Of a stretch of 64,000 nt of DNA, positions 1 through 64,000 are shown piece by piece (position 1 is the first letter of the stretch; each line of letters opens with the position of its first letter). Both the position numbers and the translations under genes were made by a program. The DNA comes from Sphingopyxis alaskensis RB2256. GTDB lineage: Bacteria > Pseudomonadota > Alphaproteobacteria > Sphingomonadales > Sphingomonadaceae. The stretch is from assembly GCF_000013985.1 (NCBI RefSeq), contig NC_008048.1:2728001-2792000 (forward strand), in the 5' to 3' direction. Below the pieces are notes generated by a model. The model saw only the letters and a program-made list of their open reading frames with translations. It was not told the origin of the DNA and made no database searches.

Positions 1-42
1 CTTTGATGGAGTAAGCCGCTGATCCGTAAAAGGAGACGATCC

Positions 43-981
43 ATGTCCGACGAGCTGGACAAACCGGGGACCGAAAAGCCCAACATTGCGGCACCGCCGG
101 CGCATGATCACGGCAAAAATGCGAACAGCAGGAGGCTGCTGCTCGCTCTCATCCTGACCGGTACCTTCCTGGTCGCAGAGGTCGTCGGTTCGTTCGTCTT
201 CAACAGTCTCGCGCTCCTTTCGGACGCTGGGCACATGCTGACCGATGTCGCAGCGCTGATCATCGCGCTGATGGCGATCCGCATCGGAGCGCGACCGGCC
301 GACGATCAGCGAACTTTTGGCTACAGACGCTTCGAGATCCTGGCGGCCGCCTTCAACGCGCTCATGCTGTTCGCAGTCGCCATCTATGTCCTCGTTGAGG
401 CACTCAACCGGTTCCGCGATCCTGAGCCGGTCCAGTCCACGGGCATGCTGGTTGTCGCCGTGGCCGGTCTCGCCATCAATCTGATTTCCATGCGGCTGTT
501 GAGCTCGGGCAAGGAGCAGAGCCTCAACCTCAAAGGTGCCTATCTCGAGGTATGGGCAGACATGCTCGGCTCGATCGGGGTCATTGCCGGGGCCATAGCC
601 ATTCGTTTCACGGGCGCTACCTGGATCGATCCCGTCGTCGCCGTCGGCATTGGCCTCTGGGTGCTCCCCCGGACGTGGATTTTGCTGCGCGATACGGCCA
701 ACGTTCTGCTGGAGGGCGTGCCGCGCGGCATGTCGCTGGACGAGGTGCGCAGGGCGATCAGTGAGGTCTCGGGCGTGCAAAGTGCCCACGATCTTCACGT
801 CTGGTCGATCACGACCGGCAATGTCAGCTGCTCCGTCCACATCGTGGTGGAGGACATCGCGCAAGCAGAGCCGACACGGACCCGCGTCGCACAAATGCTC
901 GCGCAAGCCTTTCAAATCGGTCACGCGACCATTCAGACCGAGAGTAAGCAGTGCGCTGAGGCGCGTTCCACGCACAGCTGA
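43..981 (+). CDS. czcD: CDF-family heavy-metal cation exporter (CzcD-like)
   Basis: Inner-membrane cation diffusion facilitator of 312 aa, the usual size. It would export Zn/Co/Cd from the cytoplasm in exchange for protons. A short His/Asp stretch near the N-terminus (HDHGKN, about residues 22-27) precedes six hydrophobic segments between about residues 30 and 215. The TM2 metal site is visible as HMLTD, and the TM5 region carries EVWADMLGS, the W-A-D form I associate with CzcD. A cytoplasmic C-terminal domain with HDLHVWS follows. AGGAG lies 8 bases before the ATG. It is the first gene in the window and its relation to the conjugative element is unclear. Family call is firm; the metal is inferred. 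Confidence 0.9.
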   Translation: MSDELDKPGTEKPNIAAPPAHDHGKNANSRRLLLALILTGTFLVAEVVGSFVFNSLALLSDAGHMLTDVAALIIALMAIRIGARPADDQRTFGYRRFEILAAAFNALMLFAVAIYVLVEALNRFRDPEPVQSTGMLVVAVAGLAINLISMRLLSSGKEQSLNLKGAYLEVWADMLGSIGVIAGAIAIRFTGATWIDPVVAVGIGLWVLPRTWILLRDTANVLLEGVPRGMSLDEVRRAISEVSGVQSAHDLHVWSITTGNVSCSVHIVVEDIAQAEPTRTRVAQMLAQAFQIGHATIQTESKQCAEARSTHS

Positions 982-1043
982 CGGACAATGCATTTCGCCC
1001 CACTTGAAGGCTCAGATCTTCAAGCAACCGAGAGGAGGCCATC

Positions 1044-1340
1044 ATGAGTTCAGCCGCAGATACAGGACAAGGCATGCTCTGCCCGGTTTGCAAAGTCACG
1101 CTGTCGATCTCCGAGCGACAGGGCGTCGAGATCGATTTCTGTCCGCAATGCCGCGGCGTGTGGCTCGATCGCGGGGAGCTCGACAAGATCATCGAGCGCT
1201 CCGAAACCGCCATGCCGCCGCAGCCGCGCGACCAAAGTCGGGAGGGTTCCCAGCCATGGGGGCACCAAGACGACCGTCACCGTTCGGGCCACCATGGATA
1301 CAAGCGCAGGCGCGGCTTTCTTTCGGACCTGTTCGACTGA
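1044..1340 (+). CDS. zf-TFIIB zinc-ribbon protein
   Basis: Small cytoplasmic protein of 98 aa with a single zinc ribbon. CPVC (about residues 14-17) and CPQC (about 37-40) supply four cysteines, followed by the family signature RGVWLDRGELDKI. The tail is His/Arg/Asp-rich (HQDDRHRSGHHGYKRRR) and ends LSDLFD, typical of this bacterial family. A strong ribosome site, GAGGAGG, sits 7 bases before the ATG. It follows the metal exporter in the same direction after about 60 bases, so the two may be co-transcribed. The family has no established biochemical function; a metal-related role is only a guess from the neighbour. Confidence 0.85.
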   Translation: MSSAADTGQGMLCPVCKVTLSISERQGVEIDFCPQCRGVWLDRGELDKIIERSETAMPPQPRDQSREGSQPWGHQDDRHRSGHHGYKRRRGFLSDLFD

Positions 1341-1376
1341 TCAGACGTGAACCGCCGCACGACGGCGGGACGGGGA

Positions 1377-1862
1377 ATGAGCATGTTTCTCGAAGAGAAT
1401 GACACGATCCTGCATGCCGCACCGCCGAAGGTCTGGGCCGCGCTCACCCGTTTTGACGCCTATGAACGGTGGAATCCCTTCGTCCGGATCTCCGGCCCGC
1501 TCGAGCAGGGCGCCCTCGTCGCCTATTCCTTCAGAATGAAATCGAACAAGCCGCGGTTTTTTACCATTGATGCCCGCATCACAGCGCTAGAGCCCCAAAG
1601 GTGTGTGACCTTCCGCTTCGGATTTGGCGGACTGATGTCGTTCGAGGAGAGCTATTGCGTTGAGCCCGTCCCCGTCGGATCGCGAATGGTTCACAGCTTT
1701 CGTTGCACCGGCCTGCTCTCCGGGCTGAAGCTGAGGCGGATGCGGCAAAACTTCAGCAAGATGCTCGAGATCACCGACCGGCTGTTTCAGCGGCACCTCA
1801 CGCCTGCGCGGCCTCCCTTGCCCAAGAAACGTCCGAGGAAGGGATTTCGGCCTAATGCCTGA
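1377..1862 (+). CDS. SRPBCC-family (START/Bet v1-like) protein
   Basis: 161 aa protein of the SRPBCC ligand-binding fold. The opening (EENDTILHAAPPKVWAALTRFDAYERWNPFV) is the classic first strand and helix of polyketide-cyclase/dehydrase-like members, in which a Trp-Asn-Pro follows the first helix. Later strands (VTFRFGFGG, SRMVHSFRCTGLL) fit the fold. The C-terminus is basic and proline-rich (PARPPLPKKRPRKG), which is unusual. Start chosen at the ATG at 1377; a GTG at 1347 and an ATG at 1383 are also possible and no ribosome site decides between them. Ligand and function cannot be read from the sequence. Confidence 0.75.
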   Translation: MSMFLEENDTILHAAPPKVWAALTRFDAYERWNPFVRISGPLEQGALVAYSFRMKSNKPRFFTIDARITALEPQRCVTFRFGFGGLMSFEESYCVEPVPVGSRMVHSFRCTGLLSGLKLRRMRQNFSKMLEITDRLFQRHLTPARPPLPKKRPRKGFRPNA

Positions 1863-2039
1863 CGGTCCGCAAGTTTGGTCCCCGCAAGCCATCTGCGGGA
1901 GAAAGGCACCCGCAAGACGGTGCCAGCTTCCCTTGCGGCGCGGGCCACGCCGTGGGCGCGCGCCCCCGCGCCCACGGCGACACTCTGGCACAAGAGGTTT
2001 GTCATCGCCAACGCTCTCGAATGCATGGAAGGAAGGGTT

Positions 2040-2453
2040 ATGGCTTTCTGCTTGAAGCGCGATGGTTTGTCCCACCGCATCGCCCCGTCACGCCGCTTTG
2101 CCACCCTTCTGGTGGCAATTCCCTTTGCCGGCGTTCTGGTCGGGTGTTCCGGGCCCGAACGAGCCGAGAACTCCGAGGCAACCACGAACACGAATGTCTC
2201 TGTCCAAATGCCGCCCGCCATTGTGGCAAGCCACACATACAGATGCGTTGGCGGGGACGTCCTCTATGTCGACTTCCTGGCGGACGAGACATCCATCATT
2301 GTCAGGCGTGCGCCTTCTGGCCCTTCGCTCCGATTGACGGCGCCGGCGCAAGGTCTCGCCTATGTGGGCGAGCGTATGAATCTCACACTCGATGGCAAGG
2401 ACATCAAATTGGATGAGCCTAAGAAGCCTTCCCAAGCATGCAAGCGCGCCTGA
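2040..2453 (+). CDS. small lipoprotein, possibly lysozyme-inhibitor (MliC)-like
   Basis: 137 aa protein with a basic N-terminus, a hydrophobic segment (LLVAIPFAGVL) and a lipobox ending VGC at about residue 35, so it should be lipidated and exported. The mature part has two cysteines (YRCVGGD near residue 68 and QAC near the C-terminus) and a beta-rich layout vaguely like the MliC/PliC lysozyme-inhibitor domain. That resemblance is weak and I would not assign it. GGAAGG sits before the ATG at 2040, which decides this start over longer upstream readings. Unknown function. Confidence 0.55.
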   Translation: MAFCLKRDGLSHRIAPSRRFATLLVAIPFAGVLVGCSGPERAENSEATTNTNVSVQMPPAIVASHTYRCVGGDVLYVDFLADETSIIVRRAPSGPSLRLTAPAQGLAYVGERMNLTLDGKDIKLDEPKKPSQACKRA

Positions 2454-2667
2454 AGCGGACGTCTGGTGTCGACCTGCGCGGGATCCTGATTATGGCCATA
2501 TCCATGTCGAGGCCTGTTCGGGCGGCATGCCCGTGGCTCTGGCAGATGCGCCGCGGCTGAGACTTGGTTACCGCGTCTCACGGTATGTGGACTTCACGGC
2601 AACGCTGCCAATTGACGCGGCGAGGATCGACAATGTGGTCGTCTCGCACAGACTGACCGACGACTGA
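2413..2667 (+). CDS. short hypothetical ORF, possible gene remnant
   Basis: Open frame of up to 84 aa that overlaps the end of the lipoprotein gene in another frame. The part after 2460 has coding-like third-position GC and ends with a plausible strand-rich segment (LRLGYRVSRYVDFTATLP). No ribosome site, no recognised domain. It may be the 3' end of a larger gene cut by rearrangement, or not a gene at all. Confidence 0.25.
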   Translation: MSLRSLPKHASAPEADVWCRPARDPDYGHIHVEACSGGMPVALADAPRLRLGYRVSRYVDFTATLPIDAARIDNVVVSHRLTDD

Positions 2668-2841
2668 CAAGGGGTGCGAGTGGGCAGCTGCGGTCCGGTG
2701 ATCCTCACAAATAATGCGATGATCGCGACCTCGGCGGGATGGTCGTTTCGGCCTCGCGCAGCGCCGTGCCCATACGGTGAAACTCGAGCGGCAAGACAAA
2801 GCGCTCGCGTGCCTGCCGCTTGTGGCACGCAGGGATCGGCT

Positions 2842-2878
2842 CCCGCCTTCTGCGGCGGGCTCCGCTTCAAATTTTGAA
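2842..2878 (+). terminator. weak terminator-like hairpin plus palindrome
   Basis: CCCGCC and GGCGGG pair around a 6-base loop (2842-2859). A TTCAAA/TTTGAA palindrome follows directly. It could end transcription from the left-hand genes. The T-run is short, so this is tentative. Confidence 0.35.
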
Positions 2879-2920
2879 CCTCATTTTAGTAGTTTAATAG
2901 CGAGCGCAGCAGGCTACCTT

Positions 2921-2940
2921 CTGGTTTGGCTGATAACCAG
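2921..2940 (+). promoter_or_regulatory. candidate lux-box-like 20-bp dyad
   Basis: CTGGTTTGGCTGATAACCAG is 20 bases long with 6-base inverted arms (CTGGTT/AACCAG), the size and symmetry of a LuxR-family binding site. It lies about 170 bases before the luxR start. It does not match the Vibrio lux box, so the assignment rests on size, symmetry and position only. Confidence 0.35.
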
Positions 2941-3108
2941 CCGGAGGCGGCTTGGTAGCGGGATTCGGGCAAGCACCGATTTCAAAGGAAAAGGAGTGTA
3001 GAGCAGGACACCAGACGCAGCGTGAGACAGAGGTTCTGGTGCCCACCAGTTGAAAGGCGGTCCGCGGGGTGCGGGTTGGGAACGCGCTCGCGGGCGTAGT
3101 AGGGGACT

Positions 3109-3861
3109 ATGAGACTTGGTTTGGTGGAGTTACTTGGCGACAGCATATTAACGGCATCCTCGATTGACCATCTGCATGAGGCGTTGACGCGCGCGACCCG
3201 CGACATGGGTTTCGATCGCTTTGCGCTTTCGCTCGAAATCGGCTGCGGCGCCGACAGCAGTACGTCCCTTCTGATCCATGATTATCCGGCAAGCTGGGCC
3301 GACGTGTATATCGGCTTCAATCTGGCGGCGAGCGATCCGGTTCGCCGCGCGGCCGAGCGCAGCGTGTTGGGCTTTGGCTGGCGAAATATCCTCGACCTGG
3401 TTCCAATGACCGAGATCGAGAAGACCACCTTCGAAACCGGACGGCGTCATGGGCTTGCCGATGGGTTCACTGTCCCGCGGCATCTTCCCGGCGATGTTAC
3501 CGGGTCATGCTCGTTCGTTACCGGCCTTGGAAAATCGATCCCACATGCGATGCTGATCGTTGCCGAAATGCTTGGCGCAATGGCAATCGCCAGCGCAAGG
3601 CAGCTTTCAGGATGGACGAGCCGGTCGGTACAGCCAAGATTAACGGATCGGCAGCGCGACTGCGTCCTTTGGGCCGCGCGCGGAAAGACAGACTGGGAAA
3701 TCTCGCGAATCCTCGACATCAGCCATGAAACCGTGATCCAGCACCTCAAGGATGCCCGCGAACGCTACGAGACGCACAAGCGCGCGTCGCTGATCCTTTA
3801 CGCATTGTACGACGGCCTCATCAGCTTCGCCGACATTTTTCGCTGGCGGGTTCGAAGCTGA
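3109..3861 (+). CDS. LuxR-family quorum-sensing regulator
   Basis: 250 aa protein with the two expected domains. The N-terminal autoinducer-binding domain (about residues 10-165) shows the conserved aromatic/acid set in the stretch DYPASWADVYIGFNLAASDPV and a later W in GFGWRNI. The C-terminal LuxR HTH begins LTDRQRDCVLWAARGKTDWEIS (about residues 182-203) and continues through ISHETVIQHLKDARERY. It should bind an acyl-homoserine lactone and then DNA. It lies directly upstream of a luxI gene in the same direction, so it is not a solo receptor. Likely role: density-dependent control of the conjugative element, by analogy with TraR; targets are unknown. Confidence 0.9.
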   Translation: MRLGLVELLGDSILTASSIDHLHEALTRATRDMGFDRFALSLEIGCGADSSTSLLIHDYPASWADVYIGFNLAASDPVRRAAERSVLGFGWRNILDLVPMTEIEKTTFETGRRHGLADGFTVPRHLPGDVTGSCSFVTGLGKSIPHAMLIVAEMLGAMAIASARQLSGWTSRSVQPRLTDRQRDCVLWAARGKTDWEISRILDISHETVIQHLKDARERYETHKRASLILYALYDGLISFADIFRWRVRS

Positions 3862-3969
3862 CGGTCGAATCCCTCTGGCCCGCGTGCTGTCTCTCCCCAT
3901 TTCTTGGTATGGGCGGCTCGCGGGCAGCGATGTTCTTTCCTGCGCGGTATCAACCGCGGAGAAAAGGTC

Positions 3970-4596
3970 ATGCCAGAGGAGATCGGGGAACGGATCGAGA
4001 TTGATGAGGACGGGGCGTTGCGGGCGATGTTCCGAGCGCGCAAGGAAATCTTCATCGACCTTCTGAAATGGGACCTCCCCATCCTGGCAAACGAGTTCGA
4101 GGTCGATCAGTTCGACCGCCAAGCAGAATATCTCATCCTGCTCGAGCAGGGCGTCAGGCACCGTGCGTCGACGCGATTGCTCCGGACCGACCAACCACAT
4201 CTGCTCGGCGACCTTTATCCGCATCTCTGCGCTGGGCCGGTGCCGGTCGGCCCGACTATTCGCGAGATCACCCGTTTTTGCCTCGATCGCCACCAGCGGG
4301 CACCCGAGCGGCGCAGCGCCCGCAACCAGCTCGTCACCGCACTTGCCGAGCATGCGCTGGCGACGGGTATCACGTCCTACACCGGAGTCGCCGAGCAGGA
4401 GTGGTTCGAGCAAATCCGGCGTTTCGGCTGGGACTGCAAAGCACTGGGTCAGCCCCTCGATCACGAGGGCCGCCGGCTTATCGCGCTCCACATCCGGATC
4501 GATGACGAAACGATCAGTGGCTTGCAGGCCGGCGGCACCTATGAGGCGCCGCGGTTGATGCTGGCGGCTCCGCGCATAGGTGGAAACGGCCGATGA
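3970..4596 (+). CDS. acyl-homoserine-lactone synthase (LuxI family)
   Basis: 208 aa, the usual length. It would join S-adenosylmethionine and an acyl-ACP to make an N-acyl homoserine lactone. The invariant LuxI residues are visible near the N-terminus: R24 and F28 in FRARKEIF, W34, and D46 and D49 in EVDQFD. RTDQPHLLGDLYPHLC further on matches the TraI-type consensus. The ATG at 3970 was chosen because it places these residues at their standard positions; an upstream GTG reading adds unconserved sequence. Its stop overlaps the next start by four bases (ATGA), so it is co-translated with the dioxygenase. Confidence 0.9.
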   Translation: MPEEIGERIEIDEDGALRAMFRARKEIFIDLLKWDLPILANEFEVDQFDRQAEYLILLEQGVRHRASTRLLRTDQPHLLGDLYPHLCAGPVPVGPTIREITRFCLDRHQRAPERRSARNQLVTALAEHALATGITSYTGVAEQEWFEQIRRFGWDCKALGQPLDHEGRRLIALHIRIDDETISGLQAGGTYEAPRLMLAAPRIGGNGR

Positions 4597-5468
4597 CCAG
4601 ACTCGCCTCTCTCCGCGGCGCAGCGCCGGCCTGGATCGATCAACTCCGCAACAAGGGCTATTGCATCATTCCCGATGCTTTGCCGGCCGGAGCCATTGCC
4701 GCCCTCGAAGCGGATCTGGATCCGGTCTTTGCGGCAACGCCCTTCTGCCAAGGCCGCTTCTATGGCGAAAGCACCAAGCGCTTCGGCTCCCTCCTAAGGC
4801 GCTCGCGCCATGCGGCGCAGCTCGTTCTCAATCCGATCATCCTTGCGATGGTCGAGGAGATTCTGGGCCCAGCCTGCGACCGCATCCAGCTCAATGTCGC
4901 CCAAGCGATCGAGATCCATCCCGGTGAAGTGCGCCAGTTTCCGCACCGCGATCACGATATGTGGCAGGGCGAAAAAGGAAATCACGAATATCTCGTCAAT
5001 GTGATCTGGCCGCTGACGCCCTTCACGCGCGACAACGGCGCGACACAAATCTACCCCGGCAGCCACGGGCCGAACGGCATGGCACGCGACGAATTGGGCG
5101 AACCGATCATTGCCGAATGCGGTCCCGGCTCCGCCATCTGCTTTCTCGGGTCGACGGCACATGGTGCGGGCGCAAATCGAACCGGCCATGTGCGGCGCGG
5201 CATCGTCATCGGTTACTGCCTTGGATGGCTCAAGCCCTATGAGAACCAGTGGCTCGCCTATCCACCCGAGATTGCCCGCACTTTCCCGCGCGAACTGTCC
5301 GCGCTTGCCCGCTATACGCAGCACCGGCCCAACCTCGGCAATTTCGAAGGCCAGTGCCCATCGATCCTGCTCGGCGATCGCGTGCCTGAGAACATCGGGG
5401 CGATCGACGCGCTCCGGCCCGATCAGGAAGCAATGATAGAAGGCTTCGGCCAGCCCGCTTGGGGCTGA
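4593..5468 (+). CDS. phytanoyl-CoA dioxygenase (PhyH) family protein
   Basis: 291 aa Fe(II)/2-oxoglutarate-dependent dioxygenase. The facial triad is visible: the H-x-D pair in FPHRDHDMW (H118, D120) and a distal His in STAHGAGANRTGH (about H190), with the 2-oxoglutarate-binding Arg shortly after in VRRG. QIYPGSH is another typical stretch. It overlaps luxI by four bases, which ties it to quorum sensing. A substrate cannot be read; it might modify the signal or an acyl precursor, but that is speculation. Confidence 0.85.
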   Translation: MTRLASLRGAAPAWIDQLRNKGYCIIPDALPAGAIAALEADLDPVFAATPFCQGRFYGESTKRFGSLLRRSRHAAQLVLNPIILAMVEEILGPACDRIQLNVAQAIEIHPGEVRQFPHRDHDMWQGEKGNHEYLVNVIWPLTPFTRDNGATQIYPGSHGPNGMARDELGEPIIAECGPGSAICFLGSTAHGAGANRTGHVRRGIVIGYCLGWLKPYENQWLAYPPEIARTFPRELSALARYTQHRPNLGNFEGQCPSILLGDRVPENIGAIDALRPDQEAMIEGFGQPAWG

Positions 5469-5472
5469 ACCT

Positions 5473-6087
5473 ATGAGCCCCGCCTATGTTCTCGAGCCGA
5501 CCTACGATACGCTGAGGCGGCGGCTGTTCGCCGGCGTCTGGCCGTCGGGGCAGCGCCTTGAAGCCGCCCGGCTCGCTGCTGAGCTTGGCGTCAGCATGAC
5601 GCCCGTGCGCGACAGTCTCAATCGGCTTGCGGGCGAACGTCTGGTTCACTCGTCGCCCGGCGAAGGATTCCAGGTTCCCCTGCTCAGCGAAACCGAGCTT
5701 CGGGGACTTATAGACTGGCATCGCGCTCTCATAGACGTTGCACTTGGACCCCGGGGGACAATCGCGATGCCCACGGAATTACCGCAAGGCCATGACGGTA
5801 TCGGCGAGCGCACGGCGATCCTGTTTACGGCAATCGCAAGTACGGCACAAAGCCTCGAGCTTCACTGGGCTCTCGGCAATGCCGCTGCGCGCCTCGGCTG
5901 TTATCGGCGACATGAGGAAACCGTGCTCGATGACGCGCATTCGGAACTGGCCGCTCTTGAAGCGCTTGTGCGCGTGGGAAAGCGCGATGGGCTGGTGCGG
6001 GCAATCGAGCGGTATCATGACCGCCGCCGCACCGTTGCCGGTGATCTGGTGCATGCTGCCCGCTATGCCGGATCCTCTGATGCGTGA
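5473..6087 (+). CDS. GntR-family transcriptional regulator
   Basis: 204 aa. The N-terminal winged HTH is clear: YDTLRRRLFAGVWPSGQRLEAARLAAELGVSMTPVRDSLNRLAGERLV (about residues 10-57) carries the GntR pattern with SxTPVRDxLxRL. The C-terminal half is helical and shorter than a full FCD domain. The gene starts 4 bases after the dioxygenase stop, so it belongs to the luxI operon. It may sense the dioxygenase product or control the operon; the effector is unknown. Confidence 0.85.
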   Translation: MSPAYVLEPTYDTLRRRLFAGVWPSGQRLEAARLAAELGVSMTPVRDSLNRLAGERLVHSSPGEGFQVPLLSETELRGLIDWHRALIDVALGPRGTIAMPTELPQGHDGIGERTAILFTAIASTAQSLELHWALGNAAARLGCYRRHEETVLDDAHSELAALEALVRVGKRDGLVRAIERYHDRRRTVAGDLVHAARYAGSSDA

Positions 6088-6142
6088 AGCCGGATCGCAC
6101 ATGGCACTCAATCCCAAGAACGGAACCACAGGGAGGAAGATG

Positions 6143-6379
6143 ATGACGAAGAAGAAGCTGATCCTGACGGTGCTCACAGGCCCGTTCGCTCTGGCGGCCT
6201 GCGCCCAGTCTGCCCCGCGCAGCAGTGAATATTTCGCCGAGCATCTGGACGAGGCTCGCCAGATCGTCGCCGGCTGCCGTGACGGGACCGTGCGCGGCGA
6301 AGAATGTGCGAATGCGGGCCTGGCGATCGAGGAGGCCGATGCGAAGGCACGGTTCAGGCGCTTCAGGGGCCGCGATTGA
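6143..6379 (+). CDS. eexN: EexN-family entry-exclusion lipoprotein
   Basis: 78 aa lipoprotein. Lysine-rich start, hydrophobic stretch LILTVLTGPFAL and a lipobox AAC at about residue 20. The mature part has the EexN layout: EYFAEHLDEARQIVAGC, then a second Cys in GEECANAGLAIEEADAK. It would block redundant uptake of the same element by mating partners. GGGAGGA gives the best spacing to the second of two adjacent ATGs (6143; the first is 6140). Its tail RFRRFRGRD closely resembles the end of TrbJ in this window. Finding it far from trbI suggests cargo was inserted between them. Confidence 0.8.
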   Translation: MTKKKLILTVLTGPFALAACAQSAPRSSEYFAEHLDEARQIVAGCRDGTVRGEECANAGLAIEEADAKARFRRFRGRD

Positions 6380-6386
6380 TGCCTGC

Positions 6387-6776
6387 CTATCGAATGACCT
6401 GGACTTTCACCCCGGCAGCATCCGCTATCGTCCGCCACGTCTTGTCCGCCGTGAGAGCGGGCAACCCGTCGCGCAGCGCGAGCGCCAGGCAGAATCTTTC
6501 GCCAAGGGACAGGCCCGCCTCGACGGTCACGGCCCTCAGCCTCCCGGCGATGGTCGCCAAGGCCTGGTCTGCTTCGACTATCTCCATCGGCAGGGGATGC
6601 AGCATGGCATCGACTTCATTCGCAGGCATGCCCGCATGAATGAAATGGCTCACCACCTCGGCGTAATTGACCGAGGTCATCCGCGACGCGGCGATCGCAT
6701 CCGCCACCTTTGCCGCTCCAGCCTCTTCCTTCAGCAATGCCAACAGCGCCGACGCATCGAGGACGGCTTCGCTCAC
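6387..6776 (-). CDS. vapC: VapC-type PIN-domain toxin
   Basis: 129 aa PIN ribonuclease. It starts with the signature VLDASALLALL (first acidic residue D7). The second acidic position is the Glu in VNYAEVVSHF, and the third cluster is in LSLGERFCLALALRDG and LTADKTW near the C-terminus. It would cleave RNA when not held by its antitoxin. It overlaps the upstream antitoxin gene by four bases (ATGA), the normal VapBC order. It is convergent with eexN, 7 bases away. Confidence 0.9.
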   Translation of the reverse strand: MSEAVLDASALLALLKEEAGAAKVADAIAASRMTSVNYAEVVSHFIHAGMPANEVDAMLHPLPMEIVEADQALATIAGRLRAVTVEAGLSLGERFCLALALRDGLPALTADKTWRTIADAAGVKVQVIR

Positions 6777-7018
6777 TCGCCGGAGTCCTCGCGACGGCCC
6801 GCGAGGAACGCATCAACCGACGCCTCGGGCTTTCCGGCGGTGTATTTTTTCGCGAGCGCCTGCGCATGCGCGATCGACTGGGCGACGGTTCGCAGGATGA
6901 CGCCGTCGGGCGTCTCTTCGACGAGCAGCGAGCCACCGCCGGCAAGGCCCAAGCGCTTGCGGATATCTGCGGGCAAGCTCATCCGACCGTTCGGGGTGAT
7001 CGTGACCTGAACCGTCAT
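6773..7018 (-). CDS. vapB: AbrB/SpoVT-type antitoxin (VapB)
   Basis: 81 aa antitoxin. The N-terminal swapped-hairpin DNA-binding domain reads VTITPNGRMSLPADIRKRLGLAGGGSLLVEETPDGVILR. The C-terminal helix (SIAHAQALAKKYTAG) is the expected toxin-binding segment. It would repress its own operon together with the PIN toxin encoded immediately downstream. A sigma-70-like promoter should lie in the 158-base gap before 7177. Confidence 0.9.
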   Translation of the reverse strand: MTVQVTITPNGRMSLPADIRKRLGLAGGGSLLVEETPDGVILRTVAQSIAHAQALAKKYTAGKPEASVDAFLAGRREDSGE

Positions 7019-7176
7019 CGCGTACCCTTAAGTCCATTGCTCCGCGCGTGCGGGAGCGGTCATTACCCAATGACAGCTTTATGCCACAAATCTCCAGCCG
7101 TGTCGCGATTCATTTTTTGAGACACGATCGGCGTTTCATGGGTGCAAAGCGACCCATGTGCTGTTAGGCTATCCCA

Positions 7177-8109
7177 ATGCGCACCGGCCTCGATCATCTT
7201 CCGGCACAGAAACGACGCGAAATCGAGCGGGTCGTGCAGATCATCTTCGAGGAGTTCGACGATGCGCTGGCGCTCGCCACGCATCAGTGGAAGAAGAAGG
7301 GCAGGATCGAGAAGATCATTCTCTACGGCAGCTATGCGCGCGGCGGCTGGGTCGATGAACCGCATACGGCCAAAGGCTACCAGTCGGATTTCGACCTGCT
7401 CATCATCGTCAACGACAAAAGGCTGACCGATCGGGTCGATTATTGGCTGAAGCTGGAGGATCGGCTCAACCGCGAGCTGTCGATCACGAAGACACTCAAG
7501 ACGCCGGTCAATTTCATCGTCCACACGCTCCAGGAAGTGAATGATGGCCTGGCGCACGGCCGCTACTTCTTCATGGATGTCGCACGCGACGGCATCGCGC
7601 TCTACCAGTTCGAGGACGGCGAGCTTCACAAGCCAAAGCCTAAGACGCCCGAACAGGCGTTGGCAATGGCGAAGGAATATTTTGACGAGTGGATGCCTGC
7701 TGCATCAGGTATGCTCGAAACCGCGAAGTTCAGCCAAAAGCAGGGGCGATTGAAGGATGCGGCGTTCTTGATGCACCAAGCGACGGAGCGTCTTTATCAC
7801 TGCGTCCTCCTAGTCGTGACTTTCTATACGCCACACGTCCACAACATCGGCTTCCTGCGCACTCAGGCGGAACGTCTCGACCTTCGGCTGGTCGATGCCT
7901 GGCCGCGCGAACGAAAGGTCGACCGAACACTCTTCGAGAAGCTCAAGGAAGCCTATGTGAAGGCCCGCTATTCGAAGCACTACCGGATCAGCACCGAGCA
8001 ACTCGAATGGCTCGCAGCGCGCGTCGAGGAACTGGGCACCATCGTTCACACGATCTGCACCGAACGCCTCACCGCCCTCGAACAGGACGTCGCGCGGGAG
8101 GGATCGTAA
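7177..8109 (+). CDS. fused nucleotidyltransferase (MNT) - HEPN protein
   Basis: 310 aa two-domain protein. The N-terminal half is a minimal nucleotidyltransferase: GSYARGG (about residues 52-58) and SDFDLLI (about 70-76) give the GSxARG...DxD signature. The C-terminal half is a HEPN domain: a long helical segment with HQATERLYHCVLLV and, near the end, ARYSKHYRIS, a variant of the R-Y-x-H motif. MNT and HEPN usually occur as separate antitoxin and toxin genes, where the MNT protein AMPylates the HEPN RNase. Here both are in one chain, so it may be self-regulated. No partner gene is adjacent. Confidence 0.85.
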   Translation: MRTGLDHLPAQKRREIERVVQIIFEEFDDALALATHQWKKKGRIEKIILYGSYARGGWVDEPHTAKGYQSDFDLLIIVNDKRLTDRVDYWLKLEDRLNRELSITKTLKTPVNFIVHTLQEVNDGLAHGRYFFMDVARDGIALYQFEDGELHKPKPKTPEQALAMAKEYFDEWMPAASGMLETAKFSQKQGRLKDAAFLMHQATERLYHCVLLVVTFYTPHVHNIGFLRTQAERLDLRLVDAWPRERKVDRTLFEKLKEAYVKARYSKHYRISTEQLEWLAARVEELGTIVHTICTERLTALEQDVAREGS

Positions 8110-8237
8110 CCCTCCGGGGCCGGGACGCGCACGGCCCGGTCGCCGCGAATGCGGCGATAGAGCCCGACGGCCGCAAGGCCGTCCCGCCCCAAGCGATCTG
8201 CATGGCTGACTGGGCCGGATTGCTCGTAATTCGCCCT

Positions 8238-8284
8238 GTTACAAAACCTCGGACTTCAAGCGGCTCGGTCAGAGGTTTCGTAAC
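8238..8284. repeat. 13-bp inverted repeat with 21-base spacer
   Basis: GTTACAAAACCTC (8238-8250) and GAGGTTTCGTAAC (8272-8284) are inverted copies with one mismatch. There is no T-run, so it does not look like a normal terminator. It could be a recombination-site remnant or an RNA hairpin. Confidence 0.5.
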
Positions 8285-8361
8285 ATTGCGGCAATGCCGC
8301 GCCCGACCCGACCAGCTCGCGGCGGAACACAGCGCACAACGCGATCTGGAATTATGCACCA

Positions 8362-8381
8362 GCATATGCTAAGGCATATGC
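8362..8381 (+). promoter_or_regulatory. double GCATATGC operator of vapBC
   Basis: Two identical perfect 8-base palindromes GCATATGC (8362-8369 and 8374-8381) are separated by four bases and end 12 bases before the vapB ATG. This is the expected layout for VapB autorepression. Confidence 0.7.
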
Positions 8382-8393
8382 ACAGAGGCAAAC

Positions 8394-8627
8394 ATGATCC
8401 ACGAACGCCACGTCAAATTGTTCAAGAACGGCCGCAGCCAGGCGGTTCGGATTCCGCGCGAATTCGAATTGCCAGGAGACGAAGCGGTCATGCGCAAGGA
8501 GGGTGAGCGGATCATCATCGAGCCAGCGCCTGCCAAATCATTGCTTGCACTGCTTGCCCGCCTGAAGCCGATCGAAGAGGATTTCGGCGAAATTGAGGAC
8601 CGCGCCCCCGCTCCGGTCGATTTCTGA
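8394..8627 (+). CDS. vapB: VapB-type antitoxin (AbrB fold)
   Basis: 77 aa antitoxin of the VapB family. The N-terminal half (RHVKLFKNGRSQAVRIPREFELPGDEAVMRKEGERIIIEP) is the characteristic AbrB-like VapB domain with K-N-G-R-S-Q-A-V-R-I-P. The C-terminus is acidic and should wrap the toxin. Different subfamily from the antitoxin at 6773. Followed after 3 bases by its PIN toxin. Confidence 0.92.
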   Translation: MIHERHVKLFKNGRSQAVRIPREFELPGDEAVMRKEGERIIIEPAPAKSLLALLARLKPIEEDFGEIEDRAPAPVDF

Positions 8628-8630
8628 CCC

Positions 8631-9032
8631 ATGTATCTGCTCGACACCAATATCGTATCGGACCTGATCCGGCACCCCGGCGGCGCGATCGCAACGCGCA
8701 TTGCCGAGATCGGCGAGGCCGAAGTCGCCACCAGCATTGTCGTCGCCGGCGAACTCCGTTTTGGCGCGGAGCGCAAGGGATCCGAACGATTGACACGGCA
8801 GATGGAGGAGATCCTGGGGTTGTTGCCCGTCCTGCCCTTGGGCGGCAATGCCGATGTTCACTATGGTATTCTTCGCGCCGATCTCGAACGACGCGGCCTG
8901 CCGATTGGCGGCAATGACATGTTGATCGCGGCGCATGCACTGACGCTTGGCGCAATGCTGGTCACCGACAATGTCCGGGAATTCGAGCGGGTCGAAGGAC
9001 TGACGGTCGAGAACTGGCTGCGTTCGAACTGA
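8631..9032 (+). CDS. vapC: VapC-type PIN-domain toxin
   Basis: 133 aa PIN ribonuclease of the FitB/VapC type. Acidic residues are seen in YLLDTNIVSDLIR (D5), in VVAGELRFGA (Glu) and in GGNDMLIAAHAL and LVTDNVREFERV near the end. Cognate toxin of the antitoxin immediately upstream; members of this group often cut initiator tRNA, which is family knowledge and not visible here. Confidence 0.92.
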   Translation: MYLLDTNIVSDLIRHPGGAIATRIAEIGEAEVATSIVVAGELRFGAERKGSERLTRQMEEILGLLPVLPLGGNADVHYGILRADLERRGLPIGGNDMLIAAHALTLGAMLVTDNVREFERVEGLTVENWLRSN

Positions 9033-9260
9033 CGCCGACAGAAACGACAAACAATTGGCGTGGCGCCGTAGCTATTTCGGTCCATCCACCACTCACTTGC
9101 CTTCCTGGTTCGTTCCCGCCATGTTCGGGTCGCGAGGACGAACAGTCTGGCGATCGTTCGCGCCTCATTCGCGCCAGGCATCAAGAACGCCGGTCCGCGA
9201 GGGACAGGCGGCCGTACCGGACAAGGGCATCCGTCAGGATCGCCTGACGGCGGCACAGCG
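9033..9260. other. spacer between vapC and the lasso sigma factor gene
   Basis: 228 bases (about 290 if the sigma gene starts at 9321). No gene or clear promoter recognised. A short GGATCGCCTGAC-type GC-rich stretch around 9236-9250 has partial dyad symmetry. Confidence 0.4.
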
Positions 9261-9926
9261 ATGGAAGTATCATGGCCGGCTTCCCGGCCATCATGCGCTG
9301 CTGCCCCCGGGAAGTTCCACGTGTCATCGTCCGCTCCGCCGTTTCGCCACCATCGGCCTCCCTTTTCGGTTTCGTCGGGAGCGCATAACTGCCCTGTCGA
9401 CGTCTTCGAGCCTGCCTGTGGAGAGGCCTCCGCGACCAACCTGGACGAGACGTTTCGTACCGAACGCAGGGCGCTCTTGCGCTATCTGGGGCGCCGTGCG
9501 GGTCATGATGCCGCGCCCGATCTGGTGCAGGAAGTGTTCGCCCGAGCAGCCGGCAGCGCGCAGGCGTCGCGTCTCGCCAATCCGGCGGCGTTCGTCAGGC
9601 GCATCGCCAGGAACCTGCTGATCGACCGCGCGCGTCGCCGCGAGAGCGACAATAATATCGTGATCTTTCCTCTCGACGAGCAGCGCGACCTAAGCGTGCC
9701 GCCGGAACAAACTCTGAATCTCGAAGCGGCCGACCTGTTGCGCATCTACGAACAGGCGGTCAATGATCTGCCCGAGAAGACCCGCCGGGTCTTTATGATG
9801 AGCCGGGACGAAGAACTCACCTATAGTCAGATCAGTGAACAACTCGGGATCAGCATGGCGACAGTGCAATATCATATGGTGCGCGCGATCGCCTTCGTCG
9901 CCGCGGCGGTGAAGGATCATCGATGA
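9261..9926 (+). CDS. FecI-like ECF sigma factor of the lasso locus
   Basis: ECF RNA polymerase sigma factor. Region 2 is recognisable in ETFRTERRALLRYLGRRAGHDAAPDLVQEVFARAAG and FVRRIARNLLIDRARRR; region 4 in LPEKTRRVFMMSRDEELTYSQISEQLGISMATVQYHM. The start is uncertain: the ATG at 9261 gives 221 aa with about 55 residues of non-conserved leader, and a GTG at 9321 gives 201 aa; neither has a good ribosome site. It overlaps fecR by four bases. It should drive the TonB receptor and isopeptidase when released by the anti-sigma factor. Confidence 0.85.
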   Translation: MEVSWPASRPSCAAAPGKFHVSSSAPPFRHHRPPFSVSSGAHNCPVDVFEPACGEASATNLDETFRTERRALLRYLGRRAGHDAAPDLVQEVFARAAGSAQASRLANPAAFVRRIARNLLIDRARRRESDNNIVIFPLDEQRDLSVPPEQTLNLEAADLLRIYEQAVNDLPEKTRRVFMMSRDEELTYSQISEQLGISMATVQYHMVRAIAFVAAAVKDHR

Positions 9927-11020
9927 GCGGCGAAGAATGGCCGGCCGGCAAAGCCTCGTCATCAAGCGATCTCGAAGCGGCAGCCTGGTGTTTTCGCTTG
10001 AAGGAAACGCCAACAGAGGCGCTGTTCGCCGAATTCCGGTCTTGGATCGATGCGTCCAAGACCAACGCCGAGGCGTTCGCCAATGCGATGCTGGTGGCAC
10101 CGATGAAGCCCGCCGAGCGCGACCGCATCGAACAGTTTCTGGGACAACCCCTCCCTGCCCTCGATCGATCCGGCAGCAAGGCGCGAACGGGTTCGCCAGC
10201 AGCAACGATTCACACCTTTCCGGCCAAGAACGATGCAACTCCGCTCAAACCCGCAGGCCCCAGCCGCAAGGGACGCAGATGGGCGGCCGGCGCGATAGCG
10301 GCGGCGGCAATGGTTGCGCTGACCGTCGGGCTCCTCCCGAACTTGCCGCTCCCGTGGCTCATGTCGCAGGCCCGAGCCGAGACCTATGCGACGGGTCATG
10401 GAGATATCCGGCGTTTCACGCTGGAGGACGGATCGCTCGTGACGCTCGACACCGACAGCCGGGTCGAGGTGGCAATCGACCGGAGCAAACGCCACGCCCT
10501 GCTGCGCCAGGGCCGCGCGCGCTTCGTCGTGGCGGCCGATCCGCGCCCCTTCACGATCCAGGCCGGGAATGGCGATGTCGTCGCGGCCGAAGGGGCGATT
10601 GATGTCGAGGTGGCCGGGAATGCCCACGTCGAACTGCGCCTGCGGTCGGGCTCGGCCAGCGTGAAGGCACGCGATACAAACGATAAACAGAGCGAGAGCA
10701 TGCCGCTCACGATCGACCATCCCGTCCTCTACGCGGGAGGCGATTTCGCGCCGCGGGTGGTTACGGCGCCGACGGCTGATACGCGCGACTGGCCGAGCGG
10801 ATGGGTGGAATATCGCACGATCCCGCTCGGCGAGCTTATCCGCGAGGCAAATCGCTATGCGAAAACGCCGATCATCCTCGACGATCCGAAGCTTGCGGGC
10901 CTCGCCGCGTCAGGGCGGTTCCAACTCACCGAGACGGACAGGTTCGCAAGCCGGATCGCCGAGTTGTTCCAGCTCCGCATCTCCCGCCGGGCCGACGGCA
11001 TCCATCTCCGGCCCCAATAG
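9923..11020 (+). CDS. FecR-like anti-sigma/signal transducer
   Basis: 365 aa. The cytoplasmic N-terminus resembles DUF4880 (EAAAWCFRLKE...EFRSWIDASKTNAEAFANAM). One membrane segment lies at about residues 115-135 (AAGAIAAAAMVALTVGLL). The periplasmic FecR domain follows (TGHGDIRRFTLEDGSLVTLDTDSRVEV, then LLRQGRARFVVAADPRPFTI). The C-terminus (PLGELIREANRYAKTPIILDD) resembles an STN-like fold. It should read the TonB receptor's signalling domain and control the sigma factor encoded just upstream. Confidence 0.88.
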   Translation: MSGEEWPAGKASSSSDLEAAAWCFRLKETPTEALFAEFRSWIDASKTNAEAFANAMLVAPMKPAERDRIEQFLGQPLPALDRSGSKARTGSPAATIHTFPAKNDATPLKPAGPSRKGRRWAAGAIAAAAMVALTVGLLPNLPLPWLMSQARAETYATGHGDIRRFTLEDGSLVTLDTDSRVEVAIDRSKRHALLRQGRARFVVAADPRPFTIQAGNGDVVAAEGAIDVEVAGNAHVELRLRSGSASVKARDTNDKQSESMPLTIDHPVLYAGGDFAPRVVTAPTADTRDWPSGWVEYRTIPLGELIREANRYAKTPIILDDPKLAGLAASGRFQLTETDRFASRIAELFQLRISRRADGIHLRPQ

Positions 11021-11134
11021 CAGCGCCCGTGAAATAATTTGCGAAGGGTGACTGACGGCACCCCTGCAACCTTCGTCGATACCCCCATCAAGAGCGAGCC
11101 GACCGGCATACGCTCATGATCACCAGGGGGAATT

Positions 11135-13705
11135 ATGGCGGAGAAACGGTTTCACGAGCTTGCGGCGCTGCTCGCGGGTGCCGCGATGGCGGCGTTGCCG
11201 ATGCCGGCGCTGGCGCAGAGCGATCAGACTTATCAGTTCGACCTCCAGGCCCAGGATCTGGGCGATGCGCTGCGCAGCGTCGCGGCCAAAGCAGGTTGGG
11301 AGCTTTATGCGTCGGCCGAGGATGTGAACGGCGTTCCCGCGCCCAGGCTCGAAGGCGAGCTCACCGCCCGGCAGGCGATCGAGCGCTTGCTGGCCGACAC
11401 GAACCTGCGTGCTCGCTTCCGCGATGGAGCCGTGATCATCCGGGGGCGAACGGCAGCGATAGTGACGGCGGGCGATGAGGCGGCCGACAGCGAGATCGTC
11501 GTGACGGGCAGCCTCATACGTGGTGCCGACATCCCCTCCGCCAGAATTACCGTATCCCGGTCGGACATCGAAAATGCCGGACAGTCGGATCTGGGCGAGG
11601 TGGTTCGCAATATCCCCCAGAACTTCAGTGGTGGCCAGAACCCTGGCGTCGGCTTTGGTGCCGGGCAACTCAACTCCAACCTCAATTCAGCGTCGCATCT
11701 CAACCTGCGTGGTCTTGGTTCCGATGCGACGCTGACGCTGCTGAACGGCCATCGGCTCCCTTATGATGGCGCGTTCGGGGGCGTCGATATTTCCGCCATA
11801 CCGGTCGAAGCCGTCGAGCGGATCGAGATCGTGCCCGATGGTTCTTCCGCGCAATATGGGTCGGACGCGGTGGCAGGCGTCGCCAATATCATACTTCGGA
11901 GAGATTTTACGGGATTGAAGACCTCGGCACGGATCGGAGGTTCGACCGATGGCGGCAACTTCCAGCAAGGTGCCGATGTCGTCGGCGGTACGAGCTGGAC
12001 TTCCGGCAACTTGATCGCCGCCTATCACTTCGCGCACAATTCAGCGATCTATGCGCGGCAACGCAGCTATACGGACGCGCTGGCGCCGGGAAACTCCCTC
12101 TACCCCTCGATCCGCCAGCATGCCGTGACGATGTCCGGTCGCCAGACGCTGGCGCCGGGAATCGAGTTCAAGGTTGACGGCCTCTACAGCAACCGGCGTT
12201 CGATTATTACCTCGGGCAGCTTGGGGAACGCTGGTCTTACCGAGTCCCGATACGCTCCAACGACGAAGGCCTTCTCCATCATCCCGGCCATCGATGTGGA
12301 CCTGGGCGGCCAATGGATGGCGAAAGCCTCGCTCGCCTATGGCAAGGACAACAGTCGCTACAACAGGTTGTTCAGCCAGCCGGGCATTGCGGGCACGGTA
12401 ACGTCCGGCTGTTACTGTAACACCACCTTGACCACTGAGCTGGTGATCGACGGACCGCTCGTCTCCTTGCCTGCGGGAGATCTGCGTGTGGCGATCGGTG
12501 GAGGATATCGCTCCAGCAGCCTGCGCTATTCGCGTTACGAAAATGAAGGTCTTGTCGCTGCGTTCGACGCTAGCCGGAAAAGCCACTATCTCTTTGGAGA
12601 AGTCCAGCTTCCGGTAATCGCTCCCGAGCAAAGTGTGCCGCTGGTCCGCCGGCTCACAATCACCGCCGCGGCTCGCTATGAAAACTATCCGGGCATGGCG
12701 AGCGTCACGACGCCGAAGCTTGGTGCTGTCCTTGAACCCAATCGCGACCTCACGATCAAGGCCTCGTGGGGCCGATCGTTCAAGGCGCCCACGCTCTATC
12801 AGCAACATGTCGGCTACGAGGCCTATCTTCTCCCCGCCAACTGGTATGTTCCAGCCGCCTCAGGCACGATCTTCTATGCAAGCGGCGGAAACCCAGACCT
12901 GGAACCCGAACGCGCGCGCAGTTGGTCGGCGGGGTTCGAATTTCATCCTCAAGCGCTCGAAGGGTTTCACGTCGGCGCGAGCTATTTCAACGTGCGCTAT
13001 CGGGATCGCGTCGCCAGACCAATCGCCGGATCGATCGCATCCGCGTTCAGTCAGCCGGGCTATGCCAGTTTGTTGAACTATGCGCCTTCTACGGAGCTGC
13101 TCGACAGACTTGCGGCGGGTTCGCTTTATGGCTTGACCAACTATACCGCTGGTCCGTTCGATCCAGCAAACGTGCTCGTCCTCGTGGACAACCGCAACCT
13201 CAATCTTGCGCGACAGGACATTGAGGGCGTCGACATAAACACCAGCGTTCGTTTCTCCATCAGCCCGGATCAAAATATCGGGCTGACCGGATCGGCGACG
13301 TATCTCAAAAGCGACCAGCAACTCACGCCGCTCCTGCCACGCACACAGCTTGCGGGCGTGATCTTCAATCCGCCCCATTGGCGCGGACGCCTCGGTGCCA
13401 GTTGGGAAGCGCGGCGCTTCAACGTATCGATGTTCGCCAACTATACGGGCAGCGTCACGGACAATCGCTACCTCCCGTCAAGTTCGGTCGATTCCATCCT
13501 GACCTTCGACCTCGCGGCCAGGTTGGACATTGGAAACTCTTCGTCCCGGTCGCCAGCGCTGACAATCACGATCGTTGCCAATAATATGTTCAATGCAAAG
13601 CCCGACATCATTCGGGTAACCGGCTCAACAGACACGCCCTACGATTCAACGAATTATTCGGCGACCGGTCGCTTTCTCGGATTGACCGTATCCCGGAGCT
13701 GGTGA
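11135..13705 (+). CDS. TonB-dependent outer-membrane receptor with STN signalling domain
   Basis: 856 aa. Signal peptide at the N-terminus ending near ALAQS. A secretin/TonB N-terminal signalling domain follows (about residues 30-105; QFDLQAQDLGDALRSVAAKAG). EIVVTGSLIRG marks the junction to the plug (about 118), where LNLRGLGSDATLTLLNGHR and DGSSAQYGSDAVAGVANIILRR are typical. The rest is a 22-strand barrel ending in Trp. The STN domain and the upstream sigma/FecR pair mean it senses its ligand. In astexin-type loci this receptor is thought to import the lasso peptide for cleavage by the isopeptidase, so the ligand is probably the product of the precursor at 18253. Confidence 0.92.
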   Translation: MAEKRFHELAALLAGAAMAALPMPALAQSDQTYQFDLQAQDLGDALRSVAAKAGWELYASAEDVNGVPAPRLEGELTARQAIERLLADTNLRARFRDGAVIIRGRTAAIVTAGDEAADSEIVVTGSLIRGADIPSARITVSRSDIENAGQSDLGEVVRNIPQNFSGGQNPGVGFGAGQLNSNLNSASHLNLRGLGSDATLTLLNGHRLPYDGAFGGVDISAIPVEAVERIEIVPDGSSAQYGSDAVAGVANIILRRDFTGLKTSARIGGSTDGGNFQQGADVVGGTSWTSGNLIAAYHFAHNSAIYARQRSYTDALAPGNSLYPSIRQHAVTMSGRQTLAPGIEFKVDGLYSNRRSIITSGSLGNAGLTESRYAPTTKAFSIIPAIDVDLGGQWMAKASLAYGKDNSRYNRLFSQPGIAGTVTSGCYCNTTLTTELVIDGPLVSLPAGDLRVAIGGGYRSSSLRYSRYENEGLVAAFDASRKSHYLFGEVQLPVIAPEQSVPLVRRLTITAAARYENYPGMASVTTPKLGAVLEPNRDLTIKASWGRSFKAPTLYQQHVGYEAYLLPANWYVPAASGTIFYASGGNPDLEPERARSWSAGFEFHPQALEGFHVGASYFNVRYRDRVARPIAGSIASAFSQPGYASLLNYAPSTELLDRLAAGSLYGLTNYTAGPFDPANVLVLVDNRNLNLARQDIEGVDINTSVRFSISPDQNIGLTGSATYLKSDQQLTPLLPRTQLAGVIFNPPHWRGRLGASWEARRFNVSMFANYTGSVTDNRYLPSSSVDSILTFDLAARLDIGNSSSRSPALTITIVANNMFNAKPDIIRVTGSTDTPYDSTNYSATGRFLGLTVSRSW

Positions 13706-15831
13706 TGTTGACCGGCATCGCGCTGCTGGCGGCGGTCACCGCCGGTATTCCGGCTCACGGGGCGGATCCCTGTTCCGCGTTTGAGCAGGATGCGGCGACG
13801 CTTGCGCCTCCTCGCGTCATGACCTCACGCGACCTTGCAACCATTTCCGACATCGGCCGATCGAGCCCGTTCGATACGGAAAGCCCGTTCAGCCTATCAC
13901 CCGATGGCCGCCAGATTGCCTTGATGGTGCGGCGCGGTAATCCGGAAACGAACAGCTTCTGCCAGAGACTCATTCTGGTCCCTCGATCGGGATCGGGCAG
14001 TCACGTCGAGCTGGACCGAGGCGGCCAATTCATCCGTACTCTCTTCGATCTGCGCAATTTGGCGGCGGTGCGTGCGGGGACCGCACAGATCATCACGCCG
14101 CGCTGGTCGCCCGACGGGGCAACGATCGCTTATCTCAAACGGGTCACTGACAACACGCAGGTCTGGATCGTCCCCTCCACGGGAGGCGTTGCCCGTGCTG
14201 CAACGGATCTCGATTTTGAAGTTGAGGATTTCGCCTGGGGCGCTGACGGAAAGAACCTAATAGTGGCAGGGCGTCCCGACCTCGCCAAGGCCGAGGCGAT
14301 GATCGACGAAGAAGCGAGCAGGGGCTATCTGTTCGACGCGCGTTTCAGTCCCATGATGTCCGATCGCCCCTTCCCGGTGGGAAGCTACCCGACGCGATAC
14401 TTCCATGTCGCTTTGTCGGATCATGACCGGCGTGACGCATCGGTCGAGGAAATAGCGCTGCTCGATCCTTCAGCCAGCGCTGACAGGCCGCCGGACGCGA
14501 TCCGGTTCGCGGCTGACGGGCGCGGCAATGTAGCATGGACCCGGAAACTAGACCGGTCCCTCCTCATCTCGCCCTTCCAACTGCACATTCGGTGGCGCTC
14601 CGGCAGCACCACGATATGCGACACAAGTACCTGCGGCGGCATCCAGCGTCTATGGTGGATGCCAAAGAGCGACGTCCTGCTGTTCCTCGCCCGAGATGGA
14701 TGGGGAGGAAGCCGTACCACTCTCTATCGGTGGAATGTCGGCGCCAAAGCCCCGGTTGCCGTGATGAGCACCAAAGATGCGTTGATCGGCTGCGCATTGA
14801 ACGCGGCCGAACTGATCTGCATGCGCGAAGGCTCGCGACGAACCCGGCGCCTCGTCGCGATCGACATCCACACGATGCGATCGCGAACGATTTTCGATCC
14901 CAATCCCCAGATGGCCCGGTTGCGCCTTGGCGAGGTCCATCGGCTGCGATTCCGCAATGCTTTCGGCATGGAGTGCTTTGCTGATCTGGTTCTGCCGCCC
15001 AGCGCAGAGACAGACGAAAAGCTTCCGATGGTTGTGGTGCAATATAACAGCCGCGGCTTTCTCCGTGGCGGTACGGGTGATGAAGTCCCTATTCAGGTAT
15101 TAGCTGGTCGAGGCTTCGCCGTGCTGAGCTTTGAACGCCCATTCGGCGTGCCGGGAACGCGGGAAGCACGAAGCGAGCTCGAATATCGACAATTGGCGCG
15201 CAAGGATTGGATCGATCGCCGCAGCGTTCAGTCCGCGCTCGAGGAAGCTGTTCGCGGGGCAATCGCAACCGGACTGATCGATCCCGACCGGATCGGCATT
15301 TCCGGGTTCAGCGAAGGCACGACAATGACCCAATGGGCGCTCATCAACAGCCGGATCTTCAAGGTCGCTTCCCTTGGCGTTTGCTGCGAGGACAAGGTGG
15401 CGCTGCCGCTCAACGGCGGCACTGGCTACGAAAACTATCTGAAGGAGATGGGCTATCCCCTCTTCGAAGATAGTAATGATCGCTTCTGGAACCCGCTTTC
15501 CCTGGCTCAAAACGCGGGCAAGATTGAGGTGCCCATCCTGGTGCAGACAAGCGACGATGAATATGAAGCGGGTCTGGATGTCATGGAGGCTTTTCGCAGG
15601 CGCGGCAATCCCATCGAAATGTATGTGTTCAAGGATGAGCCACATATCAAATGGCAGCCTGCGCACCGGTTGGCGATATACGAGCGGAATGTCGATTGGT
15701 TTGAATTCTGGTTGATGAGGCGAATGGATTGTTCGCCGGGCAAGCGTGCCCAGTATGCCCGATGGCAGACCATGCGGGGCGCCCCGGATTTATCGGCCCA
15801 ATGCGCTATCGCTGCTTCCGGCGGACCGTGA
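13705..15831 (+). CDS. lasso-peptide isopeptidase (S9 prolyl-oligopeptidase family, AtxE-like)
   Basis: 708 aa serine hydrolase with a signal peptide (LTGIALLAAVTAGIPAHGADP), a beta-propeller region (about residues 40-420, with WSPDGATIAYLKR-type blades) and a C-terminal alpha/beta hydrolase. The nucleophile is S536 in GISGFSEGTT, the acid is in TSDDEYEAG (about residue 617) and the His is H647 in DEPHIKW. It should hydrolyse the macrolactam isopeptide bond and linearise the imported lasso. The ATG at 13705 overlaps the receptor stop (TGATG); a GTG at 13702 is also possible. Its 3' end overlaps the convergent cyclase gene by 42 bases. Confidence 0.9.
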   Translation: MLTGIALLAAVTAGIPAHGADPCSAFEQDAATLAPPRVMTSRDLATISDIGRSSPFDTESPFSLSPDGRQIALMVRRGNPETNSFCQRLILVPRSGSGSHVELDRGGQFIRTLFDLRNLAAVRAGTAQIITPRWSPDGATIAYLKRVTDNTQVWIVPSTGGVARAATDLDFEVEDFAWGADGKNLIVAGRPDLAKAEAMIDEEASRGYLFDARFSPMMSDRPFPVGSYPTRYFHVALSDHDRRDASVEEIALLDPSASADRPPDAIRFAADGRGNVAWTRKLDRSLLISPFQLHIRWRSGSTTICDTSTCGGIQRLWWMPKSDVLLFLARDGWGGSRTTLYRWNVGAKAPVAVMSTKDALIGCALNAAELICMREGSRRTRRLVAIDIHTMRSRTIFDPNPQMARLRLGEVHRLRFRNAFGMECFADLVLPPSAETDEKLPMVVVQYNSRGFLRGGTGDEVPIQVLAGRGFAVLSFERPFGVPGTREARSELEYRQLARKDWIDRRSVQSALEEAVRGAIATGLIDPDRIGISGFSEGTTMTQWALINSRIFKVASLGVCCEDKVALPLNGGTGYENYLKEMGYPLFEDSNDRFWNPLSLAQNAGKIEVPILVQTSDDEYEAGLDVMEAFRRRGNPIEMYVFKDEPHIKWQPAHRLAIYERNVDWFEFWLMRRMDCSPGKRAQYARWQTMRGAPDLSAQCAIAASGGP

Positions 15832-17553
15832 CCGCGCCCAAGCCTCTGCGTCGGCAAGATCAAGAATACGGTAGAGGAGTTGGTCGCGGCTTGTCCGCGC
15901 GCTGGACAGAGCCTGCTCCACGGCCATGGCATCGATGATCCGATTTTGGCGGAGAAGGCCATCGAGCAACAGTTCGCGAAGCTTTGGCCTACCTGATTCG
16001 AAGGCGGCAGCCGTTACGCTGTCAGGGCCAGCCTTAGACGTCCTATGGACCACCTGCCGGGGGAGAAAGCCGCCAAATGCCCGCCGCGCGACCGATCGGT
16101 TGATGCCGCCTTCGCACCACTGCCAGCTCGATATGCGCAGACAGGTCTCGACGATGGGCTGAGCGAGAAGCACCGGAAACATGGGAGGAAAGGTGGTGCG
16201 ATCCTGCCCTTCCACGAAGTTCTGGATGCGCTGAAGCAAGCGGACGTGCGCCAGTTTGCCGGGAAACCGTCCGGCCACCCTATCCATATAGGGCGTAAGC
16301 GGTGCGGATTGCGCAAGGACGGCACGCGCGGCATTGAGGAGTGTCAGGTCGGGTTCAGACGCCACGAGAGACGGCCGGATGCGCGACAGCTTAAAGGCCG
16401 CGCGGGCCATCGTCGGGATGTCGCATTGGGTCACCCGGCACATATCCAGCAGCGTGTTCCAGGCTGGCTTCAGGCCTCTCTCTTGGCGGAAACGATCAAC
16501 AACTGGGGCTGCGGAATGGAGAAAGCAGAAGACGTTGTCCCCGCCATTCCCTGTAAATATCGCATCCGCACCAGTCTTGCATATTTCCGCAGCGTAAGCC
16601 CGGTCTAACTCCTGCAAAAACGGGCGCCCAACTGGGCGCGGCAGATGCACTGCGGATGAACGGCTGAGGTCGATATTGTCGACGGCATATTGATGCGCCG
16701 CGAGAGGGACTCCGGCCACGGCCGCGACGCTGGCGGCATAGCGGCGTTCGTCACCGCTGGCATCAGTGGTCGCCATGGTCAGACAACTGAAGCGGTGTCT
16801 TCCCCGTGTCAGTGCGGCGCAGACGATCGACGAATCCAGACCGCCGGACACGCCCACGATGATATTTTGATAGTCTGACGCGAGAGCACCGACCGACGCA
16901 AAGACGGTGTCGCGCAGGCGCGTGACGGCGTGATCCGGATCGATCGCCACGTCCGGGTGTGTGAATGCCCACGGCTCCCAGAGCATTTGATCTTTGGGTG
17001 CATCACCGGATACTGCCCTTGCGCTGCCGGGTGCCAGTTCCGACACGCCATCGATGCAACTATGCCGGCGGCGCACGTCAGGCCATTGGAGATGCTCATA
17101 GAGGCGCTCCCAATCCACCTTCGACACGGCAATCCCCGCCGCGGACAGCGTATGCAGATCCGAGGCCCAGATATGATGCGTGCGCGTTTCAACCTGGTAG
17201 CATGGCAAAAAGCCCGATGGGGCCCTTGTGATTGAATAGCCGCCGACAGCATCGCTTTGATGGACGGCAACATACGCCCCCCAATAGTCCTTGATCAGTG
17301 CGGCACCGCCTGAATCGATGAGCTTGGCTGCTTCGGCAGCGGTCATCTCCTCAATGGCTGAAAATGTCTCGCGAGAGAACAGGCGGCCGATGATCATGCC
17401 CTGATCGGCCGGAAGGTGCAGCACCCTTGCTGGATCGCTGCACCATAATAGAGCCTCATCATCGGAAGAAACGGATGGAGATTGAACGAGGCTGATCCGC
17501 AGCGGGGATTGCCGCCCCTTTCGCATGCGCAGGAGAAAGCGAAGGGCGCTCAC
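15790..17553 (-). CDS. lasso-peptide cyclase (asparagine synthetase-like C protein)
   Basis: 587 aa. It adenylates the side chain of the ring-closing Asp/Glu of the precursor and forms the macrolactam with the freed N-terminal Gly. The C-terminal synthetase domain has the PP-loop SGGLDSSIVCAAL (about residue 215) and later FTGNGGDNVFCF. The N-terminal glutaminase-like domain lacks the catalytic Cys expected at position 2, as usual for lasso cyclases, so it should not use glutamine. It overlaps the B gene by four bases, and the isopeptidase at the 3' end on the other strand. Confidence 0.92.
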   Translation of the reverse strand: MSALRFLLRMRKGRQSPLRISLVQSPSVSSDDEALLWCSDPARVLHLPADQGMIIGRLFSRETFSAIEEMTAAEAAKLIDSGGAALIKDYWGAYVAVHQSDAVGGYSITRAPSGFLPCYQVETRTHHIWASDLHTLSAAGIAVSKVDWERLYEHLQWPDVRRRHSCIDGVSELAPGSARAVSGDAPKDQMLWEPWAFTHPDVAIDPDHAVTRLRDTVFASVGALASDYQNIIVGVSGGLDSSIVCAALTRGRHRFSCLTMATTDASGDERRYAASVAAVAGVPLAAHQYAVDNIDLSRSSAVHLPRPVGRPFLQELDRAYAAEICKTGADAIFTGNGGDNVFCFLHSAAPVVDRFRQERGLKPAWNTLLDMCRVTQCDIPTMARAAFKLSRIRPSLVASEPDLTLLNAARAVLAQSAPLTPYMDRVAGRFPGKLAHVRLLQRIQNFVEGQDRTTFPPMFPVLLAQPIVETCLRISSWQWCEGGINRSVARRAFGGFLPRQVVHRTSKAGPDSVTAAAFESGRPKLRELLLDGLLRQNRIIDAMAVEQALSSARTSRDQLLYRILDLADAEAWARSRSAGSSDSALGR

Positions 17554-18209
17554 AGGACAAAGATCTGCGTAAAGCGCGCGACCTCCTCGGGCGAGTCGTT
17601 GAGAACGACGTCGCCAATCTGTGCCCAGCTATGCGCGGCGAAAGGAATAACCCTGACCCCTATCACGAGATGGGCTGCACATCCTTGTGCGGCGAGCCGT
17701 TGAACAAGAGCGATCGAGCGCGACAGGCATCGGTTTGCCGGCGTCCTGACGAGCTTCGCCAGTTCGAAGGCCCTGATTGTTCTGGCCGACATACGATGAT
17801 CGATTGAAGCAGTGACCGCCCTAGTTTTCTCGCTGCGCAGGGAAGAAATGACCGATGCCAGTCCCTGCCGGTCGAGCCGTTTCCTGATCCGGGTTTCGGC
17901 AAGGAGTGCCCTCAGCGTTTCGCCCAGGGTTGTCTCGCCCTTCAGCGCATCCGCTGCCCGTGACGGCACAGGCAATTCGACCTGCTGCCTCACTTCGTAG
18001 CCGTCTTTCGAACACAGGATGCCCCTCTCGGTCAGGGCCGAAACGGCCAGCGTTGGTGCGGAATGTCCTTCGATGACGGACAGGAAACTGGCCTCGAGAT
18101 CTGCGCCTAACTGGAAATAGCGATCCCTATTCATGTCCAGAAAAATTACGCGTGACCCCGCGCGGCAGTAGAATATGCCGGGTGCCGTCCTATAGTGCAT
18201 TGCAGGCAT
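17550..18209 (-). CDS. lasso-peptide B protein (RRE + transglutaminase-like protease fusion)
   Basis: 219 aa fused maturation protein, as in proteobacterial lasso loci. Residues about 1-85 form the PqqD-like recognition element that binds the leader (APGIFYCRAGSRVIFLDMNRDRYFQLG). The C-terminal part is the transglutaminase-like leader peptidase with Cys in NRCLSRSIALV (about residue 160), His in AAHSWAQIGD and Asp in VVLND. It cuts after leader residue K21 so that the new Gly can be cyclised. Alternative start at 18200. It lies 43 bases after the precursor, beyond a hairpin. Confidence 0.92.
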   Translation of the reverse strand: MPAMHYRTAPGIFYCRAGSRVIFLDMNRDRYFQLGADLEASFLSVIEGHSAPTLAVSALTERGILCSKDGYEVRQQVELPVPSRAADALKGETTLGETLRALLAETRIRKRLDRQGLASVISSLRSEKTRAVTASIDHRMSARTIRAFELAKLVRTPANRCLSRSIALVQRLAAQGCAAHLVIGVRVIPFAAHSWAQIGDVVLNDSPEEVARFTQIFVL

Positions 18210-18219
18210 CCGCTAGAAA

Positions 18220-18244
18220 GGGCGTGCGAAGAAATCGCACGCCC
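18220..18244 (-). terminator. attenuator-like hairpin between precursor and B gene
   Basis: Perfect 9-base stem GGGCGTGCG/CGCACGCCC with a 7-base loop, followed on the minus strand by TTTCT. It sits between the precursor stop and the B start. Such a hairpin would let more precursor than enzyme mRNA accumulate, or protect the precursor mRNA end. Confidence 0.75.
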
Positions 18245-18252
18245 TATTCCAG

Positions 18253-18387
18253 TCAGTCCTGCGCGATTCCGGTGAGGAACTGCTGCCGGCCGCCGCCGAC
18301 ATCCTGATCGATCAGCGCCTCGCCCTTGGTTTCGACCGACGCCTTGCCCAGGTCGATGACCTCCTCGATTACTTCGGTGCGTTCCAT
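18253..18387 (-). CDS. lasso-peptide precursor (A protein), class II
   Basis: 44 aa precursor. The leader is residues 1-21 (MERTEVIEEVIDLGKASVETK), with the conserved Thr at position -2 (T20). The core is residues 22-44: ring GEALIDQD closing Gly1 to Asp8, then tail VGGGRQQFLTGIAQD. AGGAG lies 7 bases before the ATG at 18387, which decides the start over longer in-frame readings. Gene order A-B-C with isopeptidase and TonB receptor opposite is the astexin/sphingopyxin type. From memory the core is the same as, or very close to, sphingopyxin II of Sphingopyxis alaskensis; I cannot check this. Confidence 0.9.
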   Translation of the reverse strand: MERTEVIEEVIDLGKASVETKGEALIDQDVGGGRQQFLTGIAQD

Positions 18388-18458
18388 TGTCTCACTCCTT
18401 CCTTCACGCGACTCGAATAGCCGCATGCGAAAGGGTTTCAGATCGAGTTGCCGCAATC

Positions 18459-18494
18459 TATTTTATAATCGGATTATAATTCGATTATAATCGA
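18459..18494 (-). promoter_or_regulatory. AT-rich promoter region of the lasso operon with TATAAT repeats
   Basis: GATTATAAT occurs twice 11 bases apart (18472 and 18483) and a related TTATAATC at 18463. The last copy is inside a perfect 12-base palindrome CGATTATAATCG (18482-18493). On the minus strand each gives a TATAAT-like -10 element, 75-105 bases before the precursor ATG. It is strikingly AT-rich against the local GC. Confidence 0.55.
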
Positions 18495-18687
18495 GGGCAT
18501 CTGCTACGCAGATATGGACAATTACGAGAAATCGTGACCGAGTAGTGAGAACGCGCGTTGGGAGCACGCACCGACGCCTTTAGCTTGAGCCTGGACATAC
18601 GCGCCAGTCACCCGGTCACCCGCTCGCAAGCAAGCGGTGGCCCAATTCTAGCGGATAGGAAGCGCATGTGTATCCACTATCCGAAAT
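18495..18687. other. spacer between lasso locus and DUF2274
   Basis: About 190 bases, no gene seen. A weak GGATAG/CTATCC dyad at about 18652-18681 could mark the end of the trb operon, which reads leftward into this spacer. Confidence 0.4.
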
Positions 18688-18924
18688 TTAATCCGATTTG
18701 GACCCAGTCTGACTTCTGTTCCTGACAAAGCCGCGATCGGTAGCCATGAACCGTTCGAGCATCGGCGCAATCAGGCGCTCGACGGGGAGCGGCTGAGAAA
18801 GACCGGTCTGAGAAGCGTGAACCCTGGCATAGGCAATGAGATCGCGGTGGACGGGCGCCGGCAGTTCCAATGTCAGCTTGACCGGCTTGTCATCGTCGAT
18901 CGGACCCAGTTTCAGCTTGCTCAT
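18688..18924 (-). CDS. DUF2274 protein, last gene of the trb operon
   Basis: 78 aa. MSKLKLGPIDDDKPVKLTLELPAPVHRDLIAYARVHASQTG is the recognisable DUF2274 sequence that routinely follows trbI in these elements; RLIAPMLERFMATDRGF closes the domain. It looks ribbon-helix-helix-like, so a regulatory role is possible but not established. Start overlaps the trbI stop (TGATG), so longer upstream readings are rejected. Confidence 0.85.
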   Translation of the reverse strand: MSKLKLGPIDDDKPVKLTLELPAPVHRDLIAYARVHASQTGLSQPLPVERLIAPMLERFMATDRGFVRNRSQTGSKSD

Positions 18925-20216
18925 CACTGTTCCTTCCGTAGCGGCTCGAGTACGAGATCGCGCGTCACGATGACGCGAAGCACATGGCCTGGGCGTATGG
19001 TGAGCGTCGGTGGGACGCTGAGCTGGCGCTGCACGACCTGGCGTCCCGTTTGATTGATCGTGTCCTGCGTGCCGTAGCGCAAAGCCTCGACCAGCGCGTC
19101 GTCGCTGTCGGTTGCAAGCTCGGTGCCGACGCCCAGCAACGTCGAGACCAGCGCGGCTTTGAGCATGCTGCCCCAATGATAGTTCACGCGATCCCGGATC
19201 CCTGCCATACCGGACGCGTCGGCACCTGGCTGGCGGTCCAGCAGGATCGAGCGGCCACCTGGAAGAATAAGCCGATCCCAGGCGAGCAGCACTCGGCTTT
19301 GGCCCGCCGAGACTTCGCTGTCATATTCGCCGATCAGCCGCGAGCCCTGGGGCACGAGAAGAATGCGTCCCGTCGGGCTGTCATAGACATTCTGCGTGAC
19401 CTGCGCGGTGATCTGGCCAGGGAGATCCGACTGGATGCCCGTGATCAACGCGGCCGGGATGATGCTGCCGGCCTGCACGATATAAGGTGAGACCGGCGGA
19501 GCGACCCGTTCATTGCTGGCGGTGGAGCGGTCGGCAACGACGGCCATAAAGCCGCGCTTGCCAGTCGGCGCGGGAGCCGGATTGGCCGCAATGCCAACTG
19601 AAGCGGGCGGCATAGCCTGCTCGGCAGACGCCGCCGAAGCGCGCGCGCCGCTCATTGCCTCGCCGAGGAACAACCCGCTAGTGCGCGCGGTGTCGCGCTC
19701 CTGCATGATGCGCTGGCGGGCCTGGTCCGCTGCAGCGACGCGCGGGTCCACGGATTGAGGAGCCGGCGTCCCCATCGGCGGCACGGCAACGGGCTGACCA
19801 TTTTGCTGCGCCGAGAGGATCGGGCGTCCGAGGTCGCCCGGGAGCGGCTGACCGAGCTTGGGAACCTTGTCGTAGCTGGCCGGCGCCGCAGTCACATTGT
19901 CCGCCTTGTTCCGGCTCTCGGTTTCAACGAGATTCGGTGCGTCGGCATGACGCGCGGGCAGAAGCGCATAAACGAGCGCGCCGCCGATGCTGAGGCAGGC
20001 AACCGCACCGACAGAGGCAAGCGCCTTGCGCGAAAGGCGCATGACGGACGGCGGATCGCCGCGCAACCGGAATGCCTGCCCGTCATGGACGGGCGGCGGA
20101 GCGGCAGTTGGCGCCGCTTCCGGTTCCTCCCCGGCATTCGGCCTGGCTGCGGGATTCTGCGGCAGGCCGATGACCGGCTCCCCAGCTTCAGCCCTTTCTC
20201 CTCCCGGCCCGCTCAT
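18924..20216 (-). CDS. trbI: conjugal transfer protein TrbI (VirB10-like)
   Basis: 430 aa inner-to-outer-membrane spanning component of the type IV secretion channel. Proline-rich cytoplasmic start, one membrane segment at about residues 65-85 (SVGAVACLSIGGALVYALL), a long proline/alanine-rich periplasmic linker, then the conserved C-terminal beta domain (VQAGSIIPAALITGIQSDLPGQITAQVTQNVYDSPTGRILLVPQGSRLIGEYDS). Overlaps trbG by four bases. Confidence 0.95.
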   Translation of the reverse strand: MSGPGGERAEAGEPVIGLPQNPAARPNAGEEPEAAPTAAPPPVHDGQAFRLRGDPPSVMRLSRKALASVGAVACLSIGGALVYALLPARHADAPNLVETESRNKADNVTAAPASYDKVPKLGQPLPGDLGRPILSAQQNGQPVAVPPMGTPAPQSVDPRVAAADQARQRIMQERDTARTSGLFLGEAMSGARASAASAEQAMPPASVGIAANPAPAPTGKRGFMAVVADRSTASNERVAPPVSPYIVQAGSIIPAALITGIQSDLPGQITAQVTQNVYDSPTGRILLVPQGSRLIGEYDSEVSAGQSRVLLAWDRLILPGGRSILLDRQPGADASGMAGIRDRVNYHWGSMLKAALVSTLLGVGTELATDSDDALVEALRYGTQDTINQTGRQVVQRQLSVPPTLTIRPGHVLRVIVTRDLVLEPLRKEQ

Positions 20217-21226
20217 GACCGGCCCTTGCGGCGCGGGCTTTCGCGCTCGATGCTGACCCTCGCCTCGCGTTTGCCGGACGCAAGCCGCAGTTCGGCACGG
20301 GAAAAGAGCCGGTCGACGATCATGTAGCGGCCCGCCACGCGGTAATTAACCAGCTCGGCGGCCCCGGTGTCGCCAGTGACGAATAGCGGCGGCATGTCGG
20401 TGCGTTCCACGCCTTCGGCAAATTCTATGAAGATTTGCCGGCCATCATCGAACACGCGCACCGGCCGCCAGTCGGGCCGGTCCCCGTCGATCCGATAGCG
20501 AAAATTGAGGGTCGCGATATCGATGCCCGAAGCCAACGGCGTATCGCGCGCCCGCTCGGCTTCGGCGGCCCGTAGGGCGATAAGCTGATCGTGCGGATAG
20601 GTCCACGACACCGAGGCCATCCAGGTCGAAGGCGTCGCGCGCAGTTCGAGATGATAGGTGCGCCGGTCGGTGTTGATGACGAGGTTGGTCGAGATGTCCG
20701 GCCGGGTGGGTTTGATGAGGATATGAACGCGAGCGTTCGCGCCGCTGCCGCTTACGGTGTCGCCGATGATCCAGCGCACCGTGTCCCCCGCCGCGACCGG
20801 CCCAGGGCCTACAAGTTGTTCGCCTTCCTGAAGCGCGATGTCCGTCACCTGGCCCGGAGCGGCATAGACCTGATAGAGCGCACCATCGGTCCAGGGATAT
20901 TGCTGAATCGCATTGAGATAGCCGTCGCGGGAGGGCTGCACACGAGCCGCGGCATTGGCGGTGCTCACGCGCCGGCGCGGATCAGCCGTCTCCGGTGGCG
21001 GCATGCTGCTCTCTACCGGCTTCAATTGGCCCGGCAGCGGCAGCGGTTCGGGGATCGCGACGACCCGCACGTGAGGCACCGGCTCGGGAGCCGGGGTCGC
21101 CAACACCTCGCGCGGCGCTTCATGGACGATGGTGCGCGGCTTCGCCGACGTCGTGGTGCAGGCGCCAAGCGCCGACGCGGAGATCAGCAAAGCGGGAACA
21201 GCCTTGCGAAATGAAATCTGTCTCAT
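20213..21226 (-). CDS. trbG: conjugal transfer protein TrbG (VirB9-like)
   Basis: 337 aa outer-membrane-complex component. The N-terminus is a lipoprotein-type signal with lipobox ALGAC at about residue 22. The mature part contains the VirB9 pattern: TDIALQEGEQLVGPGPVAAGDTVRWIIGDT, ILIKPTRPDISTNLVINTDRRTYHLELR, and the C-terminal NYRVAGRYMIVDRLFSRAELR. Overlaps trbF by four bases. Confidence 0.95.
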   Translation of the reverse strand: MRQISFRKAVPALLISASALGACTTTSAKPRTIVHEAPREVLATPAPEPVPHVRVVAIPEPLPLPGQLKPVESSMPPPETADPRRRVSTANAAARVQPSRDGYLNAIQQYPWTDGALYQVYAAPGQVTDIALQEGEQLVGPGPVAAGDTVRWIIGDTVSGSGANARVHILIKPTRPDISTNLVINTDRRTYHLELRATPSTWMASVSWTYPHDQLIALRAAEAERARDTPLASGIDIATLNFRYRIDGDRPDWRPVRVFDDGRQIFIEFAEGVERTDMPPLFVTGDTGAAELVNYRVAGRYMIVDRLFSRAELRLASGKREARVSIERESPRRKGRS

Positions 21227-21906
21227 TGGCTGAGTTCCTTCGACCAGTTGAGGGCATTGACGAACACGCCCAGCGGGTTCTTCCGCAGGCCGTCGGGCGT
21301 GCGTGGGGTCTGGACGGTGACGGTGAGGATCGCGGACCAGCGCGAGGTCTCGGCAAGCGCACCATCAGAATAGCGCCGCTCGGTCCAGGCGACCCGGAAG
21401 CTGTCATTGGAGGCGCGGATCACGCTCGACACATCGACCGCGACCTGCACTTTGCCGACCAGCGCGAAGGGATCGTTGTTTCGCGCATAGTCGCTCAACG
21501 CGAGCCCGCCCTTGTCGGTGGCGAAGTCATAGGCGCGCAGCCAGTTCTCGCGCAGCACGATCGGATCGGCGGGCACCGAGCGCACGTGCTCGATGAAGCG
21601 CGCGAGATGGAACGCGATCTGCGGATCGGTCGGTCGATAATCGACGTCAGCGGGCGCGACGGTTCGGGCCTCGCCGAGCTTGTCGACCTCGACCACCCAA
21701 GGGGTGATATGCCCCCGCGCCGATTGCCAGACGAGGCCGGCAGACAATCCGCCCGAAAGCACGAGGCAACCGAAAAAGGCGAGCCGCCAGTTCTTGGCCG
21801 CGACGCGTGCCGAGCCGATACGGTCATCCCAGACCTGCGCGGCACGCTGGTAGGGCGTGACCGGCTCGGGCGATTGGCCATAGCGGATCGAAGGTCGTCG
21901 GAACAT
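21223..21906 (-). CDS. trbF: conjugal transfer protein TrbF (VirB8-like)
   Basis: 227 aa assembly-factor subunit. Cytoplasmic start (FRRPSIRYGQSPEPVTPYQRAAQVWDDRIGSARVAAKNWR), one membrane segment (LAFFGCLVLSGGLSAGLVW, about residues 43-61) and a periplasmic NTF2-like domain with RFIEHVRSVPADPIVLRENWLRAYDF and AWTERRY. Lies 18 bases after trbL. Confidence 0.95.
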   Translation of the reverse strand: MFRRPSIRYGQSPEPVTPYQRAAQVWDDRIGSARVAAKNWRLAFFGCLVLSGGLSAGLVWQSARGHITPWVVEVDKLGEARTVAPADVDYRPTDPQIAFHLARFIEHVRSVPADPIVLRENWLRAYDFATDKGGLALSDYARNNDPFALVGKVQVAVDVSSVIRASNDSFRVAWTERRYSDGALAETSRWSAILTVTVQTPRTPDGLRKNPLGVFVNALNWSKELSQ

Positions 21907-21924
21907 TGCTCGTCCTTTCAGATG

Positions 21925-23298
21925 TCAGCTCTTGTCGGAGACGTCGGGGCCATTGCCGCCGCCGTGGCTGTCGCCGCCCTTGAGCGTGTGCGTCGCCATG
22001 GTGGCGCCCTGCGTCATGGCCTGGCGATGCTTCATCGCCTTCGCCCAAGCGGGCTGGTCGTTCGGCGAGGACGCGGTTCCTGCTGCGGATCGAGCAGAAG
22101 TGGCCGTCGCGGCGGCCCCGCCCTCCGACTCCGCGCCGAAAGCCGATCGGGCGCCGCTGCGAAAGTTCGACCGCAGCGTCTGCCCGGCCTTGTCGGCTAT
22201 CTTGCGCAAGGGTGAAGCAGTAGCCCTGCCGGCACTGGCAAGCGCCGCCTCTCCCGTAGCGGCCATCCCTCCGGCAACGGCACTGGCGCCAGTCTTGCCG
22301 AATGAGCCCATGCTGTAGGCAGCGGCGCTCGAACCAGCGGCACGGGCACCGGCACTGGCGGCGCCAGCCGCCATCCTGCCGCCTGCTGCAGCGGCGGAAC
22401 CGGCTGCGCCGGCCGCCAGCTTTGCGCCCGCCGCGCCGCCAACGAGCGACGCCCCAGCGACGAGCGCCGTGCCGGCAGCGGCGCCTGCGCCAAGTTGCGG
22501 CCCACCGGCGACGATGCCGTTGGCGATGCCGGGACCAAAAATGCCGAGCCCGAGCAACGTCAGCGCTCCGAGCGCGATCGCCATGACCTGTTCGATGTCG
22601 GGTTCGGGGCCGACGCCGGCATTGATGAACTGGGTGAACAGCGTCGTGCCAATGCCGGTGATGACCGCCAGCACCAGCACCTTGACTCCCGACGAGATGA
22701 CATGCCCCAGCACCTTCTCGGCCATGAAGGCGGTGCGATTGAAGAAGGCGAAGGGAAGCAGCACGAAGCCGGCGAGCGTCACCAGCTTGAACTCGATGAT
22801 GGTGACGAACACCTGGATGGCGAGCACGAAGAAAGCGAGCACCACGATCAGCCAAGCGACGAGCAGGATCATGATCTCGGGGAAATTGGTGAAGAGGCCG
22901 ACCGGCCCGACCAGATCCTCGGTCGCGTCGAGCAGCGGCGCGCCGGCATCGAGGCCGGTCGCCGCGACCATGCCGGGTTTCATGAAATCGGCGAGCGCCA
23001 TCCCGCCACCCGAAGCCTTGAGGCCGAGCCCGGCGAAGCTGTCGAACAGGATTGCGGCTAGCTGCGAGAAGTTGCCGATGATGTAAGCGAAGACGCCGAT
23101 ATAGAGTGTCTTCTTGACCAGGCGCTGCAGCACGTCCTCGTCGGCGCCCCAAGCCCAAAACAGGGCGGCGATCGTCACGTCGATCGCGATCAGGGTCGAG
23201 GACAGGAAGCCGACTTCTCCGCCAAGCAGCCCGAACCCGCTGTCGATATAGCCGGTGAAGACGCCGAGGAAGGTGTCGATTACGCCGGTGTCGTTCAC
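21925..23298 (-). CDS. trbL: conjugal transfer protein TrbL (VirB6-like)
   Basis: 457 aa polytopic inner-membrane channel protein. NDTGVIDTFLGVFTGYIDSGFGLLGGEVGFL opens it, followed by six or so hydrophobic segments to about residue 280. A long Ala/Gly/Ser-rich tail follows and ends GGDSHGGGNGPDVSDKS. The GTG at 23298 is chosen: it overlaps the trbK stop by four bases and matches the conserved N-terminus. The low-complexity Ala/Gly tail is normal for the family. Confidence 0.92.
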   Translation of the reverse strand: MNDTGVIDTFLGVFTGYIDSGFGLLGGEVGFLSSTLIAIDVTIAALFWAWGADEDVLQRLVKKTLYIGVFAYIIGNFSQLAAILFDSFAGLGLKASGGGMALADFMKPGMVAATGLDAGAPLLDATEDLVGPVGLFTNFPEIMILLVAWLIVVLAFFVLAIQVFVTIIEFKLVTLAGFVLLPFAFFNRTAFMAEKVLGHVISSGVKVLVLAVITGIGTTLFTQFINAGVGPEPDIEQVMAIALGALTLLGLGIFGPGIANGIVAGGPQLGAGAAAGTALVAGASLVGGAAGAKLAAGAAGSAAAAGGRMAAGAASAGARAAGSSAAAYSMGSFGKTGASAVAGGMAATGEAALASAGRATASPLRKIADKAGQTLRSNFRSGARSAFGAESEGGAAATATSARSAAGTASSPNDQPAWAKAMKHRQAMTQGATMATHTLKGGDSHGGGNGPDVSDKS

Positions 23299-23543
23299 GG
23301 CCGGTCCTCCCTGCGATAGAAACGGCGGCGCTTTTCTTCCCAGGCGGCCTCGCAGCTGCTGTCGGGCATGGTGAGCGTCCGGCAACGGCGAAGATCGCGA
23401 GTCTGTGGATCGGCAGCGCTCTCGTCCGGCGGGACGATCACCGTCTCGACGTGGCGGTCCTCGTGAAGCGTGATGCCGATCGTCAGCGCCATGAGCATCC
23501 CGCCGAGCGTGCCGGCCGCCGCGATTTTCGCCGTGCGGCTCAT
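23295..23543 (-). CDS. trbK: putative entry-exclusion protein TrbK-alt
   Basis: 82 aa. One N-terminal membrane segment (AAAGTLGGMLMALTIGITL) and a short periplasmic part with two cysteines (LRRCRTL and SSCEAAWEEKRRRFYRR). Position between trbJ and trbL and the C-x-A-A-W-x-x-K-R-R-R-F end mark it as the alternative TrbK. With EexN this gives the element two candidate exclusion proteins. Start is the ATG just after the trbJ stop. Confidence 0.85.
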   Translation of the reverse strand: MSRTAKIAAAGTLGGMLMALTIGITLHEDRHVETVIVPPDESAADPQTRDLRRCRTLTMPDSSCEAAWEEKRRRFYRREDRP

Positions 23544-23544
23544 G

Positions 23545-24267
23545 TCAGTTCTTGCCCCGGAAACGCCGAAACCGTTCGCGCGCTTCGGCCTCGATCGCAG
23601 CGTTTCGCGCGGATTCGAGCGCCTGGGCGCGGCCTTGGGCGGCAATTGCGGCGGTGAGGTCGGCGAGCTGCTGCGACTGGAGCGCGAGCAGCTGGTTGCC
23701 GGCCTGCGCTGCCTGCAAGGCGCCGCTCGCTGACTGGCTGGCGCCGACCAGCGTGTCGATCGACGCGCGGGCGCCGTCAATATTGCCCACCACGCCGGCC
23801 TGCACGCGGAGCGCATCTTCGAGCGCACCGACGCTGTCTTCCCAGCGCGCATTGGCATTGGCGACCATCTGCGCGTGATCGCCGGTGAGCGCCGCGCCCT
23901 TGTAGCGACCGTCGAACGCTTGCTGGATGCTCTGTACATCATAGGCGATGCGCTGGGCCTCGCTCAGCAACTGACGGGTCTGGTTGACTTGGCTCTGGAG
24001 GGTGGACAGCGTCGAGACCGGCAGGCTGGCGAGATTCTTCGCCTCGTTGATGAGGCTGGTCGCCTGGTTCTGGATCTGCTGGATTTGATTGTTGATCTGT
24101 TGCAGCGCGCGGGCCGCCTGCAGGACGTTCGACGCATAGTTGGTCGGGTCATAGACGATGCCGCCGAAACCGAACTGCGCCTGTGCCGGAACGGCGGTCA
24201 TCGTACCGGTGACGGACAGAGCGATAGCGCCGGCCAGCAGGGCGCGGCGAAGCGGATATTTCTTCAT
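23545..24267 (-). CDS. trbJ: P-type conjugal transfer protein TrbJ (VirB5-like)
   Basis: 240 aa periplasmic/pilus-associated protein with a signal peptide (YPLRRALLAGAIALSVTGTMTAVPAQA). The mature sequence begins QFGFGGIVYDPTNYASNVLQAARALQQINNQIQQIQNQ, the TrbJ hallmark, then long helical Gln/Ala-rich stretches (coiled coil). It ends RERFRRFRGKN, shared with EexN. Starts at the ATG overlapping the trbE stop (ATGA). Confidence 0.93.
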   Translation of the reverse strand: MKKYPLRRALLAGAIALSVTGTMTAVPAQAQFGFGGIVYDPTNYASNVLQAARALQQINNQIQQIQNQATSLINEAKNLASLPVSTLSTLQSQVNQTRQLLSEAQRIAYDVQSIQQAFDGRYKGAALTGDHAQMVANANARWEDSVGALEDALRVQAGVVGNIDGARASIDTLVGASQSASGALQAAQAGNQLLALQSQQLADLTAAIAAQGRAQALESARNAAIEAEARERFRRFRGKN

Positions 24268-26753
24268 GAGCGTAACTCCTCGGGATCGAGCGGCAGCAAG
24301 AGCTCGTCGCTCGGGATGGATGCAGTCAGCGGATCGGGTTCGGGCAGCAGGGCGGCGGCCCAATAGAGGCCGCGGTGCCTGAGCCAATGGGCGGCGAAGG
24401 CGTGCGTCCCATGCTTGGCGACGAGCTCGCCGATGCGGATCTGGTCGGACTTTGACGATGCGGCGGTGAAGGCCAGCGCGACTTCGCCCAGGCCCAGTTC
24501 GAACAGCCGGTTGCCGCGCCGCGACTGACAATAATAATCGCGCTTGGGCGTTGCCCGGCTCAATATCTCGATCTGGCGATCGTTGAGCCCGAAGCGCTCA
24601 TATACGCGTGCGATCTGCGGCTCGGCGGCGCGCTCATTGGGAAGGAAGATGCGCGTCGGGCAGCTTTCGATGATGGCGGGCGCAATGCTCGACGTTTCGA
24701 TGTCGGCCAGGCTCTGGGTCGCGAAGATGACCGATGAATTCTTCTTGCGCAGGGTCTTCAGCCATTCACGAAGCTGCGCGGCAAAGGCCGGGCTGTCGAG
24801 TACCAACCAGCCCTCGTCGATGATGATGAGCGTGGGGCGCCCGTCGAGCCGACCTTCGATCCGGTGGAAGAGATAGGCGAGCACCGCGGCGGCCGATGCC
24901 GCGCCGACCAGCCCTTCGGTCTCGAATGCCTGGAAACTCGCCTCACCCAGATGTTCGGCTTCGGCATCGAGCAGCCGCCCCCAGGGTCCGCCGACGCAAT
25001 AAGGGGCGAGCGCCTGTTTCAGCTCTTGGCTTTGCAGGAGCACGGCCAGCCCGGTGAGCGTGCGCTCGGGCGGCGGCGCCGAGGCGAGCGATCCGAGCGC
25101 GGTCCACAGATGCTCCTTGGCGGCGGGATCGACCGTGACGCCTTCACTGGAAAGGATGGCTGCAAGCCATTCCGCAGCCCAGGCACGCTCGCCGGGATCG
25201 TCGATCCGGGCAAGCGGTTGCAGGGTCACCCCCTCTCCACCGTCCCGGTCATGCAGTGCGCCGCCGAGATCCTGCCAGTCGCCGCCACAGGCGATCGCTG
25301 CCGCCCGGATCGAGCCGCCGAAGTCGAAGGCGAAGATCTGATTGTCGGCATAGCGGCGGAACTGCATTGCCATCAGCGCCAGCAGCACCGACTTGCCGGC
25401 ACCCGTCGGCCCGACGATCAGCGTATGGCCGACATCGCCGACATGAAGCGAAAGACGGAACGGGGTCGAGCCTTCGGTCTTGCCATAAAGCAAGGGGGCA
25501 TCACCGAAATGCTCGTCCCGTTCCGCCCCCGCCCACACCGCTGACAGGGGGATCAGGTGGGCGAGATTGAGCGTGGAAATCGGAGGCTGGCGAACGTTGG
25601 CATAGACATGGCCGGGCAATGACCCGAGCCAGGCCTCGATCGCGTTCATGCCCTCGATTGTCGCCGTGAAGTCGCGGCCCTGGATGATCTTCTCGACCAG
25701 CCGCAGCTTCTCAGCCGCCAATGCAGGATCGCGATCCCACACCGTCACGGTGGCGGTTACATAGGCGATCCCCGAATGGTCCGCGCCGAGCTCCTGCAAA
25801 GCGAGGTCCGCATCGGCCGCCTTGTTCGACGCATCGCTATCGGTCAGCACCGATGCTTCGTTGGTCATCACCTCTTTCAGGATCGCGGCGACGCTCTTGC
25901 GCTTGGCGAACCACTGGCGCCGGATCTTCGTCAGCAATTTGGTGGCGTCGGTCTTGTCGAGCATGATCGCCCGCGTCGACCAGCGATAGGGGAAGGCCAG
26001 CCGGTTCAGTTCGTCGAGCAGGCTCGGAAAGGTCGCCGTTGGAAAGCCGGTGGCTGTAGCCACGCGCAGATGATGCTCGCCCAGCTTCGGCTCGAGCCCG
26101 CCGGTCAGGCCCTCATCGGTGAGCAGTGCATCGAGATAGCAAGGTGTCTCGGGCACCCGCACGCGCTGGCGCCTGGTCGATACGCATGAATGGAGATAGG
26201 TCAGGGTCTCGGCGTCATCGAGCCAGCCCACCTCAGGCATGAAGCCTTCGACCAGATGGAGCACCCGGTTCGTCCGATCGATGAAGCCGGCCAGTTGCTC
26301 ATGCGGATCGACGCCGCCGCCCGAACGGCCTTCATAGAGCCAGTTCTCCGCGCGGGCGGCCTCTTCGGCGGGCGGCATCCAGAGCAGCGTCAGATAATAG
26401 CCGCTCTCGAAATGGCTTCCCGCTTCCCGGAACTGCTCGCCCCGCTCCATATCGACGAGTGCCGATACCGGATCGGGAAACGCACTGTTCGGATAGTCCA
26501 GCGCGGGAACGCGCTGTGCTTCCACGAACACCGCCCAACCCGAACCGAGACGGCGCAGCGCATTGTTGAGTCGCGCGGTCACCGAAACCAGTTCGGCGGG
26601 CGTGGCGCTGTCGAGATCGGGACCGCGAAAGCGCGCGGTGCGCTGGAACGATCCGTCCTTGTTAAGCACCACGCCCGGCGCCACCAGTGCGACCCAGGGC
26701 AAGAAGTCGGCAAGAGACGTAGCGCGGCTGCGATATTCGGACAAATTCATCAT
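24264..26753 (-). CDS. trbE: conjugal transfer ATPase TrbE (VirB4-like)
   Basis: 829 aa ATPase that powers pilus and channel assembly at the inner membrane. N-terminal CagE/VirB4 domain (LSEYRSRATSLADFLPWVALVAPGVVLNKDGSFQRTARFRGPDL). Walker A is GPTGAGKSVLLALMA (about residue 455), Walker B is LIIIDEGWLVLDSP, followed by RKKNSSVIFATQSLADI. Start at the first of two adjacent ATGs, overlapping trbD; longer upstream readings run into trbC/trbD. Confidence 0.95.
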   Translation of the reverse strand: MMNLSEYRSRATSLADFLPWVALVAPGVVLNKDGSFQRTARFRGPDLDSATPAELVSVTARLNNALRRLGSGWAVFVEAQRVPALDYPNSAFPDPVSALVDMERGEQFREAGSHFESGYYLTLLWMPPAEEAARAENWLYEGRSGGGVDPHEQLAGFIDRTNRVLHLVEGFMPEVGWLDDAETLTYLHSCVSTRRQRVRVPETPCYLDALLTDEGLTGGLEPKLGEHHLRVATATGFPTATFPSLLDELNRLAFPYRWSTRAIMLDKTDATKLLTKIRRQWFAKRKSVAAILKEVMTNEASVLTDSDASNKAADADLALQELGADHSGIAYVTATVTVWDRDPALAAEKLRLVEKIIQGRDFTATIEGMNAIEAWLGSLPGHVYANVRQPPISTLNLAHLIPLSAVWAGAERDEHFGDAPLLYGKTEGSTPFRLSLHVGDVGHTLIVGPTGAGKSVLLALMAMQFRRYADNQIFAFDFGGSIRAAAIACGGDWQDLGGALHDRDGGEGVTLQPLARIDDPGERAWAAEWLAAILSSEGVTVDPAAKEHLWTALGSLASAPPPERTLTGLAVLLQSQELKQALAPYCVGGPWGRLLDAEAEHLGEASFQAFETEGLVGAASAAAVLAYLFHRIEGRLDGRPTLIIIDEGWLVLDSPAFAAQLREWLKTLRKKNSSVIFATQSLADIETSSIAPAIIESCPTRIFLPNERAAEPQIARVYERFGLNDRQIEILSRATPKRDYYCQSRRGNRLFELGLGEVALAFTAASSKSDQIRIGELVAKHGTHAFAAHWLRHRGLYWAAALLPEPDPLTASIPSDELLLPLDPEELRS

Positions 26754-27019
26754 GGCCGCATCCAGACCGGATATTTGAGGTGGCGGCGGGCGACATCGAC
26801 AAACTGCGGATCGCGCCGCGCGGCCCAGACCGACAGTGCATGGCCGATCGCCCAGAGCGCGAGGCCGGCGATCCACAGGCGCAAGCCGAGACCGATGGCC
26901 CCGGCGAGCGTGCCGTTGACGATGGCGAGGCTCCGTGGCGCGCCGCCGAGCAGGATGGGCTCGCAGAGCGCGCGGTGGACCGGCGCGTAATAGCCCGGGA
27001 TGTCGTCCGCGCTGTTCAT
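26750..27019 (-). CDS. trbD: conjugal transfer protein TrbD (VirB3-like)
   Basis: 89 aa inner-membrane protein. GYYAPVHRALCEPILLGGAPRSLAIVNGTLAGAIGLGLRLWIAGLALWAIGH gives the VirB3 signature and two membrane segments. ARRDPQFVDVARRHLKYPVWM is the conserved end. Start overlaps the trbC stop (TGATG). Confidence 0.93.
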   Translation of the reverse strand: MNSADDIPGYYAPVHRALCEPILLGGAPRSLAIVNGTLAGAIGLGLRLWIAGLALWAIGHALSVWAARRDPQFVDVARRHLKYPVWMRP

Positions 27020-27363
27020 CACACCAGCGCCCCGCCGCCGAAGCTGAAGAAGCTGAGGAAGAAGGAGCTGGCGGCAAAGGCGATCGACAGGCCGAACACG
27101 ATCTGGATCAGCCGCCGGAACCCGCCCGAGGTGTCGCCGAAGGCGAGGCTGAGGCCGGTCACGATGATGATGATAACGGCAACGATCTTCGCCACCGGGC
27201 CTTCGATCGATTCGAGGATGGACTGGAGGGGCGCTTCCCAGGGCATCGACGAACCGCCTGCGTGCGCCGGCGCGGTGATGAGAAGCCCGGCGGACGTGAC
27301 GGCCAGCACGCCGAGGCGATCGAGGGCGGTCCCGGCCAGCAGCCGGGTCTTCTTTGCTTTCAT
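27019..27363 (-). CDS. trbC: conjugal transfer pilin TrbC (VirB2-like)
   Basis: 114 aa pilin precursor. Signal region up to about residue 35 (THSA-type cleavage region at APAHAGGSSMPWEAPLQSILESIEGP), followed by two hydrophobic segments (IVAVIIIIVTGLSLAFG and IVFGLSIAFAASSFFLSFF). TraF-like peptidase at 35499 may process it. Overlaps trbB by four bases. Confidence 0.93.
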   Translation of the reverse strand: MKAKKTRLLAGTALDRLGVLAVTSAGLLITAPAHAGGSSMPWEAPLQSILESIEGPVAKIVAVIIIIVTGLSLAFGDTSGGFRRLIQIVFGLSIAFAASSFFLSFFSFGGGALV

Positions 27364-28346
27364 TTGGAGTCTCCTGCTTGTTCGGATGGGAGAAGGATGA
27401 GCCGGTAGTCGCCATCGGCGCCGAGCCCTTCGACGCGGGCCAGTTCGGCGAGGCGGCGGCCGTGGCCGTCACGGACCAGCACTGCGACGAGGTTGATGGT
27501 CTCGGCGATAAGCGCGCGCGGCACGGTCACCACCGCTTCCTGGATGAGCTGCTCCATTCGGCGCAGCGCACCCAATGCGCTACCGGCATGGATGGTGCCA
27601 ATGCCGCCGGGATGACCGGTGCCCCAGGCTTTGAGCAGATCGAGCGCCTCGGCCCCACGGACCTCGCCGATGGGGATGCGATCGGGGCGCAGGCGCAGCG
27701 AGGAGCGAACGAGATCGGAGAGCGACGCGACGCCGTCCTTCGTCCGCATGGCGACGAGATTGGGCGCTGCGCATTGCAGCTCGCGCGTATCCTCGATCAG
27801 CACCACGCGATCGCCCGTCTGGGCCACTTCGGCCAGAAGCGCGTTGGTGAGCGTCGTCTTGCCCGTGCCGGTTCCACCGGCAACGAGGATGTTGAGCCGC
27901 TCCATAACGCCAGCGCGCATTGCGTCGGCCTGGGGCTGGGACATGATGCCCGCCGCCACATAGTCCGCCAGCGTGTACACCGCGACGGCAGGCTTGCGGA
28001 TGGCAAAGGCCGGCGCGGTCACGACGGGCGGCAGCAGCCCTTCGAACCGTTCCCCTGTTTCCGGCAGTTCGGCCGAGACGCGGGGATTGCGGGCATGGAC
28101 CTCGACGCCGACATGATGCGCGACCAGACGGATGATCCGTTCCGCGTCGGCAGGGGCCAATCGCCTTCCGGTATCGGCAAGGCCGGTGCCCAGCCGGTCC
28201 ACCCACAGGCAGCCGTCCGGGTTGAGCATGACCTCGACGACCAGGGGATCGGTCAGCCAGTGTCCGACCATCGGGCCAATCGCGGTGCGCAGCATCCGCG
28301 CGCCACGCGATCTCGCTTCTGTATCGGTCCAGCTCGATGCCATCAT
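27360..28346 (-). CDS. trbB: conjugal transfer ATPase TrbB (VirB11-like)
   Basis: 328 aa hexameric secretion ATPase. Walker A is [17 protein letters not shown] (about residue 155). The Asp/His boxes are seen as [12 protein letters not shown] and [35 protein letters not shown]. First gene of the trb series. Upstream lies the fic promoter array, so its own promoter is probably between 28347 and 28660. Confidence 0.95.
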
Positions 28347-28656
28347 GATCCCCGTTTCCGGCGCGGATCAGGATGTCCGCGCGACGGGGATGATTAAGAG
28401 ACGCAGAAAAAGCGCGGATTCAACAAGGATTTGCGATCGTAGCAGGCTGGCGAAATAATACAGGAAATGGCGTAGGCTGCCGCGACCTGAAACGCCGCAT
28501 CGAGGATGAGCGGCGCGCCATCGCTTGAGGACGCCTTCGACGTGATGAACCGCCGGATAGGTGGCGGCCGCTGCTGACCGGCGGTTTAGGGGATTCGCCG
28601 AAAGGCGAAGTGTGGTTGTGCGTTTGGGCCGTTTCGTAAACCGCCTGTATCGTAGA
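28347..28656. other. spacer upstream of trbB
   Basis: About 310 bases with no gene recognised. It contains TTCGCCGAAAGGCGAA (about 28593-28608), a perfect 6-base hairpin with a 4-base loop, and should hold the trbB promoter. Confidence 0.45.
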
Positions 28657-28756
28657 TGCGGTGAAAGCCGCCTTATTCGCCGCATATCATGCGGTGAATA
28701 TTCTTGCCCTTTGCGGTGAATAATCGCTATATTCGCCGCAGAAAGTGCGGTGAATA
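28657..28756. promoter_or_regulatory. dyad operator array in the fic/trbB divergent promoter
   Basis: Half-site TGCGGTGAATA occurs at 28690, 28712 and 28746 (shorter TGCGGTGAA at 28657). Its near-complement TATTCGCCGCA occurs at 28674 and 28730. Together they make two identical dyads with 5-base spacers (28674-28700 and 28730-28756), 56 bases apart. The last one runs into the fic ATG. TTGCCC (28704) and TATATT (28728) form a possible promoter with an 18-base gap, giving a very short leader. Confidence 0.7.
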
Positions 28757-29862
28757 TGGTCTATATCCACGAACTGCCGGACTGGCCGAACCTGCGCTGG
28801 AGCGACCAGCAGCTTGCCCAGCCGCTCGCCGCCGTGCGCCACCGACAGGGACGGTTGATCGGGCACATGGAGGCGCTTGGCTTCCCGCTGCGCGAGGAAG
28901 CCGTGCTTCAAGCACTCACCGAGGACGTTATCAAATCCAGCGAGATCGAGGGCGAGGTGCTGGACAGGGAGCAGGTGCGCTCCTCCATCGCCCGCCGTCT
29001 CGGCATGGACATCGGCGGTTTGGTGGAAGCGGATCGCAACGTCGAGGGCGTTGTCGAAATGATGCTCGACGCCACGCAGAACTATGCGCAGCCCCTGACC
29101 GCCGAACGGCTGTTCGGCTGGCACGCGGCGCTGTTCCCCACCGGACGCAGCGGCATGAGCCGTATCACCGTGGGCGCATGGCGCACCGCCGAAGCTGGCC
29201 CGATGCAGGTTGTCTCGGGGCCGATTGGCCGCGAGCGCGTCCACTACGAAGCCCCTGCATCGGAGCGGCTCGACGCGGAAATGGCGCGTTTTCTCGACTG
29301 GTTCGAGACGGCGGCACCCGACCCCGTCCTGAAAGCCGGAATCGCGCACCTATGGTTTGTCACCATCCACCCCTTCGATGACGGCAACGGGCGCATAGCG
29401 CGTGCCATCGCCGACCTTGCGCTGGCGCGCGCGGAGGGCACCGCACAGCGTTTCTACAGTATGTCCGCGCAAATCCGGGTCGAGCGCAAAGCCTATTACG
29501 ATATGCTGGAGCGGGCGCAGAAGGGCGACTTGGACATCACGCCCTGGCTGCTGTGGTTCATCGGCTGCCTTGATCGCGCCTTCGACGGCGCTGAAACCAT
29601 CCTCGCCAGCGTCATGCGCAAGGCGCGGTTTTGGGAATCGGTCGCGGGCCAGCCCTTGAACGAACGCCAGCGCAAGGTCGTCAACCGTCTGCTGGACGGC
29701 TTCGAGGGCAAGCTTACCAATGCCAAATGGGCGGCGATCACCAAGGCATCGTCCGATACCGCCCTGCGCGACATCAACGATTTGCTCCGGCGCGGCATCC
29801 TTGAGAAGGAGCCGGCCGGTGGGCGCAGCACCAGCTATTCACTGGTGCTGCCCGAGTCCTGA
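28756..29862 (+). CDS. Fic-family protein with N-terminal DUF4172 (likely AMPylase)
   Basis: 368 aa. The Fic core motif is intact: HPFDDGNGRIAR starting at H205, so nucleotidyl transfer (usually AMP) to a protein hydroxyl is likely. The inhibitory helix motif S-x-x-x-E-G is at residues 61-66 (SSEIEG), making this a class II, self-inhibited Fic protein. N-terminal DUF4172-type region (YIHELPDWPNLRW); a winged-helix-like C-terminus (ALRDINDLLRRGILEKEPAGGRSTSYSLV) may bind DNA and the dyads in its own promoter. It sits on the opposite strand inside the traG-copG-trbB series and overlaps copG by 28 bases at the 3' end. A GTG at 28750 is an alternative start. Confidence 0.9.
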   Translation: MVYIHELPDWPNLRWSDQQLAQPLAAVRHRQGRLIGHMEALGFPLREEAVLQALTEDVIKSSEIEGEVLDREQVRSSIARRLGMDIGGLVEADRNVEGVVEMMLDATQNYAQPLTAERLFGWHAALFPTGRSGMSRITVGAWRTAEAGPMQVVSGPIGRERVHYEAPASERLDAEMARFLDWFETAAPDPVLKAGIAHLWFVTIHPFDDGNGRIARAIADLALARAEGTAQRFYSMSAQIRVERKAYYDMLERAQKGDLDITPWLLWFIGCLDRAFDGAETILASVMRKARFWESVAGQPLNERQRKVVNRLLDGFEGKLTNAKWAAITKASSDTALRDINDLLRRGILEKEPAGGRSTSYSLVLPES

Positions 29863-30287
29863 TCCGACCGAGTCGACCTCGTTACATCTTCAGCGATCTC
29901 GTTCCTGAACCGCGGCCCAAGCTCCATGCGCCGGTTCAGCATGTCTACAAACCGCTCCCATCGCTGACGACCCTGCGCCCTCGCGGCCTGCGTAGCGCCA
30001 TCCGGGAGCGATGGCGTCGCATTGAGCCAGTTTCGCACAAACAGCGCGAGAGTCTCGTTCGACAGTTCGACATGCCATTCGAGGCGGCCAAGATCACGGG
30101 TCAGCCGGTCGAGCCGGCGGGCAAGCGCTCCTTCAAGTCGCTCGGCAGCATCGGGCGACAGAAAGGACTCCAGCGCAGCCTCGATGATCGCGGCCTGGCT
30201 GGCGTTCCGCGCGGCGGCGTGATCGGCGAGACGGCGCACCAGATCAGCCCGTAGCCGGATGCTGCGCTTGACGTGGCCTCCACTCAC
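29835..30287 (-). CDS. CopG-like ribbon-helix-helix protein
   Basis: 150 aa. The N-terminal RHH is HVKRSIRLRADLVRRLADHAAARNASQAAIIEAALESFL (about residues 5-43). The rest is helical with WHVELSNETLALFVRNWL. This protein normally lies between traG and trbB in this type of element and may act as relaxosome or operon regulator. Overlaps traG by four bases. Its 3' end overlaps the convergent fic gene. Confidence 0.85.
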   Translation of the reverse strand: MSGGHVKRSIRLRADLVRRLADHAAARNASQAAIIEAALESFLSPDAAERLEGALARRLDRLTRDLGRLEWHVELSNETLALFVRNWLNATPSLPDGATQAARAQGRQRWERFVDMLNRRMELGPRFRNEIAEDVTRSTRSDQDSGSTSE

Positions 30288-32347
30288 AGCACGATGCCGT
30301 CATCCGGGTCGAGCGACGCGTTACGGGCATTGCGGCGCATGGTCCGCTCCGCCTCGCGTTTCGCCCGTGCGGAATCCTCATCCTGATTGTCCTCATCGGG
30401 CGTTTCTTGCCCAGACATTTCCTTCGCCGGAGGAACGATTTCCTCATGCTCGCCAAGATCGGGCTCGCGGCGGATGCCAGCATTGGCTGCGTCGGTAGAA
30501 GCGTCAGCCTGATCGCCTTCCCGGATGCCCTGCGGCTCCGCATCATCGGCTTCCGCCTTCCCGCCCCCGTCATCAGCCGCGGGAAGATTGGAGGGTGGGG
30601 CTGACGGCGCATTCACCGGTATGAGAGTGGACCAGTCATCCTTGGGCCGCCGCTTCGGATCGAGTGGTTTGGGTGTCGGTGGCGGCAGCAACCGCACGGT
30701 AAAGCGCGGATCGGTGAAGTAGCGTGCCTTCATAGCCCGGATTGGCGGTACGCCGCCCACCATGACAATCTCCTCCTCCGGGGACAGCTGTATGATCTCG
30801 CCAGGCGTGAGCAAGGGTCGCGCCGTCTCGGTTCGTGAGACCATCAAATGTCCGAGCCAGGGCGAGAGCCTGTGCCCGGCATAGTTTTTCATCGCGCGCA
30901 TTTCAGTGGCGGTGCCGAGCGCATCCGAGATCCGCTTGGCGGTGCGCTCGTCATTGGTCGCGAAGGCGACGCGGACATGGCAATTGTCGAGGATCGCATT
31001 GTTCTGCCCATAGGCCTTCTCGATCTGGTTGAGGCTCTGGGCGATGAGGAAGGCCTTGATCCCGTAGCCCGCCATGAAGGCGAGCGCGCTTTCAAAGAAG
31101 TCGAGCCGCCCGAGCGCCGGAAACTCGTCGAGCATCAGCAGCAGCCGGTGCGGACGGCCTTTGGGATTGAGTTCCTCGGTCAGACGCCGGCCGACCTGGT
31201 TGAGGATCAGGCGGATGAGCGGCTTGGTGCGGCTGATGTCTGAAGGCGGCACGACGAGATAGAGCGAGACCGGTGCCGGCCCATCGACCAGATCGGCGAT
31301 GCGCCAGTCGCAGGCCCGCGTCACTCTCGCCACGATCGGATCGCGATAGAGGCCGAGGAACGACATGGCGGTGGACAGCACGCCCGAGCGTTCGTTCTCC
31401 GACTTGTTGAGCAGCTCGCGCGCGGCGCTGGCGACGACAGGATGCACCCCGGCCTCGCCCAGATGGGGCGTGGTCATCATCGCCCGCAGCGTGGTCTCGA
31501 TCGGGCGACGCGGATCGGAGAGGAAGGCGGCGACGCCGGCCAGCGTCTTGTCTTCCTCCGCATAGAGAACATGGAGGATGGCGCCGACCAGCAGCGCGTG
31601 GCTGGTCTTTTCCCAATGATTGCGCTTCTCGAGGCTGCCTTCGGGATCGACCAGCACGTCGGCGACATTCTGCACGTCGCGCACTTCCCACTCACCCTTC
31701 CGGACCTCGAGCAGCGGATTATAGGCGGCGCTGGCCCGGTTGGTCGGATCGAACAGCAACACGCGCCCATGGCGTGACCGGAAGCCTGAGGTGAGCTGCC
31801 AGTTCTCGCCCTTGATGTCGTGGACGATGCAGCTTCCCGGCCAGGTCAGGAGCGAGGGTATGACGAGACCTACGCCCTTGCCCGACCGGGTCGGTGCGAA
31901 ACACAAGACATGCTCGGGACCATCGTGGCGCAGATAGCGCTGCGCGAAGTGGCCAAGAACGACGCCGTCGTCGCCGAGCATCTTCACCCGCTTCACTTCG
32001 CGCTCGCTGGCCCAGCGCGCCGAACCATAGGTTTCGGCTTTCTTCGCTTCCTTTGCGCGCCAGACCGACAGGACGATCGCGATGACGATCCCGGCCATCG
32101 CGCCCGACACCGCGATGAGCGCACCGGTCTCGAAGATCTTCGGCGCATAGGCGTCGAACGCGAACCACCACCAGAAAAAGGCAGGCGGCGGATAGATCGG
32201 CCATGACCCCAGCGAGAACCACGGCTCACCCAGCTCGGGCTGATAGGCGAGTGCATGGGCAGTCCATTGGGTCGCCGCCCAGATGCCAGCCAGCGTCACG
32301 CCGAAGACGGCGATGACCTGGCCCCAGAGGATACGGGTTGCGTTCAT
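30284..32347 (-). CDS. traG: type IV coupling protein TraG (VirD4-like)
   Basis: 687 aa. Two N-terminal membrane segments (GQVIAVFGVTLAGIWAA, and FETGALIAVSGAMAGIVIAIVLS). Walker A is APTRSGKGVGLVIPSLLTW (about residue 155), Walker B LLLMLDEFPALGRLD, and the TraG motif CFAPTRSGKG is clear. The C-terminus is long, acidic and low-complexity, likely the substrate-docking tail. It links the relaxosome to the Trb channel. Start at 32347 was chosen over longer readings because NATRILWGQVIA is the conserved beginning. Confidence 0.95.
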   Translation of the reverse strand: MNATRILWGQVIAVFGVTLAGIWAATQWTAHALAYQPELGEPWFSLGSWPIYPPPAFFWWWFAFDAYAPKIFETGALIAVSGAMAGIVIAIVLSVWRAKEAKKAETYGSARWASEREVKRVKMLGDDGVVLGHFAQRYLRHDGPEHVLCFAPTRSGKGVGLVIPSLLTWPGSCIVHDIKGENWQLTSGFRSRHGRVLLFDPTNRASAAYNPLLEVRKGEWEVRDVQNVADVLVDPEGSLEKRNHWEKTSHALLVGAILHVLYAEEDKTLAGVAAFLSDPRRPIETTLRAMMTTPHLGEAGVHPVVASAARELLNKSENERSGVLSTAMSFLGLYRDPIVARVTRACDWRIADLVDGPAPVSLYLVVPPSDISRTKPLIRLILNQVGRRLTEELNPKGRPHRLLLMLDEFPALGRLDFFESALAFMAGYGIKAFLIAQSLNQIEKAYGQNNAILDNCHVRVAFATNDERTAKRISDALGTATEMRAMKNYAGHRLSPWLGHLMVSRTETARPLLTPGEIIQLSPEEEIVMVGGVPPIRAMKARYFTDPRFTVRLLPPPTPKPLDPKRRPKDDWSTLIPVNAPSAPPSNLPAADDGGGKAEADDAEPQGIREGDQADASTDAANAGIRREPDLGEHEEIVPPAKEMSGQETPDEDNQDEDSARAKREAERTMRRNARNASLDPDDGIVL

Positions 32348-32381
32348 GGGATGAAGCTCCTGCTGATGAAGATATCGAGGA

Positions 32382-34127
32382 TCACAGGCCAAGCCCCCTT
32401 CCGCGGCCGAGCGACCAATCGACGCCGCCACCGGGCGTCATGGTGCCGCTGATATGCTTGCCCAGATGCTGTTCGAGTGCCGGCCGCCAGGGCACGAGCT
32501 GAAAACCGAGCCCATTGTCGATCATCGCGAACCGGCCTGAGGCGAGCGTCACGCGCTCACGATAGACGCCGCTCACATAATCACCCGCCGCTGACGGCCG
32601 ATGCGCCAGGCCCGTGCGGCGGGCGATGGCGTCGGTCGCCTGATCGACTTCATTGCCCTTGAGGGTCGCGATGAGGTCGCGCGCGAACAGGAACCCGGCG
32701 CCGCGCCGCTGCGCGAGGCCGACGCCTTCGAGATGGAGGGAGCGCGCTTCCATCGCATCGCGGATGTCCTGCCCGAACCCACTGCCGGCCGCGACCGGCT
32801 CACGAGCGATGAGCTGGCGGTCGAGCCAGGTCGCGCCGGGCGCGTTCACCTGCTCGGCCAGGGTCAGGTCCGAGCGGGTCGCGAGCGACAGGCGCGTATT
32901 GCCCCTGGCGTCCTGCCAGCTCCGCGTCTCGACAATCGCCCCGGGTCTGGCGTCGCCGGTCATCTCCATATCGTCGAGGCGCAGATGATGCGTTCGCCCG
33001 TCGGCGCCCTCGATCACCACATAGGCCGTGCCCGCCAGTTCGTCGTGCAGACCGCGCTCGACCAAGCGGCCGATGATGGGATCGGCCGGGGCTTCACCAT
33101 GGAGAGCGAAGCTGCCGGGATCGGGCACGCGGCCGCCGTCGCTCATCGCCCGGTGCATGGTCTTGATGATGTCGGTGCGGATGGAGAGGTCGCGCAGCGT
33201 CTTTTCCGCGCCGGGCCTCAGCGACCAGACCGCCGGTCCTTGCCCGTAGGCAAGGCCCAGCCGTTCGAGCTTGCCGGCGCGGCCGATCAGCAGGCGGCGC
33301 ATTTCGGGATCGTCGCCACCACCCGGACGCAGATCGACCATGCCGGTCATCTCATCAGCCATGCGCTGCAGACGGTGATCGAGGCTCGTCCAGCGATTGG
33401 CATCAACTTCCTGCTCTAGGGCTGCGCGGATCTCCTGTTCGGTGCGCGGTCCGAGTTCCATCGTGACGCGCTCCTCCGCGCGGGCGCGCATGCCTTCGCG
33501 GATATAGTCGCGGTCGATCACGAGATCGGCACCGGTCTCGTCGACGCCGCGCACGAGGACATGGATATGGGGATTGTCGGTGTTCCAATGATCGACGGCG
33601 ACCCAGTCGAGCCGGGTGCCGAGATCGGCCGCCATGTCGTCCATCAGTTCGCGGGTGAACACCTTGAGGTCGGCCATCTGGCCGGCATCCTCGGGCGAGA
33701 CGATGAAGCGGAAATGATGCCGGTCATCCTCGCAGCGTTCGGCGAAGGCGTCGCCGTCCGCCTGATCTGAGCCGGCATCAAACAGGCTGGCATCGCGCCC
33801 GTCGCGCGTCACGCCATCGCGCTTGAGGTAGGCGATATGCCGGGCGAGCGGCGCGGCGCGGAACTTCGATCCCTTGTGCCTGACCACACGGGCCTTGATG
33901 ACGACGCGCCGGGCATTGGACGGAGCGCGGGTGCGCAGACGCGCGATGCGGCCTCGACCATGGCGCCCCGTGCCTTTGCCGCGTGACGGCCCCCGGCGGC
34001 TGTACCCCGCCTTGGCCGCTGCCCGGCGAACCTGTGCCGCGAGGCTCTGGACCTTGCGTCCCGAGCCCTTGCCAGCATCGCGGCTCCTTCCCGGCCGAAC
34101 CCGGAAATCATCGTCGCCGACAGTCAT
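32382..34127 (-). CDS. relaxase (VirD2-like / DUF3363 family)
   Basis: 581 aa DNA relaxase that should nick oriT and lead the strand into the recipient. A basic N-terminus (RSRDAGKGSGRKVQ, RRGPSRGKGTGRHGRGR) precedes ARVVRHKGSKFRAAPLARHIAYLKRDGVTRDG. The metal-binding His motif is HWNTDNPHIHVLVRG (about residues 185-199), and HHFRFIVSPED is also family-typical. The C-terminal half matches DUF3363. It is slightly short for the family. It lies 34 bases upstream of traG. Confidence 0.92.
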   Translation of the reverse strand: MTVGDDDFRVRPGRSRDAGKGSGRKVQSLAAQVRRAAAKAGYSRRGPSRGKGTGRHGRGRIARLRTRAPSNARRVVIKARVVRHKGSKFRAAPLARHIAYLKRDGVTRDGRDASLFDAGSDQADGDAFAERCEDDRHHFRFIVSPEDAGQMADLKVFTRELMDDMAADLGTRLDWVAVDHWNTDNPHIHVLVRGVDETGADLVIDRDYIREGMRARAEERVTMELGPRTEQEIRAALEQEVDANRWTSLDHRLQRMADEMTGMVDLRPGGGDDPEMRRLLIGRAGKLERLGLAYGQGPAVWSLRPGAEKTLRDLSIRTDIIKTMHRAMSDGGRVPDPGSFALHGEAPADPIIGRLVERGLHDELAGTAYVVIEGADGRTHHLRLDDMEMTGDARPGAIVETRSWQDARGNTRLSLATRSDLTLAEQVNAPGATWLDRQLIAREPVAAGSGFGQDIRDAMEARSLHLEGVGLAQRRGAGFLFARDLIATLKGNEVDQATDAIARRTGLAHRPSAAGDYVSGVYRERVTLASGRFAMIDNGLGFQLVPWRPALEQHLGKHISGTMTPGGGVDWSLGRGRGLGL

Positions 34128-34371
34128 GTCAGCCGCGAAATCGGCGCTGCCACCCGCCGATCTTTTGAAATCACGGGATAATCGGAAAATCGCGCCACCT
34201 GGCCGATCAGGGTGCCACCGGAAAACCTCCCCGACTTACAACCACATGCGCGTCCACAGGTGGCACCCCTTTTATCTCGCCATCGACTTTCCCCTTCGAT
34301 TCCAGTGCGCTGTGCTCTTTTCCGACGCTGTAGATTCCACGCCTGCCAACGCCAACGGACGCCATGACCGC
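34128..34371. other. candidate origin of transfer (oriT) region
   Basis: 244 bases with no gene, between the relaxase and the transglycosylase genes, where oriT is often found. It holds a perfect 10-base inverted repeat GGGTGCCACC (34210-34219) / GGTGGCACCC (34259-34268) around a 39-base spacer. A third partial copy (GCTGCCACCC) lies at about 34147. Assignment rests on position and symmetry, not on a known nic sequence. Confidence 0.5.
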
Positions 34372-35160
34372 TCATTGTTCGCTCTGCCCGGAAAGGGGGA
34401 CGAAGAGGCCGTGCGAACCAGGCGATGAAGGGCGCCGCGGGAGGCCCGAGGGCAACGAGACAGGCGCGGATGCAATGTCGCCGGGCTGAGATACGGGCGC
34501 GGGATCGGCGACGGCTTGGCTGTCATCCAATCCGCCGTCACCACGCAGCACGAACAGCGCCGCGTCGTGCCAGGATGGTGCAGCCGGTGCGCGCGGAATT
34601 GCAGGCACGACGGCAGGCGAAGCGATGCCGGAGGTGCCGAGGTTGGGCGCGAGCTTCGCGACATAGGTGATCGTCTCGTCGGGAAGCGGACGGCCGCGCC
34701 GGCGCCAGTCGTCGACACGGCCCGGCCCAGCATTATAGGCAGCGAGCGCGGTGGACAGATCGCGATACCGATCGACCATCTCGCGCAGATAGGCCGCGCC
34801 GGCATGGATATTGGCGCGCACATCCCAGGGGTTGTCGCCGAGCCCGTAGCGTGCGGTGAGCTGACCCCAGGTGCCGGGCATGATCTGCATGAGCCCCATG
34901 GCGCCGGCGCGTGAAATCGCCGCCGGATCGCCGTTGCTCTCGGCGCGCATCACCGCCCAGATCCATGCCTCGGGAAGGCCGAAGCGCTGTGCGGCGTCGG
35001 CAACATGGGCAGCGTAGGGATGCGCCGTCGCGACAGCGGCAGGCGCGGTGGCCAGCACAGTCGTAGCCGGAAAGAGGGAGGCGAGTGTGCCGGTCAAGGC
35101 CGATGCGCTAGCGAGGCGAACGGCGCAGGACCGGCAGCGCGACGCGAAGCGGATGCGCAC
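34372..35160 (-). CDS. conjugation-associated lytic transglycosylase
   Basis: 262 aa exported SLT-family enzyme that opens peptidoglycan for the secretion channel (VirB1 role). Signal-like N-terminus up to about residue 45. The catalytic Glu is in AVMRAESNGDP (about residue 73), followed by RAGAMGLMQIMPGTWGQL, NIHAGAAYLREM and ALAAYNAGPGRVDDW, the full goose-type signature. C-terminal region Pro/Ala-rich and unconserved. Confidence 0.93.
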   Translation of the reverse strand: MRIRFASRCRSCAVRLASASALTGTLASLFPATTVLATAPAAVATAHPYAAHVADAAQRFGLPEAWIWAVMRAESNGDPAAISRAGAMGLMQIMPGTWGQLTARYGLGDNPWDVRANIHAGAAYLREMVDRYRDLSTALAAYNAGPGRVDDWRRRGRPLPDETITYVAKLAPNLGTSGIASPAVVPAIPRAPAAPSWHDAALFVLRGDGGLDDSQAVADPAPVSQPGDIASAPVSLPSGLPRRPSSPGSHGLFVPLSGQSEQ

Positions 35161-35163
35161 GGT

Positions 35164-35508
35164 TCACTCCGCTTTCGGACGCCGCAGGCGCGGCGACCAG
35201 AGCAGGACATGGCCGTCATCGCCGCGATTGGAGCGCAGGAGATTGGCGCGGATCGGACGAGCGAAACCCGGACAATCGAGCTGGATCGTGACGAACACGC
35301 CGGTCTTGCCGTCATGGTTCCAGCCCGATCCGACCTCGGGACCAATGCCTTCAGGTACGCTATCGTCGGCGAGATGGACGCGCCAGTCCGGTGCGCGGCC
35401 CTGCCCGGTGAAGCCGGTCGGCACGAGCCGCAGCGCGACACCGAGCGTGAGCGTGCGCAGACGGCCGACGAACCCGTCGCCGTCTTGGGTGAAGCAACCT
35501 ATCTGCAT
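35164..35508 (-). CDS. DUF736 protein (copy 1)
   Basis: 114 aa. It begins IGCFTQDGDGFVGRLRTLTLGVALRLVP and continues DWRVH, GSGWNHDG, VTIQLDCPGFARPIRANLL and GHVLLWSPR, the conserved DUF736 pattern. The most divergent of three paralogues here (others at 39074 and 41535). Function unknown; the family is characteristic of proteobacterial conjugative elements. Overlaps the TraF-like gene by ten bases. Confidence 0.85.
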   Translation of the reverse strand: MQIGCFTQDGDGFVGRLRTLTLGVALRLVPTGFTGQGRAPDWRVHLADDSVPEGIGPEVGSGWNHDGKTGVFVTIQLDCPGFARPIRANLLRSNRGDDGHVLLWSPRLRRPKAE

Positions 35509-36098
35509 AAGATGACTCCTTCTTCGCTGGTGAGAGGGGCACCCCGCGCGCAGCCGGAGCGCCAGCGCAGCGGCGCATTCGGTGTGTCGCGGGTGAGGAT
35601 CGGGGTGGCGCGGCCGATCAGGCCGGAGGCTGGAATCGGCCCGAAATAGCGCCCGTCGAGGCTGTCGGGCGCAGCATTGAGCAGGAACAGTTGGTCGGTC
35701 CTGAGGACGCGGCAGCCGCGCCAGACCGGCAACGGTCGGCCATGACCGTCGGACGCGCGCGCGACCGCGACGGTGCGCCCGTCGATCGTCACCGTCCTAT
35801 CGCGGCGGCAGATCAGCGCGCCCGGACGCGCGGCGACATGCTTGAGCAGCGGCACGCCGGCAGGGAGATAATGGCGCTCGGCCATGAACCGGGCGAACGC
35901 GGGCGGCGGCATGATGGCGACCATGTCGCCGACCGCAGGCCGGGCAAACGGATGGACGCGGTAAAGCCCGATCGGCGCGCTGGCGCTGGCGTTCCAGAGC
36001 AACAGCTTGGGCAGCGGCAGAACTGCCGCGACCAGCGTGAAACCAATTACGGCGCCGGCGATGTGCGGCACGAAGCGGGAGAGCGGACGGCGGCTCAT
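35499..36098 (-). CDS. traF: S26 signal-peptidase-like protein (TraF)
   Basis: 199 aa membrane-bound peptidase. N-terminal membrane segment (HIAGAVIGFTLVAAVLPLP), then SASAPIGLYRVHPFARPAVGDMVAI carrying the catalytic Ser, and PAGVPLLKHVAARPGALICR with the catalytic Lys. LFLLNAAPDSLDGRYFGPIP matches the TraF end. Role by family: maturation/cyclisation of the TrbC pilin. Starts at the ATG overlapping the DUF2840 stop. Confidence 0.9.
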   Translation of the reverse strand: MSRRPLSRFVPHIAGAVIGFTLVAAVLPLPKLLLWNASASAPIGLYRVHPFARPAVGDMVAIMPPPAFARFMAERHYLPAGVPLLKHVAARPGALICRRDRTVTIDGRTVAVARASDGHGRPLPVWRGCRVLRTDQLFLLNAAPDSLDGRYFGPIPASGLIGRATPILTRDTPNAPLRWRSGCARGAPLTSEEGVILCR

Positions 36099-36613
36099 TG
36101 ACCCAGCGCCTTGCGCTTGAGCCATGCCTGATGGCGCTCCGCCGTATAGACGCGTGCAGGTTCGCCTGCGCTCAGCCGGTTATGGACATGCCGCCAATGC
36201 TCGGGCGCGATGTCGCAAGGATCGAGGTCTTCGGCCTCGATCCTGTCAATGATCTCGAGCACCTTGCGGACCTTCGGCCAGCCTTGGATCGAGAGCAGCA
36301 ACTCACCGCCCGGCCGCACGAAGGGTGCGGTCGTATAGGCCTCGCCCGGACGAACCGCGCGCAGGATGTCGATGCGCGAATGGACAGTACCGAAGTCGTT
36401 GGCCGACCAGCGCACGAACGCGACGACGGCATCGGGCCGGAAGGCCACGATGCGTGTCTTGCGGCTGACGATGCGCTCCGACGCGATCCGGCCGAAACGA
36501 ATCCAGTGCTCGATCCGCTTCTCGATCCAGATCAGTTCGATCTCGGTGCAGTCCTTGCGCAGCGGGTCTGCAGCACGCGAGCGGACGCGCCCACAGGCAG
36601 GCTGGTGGGTCAT
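36095..36613 (-). CDS. DUF2840 protein
   Basis: 172 aa. IELIWIEKRIEHWIRFGRIASERIVSRKTRIVAFRPDAVVAFVRWSANDFGTVHSRIDILRAV is the DUF2840 signature, and ERHQAWLKRKALGQ the usual end. Found next to traF in these elements; function unknown. First gene of the transfer-associated set downstream of the replication origin. Confidence 0.85.
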   Translation of the reverse strand: MTHQPACGRVRSRAADPLRKDCTEIELIWIEKRIEHWIRFGRIASERIVSRKTRIVAFRPDAVVAFVRWSANDFGTVHSRIDILRAVRPGEAYTTAPFVRPGGELLLSIQGWPKVRKVLEIIDRIEAEDLDPCDIAPEHWRHVHNRLSAGEPARVYTAERHQAWLKRKALGQ

Positions 36614-36730
36614 GAGGCTTCTCCGGTAATGGAAATGAAGAGCAGCCCGCCCGCCGCCGAGCGGCAGCGTGGCAGCAATGCGGGCGTCGGCGCGCGCGGC
36701 GCGAAATCCGCAGCCCGGCGCCGGGTTAGG
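36614..36730. other. spacer leading into the replication origin
   Basis: GC-rich, no gene recognised. Joins the AT-rich part of the origin at 36731. Confidence 0.4.
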
Positions 36731-36814
36731 AAGAATATGAAATATTCTTCTCTATTAGGAGGGTTAGAGGGGCGTCGATTTTGCGCAGATTTCTGCGGGA
36801 CTCCGGACCATGCC

Positions 36815-36881
36815 GGTTCCCGATAGGACGACTCTCGGGTTCCCGATGGGACGACTCCGGCGGTTACTGATAGGACGACTC
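36815..36881 (+). repeat. three 20-bp iterons
   Basis: Copies at 36815-36834, 36838-36857 and 36862-36881, with periods of 23 and 24 bases. All begin GGTT and end GACGACTC; the core is GATAGGACGACTC (second copy GATGGGACGACTC). Likely RepA binding sites. Confidence 0.8.
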
Positions 36882-36890
36882 GCACGGGTC

Positions 36891-36899
36891 TTATCCACA
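36891..36899 (+). promoter_or_regulatory. consensus DnaA box overlapping the repA stop
   Basis: TTATCCACA is a perfect DnaA box. Its first three bases are the complement of the repA stop codon. It lies 10 bases beyond the last iteron. Confidence 0.75.
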
Positions 36900-37775
36900 G
36901 GCCGGGAGCTTGAGCCGGCGCATGGCGGCTTCGAGCGGATCTGCCGGAACCGGCGCGAAATTGAGCCGCTCCTTGCCCAGGGCATGTTCGATCCTGAGCG
37001 TGTAGCCGGGAAGCGGCTGGCGCTGCACGATCGCGCGCAATTCGAAGGCGAAGCGCTTCAATGGCGAGAGCGCGCCCGACTTCAGGTGCAAATGCTCGAA
37101 GTCGAAGCTCCAGCCTGCCGCCTGGCGGCCGCCATGCTTGCGCACGATCCGGTAGAGCCAGCGTTCGAGACCGCCGGTCAGATCGAAATAAGCCCGATCG
37201 ATTGTCAGCACGAGAGCGCGGTCGAGCACGCCCGCATAGAACCAATCGGGCAGGATCAGCTCGATCCCGAGCGGCCGCCCTTCCGCATCGAGCCGCTCCT
37301 GCCACTCGTTAATCCAGGAGAAGCGATGGCGGCGGCGCTGATGCTGTTGGCGGATCGATGTGGCGACGGTCGTCGATTGCAGCCGGTCGAGCGCGGCTTT
37401 GAGGCGGTCATAATTGTCGCGGCCCGTCCCGCGTCGGATATAGGTCAGTATCTCATGCGGGGTCGTCGCCATGAGCCGCGAGGTAGCCCGCCCGGCATCG
37501 CGTGCCTCGACGAGCTGGCTCGCCGCCCAGATCAAGATGTCGGCATCCCAGATGGTCGCCATGCCATGTTCCGGCACGGCTTCGACCGAGATCCACGTCT
37601 CGCCCATCCGAAAATCGATCGGTGCGACGCGCCGCGATTTGGCAAGGCTGAAGAAGGGCCAGGACATGAGATCCTGGGCATCGCGCGGCGCCGGATTGGC
37701 CGGCACCGAGCGGAACAGGTCGAGCTGCGTGCGCTCGATCCGTGTCTCCGCAGAGAATGATGGGCGGCGTGGCAC
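36891..37775 (-). CDS. repA: replication initiator protein RepA (RPA family)
   Basis: 294 aa plasmid-type initiator. QLDLFRSVPANPAPRDAQDLMSWPFFSLAKSRRVAPIDFRMG is the standard start of the family, followed by GMATIWDADILIWAASQ, TTPHEILTYIRRGTGRDNYDRLKAALDRLQSTTV and LFL-like ELILPDWFYAG. ALTIDRAYFDLTGGLERWLYRIVRKHGG is the DNA-binding region. It should bind the iterons immediately downstream. Confidence 0.92.
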   Translation of the reverse strand: MPRRPSFSAETRIERTQLDLFRSVPANPAPRDAQDLMSWPFFSLAKSRRVAPIDFRMGETWISVEAVPEHGMATIWDADILIWAASQLVEARDAGRATSRLMATTPHEILTYIRRGTGRDNYDRLKAALDRLQSTTVATSIRQQHQRRRHRFSWINEWQERLDAEGRPLGIELILPDWFYAGVLDRALVLTIDRAYFDLTGGLERWLYRIVRKHGGRQAAGWSFDFEHLHLKSGALSPLKRFAFELRAIVQRQPLPGYTLRIEHALGKERLNFAPVPADPLEAAMRRLKLPACG

Positions 37776-37779
37776 GGCC

Positions 37780-38040
37780 TCAGCGTTCCGTCAGCGCGCT
37801 GAACCGCTTGGCGGGAAGGCAGACGCCGGTGCCCGGATCGGAGGTCGAACGCCGCCGGCCAAGTTCCGCCCAGGCATCGAGCGCCTCGATCGAATAGACG
37901 ACACGTCCGCCCAGCTTGTGGAAATTAGGGCCGGTGCCGTAGCAGCGATGCTTTTCGAGGGTGCGCGGGGAAAGGCCGAGCCGCGCGGCGGCATCGGGGG
38001 TCTTCAGAAACTGCGGCGAGCGCAGTGCGGGTTGTTCCAT
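37780..38040 (-). CDS. AlpA-like helix-turn-helix protein
   Basis: 86 aa MerR/excisionase-like HTH: FLKTPDAAARLGLSPRTLEKHRCYGTGPNFHKLGGRVVYSIEALDAWAEL (about residues 11-60). Members precede repA in these elements and are thought to control it. It ends 4 bases before the repA ATG, so the two are co-transcribed. Confidence 0.88.
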   Translation of the reverse strand: MEQPALRSPQFLKTPDAAARLGLSPRTLEKHRCYGTGPNFHKLGGRVVYSIEALDAWAELGRRRSTSDPGTGVCLPAKRFSALTER

Positions 38041-38167
38041 GATGTTCCTCCATCGAAGCCGGGATCACGCACGGCGGCGATCAACCGGACTGGAGGAAAG
38101 TGGCGGAGCATGAGCGTCGGGATGGAGCGGCTGTTTTGCGTTGGCTATTTTTGTCGCACCGGCGGGA

Positions 38168-38788
38168 TCAGCCGCGCAGCAAGGCGCGATATCCTCCGTT
38201 CATGAGAGCGAGCGCCTCGTCGATCAGGCGCTGGGTGCGGCGGCGCTCGGCGGAGGATTTCCATCCATTGCCGCGGCCGATGGTCATGGCAGGATAGACA
38301 TAGCGACGGGCGATCTCGTGGGTCGTGATCCCGGTTCGCTCGCGGCCGAGAACGGCATCGAGAATGTCGAGAAGCATGCCGAGACGCCGCCGCTGGAACG
38401 GCGTCGGCGCGAAGCCGGGCGGCAGGCGCATGGGCGGGGCGCCTGCCAGGCGCCGATCGAGCCGCTGCGCTGCCGCGTGGCGTAGATCGATCGCCTCGTC
38501 GCGCACGATCACATAGGCAAGCGCACTGCCTTTGAGCGGATCGCGGACCCAGAGGCGGTGCGGGCCGTCGATGTCGCCGAGGACGACATGACGGCCGGTC
38601 GAGAGTGTGCGGTCGGCGAGGATGATCGGCCAGGCATCGAGATCGAACGACGCAGCTTCGGCGAAGCCGGACGGCGCCGTATCGAGGATGACCGTCGTCG
38701 GCGCGAGCGACGCCTGCCAGAGCGCGGGTTCCTCAGCCGCGAACGAGCCAGGCGCACAAGGGAAAGGCGAGGCCCCAGCGCCGGGCCA
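38168..38788 (-). pseudogene. DUF2285 coding frame without a start codon (frameshifted from DUF6499)
   Basis: The open frame 38788-38168 encodes a full DUF2285 domain: ALWQASLAPTTVILDTAPSGFAEAA, FDLDAWPIILADRTLSTGRHVVLGDIDGPHRLWVRDP, then LPPGFAPTPFQRRRLGMLLDILDA and IARRYVYP. No ATG, GTG or TTG precedes the domain; the first GTG (38512) falls after half of it. The frame is +1 relative to the DUF6499 gene just upstream, which overlaps it. In relatives I recall the two domains joined or in direct succession. So this is either a frameshift (real or a sequencing error), programmed frameshifting, or a CTG/non-canonical start. Function: probable DNA-binding regulator of the element. Confidence 0.65.
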
Positions 38789-38939
38789 TCACCTCCTGCT
38801 CCTCGGCGGAGCTCCGCCTCGCGCGCATGACCTTCTGATAATCGGACTGATAGCGGGGATTGCGCCGCAGAAACTCCTGTGCAAATCCCGGCTTGTCGAG
38901 AAGGCGCCGATCGCCATCGCTGGGCTTTTCGCCGGACAT
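38733..38939 (-). CDS. DUF6499-type transcriptional-regulator-domain protein
   Basis: 68 aa: GFAQEFLRRNPRYQSDYQKVMRARRSS and then EEQEVMARRWGLAFPL, the conserved N-terminal module that accompanies DUF2285. GGGGGA lies 4-9 bases before the ATG at 38939, which decides the start. It ends LCAWLVRG-stop in a stretch where the other frame continues the homology (see the DUF2285 entry). Confidence 0.75.
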   Translation of the reverse strand: MSGEKPSDGDRRLLDKPGFAQEFLRRNPRYQSDYQKVMRARRSSAEEQEVMARRWGLAFPLCAWLVRG

Positions 38940-39015
38940 GCGCGTTCCCCCGAATGCAGGAGCGCAGGCTGTCGTTTGGCGTTTTTGCGGGCTATTCCAA
39001 CAACTAGGGAGGCGG

Positions 39016-39060
39016 ATCCCCATTTATGGGGATGTCCGCCGGCTCAGTGAGAGCCGGCGG
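39016..39060 (-). terminator. two adjacent perfect hairpins between DUF736 and DUF6499
   Basis: ATCCCCAT-tt-ATGGGGAT (39016-39033) and CCGCCGGCTC-agtga-GAGCCGGCGG (39036-39060). They follow the DUF736 stop on the minus strand. The GC-rich one could terminate; no clear T-run follows, so an mRNA-stabilising or attenuating role is equally possible. Confidence 0.55.
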
Positions 39061-39073
39061 ATCATTCCGAGCG

Positions 39074-39391
39074 TCAATCGCGCTCGCGGCGGGCAGGCCG
39101 GTTCCAGACCAGGTCATGTTCGCCATCCTCGCCTGCGAAGAGCTGCGCGAAGATGGGAGCGACGAAGCTGGGATCATCGAGCTTGACCGAGAGATAGGGC
39201 CGGTCGTCGCTGGTCCGCTTGCTCCAGGCCGCACCGACCTCGACGTCGCCGACATAGACCCGGTGGCTGGGCGCATTGCCGCTGGCCTGTTCGTCCGCGA
39301 CGATGCGGACCGACTTGGCCTGAACCGAGAGAGTGACGATCTGGCCCCGGAGTTCACCCGAAACTTGTCTGAAGCTGCCGATCTTTGCCAT
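39074..39391 (-). CDS. DUF736 protein (copy 2)
   Basis: 105 aa, canonical member: MAKIGSFRQVSGELRGQIVTLSVQAKSVRIV, SHRVYVGDVEVGAAWSKRT, YLSVKLDDPSFVAPIFAQLF, HDLVWNRPAR. Closest to the family norm of the three copies. Starts with a good ATG and is followed by the double hairpin. Function unknown. Confidence 0.88.
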   Translation of the reverse strand: MAKIGSFRQVSGELRGQIVTLSVQAKSVRIVADEQASGNAPSHRVYVGDVEVGAAWSKRTSDDRPYLSVKLDDPSFVAPIFAQLFAGEDGEHDLVWNRPARRERD

Positions 39392-39975
39392 GATGTCTGT
39401 TCCTTTCGCTTCGAACCCGCGCCGATCGCGGCCTCGATGCGTTGGACAAGCCGGCAGGCGAACGGCGCCGCAGCCGAAGGCCCGCAGCGAAGCGGAGGAT
39501 GGCTCGGACCGGACTTTCTTGGTCCGCGAGGAACGGCGGCACGCCGGGGGAAGAAAGTCTGGGCAGAGCCGTTGCGGCAAGACGGGCGAGCGTCAGCGGC
39601 CTGACGGCAACGAACGCATCGACACGAGGCCGTGCATGGCGCGGCGCGAAATCCAGGGGAACGGCATTGGCCAAGACCCGGACATCAAGGATTCGGGTGA
39701 ACGGGTGCTGGAGGATTGCCTCGGCTCTGGGCCGGTACTGTCGCGCACGGCATCGCATCGGGTGCCCGCCACCGGTCTGGGATCGGCGTGTCGGTTCCAA
39801 GCGCCGGGAAGACGTCAGTCTGTCGGCCGCTCGTCAGCGCAAACCGGCGATCGGCTTCTTTCCCATCATCGCCATAGCAGCCGTGAGGCATGATCTGGTC
39901 CGAAACCGGCTCCGCACGGAAACAGCCATGCAGGGAACATACCCGGCTTTGATCGGGCGGCGGATATCCGGATCG
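39392..39975. other. 584-base gene-poor stretch
   Basis: GC-rich, with open frames on both strands but none with a ribosome site, a recognisable domain or non-repetitive composition. It presumably carries the promoter of the DUF736-DUF6499-DUF2285 series. I see nothing else. Confidence 0.5.
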
Positions 39976-40428
39976 TTACCGCACAGTTGTTGCGGGATCG
40001 CCTGCGGCGGCCTGCGCCGGTTCTGCAATCTCGAATCTGGCGAGCCGGATCCATGCGGTGACCGCGATGGTCACGCCGCCGATCCAGCTCACAGTCGAGA
40101 GCATCACGCCCGGATCGATCGCGAGCCCGATCACGCCCTGGACGGCGTGATAGCCGACAATGCCCGCGGGGACGGCGAACAGCAACGCGATGGCCAGCCT
40201 GACGATTGGCGAGCGGATGACCGTGAAGAGACACTGACCGACGACCAACACCGCGACACCCGCCGCGAAGCCGCCAAGAACGGCGGCGAGATAGCCATAG
40301 TCGTGATCGCGTATCCAGAATGCGAGGCTGATACCACTGGCAACCGGCAGCGCATAAACGGCGAGACGGAAGAGCAACCAGAGGAGGTAAAGGCCGGCGA
40401 ATAGGCCGAGAACGAGAAAGATGGTCAT
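39976..40428 (-). CDS. small integral membrane protein, unknown
   Basis: 150 aa with about four hydrophobic segments: FLVLGLFAGLYLLWLLFRLAVYALPVASGISLAFW, AAVLGGFAAGVAVLVVGQCLF, IVRLAIALLFAVPAGIVGYHAV and VSWIGGVTIAVTAWIRLA. No known motif. ATG at 40428 chosen since the stretch before it is unlike a membrane-protein start. Confidence 0.65.
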   Translation of the reverse strand: MTIFLVLGLFAGLYLLWLLFRLAVYALPVASGISLAFWIRDHDYGYLAAVLGGFAAGVAVLVVGQCLFTVIRSPIVRLAIALLFAVPAGIVGYHAVQGVIGLAIDPGVMLSTVSWIGGVTIAVTAWIRLARFEIAEPAQAAAGDPATTVR

Positions 40429-40572
40429 GAACAGCGTCCTTTCGAAACGTGAATCGTCGGACGCGCTCGCCACCACCTCCACAGCGCTATGTTGCGACGG
40501 CGAGAATAGCGCGCGGAAGCACTGGCCGAAACGGAAATCTGCCTTCGACGGGCAAGCGAGCTGATCCACCGA

Positions 40573-40737
40573 TCAGGATGGGAATGGGTCATATTCGTGC
40601 ACCACCTGCGCCGGATTGCCGTCAAACTCGTCCCAGGGCATCACCGCGTAGCCGTGGTCGGTCCTGATAAGAACGACGACCGTCATCAGCGTCTTTGCGA
40701 GGTTCCAGGCGAGCGACTGGGCGGTGGAAAGCGGCAT
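40573..40737 (-). CDS. small hypothetical protein
   Basis: 54 aa: begins MPLSTAQSLAWNLAKTLMTVVVLI and continues RTDHGYAVMPWDEFDGNPAQVVHEYDPF. One short amphipathic or hydrophobic helix and a compact acidic part. Good coding composition; GGAG is present 6-9 bases before the ATG. Not recognised. Confidence 0.55.
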   Translation of the reverse strand: MPLSTAQSLAWNLAKTLMTVVVLIRTDHGYAVMPWDEFDGNPAQVVHEYDPFPS

Positions 40738-41165
40738 CACGCGAACTCCTGTCCGGTAAGCGGAGACCATCCCCGCAGGGCAGGTGCCCCGGCGGCCGGG
40801 GTCTGGCCGCAATCACCGCGCCGGCTTGTCCAAGCGGCCGCACGCGCACGCGTAGCGGACCCTTTACGGGTTGATTGAAGGAGGCCGGATTTCGGCCACA
40901 GGGATCAGCGCCTCACCCGAGCGGTGATGGTCTCCGCTTGCCGGACGGGGCCAAGGTTCACCGCTGCCACCTCGTCGTTCGGCTGGAAACTGGCATCGAC
41001 TGACGTGAACTTCCTGTGGCCGCAACGGGTGGGAGCCTGATGCTGCTGACTGGCATGATGCGCGACGGAAGATGACCGCGAAGCGACTGCTGCTTAGGGT
41101 GTCGGACCGCCTGCAACGATGTGATTCGTGTCCGGCGGACAGTTTTGAAAAGTGGAGTGATCTTC
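40738..41165. other. 428-base divergent intergenic region
   Basis: Lies between a minus-strand gene and the plus-strand HU gene. No gene supported. It should hold both promoters. Confidence 0.5.
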
Positions 41166-41441
41166 GTGAACAATAGCGACCTAGCCGACGCCCTTGCCGC
41201 CTCGAACGGCATTTCCAAGTCCGATGCGCGCAAATATGTCGATGGCGTCTTCGCCGCCATCGCGGACGCGGCAGCAAAGGGCGAGGAAATCTCGCTGAAC
41301 GGCTTTGGCAAGTTCAAGGTAAAGGACAGCCCGGCGCGTGAGGGCCGCAATCCTTCGACCGGCGAAACCATCCAGATCGCTGCGTCGAAGAAGCTGACCT
41401 TCGCACCCGCCAAGGCGGTGAAGGACAAGCTCAACGGTTAA
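41166..41441 (+). CDS. HU-family DNA-binding protein
   Basis: 91 aa histone-like protein: NNSDLADALAASNGISKSDARKYVDGVFAAIADAAAKGEEISLNGFGKFKVKDSPAREGRNPSTGE is the full HU pattern, with the DNA-arm R-x-G-R-N-P-x-T-G-E. The GTG at 41166 is preceded by GGAG at a normal distance and gives a standard-length HU. An element-borne HU may assist RepA, relaxosome or silencing. Confidence 0.92.
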   Translation: MNNSDLADALAASNGISKSDARKYVDGVFAAIADAAAKGEEISLNGFGKFKVKDSPAREGRNPSTGETIQIAASKKLTFAPAKAVKDKLNG

Positions 41442-41534
41442 ACACGGTGATACCGGGACAGGCTCGGGCCTGTCCCGCATCTGCTGATCGTGGGAAAGGG
41501 GGTGGCCCCGCCCGTGAGCGGGGCCGGAGCCGGA

Positions 41535-41855
41535 TCAGGCCGGCGGATTCCAGATGATGACCTTCTTCGTCGGGTCGTCGCCGGGCGCGTTGGCGATATT
41601 ACCGTAGATGGTGCCGAACTCGGGCGCGGACAGCGAGACCGAGACATATTCGGCGCCCGTATTCTGCGAGAAGCGGTTCCAGCCTGCGCCCAACTCGAAG
41701 CCGTTCTTGCGGCTGATGATGCGATAGTCGGGTTCGGATTCCTTGGCCTTGCGGGCGTTGGGGATGATGGCAATCGGTGCCGAAACGGTGAGAGTGGCGA
41801 GCGTACCTTCGAGGCTGCCGTCGTTCTTCACGGTGAGGTTAGCGATAGTGGCCAT
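41535..41855 (-). CDS. DUF736 protein (copy 3)
   Basis: 106 aa: begins MATIANLTVKNDGSLEGTLATLTVSAPIAIIPNARKAKESEPDYRIIS, with GAGWNRFSQNTGAEYVSVSLSAPEFGTIYGNI and VIIWNPP. More hydrophilic than copies 1 and 2. The last element-type gene before the dpd operon. Confidence 0.88.
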   Translation of the reverse strand: MATIANLTVKNDGSLEGTLATLTVSAPIAIIPNARKAKESEPDYRIISRKNGFELGAGWNRFSQNTGAEYVSVSLSAPEFGTIYGNIANAPGDDPTKKVIIWNPPA

Positions 41856-42461
41856 GACAAAAACTCCTTCGGTTGCTCGGGGACCATCCCCGATGGCGCC
41901 CAAAGGAGAGCCCGGTTGCCGACGTCACCGCAGCGCAAGCGAAGGGGAACCCCCTCGCGGGGTTGACGGCATTAGGCGGCCGAGGATCGCATGCAGGCGA
42001 CAAGGAGGGGTCGGTCTCCAGCAGTCGGAGGGCACCCGCCCTGGCCACAGCTTGCCGGTGAAGTCAGATACTGACGGTTCGCTTCCCACTGTCTTTGAAC
42101 TGGCAGTCTGCCAGTCGAATGGCTTCAAGGTCACTCTCCTCTACATCGACGAGGACGCAGAGGACGAGGAAAATGAAACCCGTGAGCTTGAAGCAAGGTG
42201 GACACCTTTGTTGAAGGCCCGTCAGACGTCAGTTTTCATTACGCGTCCGCGCCGATGGCCACCATGTTGAGATTGCACTTTGGCTTGGCTTCTTCGGCTT
42301 CCAGCTTCGTCGCGACTTACGAGACCGGGGAAGCCGACAGTTTGATCAGATTACGTGATTCTTCGGGCGGTACCATTCCACATTCCCGCGAGGGGCTCGC
42401 GTGTCGCCGGCATTCTGCCCAAAACCACAGTCGCTATACCTGACAAGTCAGACTTAAATTA
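41856..42461. other. 606-base junction between element backbone and dpd operon
   Basis: No firm gene; one weak open frame at 42058. Composition is less GC-rich than the neighbours from about 42060. A likely cargo boundary. Confidence 0.5.
42058..42270 (+). CDS. short hypothetical ORF or gene remnant
   Basis: Open frame from a GTG, 70 aa: SDTDGSLPTVFELAVCQSNGFKVTLLYIDEDAEDEENETRELEARWTPLL looks protein-like, but the end (SVFITRPRRWPPC) does not. A different frame continues to 42443 with protein-like composition, which suggests a frameshifted remnant. No family recognised. Confidence 0.3.
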   Translation: MKSDTDGSLPTVFELAVCQSNGFKVTLLYIDEDAEDEENETRELEARWTPLLKARQTSVFITRPRRWPPC

Positions 42462-44600
42462 TCATGCCTTTTTCAATAGATGGGCCTCAATAGCTCGCAC
42501 TATGCTCGAGAATCCCTTCCCTTGCGAATAGAGCAATGTTCGACCGCCGCGATGCTCACGGATGAAATCCGTAGCTGCGTGCTTTGCCGATAACCAGGTC
42601 ATCACGAAGAGATCGGAATTCTCCGCCAGTGCGCGCAGCCGAGGGCTACCGCCGTGATCGGCATTTGTATCGACCGTGACGGACGGCGAGATCTCCTCCA
42701 GAACAGCCTTGGCTTGCCGGCTTGAGGATTCGGTCAGCGAATAGATGGCAATGCGCAAGCCAGCCAGGCGGCTAGCCAAGCCATCATCCGCGGGCTCGAC
42801 ATCGGTTGCCGGTGTTACCGGCGGCGACCAGCCGAGTTCGCTCGACAACAATCTGACCGCGATCCGCTGAATGCGGGTAAGTCGGCCATAGATTGGAACG
42901 ATGCGGGCAAGAATGCGATGGAGGAACGTCTCGCGGGCACTCGCATCGGGTGTGGCGGCGTTCATGAAACTCTCAACAAGCTCCAGAACCCAATAGATCA
43001 TATCGACGCCAAAGCCGTCACCGGCGATCTCATCGATATCGGCGATCAGGTCGCGATAGGCCTTTTGGTCAAGGCCCGAGGCCAGAAGCCCTTCAACCAA
43101 CACTTGGCTCGACTCGTAGATAGTTGCTCCGCGCGCACTCCCGAGCGCAAAGAGGGTCAATAACCCACCATAGATCGGCGACAGAGCAGCCCTTGGGAAT
43201 TCGTCGTCTCTCTGCAGCCAGGCGACCAGATAGGGCAAGGCCTGGCTAGTGCGATCGGCGGCAAGCTTGTTGCCTTGGGCCTTTTCGAGCGCTGCGACGA
43301 AGGCACCTACCGCGACCGGATCGCACGCCGATGCACCGATCTCCCACTCATCCTTCCCCAGCCTTGCGATATCAAGTGCATTGGCGAAGGCCGGATCTGC
43401 AGCGCGATCGAGCCAGGCGATCCAGGATTTCGGCGGCGCAATATTCGCCAGTTCATCAGTCGCCTGCACGATCGGCCGGAACGGCATGGTCTCATGCAGC
43501 AAGGCCAGTTCATCGGGACTGAGCCGCGCCATCGCTGCCATTGCGTCAGCAAGGAGGTCGATGCTGTCGACCGCATCGGCCTGTACCAGCGCTTCACGCG
43601 CGGCATCGATCGGGGGCGCAACCCCGATCTCTTGAGGCGCGAGCGGCGCCTGCGTCGGCAACAGTTCTGTGATCCAGCCCAGGTCCTGCGCCGGGTCGGC
43701 AAGGATGGCGAGCAGGTCCTGGCGACCGGGATCTGAGAGTGCTTCCAGACCGAGGAGCCGCCATCCACCCACCCGCAACCCTGGCGGTGCAGCGGTGATA
43801 ATCATCGACTGCACGAAGGACTGGGCCGAACCCTCGAACGCAGCGCGCGTGTCGGCCACATTCTCGGCGTCGAACGGTCCAGCAATATGGGTTCGATACA
43901 ACGCTTCCAAGAGAACCGCGGTGACGGCGGGGGTTCTCCGCGCGACGCACAAGCTTGCAAATTCGGGAAGCGCGACGATGGACGCCCAATCCCCAAAGGC
44001 GGCAAGCAGTTGGACCTCGAGAAATTTGACGTTGAGCGCGTCGAGGCGGAGTTCGCTGCGGAGGCGGTCGAGAATGCCGGTGGCCGCATCGCGGCGCCCG
44101 ACGTTGAGATAATCCTGGAACTGCGCCAGCAGCCAAGAGGTCGGGACTGGGGCCGAGCGCTGCAATTCGGGCGCGCGCGAAAGCGTGTCGCGCGCGCGCA
44201 GGACAGCGCGCAAGGCCGCAACGCGCGCGCGATCGTCGGCCGGCAAGCGCATGATCGCGGTGACAGCGGGCGCGGCACGTTGGAGGCGGGCACCGATCGG
44301 ATCGATAGCGGCGAACGGCTCTGGCACGCCGTCGAACCCGGTAAGCGTCGGTCCGGCGAACGCCAGCAGGACGGGCTTGAGCCGCCGCCAGTCGGACATG
44401 GTCGGCGCCGCAACATCGATCTGCATCGATCCGGCACGGTCGATGACAGGAACGAGCGCACCGGGAAATGTCTCGGAGATCACCGATTGGGTCACATCCG
44501 CGCACAATGCGGCGATTTCATTGCTCGCGCTCGCGCATGGCTGGAGGGCGACGAGATCTGCCAGTACGGCCTGCGCCGCATCGAGGTTCGGGCCGATCAT
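42462..44600 (-). CDS. dpdD: DpdD, 7-deazaguanine DNA restriction component (probable)
   Basis: 712 aa. No enzymatic motif is visible. Recognisable stretches are LLAFAGPTLTGFDGVPEPF near residue 80 and a C-terminal Rossmann-like module (LRIAIYSLTESSSRQAKAVLEEISPSVTVDTNADHGGSPRLRALAENSDLFVMTWLSAKHAATDFIREH). The latter resembles a nucleotide/DrmB-like sensing fold only loosely. Called DpdD from size, these stretches and its position as the last gene of a complete dpd series. Overlaps dpdK by four bases. In Salmonella the D-K genes are needed to restrict unmodified DNA. Confidence 0.65.
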   Translation of the reverse strand: MIGPNLDAAQAVLADLVALQPCASASNEIAALCADVTQSVISETFPGALVPVIDRAGSMQIDVAAPTMSDWRRLKPVLLAFAGPTLTGFDGVPEPFAAIDPIGARLQRAAPAVTAIMRLPADDRARVAALRAVLRARDTLSRAPELQRSAPVPTSWLLAQFQDYLNVGRRDAATGILDRLRSELRLDALNVKFLEVQLLAAFGDWASIVALPEFASLCVARRTPAVTAVLLEALYRTHIAGPFDAENVADTRAAFEGSAQSFVQSMIITAAPPGLRVGGWRLLGLEALSDPGRQDLLAILADPAQDLGWITELLPTQAPLAPQEIGVAPPIDAAREALVQADAVDSIDLLADAMAAMARLSPDELALLHETMPFRPIVQATDELANIAPPKSWIAWLDRAADPAFANALDIARLGKDEWEIGASACDPVAVGAFVAALEKAQGNKLAADRTSQALPYLVAWLQRDDEFPRAALSPIYGGLLTLFALGSARGATIYESSQVLVEGLLASGLDQKAYRDLIADIDEIAGDGFGVDMIYWVLELVESFMNAATPDASARETFLHRILARIVPIYGRLTRIQRIAVRLLSSELGWSPPVTPATDVEPADDGLASRLAGLRIAIYSLTESSSRQAKAVLEEISPSVTVDTNADHGGSPRLRALAENSDLFVMTWLSAKHAATDFIREHRGGRTLLYSQGKGFSSIVRAIEAHLLKKA

Positions 44601-45124
44601 GTCATCTGGCTTTCCCAGCGCGATTCAAGCTCGATCGATTGCTCGGCGACCGCCGCCGGGTCGGTACGCAGTACGAGATGTTCGCCGTTGATCGAAATGC
44701 CGTTGAGCGTGAGATTCATCGAACCGCTCAAGAAGTAGTCGGCACCGAGCAGGCCCTTGGCGTGGAAACTCTTCTCCACGGTCCATTTGATCTGATCGCC
44801 GTAGCGCGCCTTGAGTGTCTGAAGGCGAGCGATGAAATAGTCATTGTGGCCGTCCGCGCGGATCACCAGCCGAAGTTCGACGCCACGGGCGAGTAAGGCG
44901 CGGAGCACTTGCGACAAGCGGATCGGCGCCGCCGGCCAATCCGGCTCGAGCGCTGCGAACTCGCGCGCGGAATTGTCGATGATCTCGACATCGCTGATCC
45001 AAGCGAAGAAAAGCCACAGCTTCGGGCTGGGATGGATGAGTTCGGCGACGAACAGGCTTTGAAACAGGTCGCGGACTGCCCGCGACTGTGCCGGGCCATG
45101 GAGATCGCGTGACGGATAGAGCAT
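44597..45124 (-). CDS. dpdK: DpdK, phospholipase D-like nuclease
   Basis: 175 aa single-HKD protein. The active site reads HAKGLLGADYFLSGSMN (H121, K123, D129, then the G-S-x-N motif); the spacing K-x5-D is one residue longer than the classic HxKx4D. One motif per chain means it should act as a dimer. Likely nuclease effector that cuts unmodified DNA. Overlaps dpdJ (TGATG) and dpdD (ATGA). Confidence 0.8.
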   Translation of the reverse strand: MLYPSRDLHGPAQSRAVRDLFQSLFVAELIHPSPKLWLFFAWISDVEIIDNSAREFAALEPDWPAAPIRLSQVLRALLARGVELRLVIRADGHNDYFIARLQTLKARYGDQIKWTVEKSFHAKGLLGADYFLSGSMNLTLNGISINGEHLVLRTDPAAVAEQSIELESRWESQMT

Positions 45125-48100
45125 CAGACCTGCTCCCTCAGGGTCAGCGTCGCGAAAATTCTGCCATCGGCGCGTTCGACCCGCTCGGTGGCGGGGAAGA
45201 ACTGAAGCACACCGACGCTGACAGGGGTCGCCGAGAGGCGAACGAGGGCGGCGCGGAACAGCCGGGCCTCGCCCGCATCGGCAACGAGCCGTGCCGTACC
45301 CTGGGCTTCAAACGCGGTTGCTAGCAGAGTCTCCCAATCGGGATCGCTGAAGTCGATCGTCGCGATCGCCCGGCTGAGCAGCAGATTGCGGACGACAGCG
45401 GGGTCCGTCGAACGCATCTGGCGGAACGGATGATAGGACTGCAGGACACGCTGGCGCACTTCATTCGCGCGCGGCCAGAGCAAGCTCGTGATTGCCGACA
45501 GGACCGTTACATGCGCGATGGCCGCCGCTGGCAGTGTCGCCGCGAGGAACGCTCGAACGGCGCTCGAAAGAGTGGCGTCGCGGCTCGCGATATAGGCATA
45601 TTCGCGCAAGCCGATGGCAATGCCGAACCGGTCCTGCGTCGCATCCCAATGCGTTTGCAGGTCGAGCAACAACCGATCGAGTTGGGGACCCGAGCCGGCG
45701 CGCAGCAGGCGGTTGTTGAGCGAAACCGACAGCGCATGGCTCAGATCGATTCCACCGCGCTGCGCGAGCGTGTGTGAGAGCGTCCGCCACAGGATCGCGC
45801 GCTCACCGTGCGAGTTCGTCGCACGCAGTCGCGTAACCTGTTCGCTGACCTCGACATCGTCGATGGCGAGGGTCAGGATCTCACGCAAGCTGCCATCGAC
45901 CAACTCCAAGTCGCTGGGCGCAAGCGCCGCGTTGAGCGCCGAGAAGAACAGACGCGGTTCGGAGGCAAAACGGTCGGCGAAGGCTTCGAGGACACCAGCG
46001 CCGCCAAGTGTCGTCTCGCTGATCCAGACGCTTGCGACATCGGACGTCGCGTCATCGCGGATATCGACGAGGAGGGTGTCAACGGTGGCCTGTCGCGGTG
46101 CCGCGGCGATGCACGCCTGGAGCATCGCCTCGCCGAGCGTTTCGAGGATCAGGCGACGAAGCCAGGCGCTGAACATCGCGGGATCGACCGCGATCAGTTG
46201 CGCGGCAAGCGCGCGCAACCGATCCCGGACGACCGGACGGCCGAGTTGCTGGAGCAGCGCCTGCTGCAAACGCCCTCCACCGGCTGCCGCACCGGCGCCA
46301 GCAACTTCGCCAGCAGGATACCCGCCATTACCATCAGCACCATCGTCGGCATCGCCATCTTGCGTATCGTCGCTGTCGGGCGGCGTCGGCGGCATCGCGC
46401 CGAACACAGCGTCCATGACAGCACCGAACACGCTTTCGATCCGGTCGTCGTTAAGAAGGTCGGCGATCGTCTCCGCCAGTGGCCGATTGTTGGTCGCAGC
46501 ATCGGCAAGCAATGCCGACAACAGGAACTGGACCAACCATTCGCGCTGAAACTGGTTTAGGTCGTCGGGCAGTTCCGGGTCCAGCCGGATCAGGTCGCGA
46601 ACATAGGCGAGTTTGCTTGCGGCGAGGACATCGGGCGGCAAGCGATCACCGTTCAGCATGTCGGCATGCGGCAAGGCGAGATCGAGCCGGAATCCGTCGA
46701 CCTCAAGTTCAAAGCCGACCGCGGCGGGTCGATTGTCATTGCTGGTGAAGGTCAGCGTGACGGGAAAATCGTCCTGTAACGTTCGGACATTCGCCCGCGC
46801 CGTCCCGGCGAAGCGCCGAACACTGACGCTCGAGCGGAACCGGTGCAGATGGAAGTCGATGGCGCGGACATGGTGGCGCCATTCCGACCGCGTCGGGACC
46901 GGCACGCCGAGGGCATCGCCATTGGCGACAATATCAGATTGCCAGACGAGTTGGGCGTTGCTGCTCGGCAGCGCCTCGGTGCGGGCGGCACGTTCGAGGC
47001 GCACGGTCCATGGTCGGAAGACCAGGAGCGGCGCTCCGCCGACATGATCATTGAGGCTGCCGGTAAAGCTGCCTACGAACTCATGTTCGGGCGCGTAGTC
47101 GCTGATCCGGCGTTCCTGCTCGGGAAACGCTGGATCGACCGGAATCCAGTGCGACAGTGCGCCGCGCTCATGTGCGAAGCGGCGGGTCACGCGTCCCGGT
47201 GCGAATTGATTCAGCGCCTGGAGGATCGGCATCTGTTCGACTCGTTCCTCGTGATTGACCGTCGCGGGCGGGATGATGACCCGCACTTCCGGCAAGCTCA
47301 GGTCGCTGAACAGGTTGCGCGGGACGAAATCGGGCAGCGGATGGTGATCGACCTGCAGATCAAGCGTCGCGCCGGCATTTGGGATCGCGAGTTGCCAGCC
47401 GCGGAACAGCCGCCGGACCAACGTCGGCACCGCCTCGAGCAGAAGCGAGCGCGGCGCTTCCCAGAGCAATGTTTCGGCCGCCGGTCGGTCGATCCCGAGC
47501 GCTCCCATCAGATAGCTGCGCAGATCGTCGATGGTGGCGGCGTCGCCTTGCACCAACTGGGTCAGCTTAGCGCGGGTGCGATCGAGAACGGCACGCTCGG
47601 CGGGGCTCGCCTGCGGCAACGGGCGGCTTAGGAGGTTCCACTGCCAGGCCTTCTCATAGCCCACGGTGGTCGCTGCCAGCCAATCGAACAACGCGAAGAC
47701 AGCCTGAATCTTCATCACATACGGATTGCGGATCGGGAGATATTGCGGCTCGAGCGAGGGGTCGAACAGATGCTCGAACGCCTGGTAGAAAGCGCGGTCG
47801 CGGCCATAGTCCGACAGGACAGTGAGCGTGATCGGGCGCATCGCGCGATCGCGGCCGGCGCGTCCCTTGCGCTGCAGGAACGACGCCATGCTGCGCGGCG
47901 CCTTGTGCTGGATGACCGCGCCGACGAGCGGGTCGTTGAACCCGACCTCAAGCGCAGCAGTCGCAACCACGATATTGGCCGATTGATTGACTCCGGCGTC
48001 CTGTGAGGTGGTCCGCCCGACGACCAGGCGGCGATCGAGCGGATGGCCGATGTCCTCGCAGATCCGCCAGCGCTGGCCCTCGACATCGCGAACCGCGGCA

Positions 48101-49710
48101 TCGGGACCGGCCCGGCGGATGTTCGCAAGGGGCATCCGCGCCGCATCGGGTCGACCGAAAATCGTGAATGCCTCGGCGTCGCGCAGATCGTCGTAGAGGC
48201 GATTGGTGACGTCGAGGTCATCGGTGAAAAGAAAGGCGCGCCGGCCAAAGGTGCCTGACACGTTGGTTGCGCCGGGCGGATCGAGCAGCCGGGGCAGCAG
48301 CATCGAGGTCTGGATCGTCGTCGAGAGCAGCGACGCGCGCGACGCCGGGTCGCCACGTAGCAGGATTTGATATTCGGCGCCCTGTTCCTCGAACTCTTCG
48401 AGCGTCGGCGTGATCTCGACCACGTCATCCAAGGCCGCGCCGGTCAGATCAGAAAAGAAGCGCGCCGCATCGCCTAGCGTGGCGGAGAGACCGACCCAGG
48501 AGATCGGTGCCGCCAGCAAATGCCGCCATCGCCGGAGCGTCAGCGCGGCCTGCGCGCCGGCTCCACCCTCATAGGTGTGCACTTCGTCGAGCAGGGCCAC
48601 CAATGGCTTGCGCCCGAGCGGGAGACCGACGCCGAACAGACCGCGCATCCAGTGATCGGACAGGCGCTGGTTCAGAATCTCGGTCGTGGTGAACAGGATG
48701 TCGGGCGGAATGCGCTGTAACCGGGTCCGGGTCAGCACGATCTGGTCGTCGCCGATCATTTGGCCGCAGGCGGGTTGAACACAGGCCAGCCGCTCGGTGG
48801 TCGCGGCGATATCAACGCCGCGCCAGACGAGCTCGTCGTCGCAGCGCGGACAGCGCATCCAGGGGCAGACAAAGTCCTCGCCGCGCCGAACCCAACTCTT
48901 ATCGATCAGTTCCTGCCGGGTCGCACGGGTCGGTGTCTTGCCGAACAAGGCACCGATGATCAGCGGCCGGCGCCCGTGCGCGGCAAGCGTCTGATCAATC
49001 GTCCGCGCCATGCGAAACGCTTCGGCAAACTGGTCCTTGAGCAGCTCAATTCGCGGGTAGATCGCGATCGCTTTGACCCAATGATCGGCATCGATCGCTT
49101 CACCAATGCGGATCATTCCGGGCAGGTAGAAGGCGATGGTCTTGCCACTGCCGGTGCCAGCGGTGACGATTGTGCCGCCATCGTCCGTCGCGGACGACAG
49201 ACGCAGCGCCGCGCGCTCCTGAAAGCCGGCAAGCTTCATTCCGTCGCGCGAGGTCAGCGTCCGCCAGAGGTCCTCACGCAGTTGTGACCCGCCCAGCACT
49301 GATGCATGCTCGGTGAGGATATCGGCGGGCAAACGCCGTCGCTCGGGAAAGAGCCGCGGCCGGCAGTCCACCCGAAAGTCGGCGACGAGGGACGACGCAC
49401 CCTGCCACGGCTTGTTGGGGAAGAGCTGTCGGTTGGCAGCCAGCAGCCGCATCATCTCGGCAAAGCGCGACCGGATACGGACGTCGCCGCCGACGCTCGC
49501 CATCTCGAAGATTAGCTTGGCATCGATCAGTTCCTCGACGAGATCCTGCCCGTCAGTGCCACTTACTCCTGCCGCCGCGCACACCTGATCGCCGAGATCG
49601 AAGGCTTCATCCTCGCTCAGAGCGCCATCGGTGAACCCCCATTCGAGGGAGCGCATCTCAATGGCTTCGATGCGGTCGAGCACCGCGAGGGCATGGTTAG
49701 ACACGGGCAT
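45124..49710 (-). CDS. dpdJ: DpdJ, large DEAD/DEAH-box helicase
   Basis: 1528 aa superfamily 2 helicase. Motif I is TAGTGSGKTIAFYLPG (about residue 186), motif II LLDEVHTYEGGAG (about 375), motif VI QRKGRAGRDR (about 613). A four-cysteine zinc module, CPWMRCPRCDDEL...CVQPACGQM, is inserted between motifs I and II. The last 700 residues are unique. The layout recalls DISARM DrmA. The ATG at 49710 follows AGGTAGG at normal spacing, 8 bases after the dpdI stop, and is preferred to a start 20 codons upstream inside dpdI. Confidence 0.85.
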   Translation of the reverse strand: MPVSNHALAVLDRIEAIEMRSLEWGFTDGALSEDEAFDLGDQVCAAAGVSGTDGQDLVEELIDAKLIFEMASVGGDVRIRSRFAEMMRLLAANRQLFPNKPWQGASSLVADFRVDCRPRLFPERRRLPADILTEHASVLGGSQLREDLWRTLTSRDGMKLAGFQERAALRLSSATDDGGTIVTAGTGSGKTIAFYLPGMIRIGEAIDADHWVKAIAIYPRIELLKDQFAEAFRMARTIDQTLAAHGRRPLIIGALFGKTPTRATRQELIDKSWVRRGEDFVCPWMRCPRCDDELVWRGVDIAATTERLACVQPACGQMIGDDQIVLTRTRLQRIPPDILFTTTEILNQRLSDHWMRGLFGVGLPLGRKPLVALLDEVHTYEGGAGAQAALTLRRWRHLLAAPISWVGLSATLGDAARFFSDLTGAALDDVVEITPTLEEFEEQGAEYQILLRGDPASRASLLSTTIQTSMLLPRLLDPPGATNVSGTFGRRAFLFTDDLDVTNRLYDDLRDAEAFTIFGRPDAARMPLANIRRAGPDAAVRDVEGQRWRICEDIGHPLDRRLVVGRTTSQDAGVNQSANIVVATAALEVGFNDPLVGAVIQHKAPRSMASFLQRKGRAGRDRAMRPITLTVLSDYGRDRAFYQAFEHLFDPSLEPQYLPIRNPYVMKIQAVFALFDWLAATTVGYEKAWQWNLLSRPLPQASPAERAVLDRTRAKLTQLVQGDAATIDDLRSYLMGALGIDRPAAETLLWEAPRSLLLEAVPTLVRRLFRGWQLAIPNAGATLDLQVDHHPLPDFVPRNLFSDLSLPEVRVIIPPATVNHEERVEQMPILQALNQFAPGRVTRRFAHERGALSHWIPVDPAFPEQERRISDYAPEHEFVGSFTGSLNDHVGGAPLLVFRPWTVRLERAARTEALPSSNAQLVWQSDIVANGDALGVPVPTRSEWRHHVRAIDFHLHRFRSSVSVRRFAGTARANVRTLQDDFPVTLTFTSNDNRPAAVGFELEVDGFRLDLALPHADMLNGDRLPPDVLAASKLAYVRDLIRLDPELPDDLNQFQREWLVQFLLSALLADAATNNRPLAETIADLLNDDRIESVFGAVMDAVFGAMPPTPPDSDDTQDGDADDGADGNGGYPAGEVAGAGAAAGGGRLQQALLQQLGRPVVRDRLRALAAQLIAVDPAMFSAWLRRLILETLGEAMLQACIAAAPRQATVDTLLVDIRDDATSDVASVWISETTLGGAGVLEAFADRFASEPRLFFSALNAALAPSDLELVDGSLREILTLAIDDVEVSEQVTRLRATNSHGERAILWRTLSHTLAQRGGIDLSHALSVSLNNRLLRAGSGPQLDRLLLDLQTHWDATQDRFGIAIGLREYAYIASRDATLSSAVRAFLAATLPAAAIAHVTVLSAITSLLWPRANEVRQRVLQSYHPFRQMRSTDPAVVRNLLLSRAIATIDFSDPDWETLLATAFEAQGTARLVADAGEARLFRAALVRLSATPVSVGVLQFFPATERVERADGRIFATLTLREQV

Positions 49711-49718
49711 GATCGTGC

Positions 49719-50432
49719 CTACCTCAGCTCGATGCGGAATGCGCCGAGCAAGTTGCGGCTTTCCAGCCACGTCTGCACTTCGGACGTATAAGCGCTTAAA
49801 AGGGCCTCGCTATTGGCTGCGGCCCGAATGAAGGCGACGACGCTTGATGGGATATCGGACGCCGCAAGGGTGTTCCATGCCGCCTCGTGCTGGCTGACGA
49901 GCGTGTCGAGACTGGCGATTGCCGCCTTGGGGTCCGCAGGCAGGCTGGCACCAAAGGTCGCTACCTCGCTTCGGATCTGCCGTATCTTGGCGACGCTCAC
50001 CCGAAATTGCGGCACCTGGCCCAGCGCACTCAAGACGTCCTCAGCGCCAAAGGCGGCGCGTTTATCGACATAGGTTTTCCATGCAGCACTCGCCGCCTTT
50101 TGCCCCGCGCTGGCGATACTGTTGAGGCGGTCAATAAAGGCGTGCTTGATGTCGAACGGTGGGTCGTTGACCTTTGCTGGATCCTCCCTGATCGCTTCGC
50201 GCAACGTGCGCGCCTTGTTGGCATAGCCGAGACCGTCGCTTGGCTGAAAATCGACCTGAACACCGGCTTCCGCAAGGGCGGTCAGCGTCTCGCGAAGCCT
50301 CGCCATGAGCAGCGAAGCGGTCTCGAACTGCTTCGCGCGTGTACCGAACTGTTCGGCTTCGGCGGCGCTATTCTTGAGCTTCTGGTAGGTGTTGATCTTC
50401 GTTGCGAGCGTGGCGGCGCGGTCAAGCAGCAT
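49719..50432 (-). CDS. dpdI: DpdI-position protein, coiled coil (unknown)
   Basis: 237 aa, almost wholly helical with heptad-like stretches: RAATLATKINTYQKLKNSAAEAEQFGTRAKQFETASLLMARLRETLTALAEAG. No enzymatic motif. Called DpdI because it lies between dpdJ and dpdH, where dpdI is expected; sequence gives no independent support. ATG at 50432 overlaps the dpdH stop by 11 bases; a TTG at 50450 is less likely. May be a structural partner of the DpdH ATPase. Confidence 0.55.
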   Translation of the reverse strand: MLLDRAATLATKINTYQKLKNSAAEAEQFGTRAKQFETASLLMARLRETLTALAEAGVQVDFQPSDGLGYANKARTLREAIREDPAKVNDPPFDIKHAFIDRLNSIASAGQKAASAAWKTYVDKRAAFGAEDVLSALGQVPQFRVSVAKIRQIRSEVATFGASLPADPKAAIASLDTLVSQHEAAWNTLAASDIPSSVVAFIRAAANSEALLSAYTSEVQTWLESRNLLGAFRIELR

Positions 50433-53400
50433 CGGCTTGCTCCCCGTCAATCGTCGCCATCGCGATCAAATCGGCTTCGATCGCGGTAAGCGTTGTATCG
50501 ATCAGATCGAGACTGGCCGCCACTGCGCCGTGCTTGGCATCGAGACTCTGACTGGTCGCTCCGATATTGTCGTCAACGGTATCGAGAAAGGCCTGCGCCG
50601 CAGCGACCAGAGCGGTCCCCGCATCGACCGCGCCGCGCCGGCCTCGACCAAAATGAGGAAGCGCGGTAACCGCATCGCCTTCGCTGCCAAGTGCCCGTGC
50701 AGCAGCCAGCGAGTCATCGAAATATACGGTCCTGAAGCGGTCGAGCGCGTCGGTCAAAACGCGTCCCGTGGTGCTGGTGCCGATACCGGCGTCAGCCACG
50801 GCCTCCCGCGCTGCATCGAGCGCCGTTACGATAGAGGCGCGCGTAGCAGTCGCGCCGAACGCCTCTTGCATCGCATTGAGCCAGGATTTGCGGACCGCCA
50901 TCTCGGAGTTCGCTGCCGTGGGGAGCGCGTCCCTCGTCTCGCGATAGAGTTTGGCGGGCTCCTGTGTCTCACCATCGGGGGGCTGAAGGCGCAACTGCCA
51001 TTTGGCCTGACGAAATTCACGGATAGGCCCGAGGATGCGGCCGGGATTGAGCATTGCACCGGCTCGGCCGCCCTTCATGCTCGACATTTGGGATTGCGCG
51101 ATTCCCACCAGCTTTTCGCGTTGCCTTGTCAGCTTGTCGTACAGCGCCTTCATCTCGGGTGCCGTGCTCGCGCACTCGCTTGCCCATTGTGCGCTGAACG
51201 CAGCGTCGATCATGTCGGCGATCTTCGCGTCGGGCTTGATCTTGCCGCCGATCGCCGCGCCGACGCAGAGGAGTTCGACCGCTGCCGCCGCCTGGTTCCA
51301 CTGCGCCGTCGGCTGGCAGATGTCGCGCAATTGCGCCTCGACATCCTTCGCCCAGATCTCGACGCAATCGAGGAAGGCGCCGAGCATCTTTTCACCGTTG
51401 GGGAATTCCCAGCGGAACTGATCCTTGCTGGCGCGAAGCACGCCCTGGAGGGCTGCTGCCGCCGTTTCGGGCTGCACAAGAGTACCTGGGATTACGAGCT
51501 TGACCTGCAGGTCGGTGCGCACCTGCGTCGTTTGGCGATCGAAGCTGATGCTCGCTGTTTGGAACGCCTTACCGGTTCGACCGACGAAACTCGCCTTGGC
51601 CAGCCCGACCATGTCCCAATCGATGGCATTCGAGACGGCCGAATAGACCAGCAATCTGAGATTGTTTGCAATGGATTGGTCGAGCCCCTGCCCGCCGATC
51701 CATTGCTCGATAAGCAGATCTTCCTTGCTGGCAACGTTACGCTGCGGCGCTTCAAGCGTCGGCGTGTCGGTCGTTGGCTGGGTCGGCTTCGCCGTGTCGG
51801 CGCCCGGAATCTCGGGAACCTCGAACGCTGCGCGAAGGCGCTCGTCGAGATTGGCGATCGTGCCGGTGCCATCATAGAGTTCGAGAAATGATGCCCAGCG
51901 CAGGTAATTCTGCGGATTGCGATTGCGCAGTTCGGCTTGAGCGACGGCGGGGAGTGCCGTAATGCCGCCGAGTTTCTCGAGAAGCTTGAACGGCGGAAAT
52001 GTGCCGGTCGCGATTTCGGGGCCGAAATTGTCGAGTACCTCGACGAGCAGGTCGTTCTGAAGGACGCGTGGGTTGAGCCGCTCCGGCATCGAAGCATCGG
52101 CACGCGACGCGGCGTTCCACAAGGCCTCCGGGGTAAATGGATAGAGGCCATAGCCGTCGACCTCACCGAATATGGCGTGGCATTCGGTCTGATGGGTGCA
52201 CATGTCGCACTTGGAGCTCGGGCTTTCGCCTGGTGCCGCGGCGTCGCTCCACTGCGTGATGCCGTCACGACCAAGCCGTACGGCGTTGAGATAGCGCGCG
52301 GTGAATTGGCTGAGCGAAGCCTTAGTGACCGACCGGCCCTCGGCCCGGCCGGCGGACCGATCCATATCGACGATATGAGTCGTGCGCATATAGGCAGTCT
52401 CGGCCACGCTCTGAAAGAAGCCCGTGGTGACCGCGATCGCTGTTCGCATCTTGCACTGGCGCTCGTCGCCCTGTGAGGTGATTGCCTGCAGCAGTGCCCG
52501 GTCGATGCCTTGAAGGCGCGCGAATTCCTCCACGAGAAGGACGAGTTCCTGGCCCTGCGATTTGAGGTAGGTGCGCAAGCGGGTCATCAGTTCTTCGACC
52601 CGGTCGCCAGAGAAACTCAAGGTTCGCGCTACGGCGCGATCAAGATTGCGGTTAATGATCCGGATCGCGAGCGGAAGGTGTACCGCGGGGTCGAGTTCGA
52701 TGAGATCGATGGCGTCTCGCGCAAGGCGTGAGGCATGTGCGAAGTCCATGCCGCCAAGCGGCAAGTCGCCCTCGACGAAGACGCGGCGTTGATCGGGACG
52801 ATCCTTCGCGTTGGACGGCGCAAAGATGTGGTCGACGATCTCGGCGATGACGGTGTTGTCGCCCAGGAAATGCGCTTTGCGCATATGCGGATCTTGGAAC
52901 AGATCGGGCAGGCTGCTCGCAAGCCCCTCCTCGATCTCGTCGGCGTCGGTCGGCAAGACTTCCTCGCGGATCACCTGCGCGAGATCGTTGAGCAATTGCT
53001 GCTTTTGGTCTGCCCGGCTTTGCGTTCCATCGCCGGCCGATTGCAGCGTTTCGAGGAAACTCGCCTGCTGCTCGGCGGGTAATTCGGCGATGATCATCTT
53101 GACGATGTTGCGCAGCGACGTGCCCGACTTGCGCACCACCAGGACGACCCTCTCCCTGGCCGGCTTGATGTTGAGCCGCATCCAGTGAACGAGATGCGAC
53201 TTGCCCGAGCCCGTTTCTCCGAGGATTGCCGCCAGTGCATGCGGCCGGTCCTCGCGCAGAAAATCCGCGAGAAAGGCCGGCGGCGTCATGTCGGCCCACG
53301 AGGCCTCGCCGATGTCTTGGAACGACTTGCCGACCTGCGGGCTGACCTTGAGGTCCCAGTCGCTGTGCACCGCGCGGAAAAGGCTATCGCTGATATGCTC

Positions 53401-53463
53401 GGCGAATGGATTGATCACCTGGCGGACGGCACCGGGATCCCAGCAGAGAAAATTGCGCATCAT
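50422..53463 (-). CDS. dpdH: DpdH, large P-loop ATPase
   Basis: 1013 aa. Walker A is ILGETGSGKSHLVHWM near residue 85, a STAND/AAA-like P-loop; QELVLLVEEFARLQGIDRALLQA (about residue 320) is a Walker B candidate. A possible zinc site, SKCDMCTHQTECH, is near residue 420. The C-terminal 400 residues are helical. The protein is probably a molecular switch or motor of the restriction module. Overlaps dpdG by four bases. Confidence 0.8.
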   Translation of the reverse strand: MMRNFLCWDPGAVRQVINPFAEHISDSLFRAVHSDWDLKVSPQVGKSFQDIGEASWADMTPPAFLADFLREDRPHALAAILGETGSGKSHLVHWMRLNIKPARERVVLVVRKSGTSLRNIVKMIIAELPAEQQASFLETLQSAGDGTQSRADQKQQLLNDLAQVIREEVLPTDADEIEEGLASSLPDLFQDPHMRKAHFLGDNTVIAEIVDHIFAPSNAKDRPDQRRVFVEGDLPLGGMDFAHASRLARDAIDLIELDPAVHLPLAIRIINRNLDRAVARTLSFSGDRVEELMTRLRTYLKSQGQELVLLVEEFARLQGIDRALLQAITSQGDERQCKMRTAIAVTTGFFQSVAETAYMRTTHIVDMDRSAGRAEGRSVTKASLSQFTARYLNAVRLGRDGITQWSDAAAPGESPSSKCDMCTHQTECHAIFGEVDGYGLYPFTPEALWNAASRADASMPERLNPRVLQNDLLVEVLDNFGPEIATGTFPPFKLLEKLGGITALPAVAQAELRNRNPQNYLRWASFLELYDGTGTIANLDERLRAAFEVPEIPGADTAKPTQPTTDTPTLEAPQRNVASKEDLLIEQWIGGQGLDQSIANNLRLLVYSAVSNAIDWDMVGLAKASFVGRTGKAFQTASISFDRQTTQVRTDLQVKLVIPGTLVQPETAAAALQGVLRASKDQFRWEFPNGEKMLGAFLDCVEIWAKDVEAQLRDICQPTAQWNQAAAAVELLCVGAAIGGKIKPDAKIADMIDAAFSAQWASECASTAPEMKALYDKLTRQREKLVGIAQSQMSSMKGGRAGAMLNPGRILGPIREFRQAKWQLRLQPPDGETQEPAKLYRETRDALPTAANSEMAVRKSWLNAMQEAFGATATRASIVTALDAAREAVADAGIGTSTTGRVLTDALDRFRTVYFDDSLAAARALGSEGDAVTALPHFGRGRRGAVDAGTALVAAAQAFLDTVDDNIGATSQSLDAKHGAVAASLDLIDTTLTAIEADLIAMATIDGEQADAA

Positions 53464-54377
53464 GCCGCCTCTCGCAGCGCGATACGGCTCACGCGACCTT
53501 CGCGCGGGCCGAAATCGAGAATACGGCCGGGTGCGTCGGCGACGGTCGCCATAGTTAGGCGCTGGCGGTCGGCAAGCCGCTGCAGCGCCAGACTGGTAGT
53601 GATCGACAGACGCTTGTCGCCGTCCGCCAGCCGGGTAAGCCGCATGGCTTCATAGTCCTGGCGAACACTGCCGGTCTCGAAGACCGGAAAGATCGCTGCC
53701 AACCGCGTCATGAATTGCTCGATCGGTAGGTCGTTGCCCTCGGAGAAGATGGCGGGGAGCGCGCTTTCAATTGCCCTAACGGGATCGGGGATCACCCGGC
53801 GCGAGGTAACGTCCTCGGCGTCGCTGCCACCGCCGACGATGGTGGCGAAGCCGAGATAGCGCGCCCAATATAGGAAGTTCTGGTAGCGATTGAGCGAGGT
53901 CAATTCGGTCTTCGATGCGTGATCCCCGATCTGCGCTTTCAGATTGTTTTGCGGCGCCTCGGAGAAATTCATCGGCCGCAGCGGGCTAGAACTCAGAAAC
54001 CAGGACAGGGCGACCATGAAGCCGGCTTGCTGTGTTTCGGCTGCGCGCGTCGGATCGAACAAGGTGCGCCGCATGAAAGCCAAGAAGAACGTCTCGCTGC
54101 CCTTGCCTTTTTTGCCGCCGCCGCGCGCGTCGGCGGTCAGACGCAACTTGTCCTCAACCTCTTCGACCAGACCGATGCGCCGTGCTTCGGCAAGCGTGTT
54201 GCTAAACAAGGTCGTGGTCGACTCGCCATCATCATCGCCGCCGCGCCCACTGAGTGACGGCGGCGTGGCCCAAGCCTCGATCCGGTCTTTGACTTCACCA
54301 TTTTCGCTGTCGAACAAGGCGGCATAGATCGCGAACAATCGACTCGGAACAGCTTGGGCAGTTGTAACTATACTCAT
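53460..54377 (-). CDS. dpdG: DpdG, restriction module component
   Basis: 305 aa with no known catalytic motif. N-terminal half may be a winged-helix fold (SIVTTAQAVPSRLFAIYAALFDSENGEVKDRIEAW, later LFSNTLAEARRIGLVEEVEDKLRLTADARGGG), and YQNFLYWARYLGFATIV is a family-like stretch. Named from position between dpdF and dpdH and from its size. It may contact DNA. Confidence 0.7.
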   Translation of the reverse strand: MSIVTTAQAVPSRLFAIYAALFDSENGEVKDRIEAWATPPSLSGRGGDDDGESTTTLFSNTLAEARRIGLVEEVEDKLRLTADARGGGKKGKGSETFFLAFMRRTLFDPTRAAETQQAGFMVALSWFLSSSPLRPMNFSEAPQNNLKAQIGDHASKTELTSLNRYQNFLYWARYLGFATIVGGGSDAEDVTSRRVIPDPVRAIESALPAIFSEGNDLPIEQFMTRLAAIFPVFETGSVRQDYEAMRLTRLADGDKRLSITTSLALQRLADRQRLTMATVADAPGRILDFGPREGRVSRIALREAA

Positions 54378-56869
54378 TGGGCTACTCTTGCATTAAACTC
54401 GTCGAGCGTCAGCGTCCGACCGCCAAATACATCCTTCAATCTGCGTCCATCTGGGGCGGGCTGGTCAATTGGGGCCAGGAAGATCCGAGGATTATCAGGC
54501 CGCGGCGCGAGGTTTTGCGGCTCGAGTGTTTGCCGGTCGCCGACCATGACAAGTTCGGGGCCACGCGGAAGGCGCGATAACGCAAGCGAGGGCAGGTCGC
54601 TGACGAAGAATGCCAACTTTTCCGCAAATTTGAGAACCCGGTCCATGTCAAACGGCTGCGGGCCGAGCGTGATCACCTTGGCGAGACGGGCCTGCGCTAG
54701 GCGCTGCAGCGTGTCACCAAGCCGGCGCGACGCGTTGCGTGCGAGTTCGCCGGGATCGTAGCTGACCAAAAGCCGGAGATCGCGATCGAGAAGATTGGCG
54801 ACCAGCGGATCGAGCGGCTCGGTCCATGGGCCGCGCGGTTCGCCGACTGCTACGCTGTTGAGGCGACAAGCCTCGTCAGACCGGCACCGGCTGCAGCGGC
54901 TGCACGTCCGTCCAACCCGGTTCGCACCGTACAAATCTTCAAGGATCGCGGCCGGACAGCGATCGTTGCGCAGATATTCGCGCATAAGGTCGAGATTGCG
55001 CTTGGCGGCAAGCCAGCCGACCCGGCGCACGGGTTCGACGCGCGACTGCCATAGCGCTAGGTCGAGATGATGATCGTCGATGATCTCGACCTCGAGCCAG
55101 TCGCCCTCCTGTTCGATCCGCGGATAGGGTGTGCCGAGCAGTCGCAGAATGCCGGCACGCGCCATCAGGGCGACCGTGCGCAAGTTCCAGTCGGTATTGG
55201 CATCGCCGAACATGTCGATGTCGCGTTCATCGGTGCCGGGTCGGCCGTCGATCCGCACGGCGAAGCGTCCGTTCCCAAGGCTGGCCTTTCGCGCGAACAT
55301 CGCAGACCAGCGATGGTAGCCGCGATCAATGCTGATGACTTGCTGGGCGTTAATGCGCTCGGCGATCCCCATGTCGTTGTCTGTCGGCACAATCAGCGAA
55401 AGCGCTGCCTTGCCGTCGCGCCCGCCGCGCCCGACCTCTTGGTAGAAGCGATCCAGCGTCTCTGGAACGCAGGCGTGGATCACGCTGCGAGCATGCCCGT
55501 AATCGATGCCAAGCCCGAACGCGGAAGTTCCGACGACGATATCGAGTGCGCCGTCGCGCCACTGTCCGACAATCTCCTCTCGCTCGGCGCGCCCGGTCTT
55601 GCCGTGGAGCTTGCGAACCCGGCGGAACCCCGCGTCGATCAGCTGCGCATACCAGGCGTTGGCGGCCGCAACCTCGGTGACATAAAGCACCGCCGGCCGA
55701 GGCACGTGGTGAAGCGCCTCCAGGACCTGGGCAGTTCGGCTGGCCTCGTTGGTCGATGGCGCAATCCAATAGTCCGGTTCGGGCCGCAATTGCACCGCCG
55801 CCAGGCTTTCAAAATTGCTTTCGGCGCCGAACAGAGAGCGCAAGGTTTCGAGTGAGGAGTCCGTGAGTGTCGCCGACAACATGATGGTGCGTAGCGCTTG
55901 GCCGGGCGGTGCTGCCGACAGCAGTTCGCGCCGCAAGCCGCTCAATTCCTGGAACTCGGTCCGAAAGCCCGTTCCCCATTGGTCGACGAGATGGGCTTCG
56001 TCGATCACCAGCGCGCGCAACAGACCTGCCTCGGCTGCGCGCCGCAACGGGTCGCGCAGACGGCCGCATGCGGCTTCAGGCGACGCGAAGCACAGGCCCT
56101 GGGTGCCGTCGGCGATCCGTTCGGCGATAATATTGTTCTGGGCGTCGTTGCCACCCTGGAAAGCGAGCGGGCGCGACAGGCCGCAGACATCGACCGCTTC
56201 CTGTTCATGATTGACCCCGAGCGCGACGGTAGGGACGATCACTAGGGTTACGCCGCTGTTTTCCGCTTGGTCCGCGCCGACGAAGCCGACCGTCTGGACC
56301 AGCTGGAAGATCATGCTCTTGCCCTCGCCGGTAGGCAGAGCAACGACGAGGCTTCCGCCGGCGGGGGTCGAGAGCGCGGCACGTACGGCAGCGCGCTGTC
56401 CGCGGCTGCGATAGGAGGTTCGACCGACAGCGGTGAGCAATGGATCGCCCTCGCAACCCGCCCTGTTAAACTCACGGCGAGTTGCCTCGGACGCAGCAAG
56501 GGTTTCGACGCCGTCGCCGGGAGCCACGAGCCATGCCGGCTTCCAGGGCTGGAGCGTCACCAGTCGCGCTTCGCCAGCGGAAGTGTTGTGTAGCCCGACC
56601 GCATCCCAACTGGTGAACCCGTCGAAGCGTGGGTGCGAAACCAGGACAGCGGGGGACACCATGGCGCCGCGCCGGACATGCTCATAGGTCATGGCTTGGC
56701 GGAGCAACACGGCCAGATCGAGTGCGCTCGCCTGGCGCGCCGGGTCGACCAGCGCTTTGCGCAAACGCTCGACCGCGGGTGACCGGGCTTGCCAGTCCGC
56801 CTCGCTATCAGTGCGGATGAGCAATTGGCTCAGGGCGACAAAGGCGTCATGGCCATCGAGGTCAACCAT
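54374..56869 (-). CDS. dpdF: DpdF, RecQ-like helicase
   Basis: 831 aa superfamily 2 helicase of RecQ type. Motif I ALPTGEGKSMIFQL (about residue 178), motif II VIDEAHLVDQWGTGFR (about 289), motif VI EVGRGGRDGKAA. A RecQ-like zinc cluster, RTCSRCSRCRSDEAC, is at about residue 655. The ATG at 56869 has GAGG upstream and overlaps the dpdE stop by 8 bases; a GTG at 56893 gives 8 more residues. Confidence 0.85.
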   Translation of the reverse strand: MVDLDGHDAFVALSQLLIRTDSEADWQARSPAVERLRKALVDPARQASALDLAVLLRQAMTYEHVRRGAMVSPAVLVSHPRFDGFTSWDAVGLHNTSAGEARLVTLQPWKPAWLVAPGDGVETLAASEATRREFNRAGCEGDPLLTAVGRTSYRSRGQRAAVRAALSTPAGGSLVVALPTGEGKSMIFQLVQTVGFVGADQAENSGVTLVIVPTVALGVNHEQEAVDVCGLSRPLAFQGGNDAQNNIIAERIADGTQGLCFASPEAACGRLRDPLRRAAEAGLLRALVIDEAHLVDQWGTGFRTEFQELSGLRRELLSAAPPGQALRTIMLSATLTDSSLETLRSLFGAESNFESLAAVQLRPEPDYWIAPSTNEASRTAQVLEALHHVPRPAVLYVTEVAAANAWYAQLIDAGFRRVRKLHGKTGRAEREEIVGQWRDGALDIVVGTSAFGLGIDYGHARSVIHACVPETLDRFYQEVGRGGRDGKAALSLIVPTDNDMGIAERINAQQVISIDRGYHRWSAMFARKASLGNGRFAVRIDGRPGTDERDIDMFGDANTDWNLRTVALMARAGILRLLGTPYPRIEQEGDWLEVEIIDDHHLDLALWQSRVEPVRRVGWLAAKRNLDLMREYLRNDRCPAAILEDLYGANRVGRTCSRCSRCRSDEACRLNSVAVGEPRGPWTEPLDPLVANLLDRDLRLLVSYDPGELARNASRRLGDTLQRLAQARLAKVITLGPQPFDMDRVLKFAEKLAFFVSDLPSLALSRLPRGPELVMVGDRQTLEPQNLAPRPDNPRIFLAPIDQPAPDGRRLKDVFGGRTLTLDEFNARVAQ

Positions 56870-59800
56870 GAGCGGACCTCGTGAGCGCCCCACCCAGGAT
56901 GAAACATCCCATGGCGTCGAGCCGGATGGCGGGTGATGCGATGCTGGGCAGGATTGACTCGATCAGAGCGATATCCTCGCGTGCCATCGAGTCGCCGGCC
57001 GATTGGCGGCGCTGGAGCCGGTTTCGGCGCCGCTGTAGATCGCTTGCCGCCAGTGTCGTCGCCGCGGTGATCGCATCGAGCACGGCGGGCTGCTCAGACA
57101 AGGTTTGCCGCGCGCCGTTCCGCACGCGACGGCACACTGCCGGAAACACAGCGGGGTCAATATAATCGGCGAGGATATGCGGCCGGCTTCCGAGATTGAT
57201 GTCGGCGCTCAGGCCTTTGCCATGCCCGTTATACGGCTTGGACAGGATTGCGAGCAGCGCAGGATCGATGACCATTTCACCATTGATGTCGATGAACAGG
57301 GTCTGCTCGCTTTGCGCAAAATAGCGCTGCGCGCGGCGTAACGTGGCAAGTTCGGCGCGCGACGGCGCGAGCAGGTCGGCGATGTCGAGACTGGGCTCGA
57401 TCGTGAAGCAGAGCTTGAATCCGATCCAGGCGTCGCCAAGCCAGTCCGCGACCGGCCGATAAGTGACGAACGCGGTTCCGCGATCGTCCCAGCGCGTGAA
57501 GCGCGCCAGCACGTCAATGTGCGGCGTACCCGGGCGCAGCAAGGTCACGGCGGTCCGGCGTGTCGCGATCCGGCGCTTCCAGCTCAGCGGCTGGCTGTCG
57601 TCGAGTTCCAATTGCTGTTGCCACGGCAAGCGCGGGATCAAGGTCTGCTTGGTTATACCGAGCTTGAACGGATCTTCCTCGGGCCAGGCGTAGGGCCGCT
57701 TCTTGAGTTGCAGTGTGTCGATCAGCCATTGATCGACGCCAGCCTCAAGCGCCGCCTCATCAGCTTCGGCGTCATCCAGAGCCTGGATGAATGTTTCGAC
57801 CGGTTCCTCTGCAAGCGCGATCCGGTCGAGGGCATATTGTTCGTCCTGCGACTTTCGTTCGTCGGCGATCTGGCCTTTGATCTCCTCGGCCAGCGCGATT
57901 AGAGCATTGGGCCCGGTCATCAGCAGGGTGTCGAGCGCGCGGGTCTCGAAATCATCCAGCAGGAATTGCACATCGCTGATCGAGCGGTGGAAAATCGACA
58001 GGCCGTCGGCGAGCAACGCCTGCCAGGCTGCAAAGGGGCTTTCGTCTTCGTCCGAAGGCAAGAGTATCCGGTGACGGATGATCCCCTGTCGCCGGCCATA
58101 GCGGTCGAGGCGGCCGATGCGCTGCTCGATCCGGGCAGCGCTCAGCGGCAGGTCGAGATGCACGATCGCATCGGAGAAACTGAGATTGAGACCTTCTTCG
58201 GCCGTCCGGTCGCCGATGAGAACCGCAGCATCGGGCGCTTGCGCGAACGCCGCGACGCCGTCCTCCTTGTCATTGCCCGCGTCACCTCCCGAGACGAGTA
58301 GAAAGCACGGTGTGTCGCCGAGCGCCTCCTCCAGCGCTCGATGGAACGCGGTTGCCAGCGCCTCAGCCGTCGCGAACACAACGATCTTGGGCTGATCGAC
58401 GTCGGCCCGCAGCGTCTTGATTAGCCTCCGCACGCTTTCGACCATCGTTTCGATGCGGTCGGCATCGTCGTAGTCCTGGGCTTGCTCGCGCAGCGCGTCG
58501 AGGATTTCCGCCTCGCCGGCGAAGATCGGCATGACACCAGTCAGCCAGGCGCGAAGAGCGTCAGCGCCTTCGGACACCGCGCCGAGAAGATTGCGGTAGC
58601 GCGCGGCGAGAAGCGGCACCCCCGGATCGCCATCGACTAGCGAGTCGACCGCAGCCGACCGCCAGTCTTCAAGCGTGCCAAGCAGCACCGCCAGGTTGTC
58701 GCTCGGATCGCCTTCGATGCGCACATGGGTCATGGCGCCGCCATCAGGTCCGCGTGGTCGAAACTCCCATCCCTGGGCATCGGCGCGACGCGAGCGGATC
58801 AGACGCTGGTGGATGCGATAGCTGTCGGCGATATGCTCCTTGAGCGCGCCGCATAGGTCGACGAGTCGTTCGGGTGCCTCTCGCGTTGCCTCAATCAACT
58901 GCGGCGCCAACTCTTGGACTACAGGATCGTCGGGAAAGCTACGGACTAGTTCAGCGCCGCGCTGGCGCAGCACAATGCCCGATGCGTCCGGGTCGAGACT
59001 AAGGAGCAAGCGGCCGATCGCCCGGCGCTGTTCGAGCTTCAGGCGAAAACCGTCAAGATCGTCGAGCGGATGGGTCAGCGGATCGAGCAAATTGAGCAGT
59101 GCCAGGAACCGAGCCTCCTCGCCAAGCGGCGGCGTTGCGGACAGCAGCAACAACACCGGCACGTCTCGGGCGAGCTCGCGCAACCGAGCCGCCGATGCTG
59201 AAAGCGGGCCGTCCTCGAGTCCAACCAGATGATGCGCTTCGTCGACCACCAGAACATCGGGTGTTCGCGCGACCCGCTCGATTTCGGCATGCGAGCAACA
59301 TTCGAAGGGCTCGCCGAACTGGTCGAGGCGGAGCTTTTCGGAAAGTTCGCGCCGCCACTGCTCGCACAGCGCCGACGGGGTCGCGATCAGTACCTCGGTG
59401 TCGGGATTGTCGATCAGATGCTGGCGGATGATCAACCCGGCCTCGATTGTCTTGCCCAGCCCGACCTCGTCGGCGAGGAGATAGCGCTGGATCGGATCAC
59501 TGAGCACGCGGCGCACCGCTGCGACTTGGTGCGGCACGAAGTCGATCCCGGCCGAGAGCAGCGACGTCAGACCTTGAGCCGCACTGGTCAGCGATCGCAG
59601 CGGCGTCAGCGCGGCTTGCCGGCGGTCGTGCAGATACTGGCTTTCGGCGGCGCCGGCCGCGAGCATTTCGGCCGGATCCTCGGGCGCATTCCACGGCCGG
59701 ACGAATAGGTCGATCTCGCTGAAGTCTTTTTGCTTCCCGTTGGGGAAGCGGACCTCATAAGTGACAAGGCCATTTTCCTGCTGAAGATAGTCGCTGATGC

Positions 59801-60038
59801 GACCGACCCGCATACGCCCGTCGTCGAGAACATAGGCCCGGGTCTGCGGGCTCAAATAGGCGCGGACGACCGCGCTCACCTCGCACTCGATATCTTCGCT
59901 GCGCTGGATCGAGTGGAAGATCGAGACGACGCAGCGGCCCTCGGCCGCAGATTGCAGCTTCCCGACGCCCTTTTGCCCGGGCAATTCGACGAGCATCCCC
60001 CTGAACAGACCCGTATCCCTCGATGGGCGATTCCCCAC
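56862..60038 (-). CDS. dpdE: DpdE, SNF2/RapA-like helicase
   Basis: 1058 aa DNA translocase. N-terminal beta-rich segment (LVELPGQKGVGKLQ...) followed by SNF2-type motifs: I ADEVGLGKTIEAGLIIRQ (about residue 186), II VVDEAHHLVGLE (about 267), III LLLLSATPP, VI IEQRIGRLDRYGRRQ (about 642). Same family as DISARM DrmD/RapA. Start is a GTG without a clear ribosome site; an ATG at 59996 would trim 14 residues. The 62-base gap to queC is the only real break in the operon. Confidence 0.85.
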   Translation of the reverse strand: MGNRPSRDTGLFRGMLVELPGQKGVGKLQSAAEGRCVVSIFHSIQRSEDIECEVSAVVRAYLSPQTRAYVLDDGRMRVGRISDYLQQENGLVTYEVRFPNGKQKDFSEIDLFVRPWNAPEDPAEMLAAGAAESQYLHDRRQAALTPLRSLTSAAQGLTSLLSAGIDFVPHQVAAVRRVLSDPIQRYLLADEVGLGKTIEAGLIIRQHLIDNPDTEVLIATPSALCEQWRRELSEKLRLDQFGEPFECCSHAEIERVARTPDVLVVDEAHHLVGLEDGPLSASAARLRELARDVPVLLLLSATPPLGEEARFLALLNLLDPLTHPLDDLDGFRLKLEQRRAIGRLLLSLDPDASGIVLRQRGAELVRSFPDDPVVQELAPQLIEATREAPERLVDLCGALKEHIADSYRIHQRLIRSRRADAQGWEFRPRGPDGGAMTHVRIEGDPSDNLAVLLGTLEDWRSAAVDSLVDGDPGVPLLAARYRNLLGAVSEGADALRAWLTGVMPIFAGEAEILDALREQAQDYDDADRIETMVESVRRLIKTLRADVDQPKIVVFATAEALATAFHRALEEALGDTPCFLLVSGGDAGNDKEDGVAAFAQAPDAAVLIGDRTAEEGLNLSFSDAIVHLDLPLSAARIEQRIGRLDRYGRRQGIIRHRILLPSDEDESPFAAWQALLADGLSIFHRSISDVQFLLDDFETRALDTLLMTGPNALIALAEEIKGQIADERKSQDEQYALDRIALAEEPVETFIQALDDAEADEAALEAGVDQWLIDTLQLKKRPYAWPEEDPFKLGITKQTLIPRLPWQQQLELDDSQPLSWKRRIATRRTAVTLLRPGTPHIDVLARFTRWDDRGTAFVTYRPVADWLGDAWIGFKLCFTIEPSLDIADLLAPSRAELATLRRAQRYFAQSEQTLFIDINGEMVIDPALLAILSKPYNGHGKGLSADINLGSRPHILADYIDPAVFPAVCRRVRNGARQTLSEQPAVLDAITAATTLAASDLQRRRNRLQRRQSAGDSMAREDIALIESILPSIASPAIRLDAMGCFILGGALTRSAHG

Positions 60039-60100
60039 AATCGCACCGTTAGGACCATCTTACTGACAGAGGGTTGAGAACCAACCAAAAACGGCAAGCG

Positions 60101-60811
60101 CTACTCGTCCAAACTGCTCCGATGTTCTTGCCAGCCCTTCATGCGCAATTCGCAAGCCGGACAGGTGCCACAGCCGTAGCCCCAGTCCTGCAAGCGATCG
60201 TGGTCGCCACGATAGCAAGTATGAGTGCCGGTGCGGATGAGGTCGACCAGTTTCTCGCCACCCAGTATTTTTGCCAGACCCCAGGTCTGCGCCTTATCGA
60301 GCCACATCAACGGCGTGTGGACGACCGAGCGGCTGCCAATACCGAGGTTGAGCGTGACTTGGAGCGATTTGAGCGTATCGTCGCGGCAATCGGGATAGCC
60401 CGAATAGTCGGTCTCGCACATGCCGCCGACGAGATGCCGCAGTTCGCGGCGTGAGGCGAGCGCAGCGGCGAGCGTAAAGAACAACAGATTGCGACCGGGC
60501 ACGAAGGTGTTGGGCAAGCCATCGGCGCGCAGCGCGATCTCGGCATCGCGGGTGAGCGCGGTCTCGCTGACCTGGCCCAGCACCGAGAGGTCGAGCTTGT
60601 GATCCGGCCCGAGCCGCGCGGCCCATGCCGGATTCAATTCAACAATGCGCGCACGAAAATCGTCGCGGCATTCGAGTTCGACGCGGTGACGCTGGCCATA
60701 GTCGAACCCGACGGTCTCGACGGTCTCGAACCGGTCCAATGCCCAGGCAAGACAAGTGGCGCTGTCCTGCCCACCAGAGAAAAGGACGAGCGCGCCAGCG
60801 TCGCCGGTCAT
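60101..60811 (-). CDS. queC: QueC, 7-cyano-7-deazaguanine (preQ0) synthase
   Basis: 236 aa. Converts 7-carboxy-7-deazaguanine and ammonia to preQ0 with ATP. The PP-loop is [16 protein letters not shown] (S12-S17), and the zinc site is the Cys set in THTCYRG and [21 protein letters not shown] at 60811 overlaps the queD stop (ATGA). In this operon preQ0 should feed DNA modification and not tRNA queuosine. Confidence 0.95.
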
Positions 60812-61182
60812 GCCGCGACTTCCTCGCCCCAATAGGTGCAGGCGTCGCCGCTGCTGTCGCGGTAGACGCTGACCTTGAACAGATTGTCGAGTTCGGGCGA
60901 GAGCCGGTTCCAGATCCAGCGGCTGAGATTTTCCATCGTGGCGGGGCCGAGGTCGTTGATCTCGTCGAGGAAGCGATGATCGAGCGCATCGCGGGCATCT
61001 TCCATCGAGCGCTCGAGCAGGCCGAGATCGACGATCATCCCAGTCGCGGGATCGGGCCGCCCGCGCACGGTCACCTCGGCACGGTAGCTGTGGCCGTGGA
61101 TGCGGCGGCTCGATTCGGTATCGATCGACCGTTCCAGCGTGTGGGCGGCATCGAAACGAAATTGCTTGCTGAGCTCAAACAT
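60808..61182 (-). CDS. queD: QueD-like 6-carboxy-tetrahydropterin synthase
   Basis: 124 aa PTPS-fold enzyme, expected to turn dihydroneopterin triphosphate into 6-carboxy-tetrahydropterin. Zinc His residues are in DAAHTLER and RRIHGHSY. The usual catalytic Cys of CxxxHGH is replaced: the segment reads SRRIHGH, with Ser at that position. [27 protein letters not shown] and VSVYRD are family-typical. Overlaps queE (TGATG). I recall alphaproteobacterial QueD homologues with this form, so it may still be active by another residue. Confidence 0.88.
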
Positions 61183-61814
61183 CAGCGGATCCCGATCATC
61201 TTGTGCGACTGGAGCGAGAGGCGCCAGCGCGGGTTCTGGGTGCAATAGGTGATCGCAGCCTCGAGATTGGCGGCGGCGGTCGGCGAATCCATCGGCTGCA
61301 GGAAAAAGTGCTCGAAGGCGAGATGCTCGAACCGCTCGGGCGCCGCCTTCTCCTGCGGGTAGACAAGCTTGAGTTCATTACCTGCAAGTAGCACCAGTTC
61401 GGCATCGGCCTTGGGGCTGACGCAGATCCAGTCGAGCCCCCGCGGCGCGGGTTGTGTGCCATTGGTCTCTATAGCGATTTCGAAACCGCGCGTGTGCAAC
61501 GCGTCGACCAGGTCCTGGTCGACCTGGAGCAGCGGCTCGCCGCCGGTCAGCACGACGTAGCGATCGGCCCGAGCGCCAGCCCATTCGGACTCGATCGCGT
61601 CGGCTAGGGCTTGGTCGTCGGCGAAGCGCCCGCCGCCGCTCCCGTCCATGCCGACAAAGTCGGTATCGCAGAACGTGCAGACCGATGTTGTGCGGTCGCC
61701 CTCGCGTCCTGACCATAGATTGCATCCGGCGAACCGGCAGAACACCGCCGCACGCCCCATCTGGGCGCCTTCACCCTGCAGCGTCTTGAAGATCTCCTTG
61801 ACCGCGTAGCTCAT
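61182..61814 (-). CDS. queE: QueE, 7-carboxy-7-deazaguanine synthase (radical SAM)
   Basis: 210 aa radical SAM enzyme forming 7-carboxy-7-deazaguanine. The cluster is of the CX14CX2C type: C-NLWSGREGDRTTSV-CTFC (about residues 31-49). GEGAQMGRAAVFCRFAGCNLW is the QueE start, and VVLTGGEPLLQVD and IAIETNGT are conserved. Overlaps dpdB (ATGA). Confidence 0.95.
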   Translation of the reverse strand: MSYAVKEIFKTLQGEGAQMGRAAVFCRFAGCNLWSGREGDRTTSVCTFCDTDFVGMDGSGGGRFADDQALADAIESEWAGARADRYVVLTGGEPLLQVDQDLVDALHTRGFEIAIETNGTQPAPRGLDWICVSPKADAELVLLAGNELKLVYPQEKAAPERFEHLAFEHFFLQPMDSPTAAANLEAAITYCTQNPRWRLSLQSHKMIGIR

Positions 61815-62917
61815 GATCTATCGGCCGTGGGTTCAAGGAGCGGCGCCGGCGCCCGCTTGGCCTTCTTGCGCAGGTCCGCCTTCACGATGCCCACCAGATA
61901 ATGTTTGAGCAGCGCGACATCGCGGTTGACGTTCTGCAAGCCATTCCACCGCCGGACCTCGCCATCCATATGCCACTCGCCAGCGGTCCAGGCGGTCTTG
62001 TCCTTAAGGCATTCCATCCCGGTTCTGAAATCCTCGACCGTCCGCGCCTCCCCGCGCTCGGCGAGCACTTCCATGACGTCGCCCATGGCCTGGATGCCGG
62101 CGCCGTGCAGCAGGCGAGAGGTATTTGGCTTCTGGCCGTGCCACGCCTCGGGCCAGACCTTCTTCACTGCGTCGAAGAAATTTGACATCAGCCGCACACA
62201 GCGTTCCTCGCCCTTCGCACCCCGGATCAGCTCGCGCATCACCCCGTTGCTGAGCGACTCCATGATGATCTTCTGCATCACCGTGTCGGCGATGATGCCC
62301 TCGGGACAGGTATGCTGCTTGATATAGCCCTTGAGCGCGGTGTTCTCGAAGTTGAGCCGCGCCGTCAGATCGGAGGCGACCGACCGCCGGCTGAGCCGCG
62401 GTGGCAGATCGCCGACGGTCGGCAGCAGCTCGTAGATCAGCGACTTGGGCAGCGGCTTGGTATTGTTGATGAGCACGAATTGGCGGCGGAGTTCCGCCTC
62501 GTCGCGGCAGATCAGCGCCGAGACGAAGACCTGGAAGTCGCGGTCGAGATCGGCAAGCGCCGACAAACGCTGCTGGCCGTCCACCACCAATCCGGGAACG
62601 CTGCTGCTCATGTCAATCGCCAACTGCACGGCGCCATTCCCGAGGTCCTCAACGCTGACGCGATCGGTAAAGGCGACGACGATCGGGTTGGGCAACACTG
62701 CGTCGGGCTTCTCGAGATAGTCGCGGATCTCGCGGATATGGGCGGCGACTTGCGGCCGCTGGAACCCGCTGAGCTCGCCCTGGGCGTCTCGGCCGATCCG
62801 GTCGATAGCCGCAAAGCGCAGCACGTCCGCGGCTTTTGCCGCGAAGCTGAGCACTTTGTGCTCACTGCTCTGCTGCGCACAGACGGCGAGGTAGGTCATC
62901 ACTTGGTTCAACGGCAC
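61811..62917 (-). CDS. dpdB: DpdB, DGQHR-domain ATPase partner of DpdA
   Basis: 368 aa. The ParB/DndB-like motif is PGLVVDGQQRLSALADL (about residues 90-106, DGQQR form). FQRPQVAAHIREIRDYL and NPIVVAFTDRV precede it. By the Salmonella system it assists DpdA in base exchange using ATP. GTG at 62917 has a weak GGA upstream; ATG at 62899 is the alternative. Either way it overlaps dpdA by 38-56 bases, unusually long for this operon. Confidence 0.85.
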   Translation of the reverse strand: MPLNQVMTYLAVCAQQSSEHKVLSFAAKAADVLRFAAIDRIGRDAQGELSGFQRPQVAAHIREIRDYLEKPDAVLPNPIVVAFTDRVSVEDLGNGAVQLAIDMSSSVPGLVVDGQQRLSALADLDRDFQVFVSALICRDEAELRRQFVLINNTKPLPKSLIYELLPTVGDLPPRLSRRSVASDLTARLNFENTALKGYIKQHTCPEGIIADTVMQKIIMESLSNGVMRELIRGAKGEERCVRLMSNFFDAVKKVWPEAWHGQKPNTSRLLHGAGIQAMGDVMEVLAERGEARTVEDFRTGMECLKDKTAWTAGEWHMDGEVRRWNGLQNVNRDVALLKHYLVGIVKADLRKKAKRAPAPLLEPTADRS

Positions 62918-64000
62918 GCTTCAAATCCAGTCGTTCGATATGATCTTGGTAGACCGCGAGATTGTGAATCCCGCGGCGCTTGTTGCGATTGCTTCCGCGA
63001 AAGATGATCACATCGATCGCGGCATCCCGGCAGATTTTGCAGGAACATTGCTTCCATGGCCGCTCGGCAAGCGTCGTACGATAGCGCTCGGCCAGGCGCG
63101 CCAGCGACGGGCTCGCGGCGCAGTCCTCGTAAGGCTTTTCCTCGACCAAAGGCGCACTGTAGACGAGCACGTGATGCAGCGTCTCTTCGAGCCCGGCTTC
63201 ATCCCGGTCGAACGCGCGCAATGAGCCCAGCGCCAACGCCTCGAGCCGGACCAATTCCTCGGCCCGGAACATACCCTTCTTGACCGCGCGCTGGAGCTTG
63301 GGGTTTTCGATCGCCTGCGGCACCCGGATCGAGGTGAAGTAGCGCAGCGCCAACCCGTCGCCCGGCAGATAATAGTTCTGCTTCGCGTCCTTGAACGCGC
63401 GAATGAGGGGTGACGTCGTGTCGAAGCTTGAAATGTCGTAGCCGTGGAAGCTGTCGATATCGTCGGCCTTGGCAAAGCCGAGGATGTGGAGGCGTGTCGA
63501 TGCGGGCACCGTGTCGCGGATCGCTTCCAAACATAACTTGATCTCGGGCGACTTGAGCGGAACCATGCCGCCGAGTGCCAGGTAGTCATAGCCCATGGCG
63601 ACCAGCCGACGCGCCGCCTCGGCCATGCTGCCGGGCGACCAGCCCTGGATCACGCCCATCGGGGTGAAGCCCGCGTCCATCACTTTGGCCTCGCGCAGGA
63701 ATCCCTCGGCGTTCTCTAGCGTGATGTCGAAGCGCTGTCGGGCGTCGGTCGACCCGCCAGCCAGCCCCGCGAGGCCGGCGTCGAAATCGAAGATGATATG
63801 GTCGACCGAGGCGCCATGGGTGAAGCCGCATTCGTCGTAGAATTCGGCCATTTCCACCGGCGTGTACGGCGGCTTCTCATCCTGCACATAAGTGAAGGCG
63901 CCGCAATCGCCGAAAATGTCGAGATGTGCGAACTCGGGCTTGTCGAGGCGCAGAAACTTGCGGGCCCCAACCAGGCGGAAGCGGCGCGCCTGGCTGGCCG
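62862..64000 (-). CDS. dpdA: DpdA, DNA-guanine transglycosylase (TGT paralogue), 5' end outside window
   Basis: At least 379 aa; the frame stays open to the window edge, so the start is missing. It exchanges guanine in DNA for preQ0. TGT-like features: FGDCGAF (first catalytic Asp region, 63915-63940), SFDTTSP (nucleophile Asp region, about 63410), and the zinc site CSCKIC with a later His (about 62975-63050). GSLRAFDRDEAGLEETLHHVLVYSA lies between. It is far from true tRNA TGT in sequence and is clustered with DNA-restriction genes, so DNA is the substrate. A GTG at 63887 is internal: LDKPEFAHLDIFGDCGAFTY upstream of it is clearly part of the domain. Confidence 0.93.
   Translation of the reverse strand, partial: ASQARRFRLVGARKFLRLDKPEFAHLDIFGDCGAFTYVQDEKPPYTPVEMAEFYDECGFTHGASVDHIIFDFDAGLAGLAGGSTDARQRFDITLENAEGFLREAKVMDAGFTPMGVIQGWSPGSMAEAARRLVAMGYDYLALGGMVPLKSPEIKLCLEAIRDTVPASTRLHILGFAKADDIDSFHGYDISSFDTTSPLIRAFKDAKQNYYLPGDGLALRYFTSIRVPQAIENPKLQRAVKKGMFRAEELVRLEALALGSLRAFDRDEAGLEETLHHVLVYSAPLVEEKPYEDCAASPSLARLAERYRTTLAERPWKQCSCKICRDAAIDVIIFRGSNRNKRRGIHNLAVYQDHIERLDLKRAVEPSDDLPRRLCAAEQ

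Follow-up and report, generated by a model that had tools for sequence, protein, structure and literature searches.

Sphingopyxis alaskensis RB2256, probably a free-living marine bacterium, very likely possesses a Dpd restriction-modification system that is complete and lies on a conjugative element or next to one, with a set of mark-making (writer) genes that is exchangeable. Judging from its genes, the operon would swap some DNA guanines for a modified base and attack DNA without this mark. The window analyzed here is a 64,000-nucleotide stretch of this genome (NC_008048.1, positions 2,728,001 to 2,792,000). At 42462..64000 it holds 13 minus-strand genes, all intact and all matching Dpd or Que families in profile searches, in the order dpdA-dpdB-queE-queD-queC-dpdE-F-G-H-I-J-K-D, as the first-pass annotation had read it. 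That annotation called the operon near-complete; it is in fact complete, since dpdA runs on past base 64000 and is followed there by a further dpdB and by dpdC, giving the full order dpdC-dpdB1-dpdA-dpdB2-queE-queD-queC-dpdE-F-G-H-I-J-K-D. None of the 15 operon proteins contained an internal stop. Overlaps between neighboring genes, described earlier as almost always 1-11 bases, are present, but their lengths depend on the starts chosen and span 1 to 64 bases with the longest ORFs, the single gap being 62 bases at queC/dpdE. A 0.9 kb scan taking in the start of dpdC and the region upstream of it turned up no sigma-70-like promoter, which is weak evidence either way.

Profile searches for DpdA to DpdK, named in the first-pass annotation as a check, placed DpdA, B, D-H, J, and K above the NCBIfam cut-offs and DpdI below, with DpdC recovered through PADLOC. 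Because of the E-values, the Dpd/Que identity of the 13 genes is not attributable to chance, and family models for each component, weakly for DpdI and QueD, support assignment of the cluster to the Dpd restriction-modification kind, as first proposed. Dpd is an already known kind of system, of which this operon is one more complete case. According to published accounts, DpdA and DpdB insert preQ0, DpdC hydrolyses it to dADG, and unmodified DNA is restricted; a review states that restriction activity tied to the mark has not been explored further. We infer a similar chemistry and restriction activity for the products encoded here: QueD, QueE, and QueC, with host FolE, would make preQ0; DpdA, aided by two DpdB ATPases, would exchange DNA guanine for it; DpdC would turn the inserted preQ0 into the amide dADG; and a module of DpdE-K and DpdD would detect unmarked DNA and block or cut it.

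Of the eight restriction genes, seven scored above cut-off (bit scores followed by cut-offs below). From the downstream end of the module, all on the minus strand, these were dpdD (42462..44600; NF041061, 574, 300), which also matched PADLOC PDLC02834 end to end (1660 bits, 712/712); dpdK (44597..45124; NF041068, 213, 100), the probable nuclease of the module, a PLD-type enzyme with an H121-x-K123 motif whose two residues were conserved in 10 aligned DpdK; dpdJ (45124..49770; NF041067, 1782, 800), a YprA-type helicase with Walker A at 204 and DEVH at 395; the remote member dpdI (49719..50450; NF041066, 37.6, 150), whose match, at E 2e-9, spans the full length; dpdH (50422..53463; NF041065, 549, 450), a P-loop ATPase with Walker A at 82; dpdG (53460..54377; NF041064, 164, 80); dpdF (54374..56893; NF041063, 823, 550), a RecQ-like helicase with DEAH at 298; and dpdE (56862..60038; NF041062, 947, 500), a SNF2/RapA-like helicase with DEAH at 266. 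Family models and motifs bear out the three helicases (DpdE, DpdF, DpdJ), the P-loop ATPase (DpdH), and the PLD nuclease (DpdK) noticed at first sight. The restriction module might have decayed or fallen silent while the writer still works, the cluster only protecting the DNA of the element against other restriction systems; such an arrangement is suggested by a plasmid of Sinorhizobium americanum, where the 41 kb examined hold dpdC-B-A-B-queE-D-C but none of the dpd restriction genes. Here, however, all eight restriction genes are intact with near-full coverage of their models, and Sphingobium lactosutens keeps copies encoding proteins 80-95% identical, making a marking-only role unlikely.

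Under the preferred reading of a working restriction-modification system, the mark would be set by a DNA-acting DpdA. The gene for this DNA transglycosylase (62862..64000, minus strand) continues to 64193 (443 aa) or, as the longest ORF, to 64325, so that the choice of start sets the overrun at 193 or 325 bases; against NF041059 (cut-off 200) the truncated piece scored 442 bits and the whole protein 548. The TGT-like zinc and Asp motifs reported earlier correspond to C427/C429/C432/H454 and D140/D302, conserved in an alignment of 34 rows. The piece in the window scored just 18.8 bits against tgt_general (cut-off 47.6) and is not recognized as a canonical Tgt. Action on tRNA only, the alternative raised in the first-pass annotation, is weakened by a canonical Tgt encoded separately elsewhere in the genome (488 bits) and by the 318-bit match of DpdA to structure 7UI4, named DNA-guanine transglycosylase and identified in a published account as the structure of DpdA from Salmonella enterica serovar Montevideo.

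DpdA is flanked by two DpdB paralogues, ATPases of the DGQHR type, both keeping the DGQQR motif and both above the NF041060 cut-off of 300: dpdB1 upstream (64190-65311 in extended window numbering; L002:7190-8311; 457 bits) and dpdB2 downstream (61811..62917, minus strand; 384 bits). That one is a dead copy was rejected, as the shared conserved residues are kept in both, though activity is not thereby proved. A recent local duplication was likewise rejected, the 33 upstream copies sampled forming one clade (SH-aLRT 99). Nearly all alphaproteobacterial loci examined carried two DpdB, and the two probably act together; the fixed pair raises the question of why a single DpdB suffices in the Enterobacter plasmid examined.

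Immediately past the window edge lies dpdC (65308-66231 in extended window numbering; L002:8308-9231), which rules out an absent DpdC, and hence dPreQ0 alone, on that ground. Its identification rests on PADLOC models (PDLC02815, 442 bits); there was no NCBIfam match at E 0.01, Pfam DUF6884 gave 19 bits (below its cut-off of 30), and no solved structure matched DpdC or DpdB1 by sequence at E 0.1. Because DpdC is present, the expected end product is dADG, formed via dPreQ0, rather than dPreQ0 alone, and the host DNA is predicted to carry a deazaguanine base. If DpdC were inactive or had diverged too far, dPreQ0 would accumulate and the nitrile form would serve as the self-mark, as its faster divergence (53-80% where DpdB1 is 76-97% in the pairs compared) might suggest; this seems improbable, however, given that 34 positions were conserved at 95% among DpdC sequences of at least 250 aa from 32 loci and that the protein here scores so well against the PADLOC model.

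A source of preQ0 for dADG formation is encoded by minus-strand genes ending the writer: queC (60101..60832; preQ0 synthase, TIGR00364, 196 bits, cut-off 150), queD (60808..61245; TIGR03367, 77 bits, below the cut-off of 89), and queE (61182..61814; TIGR04508, 359 bits, cut-off 240), a radical SAM enzyme whose Cx14CxxC motif, like DGQQR, was seen directly in the translations as first described; folE and a native queC are found elsewhere in the genome. The operon QueD, which may be a dead enzyme, has Ser where the solved QueD 2OBA has Cys, a change shared by 23 of the 28 dpd-linked QueDs (29 rows, one plasmid being entered twice); eight QueD-family matches from relatives lacking any DpdA above its cut-off had Tyr (four) or Cys (four), so that this position is not strict in the order. 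A role in supplying tRNA queuosine synthesis in a QueD-short host, with DpdA acting on tRNA, accords with the genome having no QueD-family match (E <= 0.001) besides the dpd-linked QueD and with such matches occurring, among 25 same-genus genomes sampled, only in the two dpd-bearing ones, but is highly improbable given the separate Tgt, the DNA-acting family of DpdA, and the presence of DpdB, DpdC, and DpdD-K, which are not known to take part in that pathway.

The writer comprises seven genes, dpdC to queC (∼6.1 kb), and comparison of loci found that the restriction module attached to it varies from one sphingomonad to another, as would be expected of an exchangeable cassette. A tree grouping all writers of one module type together was rejected (AU p = 6e-96), and cassette exchange among relatives is evident. 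That module type (type 2), from Alphaproteobacteria, is without DpdK and DpdD; in their place it has a nuclease of RecB/Dna2-like kind and a ∼2100-aa helicase fusion (SF1-DpdJ), together with dpdF-G-H-like genes; no description of it was found in the open-access literature searched. On Caulobacter and Methylobacterium plasmids its genes are annotated as 'helicase-related protein', 'AAA domain-containing protein', or 'hypothetical protein', and with such generic names they would be undercounted in any survey relying on gene names. On the writer tree, however, the window-like type 1a label is clustered (three changes, a number this low arising in 1 of 500 shuffles; 7 of 500 on a smaller tree), which counts against free shuffling: module exchange is frequent, yet close relatives often retain their module.

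The mark-making genes move as a unit, and in some relatives they stand beside attack genes of a very different kind. It is somewhat favored that Dpd immunity combines a separately inherited ∼6 kb writer of a common mark with at least two unlike, swapped restriction classes, one lacking DpdK/DpdD and having a RecB/Dna2-like PD-(D/E)XK nuclease and an SF1-YprA fused helicase. With a mark common to both classes, DNA marked by one system should therefore resist the other, and module exchange makes it testable whether the mark alone is enough for cross-protection and whether very different nucleases read its absence. Phosphorothioate Dnd/Ssp systems likewise serve one kind of DNA mark with unlike restriction modules, and DpdB1 matches the Pfam DndB family; their mark, however, is sulphur in the backbone, whereas Dpd exchanges a base. 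BRIGADE (PMC12458937) also shares deazaguanine genes with YprA-like helicases, in some cases with a PD-(D/E)xK nuclease replacing PLD, but is reported there solely from halophilic archaea, and differs from the alphaproteobacterial type 2 module in the dpdF-G-H-like genes, RecB/Dna2-like nuclease, and SF1-DpdJ fusion of the latter.

The S. Montevideo island, as described in other papers, resembles the present operon in its dpdA, B, C writer and restriction genes dpdD-K; here, two DpdB genes flank dpdA, queE-D-C lie inside one co-directional operon next to conjugation genes, and DpdI is remote. Those seven conjugation and replication genes (18924..37775, minus strand; Pfam matches to TrbI, CagX/VirB9, TrbL, a TrbE-type ATPase, a coupling protein, a relaxase, and RepA) are context beside the operon, outside the Dpd system. 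A tRNA end for the element was rejected: a tRNA-Gly adjoins an ArdC-like gene (L003:3396-4688), but C2:2716001-2825000 yielded no further copy of the end of this tRNA. DpdB occurred in one of 385 genomes in a class-wide sample, that one being the genome of the window. A Novosphingobium clariflavum cluster (L016, L061, L062) matches the operon in all 15 genes and in their order, with proteins 92-100% identical; its divergence from the present locus is mosaic, with 28 differences in 7000 bases of writer DNA (59-66 kb), 3.4% at 50-55 kb, and 7.8% at 67-72.5 kb.

The window covers bases 2728001–2792000 of contig 2 (3,345,170 bases) in a two-contig genome of 3,373,713 bases. All thirteen genes named in the first-pass annotation were recovered intact and in the named order by translation and family profiles, and 11 of them passed the curated NCBIfam cut-offs, the exceptions being DpdI (37.6 bits against a required 150) and QueD (77 bits against 89). 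That annotation called the operon near-complete; it is complete, continuing beyond the window with the rest of dpdA, a second dpdB, and dpdC, giving the fifteen-gene order dpdC-dpdB1-dpdA-dpdB2-queE-queD-queC-dpdE-F-G-H-I-J-K-D. The window edge cuts dpdA, whose whole gene spans 5862–7325 of L002, the stretch fetched over that edge; because the family match begins at residue 45, the protein is probably 443 aa long. Past the edge, dpdA is followed by dpdB1 (457 bits; cut-off 300) and then by dpdC, which was detected by PADLOC at 442 bits and matched no NCBIfam model. The window DpdD fits a PADLOC DpdD model over 712 of 712 positions (1660 bits), so that it, or a near copy, was probably used in building the model. 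As a whole, this is a complete example of an established type of system, Dpd.

In published accounts, preQ0 is described as being produced by FolE, QueD, QueE, and QueC, inserted into DNA by DpdA with the ATPase DpdB, and converted there to dADG via DpdC, with unmodified DNA kept from replicating by the system (PMC6884629, PMC11888242, PMC12839542). We infer this chemistry and the restriction activity in full for the window operon. The S. alaskensis genome has its own folE apart from the operon, a second queC adjoining the native queE, and a separately encoded canonical Tgt (488 bits). The window DpdA aligned with 7UI4 at 318 bits, and Asp140, Asp302, C427, C429, C432, and H454 are ≥97% conserved over 34 rows; by analogy with Tgt, the two Asp residues would be the catalytic pair and the other four the zinc ligands. 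H121-x-K123 is kept in DpdK, and both DpdJ and DpdH contain Walker A motifs. The operon QueD (window 60808–61245, minus strand) carries Ser before HGH, where the solved QueD 2OBA has Cys; this position is Ser in 23 and Cys in 5 of 28 dpd-linked QueDs. This QueD is also the sole TIGR00039 match in the genome, and no such match was found in the 23 sampled same-genus genomes without dpd; queC was present in all 15 same-genus genomes checked.

Genes for TrbI, VirB9/CagX, TrbL, a TrbE-type ATPase, a coupling protein, a relaxase, and a RepA-like initiator lie at 18.9–37.8 kb, and upstream of dpdC are genes for a YAcAr-domain protein, a Toprim protein, and a large strawberry-notch-type helicase. Among 25 same-genus genomes (of 41 sampled, this one counted), DpdA exceeded the cut-off only here and in one other. 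Homology to Novosphingobium clariflavum DNA runs, interrupted by breaks, from 32.1 kb (the end of the fetched stretch) to 83.3 kb in window numbering, and 28 of 7000 bases differ in the writer (dpdC through queC; 59–66 kb), 171 of 5000 at 50–55 kb, and 430 of 5500 in the upstream genes (67–72.5 kb). Divergence steps sharply at 66.3–66.7 kb, immediately ahead of dpdC; past the opposite end of the writer, identity declines gradually, with near-identity also in parts of dpdE, dpdF, and dpdJ, so the low-divergence tract extends beyond the writer in this pair. Ends of an element were looked for around the operon and not found. An ArdC-like antirestriction gene beside a tRNA-Gly gene (fetched locus L003:3396–4688; contig 2, 2808396–2809688) is a possible element end. 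The 75-base sequence of this tRNA occurs in three tandem copies in the fetched N. clariflavum stretch. Additionally, TonB receptor, S9 peptidase, asparagine-synthase-like, and transglutaminase-like genes adjoin the conjugation genes (window 11135–18209), an arrangement that we take to resemble a lasso-peptide cluster.

Across loci searched with the fifteen proteins, the writer was conserved and the genes after queC varied. After further flank was fetched, 34 loci were typed by rule as 1a (E, F, or J restriction proteins >80% identical to those of the window; six loci), 1b (the same kind of module, diverged; ten), type 2 (the module with a RecB/Dna2-like nuclease and a helicase fusion; 11), or no call (seven), some of the labels being drawn from incomplete modules where contigs or stretches end early; only the first restriction genes were visible in NovoMAG017, NovoMAG533, Kiloniellaceae, and SphingMAG936. 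Between Sphingomonas sp. NFR04 (type 2) and S. spermidinifaciens (type 1b), a single 6127-bp alignment at 92.1% starts 3 nt ahead of dpdC and stops 26 nt short of the queC end; apart from it, pieces >80 bp are limited to an 87-bp match in the DpdF relative of NFR04 and one inverted piece of 1.2 kb lying outside the modules. Similarly, S. alaskensis and Sphingomonas sp. IC-56 align over 6143 bp (84.4%) with comparable end points, and a further 167 bp align in dpdF. Among 117 unlike-type pairs sharing >4 kb, the alignment started ≤100 nt from dpdC in 10 and ended ≤150 nt from the end of queC in 46, as opposed to 3 of 51 like-type pairs for the latter; in more diverged pairs it begins within dpdC, the fastest-changing writer gene. 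In several relatives (L014, L015, L032), a VUT/YhhQ-type transporter, a weak-PADLOC-PycTM protein, or a HAD hydrolase follows queC, between writer and restriction module.

Direct mosaics agree with exchange between writer and restriction module. DpdC, DpdB1, DpdA, DpdB2, and QueE of IC-56 are 80–97% identical to S. alaskensis and 58–82% to S. parapaucimobilis, whereas its QueC, nuclease, and fused helicase are 95–97% identical to S. parapaucimobilis; the match of QueC places the IC-56 breakpoint before queC, not after it. The writer proteins of S. lactosutens are 70–95% identical to Novosphingobium MAG 533, whereas DpdE and DpdF of the two share merely 31–35% identity, and its restriction proteins are 80–95% identical to S. 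alaskensis. On the 34-row writer tree, which contains long rows, E. cloacae foremost, the type 2 label required 10 changes, 7 forced by well-supported branches (shuffled mean, 9.5), and the type 1a label was clustered (3 changes, a value as low being reached by 1 of 500 shuffles). With 21 closer rows, type 2 required 5 changes, 4 of them forced; shuffling gave a mean of 6.7, and 49 of 500 shuffles were as low. Constraining the eight type 2 rows of this smaller set together, the groups having been set from gene content, lowered the log-likelihood by 420 (AU p = 6e-96). In the open-access literature searched, a set outside which the primary Dpd papers fall, neither writer–restriction exchange nor the type 2 module was found described; dpdD-K content is noted there as variable (PMC11888242) and Dpd-like YprA classes as uncharacterised (PMC12458937).

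Type 2 modules, whose genes are often convergent, encode a 750–850 aa nuclease, a ∼2100 aa protein in which an AAA_11/12-type SF1 helicase is followed by a DpdJ-like helicase, and relatives of DpdF, DpdG, DpdH, and perhaps DpdI, with a DpdE relative also in one locus (IC-56). The relatives all score below the NCBIfam cut-offs (in bits, cut-offs in parentheses: DpdF-like 471 (550), DpdG-like 45 (80), DpdH-like 293 (450), DpdJ-like 295 (800)); PADLOC models do detect F and H, at 601 and 790 bits. DpdK and DpdD were not found by blastp (1e-5) in the 11 type 2 regions, which are 21–32 kb long and cut the module short in some cases. The nuclease scored 25–37 bits against TIGR03491, below the cut-off of 97, and against Pfam PDDEXK_1 (cut-off 22) one member passed at 27.3 and another failed at 18.3. 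In 33 members D125, K144, C242, C245, and C251 are invariant and D142 almost so, and C19 is conserved in the 10 members from fetched loci, a pattern like that of the Cas4/AddB/Dna2 iron–sulphur nucleases. The predicted structure (mean pLDDT 81, pTM 0.54) has low confidence at residues 235–249, the site of cysteines, and its best structural matches were MGME1 and Dna2 (four hits, E ≤ 0.001), followed by AddB, with weak global scores. Type 2 modules also occur on plasmids of Skermanella, Azospirillum, Methylobacterium, and Caulobacter, in the last of which the nuclease lies outside the stretch examined. Of 7999 candidates scored in a protein search, 483 were nuclease relatives at E ≤ 0.001 (120 listed), counted wherever their genes lie. 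A human faecal sequence labelled ‘Bacteriophage sp.’ (L095, MT835580.1) also carries a Dpd writer and type 2 module; because its F, G, H, and I relatives are 95–98% identical to those of IC-56, it is probably a bacterial contig.

In a sample spread evenly over the order, DpdB was found in 4 of 396 genomes, with two copies 2.3–2.4 kb apart in all four; a class sample gave 1 of 385. The window's genome is in both samples, and excluding it leaves 3 of 395 and 0 of 384. The genome scan recovered two full-length DpdB genes in 22 of 24 loci, the exceptions having no downstream DpdB (L038) or a shortened upstream one (L037). When 72 DpdB rows were placed on a tree, the deep order of which is uncertain owing to long branches, the 33 upstream copies formed one clade (SH-aLRT 99), and the downstream copies, the Enterobacter one excepted, grouped at 93 with a lone DpdB from Variovorax and two copies that are both very long and distant; the single DpdB of Enterobacter cloacae fell outside both groups. 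Conserved residues, including DGQQR, are common to both clades. A published survey reports 801 additional dpdB copies, the highest of all dpd genes (PMC11888242), and dpdB duplication itself was therefore already known. A third, very distant DGQHR/DpdB-like protein is encoded near the Bradyrhizobium and Agrobacterium vitis clusters (L071, L014), apart from the pair at dpdA.
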